A stretch of DNA of 64,000 nt. Origin: Muricea muricata (lineage: Eukaryota > Cnidaria > Anthozoa > Malacalcyonacea > Plexauridae). A program made the translations under genes and the position numbers. How positions within the stretch are numbered: the stretch's first letter is position 1; the number at the start of each line of letters is the position of its first letter. Of this stretch, positions 1-64,000 are shown in pieces. Location: NCBI GenBank assembly GCA_963855995.1, contig OY979717.1, positions 1-64,000 of the forward strand, given 5' to 3'. The notes beneath the pieces were generated by a model. It was not told the origin of the DNA, made no database searches, and was given only the letters and a program-made list of their open reading frames with translations.

Positions 1-2412
1 TAGACAAGGGTGAAATTCTGAAAACTTACAAAAATGATTTTGACTGGCTCAAAACGATTTTTCTCATGAAAGAAGGCATACGCGATCATTTTTGCAAAGT
101 TTCAAATGATTTCAAGCCATTTTGACAAGTTACCATGTTTCACACCAGACTTCCCCACAAACCAAATCATGGATTGGGACTTAGACAAGGGTGAAATTCT
201 GAAAACTTACAAAAATGAGTTTGACTGGCTTAAAACGATTTTTTTCATGAAAAAAGGCATACGCGATCATTTTTGCAAAGTTTCAAGTGATTTAAAGCCA
301 TTTTGACAAGTTACCATATTTCACACCAGACTTCCCCACAAACCAAATTATGGATTGGGACTTAGACAAGGGTGAAATTCTGAAAACTTACAAAAATGAA
401 TTTGACTGGCTAAAAACGATTTTTTTCATGAAATAAGGCATACGCGATCATTTTTGCAAAGTTTCAAGTGATTTAAAGCCATTTTGACAAGTTACAATAT
501 TTCACATCAGACTTCCCCACAAACCAAATCATGGATTGGGACTTAGACAAAAGTGAAATTCTGAAAACTTACAAAAATGAGTTTGAATGGCTCAAAACGA
601 TATTTTTCATGAAAGAAGGCATACGCGATCATTTTTACAAAGTTTCAAGTGATTTCAAGCCATTTTGACAAGTTACCATATTTCACATCAGACTTCCCCA
701 CAAACCAAATCATGGATTGGGACTTAGACAAGGGTGAAATTCTGAAAACTTACAAAAATGAGTTTGAATGGCTCAAAACGATATTTTTCATGAAAGAAGG
801 CATACGCGATCATTTTTGCAAAGTTTCAAGTGATTTAAAGCCATTTTGACAAGTTACCATGTTTCACACCAGACTTCCCCACAAACCAAATCATGGATTG
901 GGACTTAGACAAGGGTGAAATTCTGAAAACTTACAAAAATGAGTTTGAAATGCTCAAAACGATATTTTTCATGAAAGAAGGCATACGCGATCATTTTTGC
1001 AAAGTTTCAAGTGATTTAAAGCCATTTTGACAAGTTACCATATTTCACACCAGACTTCCCCACAAACCAAATTATGGATTGGGACTTAGACAAGGGTGAA
1101 ATTCTGAAAACTTACAAAAATGAGTTTGAATGGCTCAAAACGATTTTTTTCATGAAAGAAGGCATACGCGATCATTTTTGCAAAGTTTCAAGTGATTTAA
1201 AGCCATTTTGACAAGTTACCATATTTCACACCAGACTTCCCCACAAACCAAATCATGGATTGGGACTTAGACAAGGGTGAAATTCTGAAAACTTACAAAA
1301 ATGAGTTTGAATGGCTCAAAACGATATTTTTCATGAAAGAAGGCATACGCGATCATTTTTGCAAAGTTTCAAGTGATTTAAAGCCATTTTGACAAGTTAC
1401 CATATTTCACACCAGACTTCCCCACAAACCAAATCATGGATTGGGTTTTAGACAAGGGCGAAATTCTGAAAACTTACAAAAATGGGTTTGACTGGCTTAA
1501 AACGATTTTTTTCATGAAAAAAGGCATACGCGATCATTTTTGCAAAGTTTCAAGTGATTTAAAGCCATTTTGACAAGTTACCATATTTCACACCAGACTT
1601 CCCCACAAACCAAATCATGGATTGGGACTTAGACAAGGGTGAAATTCTGAAAACTTACAAAAATGAGTTTGAATGGCTCAAAACGATATTTTTCATGAAA
1701 GAAGGCATACGCGATCATTTTTGCAAAGTTTCAAGTGATTTAAAGCCATTTTGACAAGTTACCATATTTCACACCAGACTTCCCCACAAACCAGATCATG
1801 GATTGGGACTTAGACAAGGGTGAAATTCTGAAAACTTACAAAAATGAGTTTGAATGGCTCAAAACGATATTTTTCATGAAAGAAGGCATACGCGATCATT
1901 TTTGCAAAGTTTCAAGTGATTTAAAGCCATTTTGACAAGTTACCATATTTCACACCAGACTTCCCCACAAACCAAATCATGGATTGGGTTTTAGACAAGG
2001 GCGAAATTCTGAAAACTTACAAAAATGGGTTTGACTGGCTTAAAACGATTTTTTTCATGAAAAAAGGCATACGCGATCATTTTTGCAAAGTTTCAAGTGA
2101 TTTAAAGCCATTTTGACAAGTTACCATATTTCACACCAGACTTCCCCACAAACCAAATCATGGATTGGGACTTAGACAAGGGTGAAATTCTGAAAACTTA
2201 CAAAAATGAGTTTGAATGGCTCAAAACGATATTTTTCATGAAAGAAGGCATACGCGATCATTTTTGAAAAGTTTCAAGTGATTTAAAGCCATTTTGACAA
2301 GTTACCATATTTCACACCAGACTTCCCCACAAACCAAATCATGGATTGGGACTTAGACAAGGGTGAAATTCTGAAAACTTCCAAAAATGAGTTTGACTGG
2401 CTCAAAACGGCT
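1..2412. repeat. 181-bp satellite array (about 13.3 copies)
   Basis: The unit beginning tagacaagggtgaaattctg recurs every 181 bp (positions 1, 182, 363 and so on) up to about 2412, where it stops abruptly inside a unit. Copies differ by scattered substitutions, for example gactggc versus gaatggc and acgattttt versus acgatattt. The array runs off the left edge. Because 181 is not a multiple of three, the 66-residue open frames inside it shift from copy to copy and are not genes. The monomer is a typical length for centromeric or pericentromeric satellites, but nothing here proves that location. Confidence 0.97.
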
Positions 2413-2777
2413 CTAAAAATTGAATATACACCGACATCCCGTACGGTTGTAAAAATTGAATATACACAGACAATTATCATTCTGGTCTACTGAGTAAAAT
2501 AAGTCACATAAAAGAACCAGTTAATTTTGACTTCAGGCTGAAGTGTTTCTTATATAACAGGTACTTAGGAAAAAATATACCCCTATATTAGGAAAAAATA
2601 CAGGCCCACGTGGTTCTTAACTGGTTCTTATTTCCAGTTAGAAAACAATTCCTCCTGGTATAGAGTTGGAAACCTCATATTGTATAAAATGTGTTGAATA
2701 CATTGTGAAGATGAATTATGTTGTGAATTGAGGGCTGTTTTGATAAAACATATGCATGCAGGATGTGAAAAACTTAC
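2413..2777. other. Junction between 181-bp satellite and delta-catenin exon
   Basis: The satellite breaks at about 2412. Next come two close copies of aaaattgaatatacac (near 2417 and 2450), then AT-rich sequence. Around 2513-2640 there are several oppositely oriented gaaccagtt/aactggttc motifs and two taggaaaaaata repeats (about 2567 and 2588). No coding exon is recognised. It would be intronic relative to the minus-strand delta-catenin exon that ends at 2778. Confidence 0.5.
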
Positions 2778-3120
2778 TTTGCATTTTGCGAGTCCTGATC
2801 AACCAATTGATGTATAGTGCATATAATAGCACCGTAGGTTGGTTCTGTGACACCCTGGCTCCCTTCTCCGGGTGGCAGCCAGTAAACAAGATCCTTCATC
2901 GCGTGTTTGCCTGACAAAAGGAAGACGCAGAAGTGAAGCAAACGGACTCTCGCATAGCAAACTGCAAACCAGGTCTCATACCTATAACAACTTTATTCCT
3001 TGTGTCCAACGCCAGATTCCGAAGTGCTGTGGCGTCTGCCCGAATGACAGCATCGTCATCGACTCGGAGTAACTCGACTAAGATCGGTAGACCCTTCTCT
3101 CGCCATAATAACGCTGACCA
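2778..3120 (-). CDS. Two adjacent exons of a delta-catenin (p120/ARVCF family), partial
   Basis: Upstream exon 3120-2982 and downstream exon 2910-2778 are joined by a 71-bp intron with GT (2981-2980) and AG (2912-2911) ends. The first starts after a ttttccag acceptor (AG 3122-3121); the second ends at a GTAAGT donor (2777-2772). The joined frame is open for about 91 codons and reads [18 protein letters not shown], then [18 protein letters not shown], then [14 protein letters not shown]. These match the ARM repeats of p120-type catenins, which have an ALRNLA-D-RNKELIGKHA block before a loop ending in LPGG. Such proteins bind the cadherin juxtamembrane tail and stabilise cadherins at the membrane. 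Phase is consistent across the intron and no stop is present. No other delta-catenin exon was found; downstream the gene would run into the 181-bp satellite, so this is probably a fragment although these exons look intact. Confidence 0.8.
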
Positions 3121-5449
3121 CTGGAAAATACGTGGAATTATTTGAAAAAATATTCTAGATACATATGCAAGGCTAAATCAATGAAGGTTCAACTGTAAAC
3201 TATGAGCGTGCAGGGATGTTAAGTAATTACTTATTTTCACCTCTAAACACGGAATTACTTCCTTGAAACAGCATCGAGAGCACAAAGGAAACTTACGAAG
3301 GCAAATTTACTTGCTAAAAGGGATCAGGGTTATACAAATAACTAATATTTATAGTAAAACATTTTTTAAAGAGGTGAAAGATGGAATTTTGCAATCAACA
3401 AGTTAGATCGCCATTTTGTTTTGTGAGTTTACTACATGAAATTCCATCGCTCAATTGTAGCGCCACGTTCGTGGATACGCCATTTACTGTAGTGTGTGCG
3501 GAACGTGTGCGATAATAACATCTTGAGTGATTGAAAACAATGAAAGCTACTGCGCAATGGAAAGAAATATTTGCACGGTTCCATGCACGATAATCAAAAC
3601 TGGAAACTTCTGTTTAAGCTATAAAATTAACCAGAGAAATAAATCTAACCAATAGAACCAGTTTGAAAGGGATAAGGAAAACATCTCGAAATATTTCTAC
3701 TGGTTATAGATCAGGCCCACTAGCACATTTCTTCAGTAAATTTTCTAGTTATTGTAATTACACTAACTATTCATTTGGTAAACCCCTCAATAAACAATGA
3801 ACTGAACTATTGCTGTCGCATACAAGAACAACAGAATAAACACTAATGGTGTCACCTCGGAGCGATTACAGAATTCCCGGCCACTCTAAACAGTTTTTGG
3901 TTTTAGGGGATACGGGGATAAGCAGTCATTAAAATGACAGAACTATATGAGTAGTTTAATGGTTCAAACACTAAGAGGAGAATGTGTGACTGTTATACGA
4001 CGATAAGCAATGATTGAATGACGTAAGTTTTGAAGTAGTTTAATATGTACTATAGCGAGCAGGTAGAGAGATTTATAAACTGTGATTGTAAAAAGTATGC
4101 ATTGTTATCTATGCATCATAGCTGCTCAGACAAATATTTAAAAAGCATTGGAAAGCATGTTTTCTTATTTATTCGGCATTTGCCATTTTAAAGGTTAGCA
4201 AAACTTGTTTAACTTAAAGTTGCTCAATGTTTTGAGCTCTGGCATTGTGACAGTGTCCCTAACCCTAAAACTCATGAAAATACATGATATATTTATACGA
4301 GTAAATCACTGCATGCGTCTATATCATGACTTACATAATATTCACGAGTCCAATGTGATGAGCTTATAAAGAACGAAGCAAATACATGCATGTGAGCGTG
4401 TATTTTAAAAAACGAGCGAAAGTCATGAAATACATAATATAGTTATCTGATTAAAGTACTCGAATATTTACGTCATTTCAATGACTGTGTATCCCGTATC
4501 AGTAAAATATTCATGACTGCGTATCCCCCCCCCCGAAAAAAACAAACACCAAAAGTGGCCGGATATTCTATAATCTAGCCGAAAGGATCAAGTGGAGCTG
4601 TTAACCAATGTCGCGTGACTGCAAACTCTCGTGCTCGTTTGACCTGGTCTGATACTTTAACATAATTTATAAGAAATGTGTTTTGAGGGGCTGCGAAGAA
4701 TCGATAATTGAGGGGATCCATAGTTATATACGCATGTGTTCCCAAAGTGTAAAAACAATCGATTTGAAACAAAATTAATGATGCAGCACTCGAATATTTT
4801 TCCTTCGCTAATCGATCTTCCGAAACTGACCCATCTGTTCTTTTCATTTTTCAATCATCTGTAACTTGCTGAATATCTGACTTCCATTTACACTCACGAA
4901 TACCGTACAGACTATGCGTACGTTAAGAAAATTATCCCTCTCAGTTTTGATTTGCGACCGTCTCTGAATGGCATTAAAACGATGAAACATGAACAATGAA
5001 TTGTATCATTGTTTGAATTTATTAACTTTTTTCAAAATTATTGCTTTTATTTTATCACTTTTTCATGTTTTGAACGAAAAACGAGACAATATGATTGGTA
5101 AATGATGTCTTTAAAAAAATTGAATCATGTAAGCAAGCTGTTGTGAAATTGTGATTAATGCTTCTTAAAATATCACAGAGAAGCATTAAAAAGCTCACTT
5201 TTCAAATTTTGCTGTAAATCCCAGAATAAACCCTTAATTTAGAATAAGTTATTACCTGAAAGTTCACTGAATGTCACTCTCGCTCACTTGTTTTGCCCTA
5301 AAAAATAAAAAAAAATTGTGAAACTCAATCACCAATAACCTCAGGGACTGTTGATTAAAGAATGGAAATTAGGACGTATATTCATGCAATTATGCTGTTT
5401 CTTACTAGCGTCAAACAATAATAAGCAACTGCAAGTAAACTTCTGAGAT
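3121..5449. other. Non-coding AT-rich stretch, no gene recognised
   Basis: Both strands were read for homology and none was recognised. Contents include a run of about 11 C at 4526-4536, a short telomere-like ccctaaccctaaaac at 4257-4271, and diverged inverted motifs (tcatgacttacataatatt near 4324, agtcatgaaatacataatat near 4422). A minus-strand open frame of 90 codons at 4575-4847 has no recognisable domain. Confidence 0.5.
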
Positions 5450-6417
5450 ATGATAACAGACGCAGCCCTGGACTCAAGTTATGAACATTTGGAACAACCT
5501 AATAAAGAAAGTGTGTACTCCATTGACAAGGACAATACTTCTACCTTGACGTCATATTTCGTTACGCTTTTGGTATATTGCTTCATGTGCCTATCATTCA
5601 ACAGTATATATACCACCGTGTTGGAGAATCAAAAGGGCTGGTAACTAATAAGACGGAACATCATAGTAATTGTGACAACCATACTGCACACGATAATCCT
5701 GAACTTCAGAGGATAATGAAGGATACACAAAGTGAATCCTCACTTATCCTCCTAGCCACCATAGTTACTGCAACTATCCAAACATTATTCATGACCCTCA
5801 TGCTTGGGTCATGGTCAGATAACGTTGGACGTCGAACTGTTACAGCAATTGTGATATTTGGAAGCATTACGGAGAGTACACTTATATTGATTATAATATG
5901 TTTTAAACTGCCAATATTTTCTCTCATCCTATCGAGCTTTATTGGTAGTATGTGTGGTTATTTCCCCACAATAATACTGTCAGTGTTTTCATATATAGCT
6001 GATGTAACCCTCCCTGATCAGCGTGCATTGCGACTTGGTATACTTGAAGCAGTTGCTTTCATAAGTGGAATGATAAGTCACCTATCAAGTGGATGGTGGA
6101 TTGAGAAAGCTGGTTATGTCGCACCATATTGGCTGATAAGATCGTTACATTTTTGTGCATTTCTTTATACAATATTTGTATTACCTGAGTCTCGTCAAAT
6201 CAATGTCAAAAAATTTGGCGCAGGTCTATGTCAATTTGAACATATATGGTCAATTATTAGATTATTTCAAGAACCAAGACAGGGCCAGCGATCGAAGTTA
6301 ACTCATTTGACGTTTGCAACATCATGTATGATGTTATCATCAACTGGTTTTGGATGTCTGTTTGTCCTTTATGCTCTTGACGTACCCCTGTGTTTTAATT
6401 CATTATTTATTGGTTAA
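5450..6417 (+). pseudogene. Truncated, frameshifted SLC46-type MFS transporter
   Basis: An ATG at 5450 opens a short frame (MITDAALDSSYEHLEQ...) whose hydrophobic segment then has to shift by one base, somewhere in about 5527-5575. Past the shift the frame reads FGILLHVPIIQQYIYHRV, the SLC46 first-helix end and QQYIYHR signature. The second frame runs to 6417. It shows MFS motif A (LGSWSDNVGRR), the SLC46-like FSYIADVTLPDQRALRLG, further helices, a short loop after LPESR, and helix 7 ending LYALDVPLCFNSLFIG, where a stop follows. SLC46 proteins (folate/antifolate-type proton-coupled carriers of plasma or lysosomal membranes) have about 12 helices and 450-500 residues. Here only about 7 helices remain and the C-terminal half was not found downstream. 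A GT at the break (attg|gttaat) could be a splice donor, so a long intron is the alternative. I favour a pseudogene. Confidence 0.8.
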
Positions 6418-7132
6418 TTCAGAGGAAGGGAATTATCGTTCAGCTGCGTTTTTTATTTACACCACTTTGCCTGACCACCTGACCACGTTGGCTGCTACAC
6501 TCGTCCAATGTGGTTTAAATTATTTACCAGTTTTTAACAGAATGGGCCACAAAAAATGGTTACACAATTTGAACCACGTTGGAAGAATGTGGTAGCGAAC
6601 ATATTCCAGTGGTAAAGACAATGCATATGTGTATCAATCAGAATCTGTCACTGAGGCCGCGATCAACACCTGGCTTTGCCAAAAATCCTCTTGGCTTTGG
6701 TCACTTTAAAGAACTATATAGGCCAGAACGCTTGGACAACTTAAACCACCTTGCCAAAGCGTCATAACCAACGTAGCCCAGTGGTCAAGTACAAATGTCT
6801 CAACAAACGTGGCTAGGATCAATTCCTGCCTATAATTTCATTGTACGGTCATTGCCTGCAGTCAAAGAAGACGCAGTACCCGAAAATCGCAGAAAAGCCA
6901 GGCATGTGAGAAGCTAAGTACACACTACACTAAGTACAGTATGCATAAAAAACCCATTTACGTGACATAAAGTATATTACTGCATGTATCAGTAACACGA
7001 TACGATAGAAGCATCTCATTTACAACTGCGTTTTGTACTATGGTAGAATTTACAATCCTGTAGTGGACGAAAACGAAAGAAAACAAGAAGCATTGAAGGA
7101 CATGATTCAAGTCAATCTTCAATTGTCCAGCT
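6418..7132. other. Non-coding stretch with tRNA-like SINE remnant
   Basis: No protein homology was recognised. Short diverged direct repeats are present, such as ttgaaccacgttgg (6568) and ttaaaccaccttgcc (6740). The recognisable item is the tRNA-like segment at 6774-6826, listed separately. Confidence 0.45.
6774..6826 (+). repeat. tRNA-derived SINE-like remnant (A and B boxes)
   Basis: The A-box-like tagcccagtgg (6774-6784) is followed 42 bp later (start to start) by the B-box-like ggatcaattcc (6816-6826; 9 of 11 match ggttcgantcc). The sequence after the A box, gtggtcaagtacaaatgtct, matches the tRNA-like segment inside the 622-bp satellite (gtggtcaaggtaaatgtct) apart from one small gap. That suggests the two share a source. 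No terminal features of an intact SINE were seen. Confidence 0.45.
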
Positions 7133-7135
7133 TTA

Positions 7136-7801
7136 GACCCCGCTCACACGATACCGGCCGACAGAGTTTGAAAACGGTATGAAATTCTTACATTTAGGGG
7201 CTGCGTTCACACGATGCCGGTATGAAATTGTGTGAAACCATAATGCCAACCGTAAGAGTTTGAAAACGGTATACGTACCGTAAAAGCTTGAAACCGTAGT
7301 GAAATTCAACCGTCAGACTACCGTGTGAACGCCTAACCGTTAGTGTTTCATTACGATTAATACAAAATAATGAAATTAACAAAAGTTTTTGTTGGATATT
7401 ATATTCTGTCTATTTTAACTGGTTTGTACAGCACATTGTCAATAAATTTAAGCTTGTTACAAAAACGTTGGGTAGAAATTGAAAAGGACGTCGTATTCTC
7501 ACAGTTTTATTACTGGATACAAAAAAAAAAACGAAAAGGAAAAAAAGAGAAGACAACGCCGATTCTGGTCGATGCCAGGACGAACTTCTTCTTGGTGGCA
7601 GAGTTTTAGAAATAACCTTGTTGTGGAAGAGCAATGGCGAGAGAATTTCCGACAATTCAACGACTCAAATCCGACATTGATCCGGTTTCGTGTGAACGCA
7701 ACACCAAAACGCGATATCACTCTACCGGTATCGTGTGGACATTTGAAAACCTAATGATTTTTACCAGCAGAGTCACATACCGGCATCGTGTGAACGGGGT
7801 C
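7136..7801 (+). mobile_element. PIF/Harbinger-type non-autonomous transposon with TTA target duplication
   Basis: The left end gaccccgctcacacgatacc (7136) and the right end, which ends in cgtgtgaacggggtc (7801), are inverted repeats with few mismatches. TTA flanks both sides (7133-7135 and 7802-7804), the 3-bp duplication typical of PIF/Harbinger. Subterminal copies of the cgttcacacgatgccgg motif recur inside (about 7204, and inverted near 7685-7740). The interior keeps a transposase N-terminus (7370-7660) but no DDE catalytic region, so the 666-bp copy cannot be autonomous. It sits 75 bp beyond the last MCM2 exon (splice donor at 7876). Confidence 0.8.
7370..7660 (+). pseudogene. Harbinger transposase N-terminal remnant
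   Basis: An ATG at 7370 opens MKLTKVFVGYY..., with QKRWVEIEKDVVFSQFYYW before a long A run (about 7520-7531). After that run the coding frame changes by one base to give RRQRRFWSMPGRTSSWW, then QSFRNNLVVEEQWRENFR. The block R-R-F-W-x-x-P-G-R-T-x-x-W-W and the E-x-W-R-E-N-F-R end are typical of the N-terminal part of animal Harbinger/HARBI1-like transposases. The copy then breaks into terminal-repeat sequence, so the DDE nuclease domain is absent. The family call rests on recognising this motif and agrees with the TTA duplication. Confidence 0.65.
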
Positions 7802-8257
7802 TTAAACAGAGGAGAAACGAAACTAGCTGTTAACTACATGGCGCAAAATGTTTATCAGTTATCCAGTGCAACTTACCTGAGTGTACGGATTTCTTCCATT
7901 AAGGGCAACTCGGCAATTCTGACATAAATGTCGTTTGTAGTCTGATCATATCTTTCGTACATTGACAACACAACCTCCTTCGCAGCCTCGTCAAAAATCT
8001 TCAACATTTCTGCTGGTGCTTCGGGTAAGAAATAGGCCAAAACTTGCAGAGGTTGTTCACACGCGAGAACATTGTAGTCAGTTACGAGAGTCTGAAGGTT
8101 TCCTGGAAGAAAAAAGATGTGGGCCTTTAAAATTTCGTACAAATTTCATAGAGAACTCTAAGGCCATATATAAAATACGTTTGATGATTCTAAGCATTAG
8201 CTATAATCCCTAAAGCCCCGTACGGACAAGCAAGTTGTCCTTGACAAGTTTTATTTG

Positions 8258-8700
8258 CTCGTGTGTACGTGAAAAAACTGACAACTTTTCCTTGACAAGG
8301 AGCCTGGTTTAAAAGCTAGTCGTACCAGCTTTTCGCCAAGGAAACTTGCTCGTGTGTACGTGCAACAAGGAACACTTGACAAGGGAATTGTTTGTTTACG
8401 TACTTAAATCATGCGGCCTCGTAAAAGTTGTCAAGGAAAAATATTGTCAAATTACGCGTACACAGGAACAAATAAAGTCTGTCATGGAAAAATTGTTTGT
8501 CGTGCAGACGCGTAAGAGAACTCGTCAAGAAACTTGTCAATGTATTTTCTCGTGTGAACGCGAAAAAATGACAATTTTTCCTTGAGAAGGAGCCTGGTTT
8601 AAAGCTAGTCGTACCAGCTTTTCAGCAAGGAAACTTAATCGTGTGTGCGCGCAAAAAGGGAATTTTTGTGTACGTACTTAATTCATGCGGCCTTTACATT
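8258..8700 (+). repeat. Tandemly duplicated repeat in MCM2 intron 4 (about 290-bp unit)
   Basis: Two diverged copies lie in a row. The block tttccttgacaaggagcctg (from about 8287) recurs as tttccttgagaaggagcctg (from about 8577), and gtacttaaatcatgcggcc (about 8399) as gtacttaattcatgcggcc (about 8673). Motifs of the form ctcgtgtgtacgtg recur several times and look like transposon subterminal repeats. The left flank starts ccccgtacggacaagcaag (8216), but no matching inverted end was found on the right, so the element type is open. It lies between MCM2 exons 5 and 4. Confidence 0.6.
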
Positions 8701-8729
8701 CAAGATAATGTTCAAAATTTACAATGACG

Positions 8730-8880
8730 TTATTGACATTAAGGGACTACACTGAATTGCAAAGTATCATATACAGAATCGACCTCACCACCTATCTCTC
8801 AGCGGGTTAAGCACTGGGCTAGCATTTCAAAGGTTATAATAGTTCTCATTCCTCGTGAGCCAGGCACAATTTCTGATTAA
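8730..8880 (+). repeat. Possible degenerate tRNA-like SINE piece
   Basis: The segment tctcagcgggttaagcactg resembles the D-arm/A-box part of a tRNA-derived SINE. The B box is not clear downstream, so this is weak. It lies in MCM2 intron 4. Confidence 0.2.
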
Positions 8881-9249
8881 CAAGTGTACCGTATCGTAAC
8901 TTGTATCCCGGTATCAACAGCCATACCTTCACACATCAATTTGATTGTGTCTCTGTACACACTCTTGCCATGATGATCCACAAATGTCTTTACAAATAGT
9001 TTGAATCTGTTTTTGATTTCATTTCTCGGCGCCTGCAGACACACCCACTCTCGTATGGTGTGTCCCTTCATATCCTACAATTCTCTACACTTTCTACCAT
9101 GTCATTGCCTAGGTCAATGTCACCCTGGGCATGTCATCTTCATCAGTTTCATCTGAGGGAAAATATATAAATAGTTTCTAACTTGTTTAAGTTTAGAACA
9201 CAAGAAAATGGACTGGTGATATCACATGCCTTTTGATGTATGATTATTT

Positions 9250-9484
9250 AGCGATTAGTCGTCCAAGGCGAGGTAATTACAAGCCTATATTCACCTCGCC
9301 TGAGGCAACTAATTGTTTTAGTATAAATTTCCCTTTTGAAAAATTAACTTCAAATTCATAACTGTATACAAAAGCAAAAAGCAATAGTCACTGGTCAGTG
9401 ACTATCACTTCCGAGAAAGCAAATCTTGACCAATCAGAATGCAGGAAAATCAATAGTCACCTGGAAATTTATACTGAACAGAAA
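9250..9484. mobile_element. Two neighbouring palindromic MITE-like pieces in MCM2 intron 3
   Basis: At 9251-9312 an imperfect palindrome pairs ttagtcgtccaaggcgaggt with acctcgcctgaggcaactaa. At about 9312-9484, tgttttagtataaatttccc at the left pairs with tggaaatttatactgaaca at the right, giving a short inverted-repeat element that encloses gtcactggtcagtgac, itself a palindrome. No transposase or clear target duplication was seen. Confidence 0.45.
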
Positions 9485-10161
9485 TAGATCACATCAAATC
9501 CCAACAAGCACAACCTAAAAATGTGCTTCTAAAGGAGCTTCTAAATGCAATTTGAACCCATACGAAAAAGTATTTCAAGTCAATGCTCTGTCAAAAGTCA
9601 GCACTTTTCTCCCACAGGGAAAATTGTCAGGTCGGCTACGCAATACTGGCTTAATGTGGTGTGGCTGTCTGCCATTTTGCCAAAAAATAAATGAACAAAC
9701 TGTATAGTACCATAACGAAGTCCTCGTCTCAGTCTTCCAGATGTTAAAGCCTCCTGTCTGTCTCTCCTTCCCGTCACTTTCTCAGCTTCTTGTCGAGCCC
9801 CAATGTCCATCTGATCATATTCTTCATCATCAAGTGCTGTTAGGTCACACATCAAGTCGAGGGATTGCACGATAGTCACTAGAAAGAGAAAAAAAAAATT
9901 GTTTTTTAAGTTCATAAACAATTTGTAAAATGAACTTGACAAATAAACATACTCTTCCATATTGTCTCCCATCAAATCAATTCCATCGTCGGCCTCGTCT
10001 TCCACACCACTTTAATCATTTCCCAAAATAGCATCTGACTAATCCTCAAGTGGAGCCAAATGCCGAGCAGGACTGGTCGTCAACGCATCTGTTCGATCAT
10101 AACGTACATCATCTTGGGGGTCTCGGCTTGGACTGGTTGCGATAGTGCTTGACGAATCCTC

Positions 10162-12088
10162 CTTAAATGAAAAGGCAACATTATAACACAAGGAAAATAT
10201 ACCAACACAAAAAAAAGATGGCTGACATATTTATACAGATGAGAATAAGCAGTCAAGAAGGGCATAGTTAATAGAGCTATAAGGTTTGGAAACTCATTAC
10301 AACTACAATACAAGTCATTATCCATGTTTTTGTTCTGATTTATGCAGAAATAAGGTCCTTCATCATCACATGCATATTGTAATTAGACCTAACGAACCAA
10401 TAACAATGTTTTAGAAAAGTTAGCCACCTGCAACTTGAACAATAGGGTAATTCAAGAATTGCTATTGGTAGATTTGGTAAAAACACACTACACATGTGAC
10501 GATGAAAAACCATATTTTGCATAAACGTTGACCAACATAGATAATGAGTTACATAGTTATTCTAATAAGTTTTACTCAATTAACTACGAGAAGGGGATGG
10601 AAGTAGTCATTAGGGCAATATTAAAAATCCTCTCAATATGTTTGAAGCTGGAAACTGCACAGTGGCATCACTAATATGCGCTTGGACGGGGCACACTGGG
10701 TGATCTCCAGCCACAAAAGCCTTAAGGGAGGGCCCTGGTATTGTCATTTTTCAAGACAAAAGCTGACATTGCTGACGTATAGTGCCTCACATTCTTCAAG
10801 CAAACACAAGTGCCAAAAAATGGGAGAACGACAAACAAACAATGATTTTGGCAACAGGAGATGTATTTTGGTAAGTTCAATTTCTCACTTTACTGACTAA
10901 TGAATATCAAAACAATTTTGACATAATTCTGTGACATCTTCCCCTCCAAAAGTCCAGGGAAATGAAATTTCACCATTTCTAGTTTGTAGTAGGGCAGGGG
11001 GGGTTCACAAATTTTGAACCAGGGGCCTGTGGCCATGATGGTAAAGCACTGAAACTGCAATACACATACAGGTAAAGATTGAGTCCAAGGTGACAATTAA
11101 TGGATGCATAATCACCATCGCACACTGTAATATTTCTAGGACATACAAGATGTTAATCAGGAAAAATTGCCTGATATGTAAAGAAGACATCAGCAAAACG
11201 TAATTACTGTAGGTACATATTTGCCAATTCAACATCTCTTAAGAGGAGAATTTTCAATGCAAGTTGCAAGAAATTTTGCAGCACGTGACAACATCTTGAT
11301 ATTATTGAACAGACTTGATCCACATTAAGTTATCTGTAGTGGCACGGCTTGCAACAGCTTACTGACAACAGACTTGTTGCAAGTTGATTGTCAAAACTTG
11401 TTATCCACAGGCTTGCTGCAAGTTGTTTCAACAAGTTGGAAGAAGTCTGCAGATGGCAAGTTGCAACAAGCTTGTTTTGAAGAAATCAACAAGTTTGTTA
11501 CAACTTGTCGACATTTTTTAACAAGGAGGTAAAACTAACAACCTGCAAGAATGCTGTGAAAAAATAAGTACTCATAATTGTGATGCATTCTGTAACTGAA
11601 ATTGTGTATTTATCATGATTTTCAGCATTCAACAGGTATTGAGTCCATACCTGTTAAAGGCTTGATGGTCTAATAACTAAAAGCTCACAATAAATATTTT
11701 CAGTCACAGCTGAATGTGGAGAATAGTTATTGCTTTCTTTAAGGAATTCATAATTATAGTATTTTGAGGGATTTAAATACACAAGCCATATGTCAAACAT
11801 TGGCTACACAACTTTACAATTGTCTAATGTTTTGATGAACTTGACCGTCATTTTGAACCAAAAACAAAGTTAAATGAGGCATATAATTTGCTGACAAATA
11901 ACAACAAGTACTCTTGATATAATATTGAAGAATACAACACATGGAATACAATTGACCTACAACATGTCAAAAGCGGCAGTGAAATATCGTATTGTGAAAG
12001 GCAAAACTCTTCAAAATTCATCACTAAACAACCATAGCTACTTCCAACATGTTTATTTACTTCAAATATAGTAAAATACCAAACTTAC
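10162..12088 (-). other. MCM2 intron 1 with no recognised gene
   Basis: This 1.9-kb interval lies between the GTAAGT donor after Met-Ala (12088) and the AG acceptor of exon 2 (10163-10162). Several open frames of 60-80 codons occur on both strands but none shows a known domain or conserved motif. A cluster of caagttg words fills 11346-11512. A stretch at about 10995-11040 (gttcacaaattttgaaccag) is a short imperfect palindrome. Confidence 0.6.
11346..11512. repeat. CAAGTTG/CAACTTG-rich imperfect repeat cluster
   Basis: The words caagttg, gttgcaa, acaagcttgtt and caacttg recur many times within about 170 bp in both orientations, with no fixed period. The stretch could fold into many alternative hairpins. 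It looks like a degenerate minisatellite or transposon end. Confidence 0.6.
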
Positions 12089-12360
12089 AGCCATTATTTT
12101 GCGTTTTTCCTCGCGTAGAAATATTGCCAATCGTCCCTTGCTCACTTCCCGTGCACATGCCGCTGCGAGCTGTTCACGTGATCAAAACTTCTCGGGCTTT
12201 TCCACTGGCCTCCAAATTAAATCAACTCACTTGCTCGATTACTTGGATCCCGAACTGGATCCATTCAGCCACTAAATTGACTAGAACTCGCCCTAGAATC
12301 ACGGAATATCATAGATCACGTCCGAAAATCTGAGTTTTCAAAATCCTAAAACGGAAAAAC
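12089..12360 (-). promoter_or_regulatory. MCM2 exon 1 and putative promoter/5' UTR
   Basis: The initiator ATG at 12094-12092 is followed by GCT and a GTAAGT donor, so exon 1 codes only Met-Ala. Joined to exon 2 it reads MAEDSSST, like the start of animal MCM2. The 270 bp upstream are richer in G+C and CpG than their surroundings (gctgcgagctgttcacgtg region, tcgcgtag). An E-box cacgtg lies near 12174. No clear TATA box or E2F site was seen. Transcription start and activity are unknown, and the gene itself is broken. Confidence 0.5.
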
Positions 12361-12470
12361 AAGGTGTCCGATTATAAACACGCAATGCACACGCGCAGAT
12401 CAATTAGAATATAATTACTGACGCTCATAATAACCTATTGTTCTCACTCTGCATTATATGACAGAATCAT

Positions 12471-13354
12471 TACACCATTTGCCCCTCATTAAGCGAGAAA
12501 AGAATGTCATGAAGATCATTTTGCAGCTTCACAAATACAAATCGGAATTTCAATGACACATTGTGTGCAAGTCAATAAGCGTGAAGGGATATTCAATAGC
12601 AACAATTGACTCAAGTATGCATAAAAATTGAAATCCATTAATCAAAGATGGAAATTCAATAAGAATACAAAGAACATTCAAAAACACAAAAGAAGTTCTT
12701 GTTTGAATACAAGAAACGCTCAATTAGATAAAAATGTATGTTCAATAAAACCTAGGTTTACTTTATAGACACGCAATCATATTAACCCCAAAAACAAAAA
12801 AATGGAACGTTCATTATCAAGTTTTATCAGTCTAAGTTTGTACGTGGCGTTGCCATAACTCTGCTGTGCTTGCCACCCATCCTGTCTGGAGCCTTGCTTG
12901 CTTTCTACAGTGGTACACTGTACAAGATTTCACTTCGTTTCGACACCTTTGTAACATTTCACGTTATTCAAAAACTTTTAGAACAATTCAGCAAAGCCAA
13001 ATATTTGCCGGAATAAAGAATATTTTTCAACAGCCCTTTTCTTTTCTTTGAGCATGTTGGTGTTCACATGACAACTTCGTTGAACATACATTTTTATCTA
13101 ATTGAGCGTTTCTTGTATTCAAACAAAAACTTCTTTTGTGTTTTTGAATGTTCTTTGTATTCTTATTGAATTTCCATGTTTGATTAATGGCTTTCAATTT
13201 TCATGCATACTTGCGTCAATTGTTGCTATTGAATATCCCTTCACGCTTATTGACTTGCACACAATTTGTTATTGAAATTCCGATTTGTACACGTGAAGTT
13301 GTAAAATGATCTTAATGACATTCTTTTTTAGCTTAATGAGGGGCAAATGGTGTA
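12471..13354. mobile_element. Fold-back element with about 275-bp inverted arms
   Basis: The left arm (about 12471-12745, starting tacaccatttgcccctcatt) is repeated in reverse complement at about 13080-13354, which ends gaggggcaaatggtgta. The arms match along their whole length with scattered differences, for example at aaacgctcaattagataaaa against ttttatctaattgagcgttt. The 335-bp centre has no recognised coding potential; a 61-codon open frame at 12866 is not gene-like. Long arms and a short core fit a MITE or fold-back transposon. Target duplication is unclear (AT at most). It lies just upstream of the MCM2 exon 1 region. Confidence 0.8.
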
Positions 13355-13600
13355 ATAGGGTTAGATTCTTAGGAAAAACGGGAGCGGTCTTTTTTGATTG
13401 TAGGGAAATTACCAGGGGTAAATAATATACGCGCTAAATGCCACACTGCAATATGAAAATTATTGCAGCCAGCTCCGTAAAGGCGTTTTATCTTATATAT
13501 TGAAGAGTGAAAATAAGCGCCACAAAAACACAGTTTCACACAATACAATAAGCACTACAAATCTTTAATAGCTAATAACTAATTGGATTTATTATACACG

Positions 13601-13867
13601 CTACGTTGGTAAATACAAAATAGCAGTCATATTCCATAGACGGTAAACTTTAAAATCAGATTTGTACGAAACAACTATCTTGGTGGAATCTGTCTGAATA
13701 ACAATTAGCTGATCAGAGCCAGACTTTACTTTATTAAAATTTTCTTTAACGTCTGTCTTGGTTTTACATTCTGCACTCGTTGCAACCTCACGCGAAACAC
13801 TTCTGAACGATCTTTTTGAACGATCTTCGAAACACTTTCTGGCGATCTTTTTGCACTCTTCATCCAT
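13601..13867 (-). CDS. Hypothetical ORF, unrecognised
   Basis: From ATG 13867-13865 the frame reads MDEECKKIARKCFEDRSKR and continues about 88 codons, ending NMTAILYLPT. It is rich in Lys, Ser and Asp with no membrane segment or recognised motif. It lies head to head with the AMDHD1 remnant (first visible exon from 14007), so it could be a first exon of a divergent gene or another fragment. No clear splice donor marks its end. The coding call is weak. Confidence 0.25.
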   Translation of the reverse strand: MDEECKKIARKCFEDRSKRSFRSVSREVATSAECKTKTDVKENFNKVKSGSDQLIVIQTDSTKIVVSYKSDFKVYRLWNMTAILYLPT

Positions 13868-14006
13868 GTTAGCCTCACAAAAACTACCTTGCAATAGTTG
13901 ACTTGCTTTTCTTTTTAGTGAAGACGAGGTGCATTATAGGAACTGCCATGCGAGAAAGTGCTTAAAGGAACTGCCATGAATAATGTGCGCATATTGACTG
14001 GGCCAG

Positions 14007-15150
14007 TTAGCATGGTAGTAAACTCTGAGGGGAACATTGCATAATTGCTGAAGATTCTATAGCCGTTTCTCAGAAATTTGAAGAGAAAGAATTCGCAACG
14101 ATCTTAGAAGCAACGGACTGTTGTGTTATGCCAGGTAAGGATACGTCATATAGAACAGGGCTAGAGTAAAGATTATGGTACTCCGATAGTACTTGAAACT
14201 GATAACAATTATAGCAAAATAACTGTACATCATTTCTGGCAAAGCAATTTGTATTATTCTTAAAGGTTGCATTATTCTCTGGATTTTTCAGGTTTGGTTG
14301 ATGCTCACACTCACCCTGTTTTTGCAGGGGATAGAGTATATGAATTTGCAATGAAGGTAAGTCTACTCCAACCCCAAATTTCTAACCATGAGAAACACAA
14401 CTGTTACGATAGATAGTAATGCTATTTCACGATGGCAGCGTTATCTCAGTCATTAAATTAGACCAAAACTGTGCTGTATGGTGAAAAGGTGTGCCCATTT
14501 GCCACTGATGACCATATGGCTGGGTTTCAGCCACATGATGGTATTATAATGCTTGGTGCTTAACTTCAAATAGAAACACCATTATTGGATCAAGTTAAGT
14601 ATTTATCATTGGTATTGACCTTGAGTTTGGTAGCACATATGTACCATTGAAAGGCTTTTGCTCACTTCCATAAGGCATAAAGCTGCATGCCACCAAGCAT
14701 TGCCCTTGAGTGAACCCCCCTTCACACTGCACCATTAATTCATCCCATCAGCAATGAAATTACCGCATGTGCTTGAATCAATATTGTAAACATTTATAAT
14801 AACTTCCACTAGTTCTATTAATGCCACTGGTAATGCATCTGGCGTGTGTGACATTTAGTATGACCATGAATGAAGCACTTGTGGCCAGTACAATCAACGC
14901 TGCTGCGTCAATAAAGAGATCTCATTCTCATGGATCATTGGAGATTGGCAAATTTGCTGATATGCTGATTCTGGACTGCCCGAGGTAAAATATGTCAAAG
15001 TAAGGGCAATGTTTGAAACATGCCTTCTTTAATCAATATTTTTTTATGTTTTCTAGATGGAAACATTTAATTTACCAGTTTGGTGGACATGATCATGTGA
15101 TAAAACATGTGATTAAGAAGGGACAACTTGTACATTCTCATAAAGACTAA
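14007..15150 (+). pseudogene. AMDHD1: AMDHD1 (imidazolonepropionase) remnant with internal deletion
   Basis: Exon pieces: 14007-14134 (MVVNSEGNIA, one-base shift, then IAEDSIAVSQKFEEK to CVMPG, then gtaagg); 14292-14356 (LVDAHTHPVFAGDRVYEFAMK, then gtaagt); 14813-14984 (MPLVMHLACVTFSMTMNEAL, ASTINAAASIKRSHSHGSLE, GKFADMLILDCPR); 15057-15150 (WKHLIYQFGGHDHVIKHVIK, stop TAA 15148-15150). These match the imidazolonepropionase (HutI/AMDHD1) family, which hydrolyses 4-imidazolone-5-propionate in histidine breakdown. DAHTHPVFAG is the metal-binding H-x-H of the amidohydrolase fold. About 230 central residues, with further metal and active-site residues, should lie between the second and third pieces, but only 456 bp of unrelated sequence is there. 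The N-terminal coding start is also missing. A processed copy is excluded because introns remain. Confidence 0.88.
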
Positions 15151-15942
15151 TAGATTATTTATTACTGTTTTTCATCATAGAATTATAATCAAAGACAAGC
15201 ACACATGAAGTTTGTAAGTTTTAACTTTAATTTTCCATACAAATTAACCCCCCCCTCCCTTATTACCTACAGTATATACTAGATTAACCCACTGCATAAA
15301 CCCCATTAAAGATGTACATAGAAAGTAGAAAACATGTACGTATGTCATTGCCTGCATTATAATCGAACACTGTGTTTTGCATTTAAGGAATAGAAGTGAT
15401 TGGAACAGTACTACTGGTATTCAGACTTTAAAGTTTAAGGTGACTCAATAATCTAAATCATGATGCTACATTGCACAATAGGTACTTTGCTCCATGGAAA
15501 ATTGCCATAGAATCTTTTATATTGTACATGCAAAGCTAATCAGTTCATTGCATAGCTCTACTGGTTGTCTTCATAAATAGAAAAGTTTTTTCTCCTACCA
15601 ATAATATATCCAGAGATAATGTTGTCATGGATAAGGATAACTCCACAGTTTATGCAAATTAAATTATATATAATTTGATTTGAACAGGGAAAATGATTTC
15701 TACATTTAGGCAAACTTTAAAGAAACTTTTTTTTGGAATACAGAGAACAGTGTTATAGTGCTGTGAAATGAACCAATTATGAAGCTACAGCATTTACTAT
15801 AAAACATTTCTAAGCGGAGAAAAAATTTTGCTTATCTATAACAGAAATTACGGAAAGCAATATTATAATGGACTTAGAGAAAGTTAGTTTTTAACCCGTT
15901 TAGAAAATGGTATGTTGGATTCAGTCCAGATATATCACGTGA
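15151..15942. other. Non-coding, nothing recognised
   Basis: AT-rich sequence follows the AMDHD1 stop. It contains a C-rich patch (accccccccctccc, about 15246) and short A/T runs. No exon, tRNA or inverted-repeat element was recognised on either strand. Confidence 0.5.
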
Positions 15943-16328
15943 TCAGTAATGGTCATTCACTTTATCACAAGGTTGAGCGAGTAAGATCTTAGGTGTCACG
16001 CTCTGGCCATGGATACAGACATGTATGTTGAGTGCACCAGAATTATTAAAACTACGAGGACAGTAGCAGCACTTGAAGGGCCTCTCATTCATGTGATCCT
16101 CCATATGCTTGCCCAGCTCTGTTCAGATGGTACACACACAATCACAGTACCTGCATGTGCAGTTCTTGCTCGATTTTGAACAGTTATGCAACAGAAATGT
16201 TTCACGGTTGTTAAAACATTTGGCACACTTGGAACAATATGCAGACCCCTCAGATGGCCCCTCATTGTTGGGCAGTTTATACCACTGGTGTACTAACTTT
16301 ATCCACTTATAGCTTATTATAACTTATA
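15943..16328 (-). pseudogene. C2H2 zinc-finger protein fragment with in-frame stop
   Basis: The minus-strand frame ending TGA at 15945-15943 reads, from about 16328: ...YCSKCAKCFNNRETFLLH, then CRYCDCVCTI, a TGA stop at 16125-16123, then TELGKHMEDHMNERPFKC and CYCPRSFNNSGALNIHVC, IHG. Two C-x2-C ... H-x3-H fingers are clear (HMEDH and HVCIH), joined by a MNERPFKC linker close to the TGEKPYKC type; a third is degenerate. C2H2 arrays bind DNA. The stop lies inside a finger and no start codon or upstream part was found, so this is a decayed piece of a poly-finger gene. Confidence 0.75.
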
Positions 16329-17087
16329 TAAAATTTTGGATATACTAATCACCTTTGCACTGCCACACTGAATGACATTAGACAATTATTGAATGAGGTC
16401 GAGCAGGATATGAGGAATTATTGAGGTGGAGGTTTGTATTATCCACCAAAGCCAAAGGCTGAGGTAGATAACACAAACCAAGGCCTTAATAATTCGTCTT
16501 ATCCAGCAAGAACCGAATTCAATAATTGTTTTATTATTTTTTGAAAATATTTTAAACTCAGTTTAAATGCTTGCTTTGTAAGTAAGAAGACACTAAAAGT
16601 CGCATAAATTATAGCGTGACGTCATATCTTGCTTCAACATGCGACGAAATGACTCATAATGTTGTATATTTATTTTCAACCCCAAATTTGGGCAACTACC
16701 AAGCAGATATGACGATTTCACCTTTAGCTCTTAACCAATCAAAACTCCTAAAATATTTTCAATAAATAATAATATTTCTTACTGCTATTACCATCAACAC
16801 CACTGTAAAACACCCACTATCAATTACTGTCAATCAAGACCATTATCTCAAATCAGAAAGCATATATATCTATTAAGTTATAGAATTCAAGTTCTAATTC
16901 TGCAGTTAATTAATTTTCTTACCTTATAACCATACATTTTCTGCTAGTGACAGCTCCAAAATCAACTTCATAAAACATCTTTGGAGAGTGACAATCTTCC
17001 TCAAAACATCAAATAGTAATCAACCAATTAATAGATTAAAGAGCTGAGGACATATTTTGAGTGAGGCCTGGCTGTGGAAACTAATAC
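16329..17087. other. Non-coding stretch with a palindromic MITE
   Basis: Apart from the hairpin element at 16382-16530, nothing coding was recognised. It should hold the next LCMT1 introns and exons if that gene were complete (minus strand, below 17088), but no later LCMT1 exon is visible. Confidence 0.5.
16382..16530. mobile_element. Palindromic MITE-like element
   Basis: The left half acaattattgaatgaggtc (16382) continues to gcaggatatgaggaattatt. It pairs with the right half aattcgtcttatccagc... aattcaataattgtt (ending 16530). The whole 149 bp folds as one imperfect hairpin with a short centre at about 16446-16470. No target duplication was determined. Confidence 0.6.
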
Positions 17088-17538
17088 CTTCAGTTGCCAA
17101 TAACGAGTATCAAAGCCAGATCCAAGGTTTATGACTTGACAATTGTTGTCGGTGAACTCAAGAAACTGCAGTGAGATAGTTTCCATTCCTTTCACATGAG
17201 AATAATAACCTGAGGAAAATTAAGATGACAAATCTGAATCACACATCAACAAACTGCTTCATGGAATATACAAATTAGAACTATATAGTTCTTAGAACTA
17301 AGTTCAAGATAGAAAATCAATAAGACGAATTGCTTGTCCTCTTGGTGCCTGTGCAATCTATCTTGTTTCAAAATATTGAAATATTTCTATCGAGAACAGA
17401 CAATTCTATCAGCCAATGATATGATGTATAGTTAGGAATCAAATTACTAACAAACCTCTGTTAATCTCGGGTGCCTTTCTTTCAACAGTCTTAACAAAAT
17501 GTTGGATGTACGGTAATCTTGTCAATATCCCAACTGAA
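17088..17538 (-). pseudogene. LCMT1: LCMT1 (leucine carboxyl methyltransferase) fragment, two exons
   Basis: The upstream exon, about 17538-17456, ends PYIQHFVKTVERKAPEINRG across the junction (donor GT 17455-17454). The next exon, 17209-17088, reads YYSHVKGMETISLQFLEF, then CQVINLGSGFDTRYWQLK, donor GT 17087-17086. This is the LCMT1/PPM1 family, SAM-dependent enzymes that methylate the C-terminal leucine of the PP2A catalytic subunit. RKAPEINRGYYARV and the SAM-binding motif NLG-G-DT are family signatures. In the first exon the expected SVGYW-DPYI reads SVGILTRLPYI in the open frame. Aligning it needs small insertions and a TGG-to-TGA change, so it appears damaged. Remaining exons were not found on either side. 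Confidence 0.82.
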
Positions 17539-18417
17539 CTGAAAATCTGAAAATTATATAGAAAATCTAACCAAGTGGACAATGGAGATCTTGACTCATT
17601 CTGGCAACATGAGGTAGACATTCTCAAAGTCTGTTTTCCTTACAGTTTCGACAAGCAGGGACACAGCTACAGGCTGATAAAAAAAATTCTCATAAAGACT
17701 AATCACACTCAATGCCCCAAAAAACCCCTGAAATATATATAATTATAAAGTTTTTTTAATATAGAGATTGCTTGGGTACTTATGTTGTAGAATGAATGAA
17801 AAAATCTGAAATTTAAATGCTTACAACCCAGGGGGTGTGTATTCAAACACATTAAAAATGGCTTGTGCACAACATTACTTTTAAGCATTAAAGTTTTGCA
17901 CACAAGCCATATTTAACTTCCTGCAAGACTCCAGGTTTTGAAGTTTTAAATTTCTTAATTTTTCTGTTTATTCTACATTATAAGCACACAAACACTCTAT
18001 TTCAATAAAAAAATCGAGGCATTTTGCAAAGAAGAGAGCAATTCCAGATTTGTTCAGGCTTTTTCATTCACCCAGTTGAATGTTATTGGCAGAGGGGTGC
18101 ATATTCATACCATGTTCTGCCTAAACAAATGCCTTTTGAAATCCGCTGTGATTAGAGTTGACTTCAAAAGACATTCGTGAGCTGGGATGCAAGTGTACAC
18201 CCCTCCCCAATTAACTCTGTCCTGTCCCCAATACAATTATGCCCGTGTTGCCTGAACAGTTGCCGGAAACTTGTGCCAAGTCTATAATGTAACATACATC
18301 ACATTATGTTGTGAAATAATTTGAAACCTTGCACAAATAACTGAATAAGTCTTCTTTGCAAAAATAGTTTTGCAACTAAAAACAAATTTTAATAAGTTTG
18401 CGAAGTTTCATCTATGT
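17539..18417. other. Non-coding stretch with hairpins
   Basis: No exon was recognised. A hairpin at 17855-17915 pairs aaatggcttgtgcacaa with ttttgcacacaagccat. Motifs ggggtgtgtattca (17832), ggggtgcatattca (about 18095) and the inverted tgtacacccct (about 18194) may be ends of a decayed inverted-repeat element. Confidence 0.45.
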
Positions 18418-18425
18418 TCTATGGG

Positions 18426-18577
18426 CAGTAGCGAAGCCAGCCTGTCAATTTGGTCATGCTATGCAAATTTAAATCATTATCATTAATCATTTCTTTAGGA
18501 ATTAATTCCTTATACGGTTTATAAACACTGAAAAATTTGCATTTGCATGACCAAATGTCAGGCTGGCTTCACCACTG
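18426..18577. mobile_element. hAT-type MITE with 8-bp target duplication
   Basis: The left end cagtagcgaagccagcctg and the right end caggctggcttcaccactg are inverted repeats about 34 bp long with a few mismatches. Near-identical 8-bp flanks tctatggg (18418-18425) and tctatgga (18578-18585) are the target-site duplication. CAGtgGcGnAGCCAG ends plus an 8-bp duplication are diagnostic of hAT elements. The 152-bp length and lack of coding sequence make it a MITE. Confidence 0.88.
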
Positions 18578-18617
18578 TCTATGGACTATGGGTATCTTGG
18601 CTTAGTTTCAGACTTCA

Positions 18618-20358
18618 GTAGCGTAATGCGGGGCAAAACGAGACACTTAAGGATTTCACTTGCTATAAAAAAGCATGAAAGCAAAATCAAGTACTTTTTT
18701 CATAATGAATATGTTAAATAGACTCATGACTAGCAATACAGAGAAGAAAAACTCTTTTGGAGACACGGCTGTCGTGTTATGAGAACAAAAACAACAAGTC
18801 ATTATTGTCTCATTTTGCCCCAGCATGTGGGACAAAATGAGACAGGCAAATAAAATGCTACAAAAATGTTCAAAAATAAAAAAATTTTTAATCAAATGAT
18901 TTAACTAAATGTAACAATACATTAACTATCAGTTTCTTAATATATAAACAAATCACAGGTTGCATTTCAGATGACTACCATGGATTGACAGTTTTCCTGT
19001 TACCATAATGTTCAAACAAGGAGCATTTATCTCACTCCTTGCCTGCAGCAGACTTGGACCAGAACACATCACACACATGACATTTGGTATATCTTGCACA
19101 TGCTCAGTGTCAGATCTTAGGAACATTTTGCAGGCTAGGGTTGGATGACAAAATGTTGATGAAACATCAGAAACCAGTCATAGTCTATTCACTTGTTGGA
19201 GAACAGAGGCCAGCAGGGTCTGAAGCATGGTCGATCAAAGCAGACTTGTTTTTTCTTTCAAGTTCATCACTGGTGGGACAAACTTAACACCACTGACACA
19301 TGTCACTGAATACAAATAGAATAATATTATGGTTGTTCGACCATGTCTACCACTGGTCGCTAACAAGAGACATGCCGCTTTATAACATCTTCGAGACTAT
19401 AACTGTCACTGACATATGTACATTTATTAAACTATTTTCACAACATTTGAGTATTTATAAGCTACTCACAGACAGCTTATTTAACACAGTTGCACCAGTA
19501 TTATAATACAGTGGACAGGCGTTTTATTCACACTATATACATCAGTCACAAGTGGTTTTCGAAATGACAGATCAGGGTTGTCCTTTGGGTTGATCGGCAA
19601 AAAATCATGACCAATGAGTTTGCAGCCAAATTTAAAATTGTTGTTAATATTGCTTATTTTGCAGTAAAGTCATATACTAATGACCATTGGTGCAACATTT
19701 CTACTGTAGGCAAAATTTCACACAACTTGAATTGGATGATGTGTAACTGGTATCACACCAGAATTTGGTCACCTATTTACATGTTACACTGGCAATAAAT
19801 CCATAAAGAATTGGTGACTTTGCTTTATTGAGACAACATTAATATTGTGCTGTTGTGCAGAATCATTTAGTAAACACAACAACAGATAACGACAAACGAA
19901 AAGGTTCACATAAGTATACAAACTTAAAAGGCTGTAGGCTTGTCTCATTTTGCCCCAACTGCCTGAGTGAATTAAAAGTCGTGCAATGCGAAAAATTACA
20001 GTCAACATTAACAAAATATACATCTGACATGAAAGGGCACATGCTAATGCCTCTTAAATAAATAAGGTTTTATTCGATCGTTACGACCTGCGAGAGAAAA
20101 GAAATACTATTTAAAATATAAAATAATAATGTACCTTAATTTAACCAGACAGGATCCAATGTCACTCACAAAATTCAGGATAATTCTCGTCAGAAATTAG
20201 CCTTTGATTTGTAATAACTTTCAAAACAAGCCAAGAAGCATCACGAATGAGCCCGCAATTCCTTATTAGGCAAATAGCGGTAGATCACTCGCTATATTCA
20301 TTTAAGCCAAAATGTCTCATTTAGCCCCACTGTCTCGTTTTGCCCCGCATTACGCTAC
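18618..20358. mobile_element. 1741-bp non-autonomous DNA transposon with perfect 28-bp TIRs
   Basis: gtagcgtaatgcggggcaaa (start of 18618-18645) and its exact reverse complement (20331-20358, ending gcattacgctac) bound the element. The related word tgtctcattttgcccc recurs inside: a 39-bp palindrome at 18806-18844, a copy at 19941-19956, and tgtctcatttagcccc at 20313-20328. These look like transposase-binding sites. Open frames inside (60-80 codons) show no transposase motif. A target duplication is not obvious (flanks acttca / cttgac), so no superfamily is assigned. Perfect terminal repeats suggest a fairly young copy. Confidence 0.85.
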
Positions 20359-21210
20359 CTTGACATGTCTCAAAACCACTAAACTTAATCCAATTGACTA
20401 AATAAGTCATCTCTCGTAATAAAGTGGGGCTTGAGCACTGAACACATGTTTTACAAAATACATTTCAAGTAAAACCCAAACCGAAGAACCAGTAACACAT
20501 GTTTCTGTGTTACCATTATTAAATATGCCATAATATTCTCAAAATTTGTCAACTAATTTTGGATACTACCATCTAACAAAATAGTTGAGGATACCTTTTA
20601 CAAATAGATGCATCGTCATTCGTTGCCATAACCACATCATCGTGCGACTGCATAATAATTTAGTGCAATTTTTTAACTCAAAAGTTCAACACATAATTTC
20701 CAAAATTCTCAAATTAAATATTTTACGATTTCGCTAATTATTCCACGACACGCATCACGAAATATATCAGCATAATCATCCAGTTGATCTGACCGTGAAT
20801 AAACGGCCTGGAACTAGCCACCATTTTGCAATTGCTGTTTTTAATAACTTATAACCTTTATTTTCCTTCATAAAACTTGTTGAAACTTTGTTATTATGTT
20901 CAGCAAAGAATATAAAATGGATTTCTATTTGACAACTAGTGCCAGTACTTTTCGGTGTTTTCAGATCACCTAGATAAGACGAATTCTCGTTCATAATTAA
21001 AAACTTTCGCCCCAAAATTTAAAACAAAAGGAACAGTCTAGAAAACACACATTGTATTTCAAATCCCTTTTTTAATACTTAACAATGGATACTATTATAG
21101 CAGTTAACTTTATTTATATTATTTGAGGGTTATATACTATACCATCTTTTTTACAAAATGATGTAACATACTTAATCCAGGTGGATCTAGGAGTAACACT
21201 TAGCACTTTT
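20359..21210. other. Non-coding flank before the 622-bp satellite
   Basis: AT-rich, with no recognised gene. A minus-strand open frame at 20776-21015 (internal MNENSSYLGDLKTPKSTG) is low-complexity and unsupported. The palindrome ttagcact-ttt-agtgctaa (21200-21218) sits at the satellite boundary. Confidence 0.45.
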
Positions 21211-21640
21211 AGTGCTAAAAAAACAAACTTTGACTCAAAAGTATAAAATAGACATCGCCGGGATTCGAACCCCAAACTGCGGCATGGAAGACATTTACCT
21301 TGACCACTACGACACAGCACAACAATCAACAAGCCGTGTTTGAAAACGGTATTTAACATTGTCGCTTAAAAAAGATAGCATAACCATGGTTAAATGGACC
21401 AAGTATTGCTATAAAAGATGGCTTTGAAAACGGTATTTAACATTGTCGCTTAAAAAAGAGAGCATAACCATGGTGAAATGGACCAAGTATTGTTATAAAA
21501 GATGGCTTTGGACATTTGGCGCCCTGACAGAATTGGGCGTTGTTGTCGCCAACATTAACATCCAATTGACTGCCTTCGCCTAATATCCACCATCCCTGGC
21601 CCGGGTTCGAACTGTTAGGGGAGGGTAGAAGCGGCCCCCA
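21211..21640. repeat. Diverged and rearranged left edge of the 622-bp array
   Basis: At the edge agtgctaaaa, which in normal monomers precedes accctgg, is joined directly to the A-tract/tttgactcaaaag part, so most of one monomer is missing. At 21341 and again at 21424 the block tgaaaacggtatttaacatt repeats with an 83-bp offset; the junction reads ggctttgaaaac instead of ggctttggacat. Edge copies also carry variants absent inside, such as cccgggttcgaactg (21600) and attcgaatccgacc (21673). Confidence 0.8.
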
Positions 21641-22330
21641 GACCATGAGTGCTAAAACCCTGGGATTCCAGATTCGAATCCGACCATCGACAGTATAGAA
21701 TCACCGTTTGTATATATGTACGTTAGCCTCTGCTGCTTGCAAAGATTGTGGTGCATTAACACCGCGGAAACGTGACGTACCATAGCGTCACGCTTTTTGC
21801 AATACCTGAATTTAAAAGTCTAGAGGTGCATAAAAAATTTTTTTTGCATTAATATTATTGTCAATTAACCCCAAAAATAACCCTAACACTAACCCTGACC
21901 CTAATTATAAAGAAAAAAACTCAAAAAAAAACAACTTTGACTCAAAAGTATAAAATAGACGTCGCCGGGATTCGAACCCCAAACTGCGGCATGGAAGACA
22001 TTTACCTTGACCACTACGACACAGCACAACAATCACCAAACCGTGTTTGAAAACGGTATTTAACATTGTCGCTTAAAAAGAGAGCATAACCATGGTGAAT
22101 TGACCAAGTATTGCTATAAAAGATGGCTTTGGACATTTGGCGCCCTGGCGGAATTGGACGTTGTTGTCGCCAACATTAAACTCCAATTGACTGCCTTCGC
22201 CTTGTATCCACCATCCCTGGCCCGAATTCGAACTGTTAGGGGAGGGTAGAAGCGGCCCCCAGACCATGAGTGCTAAAACCCTGGAATCCCAGATTCGAAT
22301 TCGACCATCGATAGTATAGAATCACCGTTT

Positions 22331-22419
22331 GTATATATGTACGTTAGCCTCTGCTGCTTGCAAAGATTGTGGTGCATTAACACCGCGGAAACGTGACGTA
22401 CCATCGCGTCACGCTTTTT
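22331..22419 (+). other. Representative TATA-like / double-hairpin / T5 block of the 622-bp monomer
   Basis: Shown for one monomer; the block recurs in every copy. A TATA-like gtatatatgt (22331-22340) is followed by hairpin 1, ggtgcattaacacc, and hairpin 2, cgtgacg (22392-22398), 8-nt loop, cgtcacg (22407-22413), then ttttt (22415-22419). A stem followed by a T run is what a short Pol III transcript would need to end, and TATA about 30 bp upstream would fit a U6-like promoter. Transcription is inference only. The block is almost invariant across copies (rare exceptions near 26111, 28001 and 61513). Confidence 0.4.
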
Positions 22420-22499
22420 GCAATACCTGAATTTAAGAGTCTAGAGGTGCTTAAAAAAATTTTTTTGCATTATCATTATTGTCAATCAACCCCAAAAAT

Positions 22500-22521
22500 A
22501 ACCCTAACACTAACCCTGACC
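22500..22521 (+). repeat. Representative telomere-like stretch in the 622-bp monomer
   Basis: aaccctaacactaaccctgacc is a run of CCCTAA-type hexamers with substitutions, present in all monomers. It could be a relic of telomeric repeat DNA in the founding unit or simple chance similarity. It is too short and degenerate to act as a telomere. Confidence 0.5.
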
Positions 22522-22580
22522 TTAATTATAAAGAAAAAAACTCAAAAAAAAAAACTTTGACTCAAAAGTATAAAATAGAC

Positions 22581-22645
22581 GTCGCCGGGATTCGAACCCC
22601 AAACTGCGGCATGGAAGACATTCACCTCGACCACTACGACACAGC
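22581..22645 (-). promoter_or_regulatory. Representative tRNA-like segment with Pol III A and B boxes
   Basis: On the minus strand, tgtcgtagtgg (22641-22631) fits the tRNA A box at 10 of 11 positions and ggttcgaatcc (22598-22588) is a perfect B box. They lie 43 bp apart start to start, as in a real tRNA. A T4 run follows at ctattttatac, about 10 bp past the segment. The cttccat in the anticodon-loop position resembles a Gly(UCC) loop, but the anticodon and acceptor stems do not pair well, so it is a tRNA relic and not a working tRNA. It recurs in every monomer and may derive from the SINE family seen at 6774. Confidence 0.55.
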
Positions 22646-25600
22646 ACAACAATCAACAAACCGTGTTTAAAAACGGTATTTAACATTGTCGCTTAAAAAA
22701 GAGAGCATAACCATGGTGAAATGGACAGAGTATTGTTATAAAAGATGGCTTTGGACATTTGGCGCCCTGGCGGAATTGGACGTTGTTGTCGCCAACATTA
22801 ACATCCAATTGACTGCCTTCGGCTTGTGTCCACCATCCCTGGCCCGAATTCGAACTGTTAGGGGGGGGTAGAAGCGGCCCCCAGACCATAGGTGCTAGAA
22901 CCCTGGAATTCCAGATTCGAATTCGACCATCGATAGTATAGAATCACCGTTTGTATATATGTACGTTAGCCTCTGCTGCTTGCAAAGATTGTGGTGCATT
23001 AACACCGCGGAAACGTGACGTACCATCGCGTCACGCTTTTTGCAATACCTGAATTTAAGAGTCTAGAGGTGTTTAAAAAAATTTTTTTGCATTAATATTA
23101 TTGTCAATCAACCCCAAAAATAACCCTAACACTAACCCTGACCTTAATTATAAAGAAAAAAACTCAAAAAAAAAACTTTGACTCAAAAGTATAAAATAGA
23201 CGTCGCCGGGATTCGAACCCCAAACTGCGGCATGGAAGACATTTACCTTGACCACTACGACACAGCACAACAATCAACAAACCGTGTTTAAAAACGGTAT
23301 TTAACATTGTCGCTTAAAAAAGAGAGCATAACCATGGTGAAATGGACAGAGTATTGTTATAAAAGATGGCTTTGGACATTTGGCGCCCTGGCGGAATTGG
23401 ACGTTGTTGTCGCCAACATTAACACCCAATTGACTGCCTTCGCCTAATATCCACCATCCCTGGCCCGAATTCGAACTGTTAGGGGAGGGTAGAAGCGGCC
23501 CCCAGACCATGAGTGCTAAAACCCTGGAATTCCAGATTCGAATTCGACCATCGATAGTATAGAATCACCGTTTGTATATATGTACGTTAGCCTCTGCTGC
23601 TTGCAAAGATTGTGGTGCATTAACACCGCGGAAACGTGACGTACCATCGCGTCACGCTTTTTGCAATACCTGAATTTAAGAGTCTAGAGGTGCTTAAAAA
23701 AATTTTTTTGCATTAATATTATTGTCAATCAACCCCAAAAATAACCCTAACACTAACCCTGACCTTAATTATAAAGAAAAAAACTCAAAAAAAAAAACTT
23801 TGACTCAAAAGTATAAAATAGACGTCGCCGGGATTCGAACCCCAAACTGCGGCATGGAAGACATTTACCTTGACCACTACGACACAGCACAACAATCACC
23901 AAACCGTGTTTGAAAACGGTATTTAACATTGTCGCTTAAAAAGAGAGCATAACCATGGCGAAATTGACCAAGTATTGCTATAAAAGATGGCTTTGGACAT
24001 TTGGCGCCCTGGCGGAATTGGACGTTGTTGTCGCCAACATTAACATCCAATTGACTGCCTTCGCCTTGTATCCACCATCCCTGGCCCGAATTCGAACTGT
24101 TAGGGGAGGGTAGAAGCGGCCCCCAGACCATAAGTGCTAAAACCCTGGAATTCCAGATTCGAATTCGACCATCGATAGTATAGAATCACCGTTTGTATAT
24201 ATGTACGTTAGCCTCTGCTGCTTGCAAAGATTGTGGTGCATTAACACCGCGGAAACGTGACGTACCATCGCGTCACGCTTTTTGCAATACCTGAATTTAA
24301 GAGTCTAGAGGTGCTTAAAAAAATTTTTTTGCATTAATATTATTGTCAATCAACCCCAAAAATAACCCTAACACTAACCCTGACCTTAATTATAAAGAAA
24401 AAAACTCAAAAAAAAAAACTTTGACTCAAAAGTATAAAATAGACGTCGCCGGGATTCGAACCCCAAACTGCGGCATGGAAGACATTTACCTTGACCACTA
24501 CGACACAGCACAACAATCACCAAACCGTGTTTGAAAACGGTATTTAACATTGTCGCTTAAAAAGAGAGCATAACCATGGTGAAATTGACCAAGTATTGCT
24601 ATAAAAGATGGCTTTGGACATTTGGCGCCCTGGCGGAATTGGACGTTGTTGTCGCCAACATTAACATCCAATTGACTGCCTTCGCCTTGTATCCACCATC
24701 CCTGGCCCGAGTTCGAACTGTTAGAGGAGGGTAGAAGCGGCCCCCAGACCATGGGTGCTAAAACCCTGGAATCCCAGATTCGAATTCGACCATCGATAGT
24801 ATAGAATCACCGTTTGTATATATGTACGTTAGCCTCTGCTGCTTGCAAAGATTGTGGTGCATTAACACCGCGGAAACGTGACGTACCATCGCGTCACGCT
24901 TTTTGCAATACCTGAATTTAAGAGTCTAGAGGTGCTTAAAAAAATTTTTTTGCATTAATATTATTGTCAATCAACCCCAAAAATAACCCTAACACTAACC
25001 CTGACCTTAATTATAAAGAAAAAAACTCAAAAAAAAAAACTTTGACTCAAAAGTATAAAATAGACGTCGCCGGGATTCGAACCCCAAACTGCGGCATGGA
25101 AGACATTCACCTCGACCACTACGACACAGCACAACAATCAACAAACCGTGTTTAAAAACGGTATTTAACATTGTCGCTTAAAAAAGAGAGCATAACCATG
25201 GTGAAATGGACAGAGTATTGTTATAAAAGATGGCTTTGGACATTTGGCGCCCTGGCGGAATTGGACGTTGTTGTCGCCAACATTAACACCCAATTGACTG
25301 CCTTCGCCTTGTGTCCACCATCCCTGGCCCGAATTCGAACTGTTAGGGGAGGGTAGAAGCGGCCCCCAGACCATAAGTGCTAAACCCTGGAATTCCAGAT
25401 TCGAATTCGACCATCGATAGTATAGAATCACCGTTTGTATATATGTACGTTAGCCTCTGCTGCTTGCAAAGATTGTGGTGCATTAACACCGCGGAAACGT
25501 GACGTACCATCGCGTCACGCTTTTTGCAATACCTGAATTTAAGAGTCTAGAGGTGCTTAAAAAAATTTTTTTGCATTAATATTATTGTCAATCAACCCCA

Positions 25601-28600
25601 AAAATAACCCTAACACTAACCCTGACCTTAATTATAAAGAAAAAAACTCAAAAAAAAAACTTTGACTCAAAAGTATAAAATAGACGTCGCCGGGATTCGA
25701 ACCCCAAACTGCGGCATGGAAGACATTTACCTTGACCACTACGACACAGCACAACAATCACCAAACCGTGTTTGAAAACGGTATTTAACATTGTCGCTTA
25801 AAAAGAGAGCATAACCATGGTGAAATTGACCAAGTATTGCTATAAAAGATGGCTTTGGACATTTGGCGCCCTGGCGGAATTGGACGTTGTTGTCGCCAAC
25901 ATTAACATCCAATTGACTGCCTTCGCCTTGTATCCACCATCCCTGGCCCGAGTTCGAACTGTTAGAGGAGGGTAGAAGCGGCCCCCAGACCATGGGTGCT
26001 AAAACCCTGGAATCCCAGATTCGAATTCGACCATCGATAGTATAGAATCACCGTTTGTATATATGTACGTTAGCCTCTGCTGCTTGCAAAGATTGTGGTG
26101 CATTAACACCGAGGAAACGTGACGTACCATCGCGTCACGCTTTTTGCAATACCTGAATTTAAGAGTCTAGAGGTGCTTAAAAAAATTTTTTTGCATTAAT
26201 ATTATTGTCAATCAACCCCAAAAATAACCCTAACACTAACCCTGACCTTAATTATAAAGAAAAAAACTCAAAAAAAAAAACTTTGACTCAAAAGTATAAA
26301 ATAGACGTCGCCGGGATTCGAACCCCAAACTGCGGCATGGAAGACATTCACCTCGACCACTACGACACAGCACAACAATCAACAAACCGTGTTTAAAAAC
26401 GGTATTTAACATTGTCGCTTAAAAAAGAGAGCATAACCATGGTGAAATGGACAGAGTATTGTTATAAAAGATGGCTTTGGACATTTGGCGCCCTGGCGGA
26501 ATTGGACGTTGTTGTCGCCAACATTAACATCCAATTGACTGCCTTCGCCTTGTGTCCACCATCCCTGGCCCGAATTCGAACTGTTAGGGGGGGGTAGAAG
26601 CGGCCCCCAGACCATAGGTGCTAGAACCCTGGAATTCCAGATTCGAATTCGACCATCGATAGTATAGAATCACCGTTTGTATATATGTACGTTAGCCTCT
26701 GCTGCTTGCAAAGATTGTGGTGCATTAACACCGCGGAAACGTGACGTACCATCGCGTCACGCTTTTTGCAATACCTGAATTTAAGAGTCTAGAGGTGTTT
26801 AAAAAAATTTTTTTGCATTAATATTATTGTCAATCAACCCCAAAAATAACCCTAACACTAACCCTGACCTTAATTATAAAGAAAAAAACTCAAAAAAAAA
26901 ACTTTGACTCAAAAGTATAAAATAGACGTCGCCGGGATTCGAACCCCAAACTGCGGCATGGAAGACATTTACCTTGACCACTACGACACAGCACAACAAT
27001 CAACAAACCGTGTTTAAAAACGGTATTTAACATTGTCGCTTAAAAAAGAGAGCATAACCATGGTGAAATGGACAGAGTATTGTTATAAAAGATGGCTTTG
27101 GACATTTGGCGCCCTGGCGGAATTGGACGTTGTTGTCGCCAACATTAACACCCAATTGACTGCCTTCGCCTAATATCCACCATCCCTGGCCCGAATTCGA
27201 ACTGTTAGGGGAGGGTAGAAGCGGCCCCCAGACCATAAGTGCTAAACCCTGGAATTCCAGATTCGAATTCGACCATCGATAGTATAGAATCACCGTTTGT
27301 ATATATGTACGTTAGCCTCTGCTGCTTGCAAAGATTGTGGTGCATTAACACCGCGGAAACGTGACGTACCATCGCGTCACGCTTTTTGCAATACCTGAAT
27401 TTAAGAGTCTAGAGGTGCTTAAAAAAATTTTTTTGCATTAATATTATTGTCAATCAACCCCAAAAATAACCCTAACACTAACCCTGACCTTAATTATAAA
27501 GAAAAAAACTCAAAAAAAAAAACTTTGACTCAAAAGTATAAAATAGACGTCGCCGGGATTCGAACCCCAAACTGCGGCATGGAAGACATTTACCTTGACC
27601 ACTACGACACAGCACAACAATCACCAAACCGTGTTTGAAAACGGTATTTAACATTGTCGCTTAAAAAGAGAGCATAACCATGGCGAAATTGACCAAGTAT
27701 TGCTATAAAAGATGGCTTTGGACATTTGGCGCCCTGGCGGAATTGGACGTTGTTGTCGCCAACATTAACATCCAATCGACTGCCTTCGCCTTGTATCCAC
27801 CATCCCTGGCCCGAATTCGAACTGTTAGGGGAGGGTAGAAGCGGCCCCCAGACCATAAGTGCTAAAACCCTGGAATTCCAGATTCGAATTCGACCATCGA
27901 TAGTATAGAATCACCGTTTGTATATATGTACGTTAGCCTCTGCTGCTTGCAAAGATTGTGGTGCATTAACACCGCGGAAACGTGACGTACCATCGCGTAA
28001 CGCTTTTTGCAATACCTGAATTTAAGAGTCTAGAGGTGCTTAAAAAAATTTTTTTGCATTAATATTATTGTCAATCAACCCCAAAAATAACCCTAACACT
28101 AACCCTGACCTTAATTATAAAGAAAAAAACTCAAAAAAAAAAACTTTGACTCAAAAGTATAAAATAGACGTCGCCGGGATTCGAACCCCAAACTGCGGCA
28201 TGGAAGACATTTACCTTGACCACTACGACACAGCACAACAATCACCAAACCGTGTTTGAAAACGGTATTTAACATTGTCGCTTAAAAAGAGAGCATAACC
28301 ATGGTGAAATTGACCAAGTATTGCTATAAAAGATGGCTTTGGACATTTGGCGCCCTGGCGGAATTGGACGTTGTTGTCGCCAACATTAACATCCAATTGA
28401 CTGCCTTCGCCTTGTATCCACCATCCCTGGCCCGAGTTCGAACTGTTAGAGGAGGGTAGAAGCGGCCCCCAGACCATGGGTGCTAAAACCCTGGAATCCC
28501 AGATTCGAATTCGACCATCGATAGTATAGAATCACCGTTTGTATATATGTACGTTAGCCTCTGCTGCTTGCAAAGATTGTGGTGCATTAACACCGCGGAA

Positions 28601-31600
28601 ACGTGACGTACCATCGCGTCACGCTTTTTGCAATACCTGAATTTAAGAGTCTAGAGGTGCTTAAAAAAATTTTTTTGCATTAATATTATTGTCAATCAAC
28701 CCCAAAAATAACCCTAACACTAACCCTGACCTTAATTATAAAGAAAAAAACTCAAAAAAAACAAACTTTGACTCAAAAGTATAAAATAGACGTCGCCGGG
28801 ATTCGAACCCCAAACTGCGGCATGGAAGACATTCACCTCGACCACTACGACACAGCACAACAATCAACAAACCGTGTTTAAAAACGGTATTTAACATTGT
28901 CGCTTAAAAAAGAGAGCATAACCATGGTGAAATGGACAGAGTATTGTTATAAAAGATGGCTTTGGACATTTGGCGCCCTGGCGGAATTGGACGTTGTTGT
29001 CGCCAAACTTAACATCCAATTGACTGCCTTCGCCTTGTGTCCACCATCCCTGGCCCGAATTCGAACTGTTAGGGGAGAGTAGAAGCGGCCCCCAGACCAT
29101 AGGTGCTAGAACCCTGGAATTCCAGATTCGAATTCGACCATCGATAGTATAGAATCACCGTTTGTATATATGTACGTTAGCCTCTGCTGCTTGCAAAGAT
29201 TGTGGTGCATTAACACCGCGGAAACGTGACGTACCATCGCGTCACGCTTTTTGCAATACCTGAATTTAAGAGTCTAGAGGTGTTTAAAAAAATTTTTTTG
29301 CATTAATATTATTGTCAATCAACCCCAAAAATAACCCTAACACTAACTCTGACCTTAATTATAAAGAAAAAAACTCAAAAAAAAAACTTTGACTCAAAAG
29401 TATAAAATAGACGTCGCTGGGATTCGAACCCCAAACTGCGGCATGGAAGACATTTACCTTGACCACTACGACACAGCACAACAATCACCAAACCGTGTTT
29501 GAAAACGGTATTCAACATTGTCGCTTAAAAAGAGAGCATAACCATGGTGAAATTGACCAGGTATTGCTATAAAAGATGGCTTTGGACATTTGGCGCCCTG
29601 GCGGAATTGGACGTTGTTGTCGCCAACATTAACATCCAATTGACTGCCTTCGCCTTGTATCCACCATCCCTGGCCCGAGTTCGAACTGTTAGAGGAGGGT
29701 AGAAGCGGCCCCCAGACCATGGGTGCTAAAACCCTGGAATTCCAGATTCGAATTCGACCATCGATAGTATAGAATCACCGTTTGTATATATGTACGTTAG
29801 CCTCTGCTGCTTGCAAAGATTGTGGTGCATTAACACCGCGGAAACGTGACGTACCATCGCGTCACGCTTTTTGCAATACCTGAATTTAAGAGTCTAGAGG
29901 TGCTTAAAAAAATTTTTTTGCATTAATATTATTGTCAATCAACCCCAAAAATAACCCTAACACTAACCCTGACCTTAATTATAAAGAAAAAAACTCAAAA
30001 AAAAAAACTTTGACTCAAAAGTATAAAATAGACGTCGCCGGGATTCGAACCCCAAACTGCGGCATGGAAGACATTTACCTTGACCACTACGACACAGCAC
30101 AACAATCAACAAACCGTGTTTAAAAACGGTATTTAACATTGTCGCTTTAAAAAGAGAGCATAACCATGGTGAAATTGGCCAAGTATTGCTATGAAAGATG
30201 GCTTTGGACATTTGGCGCCCTGGCGGAATTGGACGTTGTTGTCGCCAACATTAACATCCAATTGACTGCCTTCGCCTTGTATCCACCATCCCTGGCCCGA
30301 GTTCGAACTGTTAGGGGAGGGTAGAAGCGGCCCCCAGACCATAAGTGCTAAAACCCTGGAATTCCAGATTCGAATTCGACCATCGATAGTATAGAATCAC
30401 CGTTTGTATATATGTACGTTAGCCTCTGCTGCTTGCAAAGATTGTGGTGCATTAACACCGCGGAAACGTGACGTACCATCGCGTCACGCTTTTTGCAATA
30501 CCTGAATTTAAGAGTCTAGAGGTGCTTAAAAAAATTTTTTTGCATTAATATTATTGTCAATCAACCCCAAAAATAACCCTAACACTAACCCTGACCTTAA
30601 TTATAAAGAAAAAAACTCAAAAAAAAAACTTTGACTCAAAAGTATAAAATAGACGTCGCCGGGATTCGAACCCAAAACTGCGGCATGGAAGACATTTACC
30701 TTGACCACTACGACACAGCACAACAATCACCAAACCGTGTTTGAAAACGGTATTTAACATTGTCGCTTAAAAAAGAGAGCATAACCATGGTGAAATTGAC
30801 CAAGTATTGTTATAAAAGATGGCTTTGGACATTTGGCGCCCTGGCGGAATTTGACGTTGTTGTCGCCAACATTAACATCCAATTGACTGCCTTCGCCTAA
30901 TATCCACCATCTCTGGCCCGAATTCGAACTGTTAGGGGAGGGTAGAAGCGGCCCCCAGACCATAAGTGCTAAAACCCTGGAATTCCAGATTCGAATTCGA
31001 CCATCGATAATATAGAATCACCGTTTGTATATATGTACGTTAGCCTCTGCTGCTTGCAAAGATTGTGGTGCATTAACACCGCGGAAACGTGACGTACCAT
31101 CGCGTCACGCTTTTTGCAATACCTGAATTTAAGAGTCTAGAGGTGCTTAAAAAAATTTTTTTGCATTAATATTATGGTCAATCAACCCCAAAAATAACCC
31201 TAACACTAACCCTGACCTTAATTATAAAGAAAAAAACTCAAAAAAAAAAAACTTTGACTCAAAAGTATAAAATAGACGTCGCCGGGATTCGAACCCCAAA
31301 CTGCGGCATGGAAGACATTTACCTTGACCACTACGACACAGCACAACAATCAACAAACCGTGTTTAAAAACGGTATTTAACATTGTCGCTTTAAAAAGAG
31401 AGCATAACCATGGTGAAATTGACCAAGTATTGCTATAAAAGATGGCTTTGGACATTTGGCGCCCTGGCGGAATTGGACGTTGTTGTCGCCAACATTAACA
31501 TCCAATTGACTGCCTTCGCCTTGTATCCACCATCCCTGGCCCGAGTTCGAACTGTTAGGGGAGGGTAGAAGCGGCCCCCAGACCATAAGTGCTAAAACCC

Positions 31601-34600
31601 TGGAATTCCAGATTCGAATTCGACCATCGATAGTATAGAATCACCGTTTGTATATATGTACGTTAGCCTCTGCTGCTTGCAAAGATTGTGGTGCATTAAC
31701 ACCGCGGAAACGTGACGTACCATCGCGTCACGCTTTTTGCAATACCTGAATTTAAGAGTCTAGAGGTGCTTAAAAAAATTTTTTTGCATTAATATTATTG
31801 TCAATCAACCCCAAAAATAACCCTAACACTAACCCTGACCTTAATTATAAAGAAAAAAACTCAAAAAAAAAAACTTTGACTCAAAAGTATAAAATAGACG
31901 TCGCCGGGATTCGAACCCCAAACTGCGGCATGGAAGACATTTACCTTGACCACTACGACACAGCACAACAATCAACAAACCGTGTTTAAAAACGGTATTT
32001 AACATTGTCGCTTTAAAAAGAGAGCATAACCATGGTGAAATTGACCAAGTATTGCTATAAAAGATGGCTTTGGACATTTGGTGCCCTGGCGGAATTGGAC
32101 GTTGTTGTCGCCAACATTAACATCCAATTGACTGCCTTCGCCTTGTGTCCACCATCCCTGGCCCGAATTCGAACTGTTAGGGGAGGGTAGAAGCGGCCCC
32201 CAGACCATAAGTGCTAAAACCCTGGAATTCCAGATTCGAATTCGACCATCGATAGTATAGAATCACCGTTTGTATATATGTACGTTAGCCTCTGCTGCTT
32301 GCAAAGATTGTGGTGCATTAACACCGCGGAAACGTGACGTACCATCGCGTCACGCTTTTTGCAATACCTGAATTTAAGAGTCTAGAGGTGCTTAAAAAAA
32401 TTTTTTTGCATTAATATTATTGTCAATCAACCCCAAAAATAACCCTAACACTAACCCTGACCTTAATTATAAAGAAAAAAACTCAAAAAAAAAAACTTTG
32501 ACTCAAAAGTATAAAATAGACGTCGCCGGGATTCGAACCCCAAACTGCGGCATGGAAGACATTTACCTTGACCACTACGACACAGCACAACAATCAACAA
32601 ACCGTGTTTAAAAACGGTATTTAACATTGTCGCTTTAAAAAGAGAGCATAACCATGGTGAAATTGACCAAGTATTGCTATAAAAGATGGCTTTGGACATT
32701 TGGCGCCCTGGCGGAATTGGACGTTGTTGTCGCCAACATTAACATCCAATTGACTGCCTTCGCCTTGTGTCCACCATCCCTGGCCCGAGTTCGAACTGTT
32801 AGGGGAGGGTAGAAGCGGCCCCCAGACCATGAGTGCTAAAACCCTGGAATTCCAGATTCGAATTCGACCATCGATAGTATAGAATCACCGTTTGTATATA
32901 TGTACGTTAGCCTCTGCTGCTTGCAAAGATTGTGGTGCATTAACACCGCGGAAACGTGACGTACCATCGCGTCACGCTTTTTGCAATACCTGAATTTAAG
33001 AGTCTAGAGGTGCTTAAAAAAATTTTTTTGCATTAATATTATTGTCAATCAACCCCAAAAATAACCCTAACACTAACCCTGACCTTAATTATAAAGAAAA
33101 GAACTCAAAAAAAACAAACTTTGACTCAAAAGTATAAAATAGACGTCGCCGGGATTCGAACCCCAAACTGCGGCATGGAAGACATTTACCTTGACCACTA
33201 CGACACAGCACAACAATCAACAAACCGTGTTTAAAAACGGTATTTAACATTGTCGCTTAAAAAAGAGAGCATAACCATGGTGAAATGGACAGAGTATTGT
33301 TGTGAAAGATGGCTTTGGACATTTGGCGCCCTGGCGGAATTGGACGTTGTTGTCGCCAACATTAACATCCAATTGACTGCCTTCGCCTAATATCCACCAT
33401 CCCTGGCCCGAATTCGAACTGTTAGGGGAGGGTAGAAGCGGCCCCCAGACCATAAGTGCTAAAACCCTGGAATTCCAGATTCGAATTCGACCATCGATAG
33501 TATAGAATCACCGTTTGTATATATGTACGTTAGCCTCTGCTGCTTGCAAAGATTGTGGTGCATTAACACCGCGGAAACGTGACGTACCATCGCGTCACGC
33601 TTTTTGCAATACCTGAATTTAAGAGTCTAGAGGTGCTTAAAAAAATTTTTTTGCATTAATATTATTGTCAATCAACCCCAAAAATAACCCTAACACTAAC
33701 CCTGACCTTAATTATAAAGAAAAAAACTCAAAAAAAAAACTTTGACTCAAAAGTATAAAATAGACGTCGCCGGGATTCGAACCCCAAACTGCGGCATGGA
33801 AGACATTTACCTTGACCACTACGACACAGCACAACAATCAACAAACCGTGTTTAAAAACGGTATTTAACATTGTCGCTTTAAAAAGAGAGCATAACCATG
33901 GGGAAATGGACAGAGTATTGTTATAAAAGATGGCTTTGGACATTTGGCGCCCTGGCGGAATTGGACGTTGTTGTCGCCAACATTAACATCCAATTGACTG
34001 CCTTCGCCTAATATCCACCATCCCTGGCCCGAATTCGAACTGTTAGGGGAGGGTAGGAGCGGCCCCCAGACCATGAGTGCTAAAACCCTGGAATTCCAGA
34101 TTCGAATTCGACCATCGATAGTATAGAATCACCGTTTGTATATATGTACGTTAGCCTCTGCTGCTTGCAAAGATTGTGGTGCATTAACACCGCGGAAACG
34201 TGACGTACCATCGCGTCACGCTTTTTGCAATACCTGAATTTAAGAGTCTAGAGGTGCTTAAAAAATTTTTTTTGCATTAATATTATTGTCAATCAACCCC
34301 AAAAATAACCCTAACACTAACCCTGACCTTAATTATAAAGAAAAAAACTCAAAAAAAAAAACTTTGACTCAAAAGTATAAAATAGACGTCGCCGGGATTC
34401 GAACCCCAAACTGCGGCATGGAAGACATTTACCTTGACCACTACGACACAGCACAACAATCAACAAACCGTGTTTGAAAACGGTATTTAACATTGTCGCT
34501 TTAAAAAGAGAGCATAATCATGGTGAAATGGACAGAGTATTGTTATAAAAGATGGCTTTGGACATTTGGCGCCCTGGCGGAATTGGACGTTGTTGTCGCC

Positions 34601-37600
34601 AACATTAACATCCAATTGACTGCCTTCGCCTAATACCCACCATCCCTGGCACGAATTCGAACTGTTAGGGGAGGGTAGAAACGGCCCCCAGACCATGAGT
34701 GCTAAAACCCTGGAATTCCAGATTCGAATTCGACCATCGATAGTATAGAATCACCGTTTGTATATATGTACGTTAGCCTCTGCTGCTTGCAAAGATTGTG
34801 GTGCATTAACACCGCGGAAACGTGACGTACCATCGCGTCACGCTTTTTGCAATACCTGAATTTAAGAGTCTAGAGGTGCTTAAAAAAATTTTTTTGCATA
34901 AATATTATTGTCAATCAACCCCAAAAATAACCCTAACACTAACCCTGACCTTAATTATAAAGAAAAAAACTCAAAAAAAAAAACTTTGACTCAAAAGTAT
35001 AAAATAGACGTCGCCGGGATTCGAACCCCAAACTGCGGCATGGAAGACATTTACCTTGACCACTACGACACAGCACAACAATCAACAAACCGTGTTTAAA
35101 AACGGTATTTAACATTGTCGCTTTAAAAAGAGAGCATAACCATGGGGAAATGGACAGAGTATTGTTATAAAAGATGGCTTTGGACATTTGGCGCCCTGGC
35201 GGAATTGGACGTTGTTGTCGCCAACATTAACATCCAATTGACTGCCTTCGCCTTGTATCCACCATCCCTGGCCCGAATTCGAACTGTTAGGGGAGGGTAG
35301 AAGCGGCCCCCAGACCATAAGTGCTAAAACCCTGGAATTCCAGATTCGAATTCGACCATCGATAGTATAGAATCACCGTTTGTATATATGTACGTTAGCC
35401 TCTGCTGCTTGCAAAGATTGTGGTGCATTAACACCGCGGAAACGTGACGTACCATCGCGTCACGCTTTTTGCAATACCTGAATTTAAGAGTCTAGAGGTG
35501 CTTAAAAAAATTTTTTTGCATTAATATTATTGTCAATCAACCCCAAAAATAACCCTAACACTAACCCTGACCTTAATTATAAAGAAAAAAACTCAAAAAA
35601 AAAAACTTTGACTCAAAAGTATAAAATAGACGTCGCCGGGATTCGAACCCCAAACTGCGGCATGGAAGACATTTACCTTGACCACTACGACACAGCACAA
35701 CAATCAACAAACCGTGTTTAAAAACGGTATTTAACATTGTCGCTTTAAAAAGAGAGCATAACCATGGTGAAATTGACCAAGTATTGTTATAAAAGATGGC
35801 TTTGGACATTTGGCGCCCTGGCGGAATTGGACGTTGTTGTCGCCAACATTAACATCCAATTGACTGCCTTCGCCTTGTATCCACCATCCCTGGCCCGAAT
35901 TCGAACTGTTAGGGGAGGGTAGAAGCGGCCCCCAGACCATAAGTGCTAAAACCCTGGAATTCCAGATTCGAATTCGACCATCGATAGTATAGAATCACCG
36001 TTTGCATATATGTACGTTAGCCTCTGCTGCTTGCAAAGATTGTGGTGCATTAACACCGCGGAAACGTGACGTACCATCGCGTCACGCTTTTTGCAATACC
36101 TGAATTTAAGAGTCTAGAGGTGCTTAAAAAAATTTTTTTGCATTAATATTATTGTCAATCAACCCCAAAAATAACCCTAACACTAACCCTGACCTTAATT
36201 ATAAAGAAAAAAACTCAAAAAAAAAAAACTTTGACTCAAAAGTATAAAATAGACGTCGCCGGGATTCGAACCCCAAACTGCGGCATGGAAGACATTTACC
36301 TTGACCACTACGACACAGCACAACAATCAACAAACCGTGTTTAAAAACGGTATTTAACATTGTCGCTTAAAAAAGAGAGCATAACCATGGTGAAATTGAC
36401 CAAGTATTGTTATAAAAGATGGCTTTGGACATTTGGCGCCCTGGCGGAATTGGACGTTGTTGTCGCCAACATTAACATCCAATTGACTGCCTTCGCCTAA
36501 TATCCACCATCTCTGGCCCGAATTCGAACTGTTAGGGGAGGGTAGAAGCGGCCCCCAGACCATGAGTGCTAAAACCCTGGAATTCCAGATTCGAATTCGA
36601 CCATCGATAGTATAGAATCACCGTTTGTATATATGTACGTTAGCCTCTGCTGCTTGCAAAGATTGTGGTGCATTAACACCGCGGAAACGTGACGTACCAT
36701 CGCGTCACGCTTTTTGCAATACCTGAATTTAAGAGTCTAGAGGTGCTTAAAAAAATTTTTTTGCATTAATATTATTGTCAATCAACCCCAAAAATAACCC
36801 TAACACTAACCCTGACCTTAATTATAAAGAAAAAAACTCAAAAAAAAAAACTTTGACTCAAAAGTATAAAATAGACGTCGCCGGGATTCGAACCCCAAAC
36901 TGCGGCATGGAAGACATTTACCTTGACCACTACGACACAGCACAACAATCAACAAACCGTGTTTTAAAACGGTATTTAACATTGTCGCTTTAAAAAGAGA
37001 GCATAACCATGGTGAAATTGACCAAGTATTGTTATAAAAGATGGCTTTGGACATTTGGCGCCCTGGCGGAATTGGACGTTGTTGTCGCCAACATTAACTT
37101 CCAATTGGCTGCCTTCGCCTTGTATCCACCATCCCTGGCCCGAATTCGAACTGTTAGGGGAGGGTAGAAGCGGCCCCCAGACCATAAGTGCTAAAACCCT
37201 GGATATCCAGATTCGAATTCGACCATCGATAATATAGAATCACCGTTTGTATATATGTACGTTAGCCTCTGCTGCTTGCAAAGATTGTGGTGCATTAACA
37301 CCGCGGAAACGTGACGTACCATCGCGTCACGCTTTTTGCAATACCTGAATTTAAGAGTCTAGAGGTGCTTAAAAAAATTTTTTTGCATTAATATTATTGT
37401 CAATCAACCCCAAAAATAACCCTAACACTAACCCTGACCTTAATTATAAAGAAAAAAACTCAAAAAAAAAAAACTTTGACTCAAAAGTATAAAATAGACG
37501 TCGCCGGGATTCGAACCCCAAACTGCGGCATGGAAGACATTTACCTTGACCACTACGACACAGCACAACAATCAACAAACCGTGTTTAAAAACGGTATTT

Positions 37601-40600
37601 AACATTGTCGCTTTAAAAAGAGAGCATAACCATGGTGAAATTGACCAAGTATTGCTATAAAAGATGGCTTTGGACATTTGGCGCCCTGGCGGAATTGGAC
37701 GTTGTTGTCGCCAACATTAACATCCAATTGACTGCCTTCGCCTTGTATCCACCATCCCTGGCCCGAGTTCGAACTGTTAGGGGAGGGTAGAAGCGGCCCG
37801 CAGACCATAAGTGCTAAAACCCTGGAATTCCAGATTCGAATTCGACCATCGATAGTATAGAATCACCGTTTGTATATATGTACGTTAGCCTCTGCTGCTT
37901 GCAAAGATTGTGGTGCATTAACACCGCGGAAACGTGACGTACCATCGCGTCACGCTTTTTGCAATACCTGAATTTAAGAGTCTAGAGGTGCTTAAAAAAA
38001 TTTTTTTGCAATAATATTATTGTCAATCAACCCCAAAAATAACCCTAACACTAACCCTGACCTTAATTATAAAGAAAAAAACTCAAAAAAAAAAACTTTG
38101 ACTCAAAAGTATAAAATAGACGTCGCCGGGATTCGAACCCCAAACTGCGGCATGGAAGACATTTACCTTGACCACTACGACACAGCACAACAATCAACAA
38201 ACCGTGTTTAAAAACGGTATTTAACATTGTCGCTTTAAAAAGAGAGCATAACCATGGTGAAATTGACCAAGTATTGCTATAAAAGATGGCTTTGGACATT
38301 TGGTGCCCTGGCGGAATTGGACGTTGTTGTCGCCAACATTAACATCCAATTGACTGCCTTCGCCTTGTGTCCACCATCCCTGGCCCGAATTCGAACTGTT
38401 AGGGGAGGGTAGAAGCGGCCCCCAGACCATAAGTGCTAAAACCCTGGAATTCCAGATTCGAATTCGACCATCGATAGTATAGAATCACCGTTTGTATATA
38501 TGTACGTTAGCCTCTGCTGCTTGCAAAGATTGTGGTGCATTAACACCGCGGAAACGTGACGTACCATCGCGTCACGCTTTTTGCAATACCTGAATTTAAG
38601 AGTCTAGAGGTGCTTAAAAAAATTTTTTTGCATTAATATTATTGTCAATCAACCCCAAAAATAACCCTAACACTAACCCTGACCTTAATTATAAAGAAAA
38701 AAACTCAAAAAAAAAACTTTGACTCAAAAGTATAAAATAGACGTCGCCGGGATTCGAACCCCAAACTGCGGCATGGAAGACATTTACCTTGACCACTACG
38801 ACACAGCACAACAATCAACAAACCGTGTTTAAAAACGGTATTTAACATTGTCGCTTTAAAAAGAGAGCATAACCATGGTGAAATTGACCAAGTATTGCTA
38901 TAAAAGATGGCTTTGGACATTTGGCGCCCTGGCGGAATTGGACGTTGTTGTCGCCAACATTAACATCCAATTGACTGCCTTCGCCTTGTGTCCACCATCC
39001 CTGGCCCGAGTTCGAACTGTTAGGGGAGGGTAGAAGCGGCCCCCAGACCATGAGTGCTAAAACCCTGGAATTCCAGATTCGAATTCGACCATCGATAGTA
39101 TAGAATCACCGTTTGTATATATGTACGTTAGCCTCTGCTGCTTGCAAAGATTGTGGTGCATTAACACCGCGGAAACGTGACGTACCATCGCGTCACGCTT
39201 TTTGCAATACCTGAATTTAAGAGTCTAGAGGTGCTTAAAAAAATTTTTTTGCATTAATATTATTGTCAATCAACCCCAAAAATAACCCTAACACTAACCC
39301 TGACCTTAATTATAAAGAAAAAAACTCAAAAAAAAAAACTTTGACTCAAAAGTATAAAATAGACGTCGCCGGGATTCGAACCCCAAACTGCGGCATGGAA
39401 GACATTTACCTTGACCACTACGACACAGCACAACAATCAACAAACCGTGTTTAAAAACGGTATTTAACATTGTCGCTTAAAAAAGAGAGCATAACCATGG
39501 TGAAATGGACAGAGTATTGTTATAAAAGATGGCTTTGGACATTTGGCGCCCTGGCGGAATTGGACGTTGTTGTCGCCAACATTAACATCCAATTGACTGC
39601 CTTCGCCTAGTGTCCACCATCCCTGGCCCGAATTCGAACTGTTAGGGGAGGGTAGAAGCGGCCCCCAGACCATAAGTGCTAAAACCCTGGAATTCCAGAT
39701 TCGAATTCGACCATCGATAGTATAGAATCACCGTTTGTATATATGTACGTTAGCCTCTGCTGCTTGCAAAGATTGTGGTGCATTAACACCGCGGAAACGT
39801 GACGTACCATCGCGTCACGCTTTTTGCAATACCTGAATTTAAGAGTCTAGAGGTGCTTAAAAAAATTTTTTTGCATTAATATTATTGTCAATCAACCCCA
39901 AAAATAACCCTAACACTAACCCTGACCTTAATTATAAAGAAAAAAACTCAAAAAAAAAAAACTTTGACTCAAAAGTATAAAATAGACGTCGCCGGGATTC
40001 GAACCCCAAACTGCGGCATGGAAGACATTTACCTTGACCACTACGACACAGCACAACAATCAACAAACCGTGTTTAAAAACGGTATTTAACATTGTCGCT
40101 TTAAAAAGAGAGCATAACCATGGTGAAATTGACCAAGTATTGCTATAAAAGATGGCTTTGGACATTTGGCGCCCTGGCGGAATTGGACGTTGTTGTCGCC
40201 AACATTAACATCCAATTGACTGCCTTCGCCTTGTATCCACCATCCCTGGCCCGAGTTCGAACTGTTAGGGGAGGGTAGAAGCGGCCCCCAGACCATAAGT
40301 GCTAAAACCCTGGAATTCCAGATTCGAATTCGACCATCGATAGTATAGAATCACCGTTTGTATATATGTACGTTAGCCTCTGCTGCTTGCAAAGATTGTG
40401 GTGCATTAACACCGCGGAAACGTGACGTACCATCGCGTCACGCTTTTTGCAATACCTGAATTTAAGAGTCTAGAGGTGCTTAAAAAAATTTTTTTGCATT
40501 AATATTATTGTCAATCAACCCCAAAAATAACCCTAACACTAACCCTGACCTTAATTATAAAGAAAAAAACTCAAAAAAAAAAACTTTGACTCAAAAGTAT

Positions 40601-43600
40601 AAAATAGACGTCGCCGGGATTCGAACCCCAAACTGCGGCATGGAAGACATTTACCTTGACCACTACGACACAGCACAACAATCAACAAACCGTGTTTAAA
40701 AACGGTATTTAACATTGTCGCTTTAAAAAGAGAGCATAACCATGGTGAAATTGACCAAGTATTGCTATAAAAGATGGCTTTGGACATTTGGTGCCCTGGC
40801 GGAATTGGACGTTGTTGTCGCCAACATTAACATCCAATTGACTGCCTTCGCCTTGTGTCCACCATCCCTGGCCCGAATTCGAACTGTTAGGGGAGGGTAG
40901 AAGCGGCCCCTAGACCATAAGTGCTAAAACCCTGGAATTCCAGATTCGAATTCGACCATCGATAGTATAGAATCACCGTTTGTATATATGTACGTTAGCC
41001 TCTGCTGCTTGCAAAGATTGTGGTGCATTAACACCGCGGAAACGTGACGTACCATCGCGTCACGCTTTTTGCAATACCTGAATTTAAGAGTCTAGAGGTG
41101 CTTAAAAAAATTTTTTTGCATTAATATTATTGTCAATCAACCCCAAAAATAACCCTAACACTAACCCTGACCTTAATTATAAAGAAAAAAACTCAAAAAA
41201 AAAACTTTGACTCAAAAGTATAAAATAGACGTCGCCGGGATTCGAACCCCAAACTGCGGCATGGAAGACATTTACCTTGACCACTACGACACAGCACAAC
41301 AATCAACAAACCGTGTTTAAAAACGGTATTTAACATTGTCGCTTTAAAAAGAGAGCATAACCATGGTGAAATTGACCAAGTATTGCTATAAAAGATGGCT
41401 TTGGACATTTGGCGCCCTGGCGGAATTGGACGTTGTTGTCGCCAACATTAACATCCAATTGACTGCCTTCGCCTTGTGTCCACCATCCCTGGCCCGAGTT
41501 CGAACTGTTAGGGGAGGGTAGAAGCGGCCCCCAGACCATAAGTGCTAAAACCCTGGAATTCCAGATTCGAATTCGACCATCGATAGTATAGAATCACCGT
41601 TTGTATATATGTACGTTAGCCTCTGCTGCTTGCAAAGATTGTGGTGCATTAACACCGCGGAAACGTGACGTACCATCGCGTCACGCTTTTTGCAATACCT
41701 GAATTTAAGAGTCTAGAGGTGCTTAAAAAAATTTTTTTGCATTAATATTATTGTCAATCAACCCCAAAAATAACCCTAACACTAACCCTGACCTTAATTA
41801 TAAAGAAAAAAACTCAAAAAAAAAAACTTTGACTCAAAAGTATAAAATAGACGTCGCCGGGATTCGAACCCCAAACTGCGGCATGGAAGACATTTACCTT
41901 GACCACTACGACACAGCACAACAATCAACAAACCGTGTTTAAAAACGGTATTTAACATTGTCGCTTAAAAAAGAGAGCATAACCATGGTGAAATGGACAG
42001 AGTATTGTTATAAAAGATGGCTTTGGACATTTGGCGCCCTGGCGGAATTGGACGTTGTTGTCGCCAACATTAACATCCAATTGACTGTCTTCGCCTAATA
42101 TCCACCATCCCTGGCCCGAATTCGAACTGTTAGGGGAGGGTAGGAGCGGCCCCCAGACCATGAGTGCTGAAACCCTGGAATTCCAGATTCGAATTCGACC
42201 ATCGATAGTATAGAATCACCGTTTGTATATATGTACGTTAGCCTCTGCTGCTTGCAAAGATTGTGGTGCATTAACACCGCGGAAACGTGACGTACCATCG
42301 CGTCACGCTTTTTGCAATACCTGAATTTAAGAGTCTAGAGGTGCTTAAAAAAATTTTTTTGCATTAATATTATTGTCAATCAACCCCAAAAATAACCCTA
42401 ACACTAACCCTGACCTTAATTATAAAGAAAAAAACTCAAAAAAAAAAACTTTGACTCAAAAGTATAAAATAGACGTCGCCGGGATTCGAACCCCAAACTG
42501 CGGCATGGAAGACATTTACCTTGACCACTACGACACAGCACAACAATCAACAAACCGTGTTTAAAAACGGTATTTAACATTGTCGCTTTAAAAAGAGAGC
42601 ATAACCATGGGGAAATGGACAGAGTATTGTTATAAAAGATGGCTTTGGACATTTGGCGCCCTGGCGGAATTGGACGTTGTTGTCGCCAACATTAACATCC
42701 AATTGACTGCCTTCGCCTAATATCCACCATCCCTGGCCCGAATTCGAACTGTTAGGGGAGGGTAGGAGCGGCCCCCAGACCATGAGTGCTAAAACCCTGG
42801 AATTCCAGATTCGAATTCGACCATCGATAGTATAGAATCACCGTTTGTATATATGTACGTTAGCCTCTGCTGCTTGCAAAGATTGTGGTGCATTAACACC
42901 GCGGAAACGTGACGTACCATCGCGTCACGCTTTTTGCAATACCTGAATTTAAGAGTCTAGAGGTGCTTAAAAAAATTTTTTTGCATTAATATTATTGTCA
43001 ATCAACCCCAAAAATAACCCTAACACTAACCCTGACCTTAATTATAAAGAAAAAAACTCAAAAAAAAAAACTTTGACTCAAAAGTATAAAATAGACGTCG
43101 CCGGGATTCGAACCCCAAACTGCGGCATGGAAGACATTTACCTTGACCACTACGACACAGCACAACAATCAACAAACCGTGTTTAAAAACGGTATTTAAC
43201 ATTGTCGCTTTAAAAAGAGAGCATAACCATGGGGAAATGGACAGAGTATTGTTATAAAAGATGGCTTTGGACATTTGGCGCCCTGGCGGAATTGGACGTT
43301 GTTGTCGCCAACATTAACATCCAATTGACTGCCTTCGCCTAATATCCACCACCCCTGGCCCGAATTCGAACTGTTAGGGGAGGGTAGAAGCGGCCCCCAG
43401 ACCATGAGTGCTAAAACCCTGGAATTCCAGATTCGAATTCGACCATCGATAGTACAGAATCACCGTTTGTATATATGTACGTTAGCCTCTGCTGCTTGCA
43501 AAGATTGTGGTGCATTAACACCGCGGAAACGTGACGTACCATCGCGTCACGCTTTTTGCAATACCTGAATTTAAGAGTCTAGAGGTGCTTAAAAAAATTT

Positions 43601-46600
43601 TTTTGCATTAATATTATTGTCAATCAACCCCAAAAATAACCCTAACACTAACCCTGACCTTAATTATAAAGAAAAAAACTCAAAAAAAAAAACTTTGACT
43701 CAAAAGTATAAAATAGACGTCGCCGGGATTCGAACCCCAAACTGCGGCATGGAAGACATTTACCTTGACCACTACGACACAGCACAACAATCAACAAACC
43801 GTGTTTAAAAACGGTATTTAACATTGTCGCTTTAAAAAGAGAGCATAACCATGGGGAAATGGACAGAGTATTGTTATAAAAGATGGCTTTGGACATTTGG
43901 CGCCCTGGCGGAATTGGACGTTGTTGTCGCCAACATTAACATCCAATTGACTGCCTTCGCCTAATATCCACCATCCCTGGCCCGAATTCGAACTGTTAGG
44001 GGAGGGTAGGAGCGGCCCCCAGACCATGAGTGCTAAAACCCTGGAATTCCAGATTCGAATTCGACCATCGATAGTATAGAATCACCGTTTGTATATATGT
44101 ACGTTAGCCTCTGCTGCTTGCAAAGATTGTGGTGCATTAACACCGCGGAAACGTGACGTACCATCGCGTCACGCTTTTTGCAATACCTGAATTTAAGAGT
44201 CTAGAGGTGCTTAAAAAAATTTTTTTGCATTAATATTATTGTCAATCAACCCCAAAAATAACCCTAACACTAACCCTGACCTTAATTATAAAGAAAAAAA
44301 CTCAAAAAAAAAAACTTTGACTCAAAAGTATAAAATAGACGTCGCCGGGATTCGAACCCCAAACTGCGGCATGGAAGACATTTACCTTGACCACTACGAC
44401 ACAGCACAACAATCAACAAACCGTGTTTAAAAACGGTATTTAACATTGTCGCTTTAAAAAGAGAGCATAACCATGGGGAAATGGACAGAGTATTGTTATA
44501 AAAGATGGCTTTGGACATTTGGCGCCCTGGCGGAATTGGACGTTGTTGTCGCCAACATTAACATCCAATTGACTGCCTTCGCCTAATATCCACCACCCCT
44601 GGCCCGAATTCGAACTGTTAGGGGAGGGTAGAAGCGGCCCCCAGACCATAAGTGCTAAAACCCTGGAATTCCAGATTCGAATTCGACCATCGATAGTACA
44701 GAATCACCGTTTGTATATATGTACGTTAGCCTCTGCTGCTTGCAAAGATTGTGGTGCATTAACACCGCGGAAACGTGACGTACCATCGCGTCACGCTTTT
44801 TGCAATACCTGAATTTAAGAGTCTAGAGGTGCTTAAAAAAATTTTTTTGCATTAATATTATTGTCAATCAACCCCAAAAATAACCCTAACACTAACCCTG
44901 ACCTTAATTATAAAGAAAAAAACTCAAAAAAAAAAACTTTGACTCAAAAGTATAAAATAGACGTCGCCGGGATTCGAACCCCAAACTGCGGCATGGAAGA
45001 CATTTACCTTGACCACTACGACACAGCACAACAATCAACAAACCGTGTTTAAAAACGGTATTTAACATTGTCGCTTTAAAAAGAGAGCATAACCATGGGG
45101 AAATGGACAGAGTATTGTTATAAAAGATGGCTTTGGACATTTGGCGCCCTTGCGGAATTGGACGTTGTTGTCGCCAACATTAACATCCAATTGACTGCCT
45201 TCGCCTAATATCCGCCATCCCTGGCCCGAATTCGAACTGTTAGGGGAGGGTAGGAGCGGCCCCCAGACCATGAGTGCTAAAACCCTGGAATTCCAGATTC
45301 GAATTCGACCATCGATAGTATAGAATCACCGTTTGTATATATGTACGTTAGCCTCTGCTGCTTGCAAAGATTGTGGTGCATTAACACCGCGGAAACGTGA
45401 CGTACCATCGCGTCACGCTTTTTGCAATACCTGAATTTAAGAGTCTAGAGGTGCTTAAAAAAATTTTTTTGCATTAATATTATTGTCAATCAACCCCAAA
45501 AATAACCCTAACACTAACCCTGACCTTAATTATAAAGAAAAAAACTCAAAAAAAAAAACTTTGACTCAAAAGTATAAAATAGACGTCGCCGGGATTCGAA
45601 CCCCAAACTGCGGCATGGAAGACATTTACCTTGACCACTACGACACAGCACAACAATCAACAAACCGTGTTTAAAAACGGTATTTAACATTGTCGCTTTA
45701 AAAAGAGAGCATAACCATGGGGAAATGGACAGAGTATTGTTATAAAAGATGGCTTTGGACATTTGGCGCCCTGGCGGAATTGGACGTTGTTGTCGCCAAC
45801 ATTAACATCCAATTGACTGCCTTCGCCTAATATCCACCATCCCTGGCCCGAATTCGAACTGTTAGGGGAGGGTAGAAGCGGCCCCCAGACCATAAGTGCT
45901 AAAACCCTGGAATTCCAGATTCGAATTCGACCATCGATAGTACAGAATCACCGTTTGTATATATGTACGTTAGCCTCTGCTGCTTGCAAAGATTGTGGTG
46001 CATTAACACCGCGGAAACGTGACGTACCATCGCGTCACGCTTTTTGCAATACCTGAATTTAAGAGTCTAGAGGTGCTTAAAAAATTTTTTTTGCATTAAT
46101 ATTATTGTCAATCAACCCCAAAAATAACCCTAACACTAACCCTGACCTTAATTATAAAGAAAAAAACTCAAAAAAAAAACTTTGACTCAAAAGTATAAAA
46201 TAGACGTCGCCGGGATTCGAACCCCAAACTGCGGCATGGAAGACATTTACCTTGACCACTACGACACAGCACAACAATCAACAAACCGTGTTTGAAAACG
46301 GTATTTAACATTGTCGCTTAAAAAAGAGAGCATAACCATGGTGAAATGGACAGAGTGTTGTTATAAAAGATGGCTTTGGACATTTGGCGCCCTGGCGGAA
46401 TTGGACGTTGTTGTCGCCAACATTAACATCCAATTGACTGCCTTCGCCTAATATCCGCCATCCCTGGCCCGAATTCGAACTGTTAGGGGAGGGTAGGAGC
46501 GGCCCCCAGACCATGAGTGCTAAAACCCTGGAATTCCAGATTCGAATTCGACCATCGATAGTATAGAATCACCGTTTGTATATATGTACGTTAGCCTCTG

Positions 46601-48169
46601 CTGCTTGCAAAGATTGTGGTGCATTAACACCGCGGAAACGTGACGTACCATCGCGTCACGCTTTTTGCAATACCTGAATTTAAGAGTCTAGAGGTGCTTA
46701 AAAAAATTTTTTTGCATTAATATTATTGTCAATCAACCCCAAAAATAACCCTAACACTAACCCTGACCTTAATTATAAAGAAAAAAACTCAAAAAAAAAA
46801 ACTTTGACTCAAAAGTATAAAATAGACGTCGCCGGGATTCGAACCCCAAACTGCGGCATGGAAGACATTTACCTTGACCACTACGACACAGCACAACAAT
46901 CAACAAACCGTGTTTAAAAACGGTATTTAACATTGTCGCTTTAAAAAGAGAGCATAACCATGGGGAAATGGACAGAGTATTGTTATAAAAGATGGCTTTG
47001 GACATTTGGCGCCCTGGCGGAATTGGACGTTGTTGTCGCCAACATTAACATCCAATTGACTGCCTTCGCCTAATATCCACCATCCCTGGCCCGAATTCGA
47101 ACTGTTAGGGGAGGGTAGAAGCGGCCCCCAGACCATAAGTGCTAAAACCCTGGAATTCCAGATTCGAATTCGACCATCGATAGTATAGAATCACCGTTTG
47201 TATATATGTACGTTAGCCTCTGCTGCTTGCAAAGATTGTGGTGCATTAACACCGCGGAAACGTGACGTACCATCGCGTCACGCTTTTTGCAATACCTGAA
47301 TTTAAGAGTCTAGAGGTGCTTAAAAAATTTTTTTTGCATTAATATTATTGTCAATCAACCCCAAAAATAACCCTAACACTAACCCTGACCTTAATTATAA
47401 AGAAAAAAACTCAAAAAAAAAACTTTGACTCAAAAGTATAAAATAGACGTCGCCGGGATTCGAACCCCAAACTGCGGCATGGAAGACATTTACCTTGACC
47501 ACTACGACACAGCACAACAATCAACAAACCGTGTTTGAAAACGGTATTTAACATTGTCGCTTAAAAAAGAGAGCATAACCATGGTGAAATGGACAGAGTG
47601 TTGTTATAAAAGATGGCTTTGGACATTTGGTGCCCTGGCGGAATTGGACGTTGTTGTCGCCAACATTAACATCCAATTGACTGCCTTCGCCTAATACCCA
47701 CCATCCCTGGCACGAATTCGAACTGTTAGGGGAGGGTAGAAACGGCCCCCAGACCATGAGTGCTAAAACCCTGGAATTCCAGATTCGAATTCGACCATCG
47801 ATAGTATAGAATCACCGTTTGTATATATGTACGTTAGCCTCTGCTGCTTGCAAAGATTGTGGTGCATTAACACCGCGGAAACGTGACGTACCATCGCGTC
47901 ACGCTTTTTGCAATACCTGAATTTAAGAGTCTAGAGGTGCTTAAAAAAATTTTTTTGCATTAATATTATTGTCAATCAACCCCAAAAATAACCCTAACAC
48001 TAACCCTGACCTTAATTATAAAGAAAAAAACTCAAAAAAAAAAACTTTGACTCAAAAGTATAAAATAGACGTCGCCGGGATTCGAACCCCAAACTGCGGC
48101 ATGGAAGACATTTACCTTGACCACTACGACACAGCACAACAATCAACAAACCGTGTTTAAAAACGGTAT

Positions 48170-48798
48170 TTAACATTGTCGCTTTAAAAAGAGAGCATAA
48201 CCATGGGGAAATGGACAGAGTATTGTTATAAAAGATGGCTTTGGACATTTGGCGCCCTGGCGGAATTGGACGTTGTTGTCGCCAACATTAACATCCAATT
48301 GACTGCCTTCGCCGTTAGGGTTATATCCACCATCCCTGGCCCGAATTCGAACTGTTAGGGGAGGGTAGAAGCGGCCCCCAGACCATAAGTGCTAAAACCC
48401 TGGAATTCCAGATTCGAATTCGACCATCGATAGTATAGAATCACCGTTTGTATATATGTACGTTAGCCTCTGCTGCTTGCAAAGATTGTGGTGCATTAAC
48501 ACCGCGGAAACGTGACGTACCATCGCGTCACGCTTTTTGCAATACCTGAATTTAAAAGTCTAGAGGTGCTTAAAAAAATTTTTTTGCATTAATATTATTG
48601 TCAATCAACCCCAAAAATAACCCTAACACTAACCCTGACCTTAATTATAAAGAAAAAAACTCAAAAAAAAAAACTTTGACTCAAAAGTATAAAATAGACG
48701 TCGCCGGGATTCGAACCCCAAACTGCGGCATGGAAGACATTTACCTTGACCACTACGACACAGCACAACAATCAACAAACCGTGTTTAAAAACGGTAT
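48170..48798. repeat. 629-bp variant monomer with gttaggg insertion
   Basis: Where other monomers read ttcgcctaatatccacc, this one reads ttcgccgttagggttatatccacc (insertion 48314-48320). The net gain is 7 bp, including one exact TTAGGG. The closely related monomer one block away (about 55017-55611) lacks it. Confidence 0.9.
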
Positions 48799-50529
48799 TT
48801 AACATTGTCGCTTAAAAAAGAGAGCATAACCATGGTGAAATGGACAGAGTATTGTTATAAAAGATGGCTTTGGACATTTGGCGCCCTGGCGGAATTGGAC
48901 GTTGTTGTCGCCAACATTAACATCCAATTGACTGCCTTCGCCTTGTGTCCACCATCCCTGGCACGAATTTGAACTGTTAGGGGAGGGTAGAAGCGGCCCC
49001 CAGACCATAAGTGCTAAAACCCTGGAATTCCAGATTCGAATTCGACCATCGATAGTATAGAATCACCGTTTGTATATATGTACGTTAGCCTTTGCTGCTT
49101 GCAAAGATTGTGGTGCATTAACACCGCGGAAACGTGACGTACCATCGCGTCACGCTTTTTGCAATACCTGAATTTAAGAGTCTAGAGGTGCTTAAAAAAA
49201 TTTTTTTGCATTAATATTATTGTCAATCAACCCCAAAAATAACCCTAACACTAACCCTGACCTTAATTATAAAGAAAAAAACTCAAAAAAAAAAACTTTG
49301 ACTCAAAAGTATAAAATAGACGTCGCCGGGATTCGAACCCCAAACTGCGGCATGGAAGACATTTACCTTGACCACTACGACACAGCACAACAATCAACAA
49401 ACCGTGTTTAAAAACGGTATTTAACATTGTCGCTTTAAAAAGAGAGCATAACCATGGGGAAATGGACAGAGTATTGTTATAAAAGATGGCTTTGGACATT
49501 TGGCGCCCTGGCGGAATTGGACGTTGTTGTCGCCAACATTAACATCCAATTGACTGCCTTCGCCTAATATCCACCATCCCTGGCCCGAATTCGAACTGTT
49601 AGGGGAGGGTAGAAGCGGCCCCCAGACCATAAGTGCTAAAACCCTGGAATTCCAGATTCGAATTCGACCATCGGTTGTATAGAATCACCGTTTGTATATA
49701 TGTACGTTAGCCTCTGCTGCTTGCAAAGATTGTGGTGCATTAACACCGCGGAAACGTGACGTACCATCGCGTCACGCTTTTTGCAATACCTGAATTTAAG
49801 AGTCTAGAGGTGCTTAAAAAAATTTTTTAGCATTAATATTATTGTCAATCAACCCCAAAAATAACCCTAACACTAACCCTGACCTTAATTATAAAGAAAA
49901 AAACTCAAAAAAAAAAACTTTGACTCAAAAGTATAAAATAGACGTCGCCGGGATTCGAACCCCAAACTGCGGCATGGAAGACATTTACCTTGACCACTAC
50001 GACACAGCACAACAATCAACAAACCGTGTTTAAAAACGGTATTTAACATTGTCGCTTTAAAAAGAGAGCATAACCATGGTGAAATGGACAGAGTATTGTT
50101 ATAAAAGATGGCTTTGGACATTTGGCGCCCTGGCGGAATTGGACGTTGTTGTCGCCAACATTAACATCCAATTGACTGCCTTCGCCTAATATCCACCATC
50201 CCTGGCCCGAATTCGAACTGTTAGGGGAGGGTAGAAGCGGTCCCCAGACCATGAGTGCTAAAACCCTGGAATTCCAGATTCGAATTCGACCATCGATAGT
50301 ATAGAATCACCGTTTGTATATATGTACGTTAGCCTCTGCTGCTTGCAAAGATTGTGGTGCATTAACACCGCGGAAACGTGACGTACCATCGCGTCACGCT
50401 TTTTGCAATACCTGAATTTAAGAGTCTAGAGGTGCTTAAAAAAATTTTTTTGCATTAATATTATTGTCAATCAACCCCAAAAATAACCCTAACACTAACC
50501 CTGACCTTAATTATAAAGAAAAAAACTCA

Positions 50530-53500
50530 AAAAAAAAACTTTGACTCAAAAGTATAAAATAGACGTCGCCGGGATTCGAACCCCAAACTGCGGCATGGAA
50601 GACATTTACCTTGACCACTACGACACAGCACAACAATCAACAAACCGTGTTTAAAAACGGTATTTAACATTGTCGCTTTAAAAAGGGAGCATAACCATGG
50701 TGAAATGGACAGAGTATTGTTATAAAAGATGGCTTTGGACATTTGGCGCCCTGGCGGAATTGGACGTTGTTGTCGCCAACATTAACATCCAATTGACTGC
50801 CTTCGCCTAATATCCACCATCCCTGGCCTGAATTCGAACTGTTAGGGGAGGGTAGGAGCGGCCCCCAGACCATAAGTGCTAAAACCCTGGAATTCCAGAT
50901 TCGAATTCGACCATCGATAGTATAGAATCACCGTTTGTATATATGTACGTTAGCCTCTGCTGCTTGCAAAGATTGTGGTGCATTAACACCGCGGAAACGT
51001 GACGTACCATCGCGTCACGCTTTTTGCAATACCTGAATTTAAGAGTCTAGAGGTGCTTAAAAAAATTTTTTTGCATTAATATTATTGTCAATCAACCCCA
51101 AAAACAACCCTAACACTAACCCTGACCTTAATTATAAAGAAAAAAACTCAAAAAAAAAAACTTTGACTCAAAAGTATAAAATAGACGTCGCCGGGATTCG
51201 AACCCCAAACTGCGGCATGGAAGACATTTACCTGGACCACTACGACACAGCACAACAATCAACAAACCGTGTTTAAAATCGGTATTTAACATTGTCGCTT
51301 AAAAAAGAGAGCATAACCATGGTGAAATGGACAGAGTATTGTTATAAAAGATGGCTTTGGACATTTGGCGCCCTGGCGGAATTGGATGTTGTTGTCGCCA
51401 ACATTAAAATCCAATTGACTGCTTTCGCCTAATATCCACCATCCCTGGCCCGAATTCGAACTGTTAGGGGAGGGTAGAAGCGGCCCCAAGACCATGAGTG
51501 CTAAAACCCTGGAATTCCAGATTCGAATTCGACCATCGATAGTATAGAATCACCGTTTGTATATATGTACGTTAGCCTCTGCTGCTTGCAAAGATTGTGG
51601 TGCATTAACACCGCGGAAACGTGACGTACCATCGCGTCACGCTTTTTGCAATACCTGAATTTAAGAGTCTAGAGGTGCTTAAAAAAATTTTTTTGCATTA
51701 ATATTATTGTCAATCAACCCCAAAAATAACCCTAACACTAACCCTGACCTTAATTATAAAGAAAAAAACTCAAAAAAAAAAACTTTGACTCAAAAGTATA
51801 AAATAGACGTCGCCGGGATTCGAACCCCAAACTGCGGCATGGAAGACATTTACCTTGACCACTACGACACAGCACAACAATCACCAAACCGTGTTTGAAA
51901 ACGGTATTTAACATTGTCGCTTAAAAAAGAGAGCATAACCATGGGGAAATGGACAGAGTATTGTTATAAAAGATGGCTTTGGACATTTGGCGCCCTGGCG
52001 GAATTGGACGTTGTTGTCGCCAACATTAACATCCAATTGACTGCCTTCGCCTAATATCCACCATCCCTGGCCCGAATTCGAACTGTTAGGGGAGGGTAGA
52101 AGCGGTCCCCAGACCATGAGTGCTAAAACCCTGGAATTCCAGATTCGAATTCGACCATCGATAGTATAGAATCACCGTTTGTATATATGTACGTTAGCCT
52201 CTGCTGCTTGCAAAGATTGTGGTGCATTAACACCGCGGAAACGTGACGTACCATCGCGTCACGCTTTTTGCAATACCTGAATTTAAGAGTCTAGAGGTGC
52301 TTAAAAAAATTTTTTTGCATTAATATTATTGTCAATCAACCCCAAAAATAACCCTAACACTAACCCTGACCTTAATTATAAAGAAAAAAACTCAAAAAAA
52401 AAAACTTTGACTCAAAAGTATAAAATAGACGTCGCCGGGATTCGAACCCCAAACTGCGGCATGGAAGACATTTACCTTGACCACTACGACACAGCACAAC
52501 AATCAACAAACCGTGTTTAAAAACGGTATTTAACATTGTCGCTTTAAAAAGGGAGCATAACCATGGTGAAATGGACAGAGTATTGTTATAAAAGATGGCT
52601 TTGGACATTTGGCGCCCTGGCGGAATTGGACGTTGTTGTCGCCAACATTAACATCCAATTGACTGCCTTCGCCTAATATCCACCATCCCTGGCCTGAATT
52701 CGAACTGTTAGGGGAGGGTAGGAGCGGCCCCCAGACCATAAGTGCTAAAACCCTGGAATTCCAGATTCGAATTCGACCATCGATAGTATAGAATCACCGT
52801 TTGTATATATGTACGTTAGCCTCTGCTGCTTGCAAAGATTGTGGTGCATTAACACCGCGGAAACGTGACGTACCATCGCGTCACGCTTTTTGCAATACCT
52901 GAATTTAAGAGTCTAGAGGTGCTTAAAAAAATTTTTTTGCATTAATATTATTGTCAATCAACCCCAAAAACAACCCTAACACTAACCCTGACCTTAATTA
53001 TAAAGAAAAAAACTCAAAAAAAAAAACTTTGACTCAAAAGTATAAAATAGACGTCGCCGGGATTCGAACCCCAAACTGCGGCATGGAAGACATTTACCTG
53101 GACCACTACGACACAGCACAACAATCAACAAACCGTGTTTAAAATCGGTATTTAACATTGTCGCTTAAAAAAGAGAGCATAACCATGGTGAAATGGACAG
53201 AGTATTGTTATAAAAGATGGCTTTGGACATTTGGCGCCCTGGCGGAATTGGACGTTGTTGTCGCCAACATTAAAATCCAATTGACTGCTTTCGCCTAATA
53301 TCCACCATCCCTGGCCCGAATTCGAACTGTTAGGGGAGGGTAGAAGCGGCCCCAAGACCATGAGTGCTAAAACCCTGGAATTCCAGATTCGAATTCGACC
53401 ATCGATAGTATAGAATCACCGTTTGTATATATGTACGTTAGCCTCTGCTGCTTGCAAAGATTGTGGTGCATTAACACCGCGGAAACGTGACGTACCATCG

Positions 53501-54260
53501 CGTCACGCTTTTTGCAATACCTGAATTTAAGAGTCTAGAAGTGCTTAAAAAAATTTTTTTGCATTAATATTATTGTCAATCAACCCCAAAAATAACCCTA
53601 ACACTAACCCTGACCTTAATTATAAAGAAAAAAACTCAAAAAAAAAAACTTTGACTCAAAAGTATAAAATAGACGTCGCCGGGATTCGAACCCCAAACTG
53701 CGGCATGGAAGACATTTACCTTGACCACTACGACACAGCACAACAATCACCAAACCGTGTTTGAAAACGGTATTTAACATTGTCGCTTAAAAAAGAGAGC
53801 ATAACCATGGGGAAATGGACAGAGTATTGTTATAAAAGATGGGTTTGGACATTTGGCGCCCTGGCGGAATTGGACGTTGTTGTCGCCAACATTAACATCC
53901 AATTGACTGCCTTCGCCTAATATCCACCATCCCTGGCCCGAATTCGAACTGTTAGGGGAGGGTAGAAGCGGCCCCCAGACCATAAGTGCTAAAACCCTGG
54001 AATTCCAGATTCGAATTCGACCATCGATAGTACAGAATCACCGTTTGTATATATGTACGTTAGCCTCTGCTGCTTGCAAAGATTGTGGTGCATTAACACC
54101 GCGGAAACGTGACGTACCATCGCGTCACGCTTTTTGCAATACCTGAATTTAAGAGTCTAGAGGTGCTTAAAAAATTTTTTTTGCATTAATATTATTGTCA
54201 ATCAACCCCAAAAATAACCCTAACACTAACCCTGACCTTAATTATAAAGAAAAAAACTCA
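50530..54260. repeat. Trimeric higher-order repeat (2 x 1866 bp) in the 622-bp array
   Basis: Rare variants recur exactly 1866 bp (three monomers) apart: aaaaagggagc (about 50683 and 52549), aaaaacaaccc (51100 and 52966), acctggaccac (51232 and 53098) and aaaatcggtattt (51275 and 53141). The trimer was therefore duplicated in tandem as one unit. Confidence 0.85.
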
Positions 54261-57200
54261 AAAAAAAAACTTTGACTCAAAAGTATAAAATAGACGTCGC
54301 CGGGATTCGAACCCCAAACTGCGGCATGGAAGACATTTACCTTGACCACTACGACACAGCACAACAATCAACAAACCGTGTTTGAAAACGGTATTTAACA
54401 TTGTCGCTTAAAAAAGAGAGCATAACCATGGTGAAATGGACAGAGTATTGTTATAAAAGATGGCTTTGGACATTTGGCGCCCTGGCGGAATTGGACGTTG
54501 TTGTCGCCAACATTAACATCCAATTGACTGCCTTCGCCTAATACCCACCATCCCTGGCACGAATTCGAACTGTTAGGGGAGGGTAGAAACGGCCCCCAGA
54601 CCATGAGTGCTAAAACCCTGGAATTCCAGATTCGAATTCGACCATCGATAGTATAGAATCACCGTTTGTATATATGTACGTTAGCCTCTGCTGCTTGCAA
54701 AGATTGTGGTGCATTAACACCGCGGAAACGTGACGTACCATCGCGTCACGCTTTTTGCAATACCTGAATTTAAGAGTCTAGAGGTGCTTAAAAAAATTTT
54801 TTTGCATTAATATTATTGTCAATCAACCCCAAAAATAACCCTAACACTAACCCTGACCTTAATTATAAAGAAAAAAACTCAAAAAAAAAAACTTTGACTC
54901 AAAAGTATAAAATAGACGTCGCCGGGATTCGAACCCCAAACTGCGGCATGGAAGACATTTACCTTGACCACTACGACACAGCACAACAATCAACAAACCG
55001 TGTTTAAAAACGGTATTTAACATTGTCGCTTTAAAAAGAGAGCATAACCATGGGGAAATGGACAGAGTATTGTTATAAAAGATGGCTTTGGACATTTGGC
55101 GCCCTGGCGGAATTGGACGTTGTTGTCGCCAACATTAACATCCAATTGACTGCCTTCGCCTAATATCCACCATCCCTGGCCCGAATTCGAACTGTTAGGG
55201 GAGGGTAGAAGCGGCCCCCAGACCATAAGTGCTAAAACCCTGGAATTCCAGATTCGAATTCGACCATCGATAGTATAGAATCACCGTTTGTATATATGTA
55301 CGTTAGCCTCTGCTGCTTGCAAAGATTGTGGTGCATTAACACCGCGGAAACGTGACGTACCATCGCGTCACGCTTTTTGCAATACCTGAATTTAAGAGTC
55401 TAGAGGTGCTTAAAAAAATTTTTTTGCATTAATATTATTGTCAATCAACCCCAAAAATAACCCTAACACTAACCCTGACCTTAATTATAAAGAAAAAAAC
55501 TCAAAAAAAAAAACTTTGACTCAAAAGTATAAAATAGACGTCGCCGGGATTCGAACCCCAAACTGCGGCATGGAAGACATTTACCTTGACCACTACGACA
55601 CAGCACAACAATCAACAAACCGTGTTTAAAAACGGTATTAAACATTGTCGCTTAAAAAAGAGAGCATAACCATGGTGAAATGGACAGAGTATTGTTATAA
55701 AAGATGGCTTTGGACATTTGGCGCCCTGGCGGAATTGGACGTTGTTGTCGCCAACATTAACATCCAATTGACTGCCTTCGCCTTGTGTCCACCATCCCTG
55801 GCACGAATTTGAACTGTTAGGGGAGGGTAGAAGCGGCCCCCAGACCATAAGTGCTAAAACCCTGGAATTCCAGATTCGAATTCGACCATCGATAGTATAG
55901 AATCACCGTTTGTATATATGTACGTTAGCCTTTGCTGCTTGCAAAGATTGTGGTGCATTAACACCGCGGAAACGTGACGTACCATCGCGTCACGCTTTTT
56001 GCAATACCTGAATTTAAGAGTCTAGAGGTGCTTAAAAAAATTTTTTTGCATTAATATTATTGTCAATCAACCCCAAAAATAACCCTAACACTAACCCTGA
56101 CCTTAATTATAAAGAAAAAAACTCAAAAAAAAAAACTTTGACTCAAAAGTATAAAATAGACGTCGCCGGGATTCGAACCCCAAACTGCGGCATGGAAGAC
56201 ATTTACCTTGACCACTACGACACAGCACAACAATCAACAAACCGTGTTTAAAAACGGTATTTAACATTGTCGCTTTAAAAAGAGAGCATAACCATGGGGA
56301 AATGGACAGAGTATTGTTATAAAAGATGGCTTTGGACATTTGGCGCCCTGGCGGAATTGGACGTTGTTGTCGCCAACATTAACATCCAATTGACTGCCTT
56401 CGCCTAATATCCACCATCCCTGGCCCGAATTCGAACTGTTAGGGGAGGGTAGAAGCGGCCCCCAGACCATAAGTGCTAAAACCCTGGAATTCCAGATTCG
56501 AATTCGACCATCGGTTGTATAGAATCACCGTTTGTATATATGTACGTTAGCCTCTGCTGCTTGCAAAGATTGTGGTGCATTAACACCGCGGAAACGTGAC
56601 GTACCATCGCGTCACGCTTTTTGCAATACCTGAATTTAAGAGTCTAGAGGTGCTTAAAAAAATTTTTTAGCATTAATATTATTGTCAATCAACCCCAAAA
56701 ATAACCCTAACACTAACCCTGACCTTAATTATAAAGAAAAAAACTCAAAAAAAAAAACTTTGACTCAAAAGTATAAAATAGACGTCGCCGGGATTCGAAC
56801 CCCAATTTGCGGCATGGAAGACATTTACCTTGACCACTACGACACAGCACAACAATCAACAAACCGTGTTTAAAAACGGTATTTAACATTGTCGCTTTAA
56901 AAAGAGAGCATAACCATGGTGAAATGGACAGAGTATTGTTATAAAAGATGGCTTTGGACATTTGGCGCCCTGGCGGAATTGGGCGTTGTTGTCGCCAACA
57001 TTAACATCCAATTGACTGCCTTCGCCTAATATCCACCATCCCTGGCCCGAATTCGAACTGTTAGGGGAAGGTAGAAGCGGTCCCCAGACCATGAGTGCTA
57101 AAACCCTGGAATTCCAGATTCGAATTCGACCATCGATAGTATAGAATCACCGTTTGTATATATGTACGTTAGCCTCTGCTGCTTGCAAAGATTGTGGTGC

Positions 57201-60200
57201 ATTAACACCGCGGAAACGTGACGTACCATCGCGTCACGCTTTTTGCAATACCTGAATTTAAGAGTCTAGAGGTGCTTAAAAAAATTTTTTTGCATTAATA
57301 TTATTGTCAATCAACCCCAAAAATAACCCTAACACTAACCCTGACCTTAATTATAAAGAAAAAAACTCAAAAAAAAAAACTTTGACTCAAAAGTATAAAA
57401 TAGACGTCGCCGGGATTCGAACCCCAAACTGCGGGATGGAAGACATTTACCTTGACCACTACGACACAGCACAACAATCAACAAACCGTGTTTAAAAACG
57501 GTATTTAACATTGTCGCTTAAAAAAGAGAGCATAACCATGGTGAAATGGACAGAGTATTGTTATAAAAGATGGCTTTGGACATTTGGCGCCCTGGCGGAA
57601 TTGGACGTTGTTGTCGCCAACATTAACATCCAATTGACTGCCTTCGCCTTGTGTCCACCATCCCCGGCACGAATTTGAACTGTTAGGGGAGGGTAGAAGC
57701 GGCCCCCAGACCATAAGTGCTAAAACCCTGGAATTCCAGATTCGAATTCGACCATCGATAGTATAGAATCACCGTTTGTATATATGTACGTTAGCCTTTG
57801 CTGCTTGCAAAGATTGTGGTGCATTAACACCGCGGAAACGTGACGTACCATCGCGTCACGCTTTTTGCAATACCTGAATTTAAGAGTCTAGAGGTGCTTA
57901 AAAAAATTTTTTAGCATTAATATTATTGTCAATCAACCCCAAAAATAACCCTAACACTAACCCTGACCTTAATTATAAAGAAAAAAACTCAAAAAAAAAA
58001 ACTTTGACTCAAAAGTATAAAATAGACGTCGCCGGGATTCGAACCCCAAACTGCGGCATGGAAGACATTTACCTTGACCACTACGACACAGCACAACAAT
58101 CAACAAACCGTGTTTAAAAACGGTATTTAACATTGTCGCTTTAAAAAGAGAGCATAACCATGGTGAAATGGACAGAGTATTGTTATAAAAGATGGCTTTG
58201 GACATTTGGCGCCCTGGCGGAATTGGACGTTGTTGTCGCCAACATTAACATCCAATTGACTGCCTTCGCCTAATATCCACCATCCCTGGCCCGAATTCGA
58301 ACTGTTAGGGGAGGGTAGAAGCGGTCCCCAGACCATGAGTGCTAAAACCCTGGAATTCCAGATTCGAATTCGACCATCGATAGTATAGAATCACCGTTTG
58401 TATATATGTACGTTAGCCTCTGCTGCTTGCAAAGATTGTGGTGCATTAACACCGCGGAAACGTGACGTACCATCGCGTCACGCTTTTTGCAATACCTGAA
58501 TTTAAGAGTCTAGAGGTGCTTAAAAAAATTTTTTTGCATTAATATTATTGTCAATCAACCCCAAAAATAACCCTAACACTAACCCTGACCTTAATTATAA
58601 AGAAAAAAACTCAAAAAAAAAAACTTTGACTCAAAAGTATAAAATAGACGTCGCCGGGATTCGAACCCCAAACTGCGGCATGGAAGACATTTACCTTGAC
58701 CACTACGACACAGCACAACAATCAACAAACCGTGTTTAAAAACGGTATTTAACATTGTCGCTTTAAAAAGGGAGCATAACCATGGTGAAATGGACAGAGT
58801 ATTGTTATAAAAGATGGCTTTGGACATTTGGCGCCCTGGCGGAATTGGACGTTGTTGTCGCCAACATTAACATCCAATTGACTGCCTTCGCCTAATATCC
58901 ACCATCCCTGGCCCGAATTCGAACTGTTAGGGGAGGGTAGGAGCGGCCCCCAGACCATAAGTGCTAAAACCCTGGAACTCCAGATTCGAATTCGACCATC
59001 GATAGTATAGAATCACCGTTTGTATATATGTACGTTAGCCTCTGCTGCTTGCAAAGATTGTGGTGCATTAACACCGCGGAAACGTGACGTACCATCGCGT
59101 CACGCTTTTTGCAATACCTGAATTTAAGAGTCTAGAGGTGCTTAAAAAAATTTTTTTGCATTAATATTATTGTCAATCAACCCCAAAAACAACCCTAACA
59201 CTAACCCTGACCTTAATTATAAAGAAAAAAACTCAAAAAAAAAAACTTTGACTCAAAAGTATAAAATAGACGTCGCCGGGATTCGAACCCCAAACTGCGG
59301 CATGGAAGACATTTACCTGGACCACTACGACACAGCACAACAATCAACAAACCGTGTTTAAAAACGGTATTTAACATTGTCGCTTAAAAAAGAGAGCATA
59401 ACCATGGTGAAATGGACAGAGTATTGTTATAAAAGATGGCTTTGGACATTTGGCGCCCTGGCGGAATTGGACGTTGTTGTCGCCAACATTAAAATCCAAT
59501 TGACTGCCTTCGCCTAATATCCACCATCCCTGGCCCGAATTCGAACTGTTAGGGGAGGGTAGAAGCGGCCCCCAGACCATGAGTGCTAAAACCCTGGAAT
59601 TCCAGATTCGAATTCGACCATCGATAGTATAGAATCACCGTTTGTATATATGTACGTTAGCCTCTGCTGCTTGCAAAGATTGTGGTGCATTAACACCGCG
59701 GAAACGTGACGTACCATCGCGTCACGCTTTTTGCAATACCTGAATTTAAGAGTCTAGAGGTGCTTAAAAAAATTTTTTAGCATTAATATTATTGTCAATC
59801 AACCCCAAAAATAACCCTAACACTAACCCTGACCTTAATTATAAAGAAAAAAACTCAAAAAAAAAAACTTTGACTCAAAAGTATAAAATAGACGTCGCCG
59901 GGATTCGAACCCCAAACTGCGGCATGGAAGACATTTACCTTGACCACTACGACACAGCACAACAATCAACAAACCGTGTTTAAAAACGGTATTTAACATT
60001 GTCGCTTTAAAAAGAGAGCATAACCATGGTGAAATGGACAGAGTATTGTTATAAAAGATGGCTTTGGACATTTGGCGCCCTGGCGGAATTGGACGTTGTT
60101 GTCGCCAACATTAACATCCAATTGACTGCCTTCGCCTAATATCCACCATCCCTGGCCCGAATTCGAACTGTTAGGGGAGGGTAGAAGCGGCCCCCAGACC

Positions 60201-63200
60201 ATAAGTGCTAAAACCCTGGAATTCCAGATTCGAATTCGACCATCGATAGTACAGAATCACCGTTTGTATATATGTACGTTAGCCTCTGCTGCTTGCAAAG
60301 ATTGTGGTGCATTAACACCGCGGAAACGTGACGTACCATCGCGTCACGCTTTTTGCAATACCTGAATTTAAGAGTCTAGAGGTGCTTAAAAAAATTTTTT
60401 TGCATTAATATTATTGTCAATCAACCCCAAAAATAACCCTAACACTAACCCTGACCTTAATTATAAAGAAAAAAACTCAAAAAAAAAAACTTTGACTCAA
60501 AAGTATAAAATAGACGTCGCCGGGATTCGAACCGCAAACTGCGGCATGGAAGACATTTACCTTGACCACTACGACACAGCACAACAATCAACAAACCGTG
60601 TTTAAAAACGGTATTTAACATTGTCGCTTTAAAAAGAGAGCATAACCATGGTGAAATGGACAGAGTATTGTTATAAAAGATGGCTTTGGACATTTGGCGC
60701 CCTGGCGGAATTGGACGTTGTTGTCGCCAACATTAACATCCAATTGACTGCCTTCGCCTAATATCCACCATCCCTGGCCCGAATTCGAGCTGTTAGGGGA
60801 GGGTAGGAGCGTCCCCCAGACCATAAGTGCTAAAACCCTGGGATTCCAGATTCGAATTCGACCATCGATAGTATAGAATCACCGTTTGTATATATGTACG
60901 TTAGCCTCTGCTGCTTGCAAAGATTGTGGTGCATTAACACCGCGGAAACGTGACGTACCATCGCGTCACGCTTTTTGCAATACCTGAATTTAAGAGTCTA
61001 GAGGTGCTTAAAAAAATTTTTTTGCATTAATATTATTGTCAATCAACCCCAAAAATAACCCTAACACTAACCCTGACCTTAATTATAAAGAAAAAAACTC
61101 AAAAAAAAAAACTTTGACTCAAAAGTATAAAATAGACGTCGCCGGGATTCGAACCCCAAACTGCGGCATGGAAGACATTTACCTTGACCACTACGACACA
61201 GCACAACAATCAACAAACCGTGTTTAAAAACGGTATTTAACATTGTCGCTTAAAAAAAAGAGCATAACCATGGTGAAATGGACAGAGTATTGTTATAAAA
61301 GATGGCTTTGGACGTTTGGCGCCCTGGCGGAATTGGACGTTGTTGTCGCCAACATTAACATCCAATTGACTGCCTTCGCCTAGTATCCACCATCCCTGGC
61401 CCGAATTCGAACTGTTAGGGGAGGGTAGAAGCGGCCCCCAGACCATAAGTGCTAAAACCCTGGAATTCCAGATTCGAATTCGACCATCGATAGTATAGAA
61501 TCACCGTTTGTATATTTGTACGTTAGCCTCTGCTGCTTGCAAAGATTGTGGTGCATTAACACCGCGGAAACGTGACGTACCATCGCGTCACGCTTTTTGC
61601 AATACCTGAATTTAAGAGTCTAGAGGTGCTTAAAAAAATTTTTTTGCATTAATATTATTGTCAATCAACCCCAAAAACAACCCTAACACTAACCCTGACC
61701 TTAATTATAAAGAAAAAAACTCAAAAAAAAAAACTTTGACTCAAAAGTATAAAATAGACGTCGCCGGGATTCGAACCCCAAACTGCGGCATGGAAGACAT
61801 TTACCTGGACCACTACGACACAGCACAACAATCAACAAGCCGTGTTTAAAAACGGTATTTAACATTGTCGCTGAAAAAAGAGAGCATAACCATGGTGAAA
61901 TGGACAGAGTATTGTTATAAAAGATGGCTTTGGACATTTGGCGCCCTGGCGGAATTGGACGTTGTTGTCGCCAACATTAACATCCAATTGACTGCCTTCG
62001 CCTAATATCCACCATCCCTGGCCCGAATTCGAACTGTTAGGGGAGGGTAGAAGCGGCCTCCAGACCATAAGTGCTAAAACCCTGGGATTCCAGATTCGAA
62101 TTCGACCATCGATAGTATAGAATCACCGTTTGTATATATGTACGTTAGCCTCTGCTGCTTGCAAAGATTGTGGTGCATTAACACCGCGGAAACGTGACGT
62201 ACCATCGCGTCACGCTTTTTGCAATACCTGAATTTAAGAGTCTAGAGGTGCTTAAAAAAATTTTTTTGCATTAATATTATTGTCAATCAACCCCAAAAAC
62301 AACCCTAACACTAACCCTGACCTTAATTATAAAGAAAAAAACTCAAAAAAAAAAACTTTGACTCAAAAGTATAAAATAGACGTCGCCGGGATTCGAACCC
62401 CAAACTGCGGCATGGAAGACATTTACCTGGACCACTACGACACAGCACAACAATCAACAAGCCGTGTTTAAAAACGGTATTTAACATTGTCGCTGAAAAA
62501 AGAGAGCATAACCATGGTGAAATGGACAGAGTATTGTTATAAAAGATGGCTTTGGACATTTGGCGCCCTGGCGGAATTGGACGTTGTTGTCGCCAACATT
62601 AACATCCAATTGACTGCCTTCGCCTAATATCCACCATCCCTGGCCCGAATTCGAACTGTTAGGGGAGGGTAGAAGCGGCCTCCAGACCATAAGTGCTAAA
62701 ACCCTGGGATTCCAGATTCGAATTCGACCATCGATAGTATAGAATCACCGTTTGTATATATGTACGTTAGCCTCTGCTGCTTGCAAAGATTGTGGTGCAT
62801 TAACACCGCGGAAACGTGACGTACCATCGCGTCACGCTTTTTGCAATACCTGAATTTAAGAGTCTTGAGGTGCTTAAAAAAATTTTTTTGCATTAATATT
62901 ATTGTCAATCAACCCCAAAAATAACCCTAACACTAACCCTGACCTTAATTATAAAGAAAAAAACTCAAAAAAAAACACTTTGACTCAAAAGTATAAAATA
63001 GACGTCGCCGGGATTCGGACCCCAAACTGCGGCATGGAAGACATTTACCTTGACCACTACGACACAGCACAACAATCAACAAACCGTGTTTGAAAACGGT
63101 ATTTAACATTGTCGCTTAAAAAAGAGAGCATAACCATGGTTAAATGGACAGAGTATTGTTATAAAAGATGGCTTTGGACATTTGGCGCCCTGGCGGAATT

Positions 63201-64000
63201 GGACGTTGTTGTCGCCAACATTAACATCCAATTGACTGCCTTCGCCTAATATCCACCATCCCTGGCCCGAATTCGAACTGTTAGGGGGGGGGTAGAAGCG
63301 GCCCCCAGACCATGAGTGCTAAAACCCTGGAATTCCAGATTCGAATTCGACCATCGATAGTATAGAATCACCGTTTGTATATATGTACGTTAGCCTCTGC
63401 TGCTTGCAAAGATTGTGGTGCATTAACACCGCGGAAACGTGACGTACCATCGCGTCACGCTTTTTGCAATACCTGAATTTAAGAGTCTAGAGGTGCTTAA
63501 AAAAATTTTTTTGCATTAATATTATTGTCAATCAACCCCAAAAACAACCCTAACACTAACCCTGACCTTAATTATAAAGAAAAAAACTCAAAAAAAACAA
63601 CTTTGACTCAAAAGTATAAAATAGACGTCGCCGGGATTCGAACCCCAAACTGCGGCATGGAAGACATTTACCTGGACCACTACGACACAGCACAACAATC
63701 AACAAACCGTGTTTAAAAACGGTATTTAACATTGTCGCTTAAAAAAGAGAGCATAACCATGGTGAAATGGACAGAGTATTGTTATAAAAGATGGCTTTGG
63801 ACATTTGGCGCCCTGGCGGAATTGGACGTTGTTGTCGCCAACATTAACATCCAATTGACTGCCTTTGCCTTGTATCCACCATCCCTGGCCCGAATTCGAA
63901 CTGTTAGGGGAGGGTAGAAGCGGCCCCCAGACCATAAGTGCTAAAACCCTGGGATTCCAGATTCGAATTCGACCATCGATAGTATAGAATCACCGTTTGT

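What the first reader, a model, noticed from the sequence alone, without database searches (positions are those of the whole stretch)
2413..21210. Gene graveyard between two unrelated satellites
At least six unrelated gene fragments (delta-catenin, SLC46, MCM2, AMDHD1, zinc finger, LCMT1) lie within 18.8 kb on both strands. All are incomplete, most carry stops or shifts, and at least four keep introns, so they came by DNA duplication and not as retrocopies. A 181-bp array flanks one side and a 622-bp array the other. This mosaic resembles B chromosomes, sex-limited chromosomes or pericentromeres.
Basis: partly seen in the sequence, partly recalled or inferred. Interest (0 to 1): 0.75.

Follow-up and report, generated by a model that had tools for sequence, protein, structure and literature searches.

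The report
Gene-fragment block copied across chromosome ends
This stretch is one copy of an 18.8-kilobase patchwork of broken gene pieces, set between two repeat arrays, that this genome carries in closely similar form near many of its chromosome ends, so it is subtelomere DNA rather than a B or sex chromosome.

Summary
The window is the first 64 kb of contig C2 of a 453-Mb assembly with 16 chromosome-size contigs. Five probed segments of the 18.8-kb block chain into 24 full copies near 18 contig ends of 12 chromosomes, starting 2-351 kb from the end. Six of those ends show telomere repeats, and six chromosomes carry the block at both ends. This speaks against a B, sex-limited or pericentromeric origin.

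Three of the six 'unrelated' fragments (MCM2, AMDHD1, zinc finger) are one collinear duplication of C8:377-387 kb; the LCMT1 part matches C3:60.14 Mb; SLC46 has longer open relatives on C13 and C9. Noncoding distance to the sources is 0.09-0.10, yet the eight copies most like the window differ by 1-7 substitutions in 3.9 kb, and one copy looks recombinant.

Best reading: an old chimeric subtelomeric duplicon, spread or homogenised by exchange between nonhomologous ends. A new member of a known kind; the species was not identified.

The parts
1..2409 (+). 181-bp satellite array (one flank of the block; contig C2 begins inside it)
   Evidence: the same junction is in 15 of the 24 long rows; sampled at 150, 170, 190 and 210 kb of C5 left
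2410..21212 (.). 18.8-kb chimeric subtelomeric block (type-B copies begin at 2429)
   Evidence: 24 copies with five of five probed segments near 18 contig ends
2896..3177 (-). armadillo-repeat exon piece (catenin-like)
   Evidence: Pfam Arm 4.4e-05, PDB armadillo proteins; 25 rows incl. the window, no other DNA match in the genome at E 0.001
5527..6416 (+). SLC46-type transporter piece, 296-aa open frame, 3' part lost at 6416
   Evidence: frame open in 26 of 26 block-type copies (one of them 295 aa); longer frames (446 and 393 aa) at C13:12790258 and C9:302646
6831..16305 (+). segment collinear with C8:377-387 kb (MCM2, AMDHD1, PR/SET zinc-finger neighbourhood)
   Evidence: blastn, main pieces 80-92%; noncoding K2P 0.096 over 5533 sites
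7139..7801 (.). MITE-like insertion with terminal inverted repeats, apparent 3-bp TTA target duplication, empty site in C8
7876..10134 (-). MCM2 5' exons (7876-8103, 8928-9130, 9712-9846, 9952-10134) with three stops and one frameshift; possible first exon near 12093
   Evidence: the start near 12093 is inferred
12469..13356 (.). fold-back inverted repeat, 277-bp arms, inside a stretch absent from C8
13952..15150 (+). AMDHD1 piece: exons e1 (partial, frameshift), e2 and last exons; e3-e5 missing (1.5 kb present in C8)
   Evidence: e3-e4 DNA found once, at C8:384196
15961..16287 (-). C2H2 zinc-finger piece of a PR/SET zinc-finger gene, one stop, PR/SET exons absent
16421..21212 (+). segment collinear with C3:60143846-60148858 (LCMT1 neighbourhood)
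   Evidence: 85.8%, 92.4%, 74.3%; noncoding K2P 0.092 over 2722 sites
17088..17219 (-). LCMT1 exon, open, with splice-site-like flanks
18618..20358 (.). 1.7-kb transposon-like insertion with 28-bp perfect inverted repeats and TA target duplication, empty site in C3
21213..64000 (+). 622-bp satellite array; on C2 exact matches to one unit stretch continue to about 77.8 kb and appear again from about 233 kb

Best explanation
The block is a subtelomeric duplicon. Pieces of gene-bearing DNA from near chromosome ends (C8 left: MCM2-AMDHD1-PR/SET zinc finger; C3 right: LCMT1; an SLC46 region of the kind kept on C13 right and C9 left) were joined by DNA-level duplication, decayed, took in transposons, and came to lie between a 181-bp and a 622-bp satellite. 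The block, junctions included, then spread to many chromosome ends and is kept alike by exchange between nonhomologous ends (ectopic recombination, break-induced replication or gene conversion). The gene pieces are passengers; long homology at the ends is what propagates the block. Shown: copies, positions, shared junctions, collinear sources, insertions with empty sites, near-identity of several copies on different chromosomes, one recombinant-looking copy. Inferred: the type of recombination, the order of events, which locus is source and which is copy for LCMT1 and SLC46, and lack of protein function. The stated confidence is for the subtelomeric duplicon; for exchange between ends it is about 0.75.
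For: 24 full copies near 18 ends of 12 chromosomes. Left junction with the 181-bp array in 15 of 24 long rows, the other nine starting at 2429. Right junction with the 622-bp array in 24 of 28 end-proximal copies, the other four stopping at its border (split rows on C5 and C6 counted as one copy each). Telomere repeats at 8 of 32 contig ends looked at (left ends by first 10 kb, right ends by last 1 kb), six of them among the 18 with full copies. C5 left in order: telomere, other sequence, 622 array, block, 181 array, other sequence, second block, 622 array. Collinear sources at noncoding K2P 0.096 and 0.092, against 1-7 substitutions in 3.9 kb among eight copies and 98-100% over 901 bases for 26 copies. 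Copies on one chromosome are not closest: C12 left-right 7, C16 left-right 5, C12 right-C16 right 2. C16 right groups with C12 right and C7 left at three sites within window 4100-8000 but scores like C2 at 7860-9080 (2203 bits, against 2144 and 2149 for those two), as expected of exchange between ends.
Against: 14 of 32 ends have no full copy: C1, C9 and C14 have none at either end and C11 left has four of five segments. Most contig ends lack a telomere, so distances to the true ends are unknown. The window copy is one of three of 24 that break the orientation pattern (13 of 15 type-A copies face the telomere with the 622 side, 8 of 9 type-B copies face the body), a pattern seen after the fact; inversion or scaffold flips may explain the three. 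The copies compared base by base are two sets of eight (ten ends in all), picked as the best matches to the window and of type A, so near-identity is not shown for all copies; type-B junction rows are at 96-97%. No four-gamete conflict lies within either segment, so the recombinant inference rests on one copy across two calls. A second MCM2 family has a copy in the middle of C8 (6.48 Mb). No close DNA source was found for the armadillo piece.
Confidence: 0.9

Rival explanations
1. B or sex-limited chromosome that gathers autosomal fragments between satellites.
Against: Full copies on 12 chromosome-size contigs, six of them at both ends, 26 rows at 98-100%; C2 itself is a 71.7-Mb contig.
Confidence: 0.02
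2. Pericentromeric duplicon zone with centromeric satellites.
For: Pericentromeres also collect such mosaics (recalled); a second MCM2 family has one mid-chromosome copy at C8:6.48 Mb.
Against: Both ends of six chromosomes carry it and telomere repeats cap 6 of the 18 ends. In the listing of exact matches to 54 bases of the 181 unit, which I read as being in contig order and which is cut off in C5, C1 and C4 have none, C2 only its first 2.1 kb and C3 only 169.9-179.6 kb.
Confidence: 0.03
3. Assembly artefact: one subtelomere placed at many ends, or duplicated haplotigs.
For: Several contigs start or stop inside the arrays (C2, C4, C7, C11, C13, C16 left; C5, C7, C12, C13, C15 right); C13 left and C2 left have unusual orientation.
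Against: Copies differ by substitutions and indels, fall in two junction types, sit at different distances from the ends, and C5 left, sampled, goes from telomere through array, block and array to other sequence.
Confidence: 0.06
4. Subtelomeric family kept for a working product, with the SLC46 frame under selection and other pieces hitch-hiking.
For: The SLC46 frame is open in 26 of 26 block-type copies.
Against: The frame stops at 6416 while relatives run to 446 and 393 aa. DNA identity of 97% and 96% to them goes with protein identity of 95% and 93%, which looks like weak constraint by a rough estimate; dN/dS was not computed. Homogenisation alone keeps one state across copies.
Confidence: 0.08

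Closest known systems
African great-ape subterminal caps: pCht satellite with segmental-duplication spacers (PMC12154684, a preprint; abstract and 12 passages seen)
   Same: Duplicated gene-derived DNA between satellite arrays at many chromosome ends; near-identical sequence on nonhomologous chromosomes, read there as ectopic recombination.
   Different: There a 32-bp satellite and 32-34-kb spacers, one source locus per lineage, hundreds of copies; here 181- and 622-bp satellites, an 18.8-kb chimera of at least two source loci, tens of copies, in an animal that was not identified.
Human subtelomeric duplicons (PMC2323237; abstract seen)
   Same: Duplicon blocks shared among ends, with TTAGGG-like tracts at duplicon boundaries; here the 622-bp units next to the block hold a degenerate CCCTAA tract.
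   Different: The abstract stresses varied divergence and layout and does not mention satellite flanks.
Plasmodium falciparum subtelomeric SD1 (PMC2279139; abstract seen)
   Same: Multi-gene block of more than 10 kb, conserved in sequence, near the ends of several chromosomes.
   Different: SD1 carries genes, at least one shown to be expressed; here the genes are fragments.
Saccharomyces cerevisiae Y' elements (PMC13177704; search listing only)
   Same: Repeated subtelomeric unit on many ends.
   Different: Y' has its own coding content and lies next to telomere repeats (recalled); this block was seen tens of kb inward at C5 left.

Membership tests
Subtelomeric segmental duplication (duplicon) | Low-copy non-satellite block of high identity on two or more chromosomes | tested here: met
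   24 full copies on 12 chromosomes
Subtelomeric segmental duplication (duplicon) | Copies lie within a few hundred kb of chromosome ends | tested here: met
   24 of 24 full copies start 2-351 kb from a contig end; telomere repeats seen at 6 of the 18 ends
Subtelomeric segmental duplication (duplicon) | Derived from identifiable chromosomal sequence, introns included | tested here: met
   Collinear with C8:377-387 kb and C3:60.144-60.149 Mb; left part (2429-6830) only in part traced
Subtelomeric segmental duplication (duplicon) | Exchange between nonhomologous ends | tested here: inconclusive
   Copies on one chromosome not closest in the set compared; one recombinant-looking copy, C16 right; no four-gamete conflict within a segment
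Satellite cap with duplicon spacers (ape type) | Block sits between satellite arrays at many ends | tested here: met
   Both junctions shared by many copies; array length sampled at one end only (C5 left)
Satellite cap with duplicon spacers (ape type) | Same satellite on both sides, many spacers per cap | tested here: not met
   Two different satellites; one or two full copies per end
B or sex-limited chromosome | Sequence confined to one dispensable or sex-limited chromosome | tested here: not met
   12 chromosomes
Pericentromere | One site per chromosome, at the centromere | tested here: not met
   Both ends of six chromosomes; centromeres themselves were not mapped

The most novel reading that the evidence does not exclude
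The recurring layout (telomere, 622 array, block, 181 array, then a mirror-image second block and 622 array) may be a maintained chromosome-end architecture in which the gene-fragment block serves as the shared homology that lets nonhomologous ends pair and exchange, the way duplicon spacers are proposed to do in apes, but evolved independently and with different satellites in another animal.
Probability: 0.2. Interest if true: 0.6.

Novelty: new member of a known kind. Interest (0 to 1): 0.42.

Why it matters
If right, it adds an animal case, apart from the ape caps, in which a gene-derived block between satellites covers many chromosome ends and looks homogenised across them. It has traceable sources, insertions with empty sites, and two junction types, so the history of end-to-end exchange can be read from sequence. 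It also warns that 'gene graveyards' between satellites can be plain subtelomeres.

Tried and rejected
B, sex-limited and pericentromere readings: rejected on the copy map and the both-ends distribution. Retrocopy origin: rejected for the MCM2, AMDHD1 and LCMT1 parts, whose noncoding DNA aligns to the sources; not tested for the SLC46 and armadillo pieces, which show one open stretch each.

Led nowhere: ARAGORN on the whole window and Rfam on 1-26000 (gathering) and 21200-23900 (E up to 1) find nothing, although a tRNA-like promoter-box pattern shows on the minus strand of the 622 unit. A family search for the LCM domain in the genome gave no match, not even the exon known here, so it is uninformative. 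The species was sought by karyotype and size in genome notes: no paper held both terms, and none of the 23 notes has a 453-Mb, 16-chromosome animal. Literature searches with cnidarian or sea-anemone terms showed no paper on this subject among the 10 listed of 50 and the 10 listed of 56. A first alignment of copies was done without turning the minus-strand loci and is void; it was repeated correctly.

The rest were short repeats, satellite units, partial or split pieces (among them C16 right 11.25-11.26 Mb, C6 298-299 kb, C5:325813 and C3:60.40 and 60.148 Mb) and the seven 441-base MCM2 rows of the second family. Rows were chained if on one strand of one contig and under 35 kb apart. Scored candidates were capped by the tool, so counts are lower bounds. 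In some searches only the first places are listed; that they are in contig order is my reading, and 1000 forward matches may be a cap.
Full report
What was checked. The window holds a 181-bp array (1-2409), an 18.8-kb block, and a 622-bp array from about 21213 to the window end. Inside the block are an armadillo-repeat piece, an SLC46-type piece, MCM2 exons, AMDHD1 exons, a C2H2 finger piece and an LCMT1 exon. All six are partial. Three of six carry lesions inside the piece (MCM2, AMDHD1, zinc finger); in the other three I saw only truncation.

Where it lies. The genome is held: 453,007,491 bases in 74 contigs, with the window at the very start of contig C2. C1 to C16 are 124.2 to 11.6 Mb long. 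Contig ends were looked at by their first 10 kb (left; for C2 the window) or last 1 kb (right). Left ends of C1, C5, C6, C8 and C12 hold CCCTAA repeats (after leading N in all but C6; C6 over about 5.4 kb, then other sequence); right ends of C1, C8 and C16 hold TTAGGG repeats; left ends of C4 (first 1.6 kb), C7, C13 and C16 and right ends of C5, C7, C12, C13 and C15 lie in the 622 array; C2 and C11 left lie in the 181 array; C3 left reads N; the rest showed none of these over most of their length. Telomere repeats were thus seen at 8 of 32 ends.

How many copies. Five block segments were searched in the genome. Chaining the long rows gives 32 clusters, of which 24 hold all five segments, near 18 ends of 12 chromosomes, starting 2-351 kb from the contig end. 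Six chromosomes have it at both ends; C1, C9 and C14 have no full copy and C11 has four of five segments. Two junction types exist: 15 rows join the 181-bp array as in the window (type A), nine begin at 2429 without it (type B). The join to the 622-bp array is present in 24 of 28 end-proximal copies and the other four stop at its border (split rows counted once). In 13 of 15 type-A copies the 622 side faces the telomere; in 8 of 9 type-B copies it faces the chromosome body. The window copy is one of three exceptions, C13 left holding the other two. On C2, exact matches to a 622-unit stretch run to about 77.8 kb and start again near 233 kb. A flipped terminal piece or an inversion would explain the exceptions; that is inference.

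Anatomy of one end. Samples along C5 left, with the copy map, read: telomere to at least 10 kb, other sequence at 12-50 kb, 622 array at 65-120 kb, block near 124-143 kb, 181 array at 150-210 kb, other sequence at 230-305 kb, second block near 309-328 kb in mirror orientation, 622 array at 330-345 kb. Twenty 0.8-kb samples were taken; what lies between them is inferred. In the listing of exact matches to 54 bases of the 181 unit, taken as contig-ordered and cut off within C5, C2 has them only in the first 2.1 kb, C3 only at 169.9-179.6 kb, and C1 and C4 not at all, so in those four contigs this satellite does not look centromeric.

Sources. C8:377-387 kb is collinear with window 6831-16305, main pieces at 80-92%. 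There MCM2 goes on with its OB and P-loop exons, AMDHD1 has exons e3-e5, and the finger piece is followed by PR/SET exons. The exon pieces I took there are open frames by selection; no full gene model was built, so that these genes are whole is likely but not shown. The AMDHD1 e3-e4 DNA was found once in the genome, there. The block lacks those 1.5 kb. C3:60143846-60148858 is collinear with window 16421-21212 and its match ends where the 622 array begins; whether LCMT1 is whole there was not shown. SLC46 has longer open frames at C13:12790258 (446 aa) and C9:302646 (393 aa), 95% and 93% identical in protein, whose DNA match ends at window 6416. No DNA relative of the armadillo piece was found outside 25 block rows. 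A TTA-flanked MITE-like element at 7139-7801 and a TA-flanked element at 18618-20358 have empty sites in C8 and C3.

Time layers. Noncoding K2P is 0.096 to the C8 source (5533 sites) and 0.092 to the C3 source (2722 sites); coding 0.058 (1539 sites) and 0.074 (228 sites). Eight block copies on different ends differ by 1-7 substitutions over 3.9 kb (window 4100-8000), and a partly different set of eight by 1-9 over about 3.7 kb around LCMT1. These are the best matches to the window, all type A, ten ends in all, so they show the closest part of the family; over 901 bases 26 copies are at 98-100%, and type-B junction rows are at 96-97%. The chimera is therefore older than the spread of at least the type-A copies, or has been homogenised. 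Copies of one chromosome are not each other's closest (C12 left-right 7, C16 left-right 5, C12 right-C16 right 2). C16 right shares three sites with C12 right and C7 left in window 4100-8000 but scores like C2 in 7860-9080, where C12 right and C7 left do not. That is a sign of exchange between ends, resting on one copy; within each segment there was no four-gamete conflict.

Mechanism. Shown: duplicated DNA with introns, shared junctions, location near contig ends, near-identity of several copies on nonhomologous ends. Inferred: joining of end-proximal segments by illegitimate repair, then spread by ectopic recombination or break-induced replication, perhaps helped by the satellite arrays. I found no sign of a protein function, but expression and dN/dS were not tested; the open SLC46 frame in 26 of 26 block-type copies is explained well enough by homogenisation.

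Comparison. The nearest known case I saw is the ape subterminal cap, in which gene-derived duplicon spacers lie between satellites and nonhomologous ends share near-identical stretches (PMC12154684, abstract and passages). Human duplicons (PMC2323237, abstract) and the P. falciparum SD1 block (PMC2279139, abstract) are related kinds. It differs in having two unlike satellites, at least two source loci, and one or two full copies per end. I saw no report of this block in seven paper searches, of which only the listed papers were seen; the species is unknown, so it may have been described.

Noticed in passing
window 21880-63563 (68 places): The 622-bp units carry a degenerate telomere-like tract ACCCTAACACTAACCCT (68 matches at unit spacing with up to 2 mismatches, 67 exact; chance 0.01), so the unit may derive from a telomere-adjacent stretch.
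   Followed up: partly
C8:374339; C16:287900, C15:12292462, C14:181154, C9:204007, C9:14211650, C8:14366122, C8:6480711: A second family of MCM2 copies: the P-loop exon at C8:374 kb has seven full-length relatives at 97-98%, six near chromosome ends and one in the middle of C8, which might mark an old fusion or an assembly fault (the same seven places).
   Followed up: partly
L010:4831-7735 (C8 about 386.8-389.7 kb): The source of the zinc-finger piece lies beside PR/SET exons (PRDM2_PR 2.8e-27); it resembles PRDM9 by recollection only.
   Followed up: no
622-bp unit, minus strand (consensus): A box pattern like a tRNA promoter (an A-box-like stretch by eye and GGTTCGAATCC) without a tRNA call.
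   Followed up: partly
window 12469-12745 and 13080-13356: Fold-back element with 277-bp arms, 95% complementary, absent from the C8 source.
   Followed up: no
contig C2:1 and C13:1-207000: Orientation of the block copies departs from the common pattern at these two ends, suggesting flipped scaffold pieces or inversions.
   Followed up: no
window 2885-3140: The C2 copy of the armadillo piece spans 256 bases, the other 24 rows 267-268.
   Followed up: no
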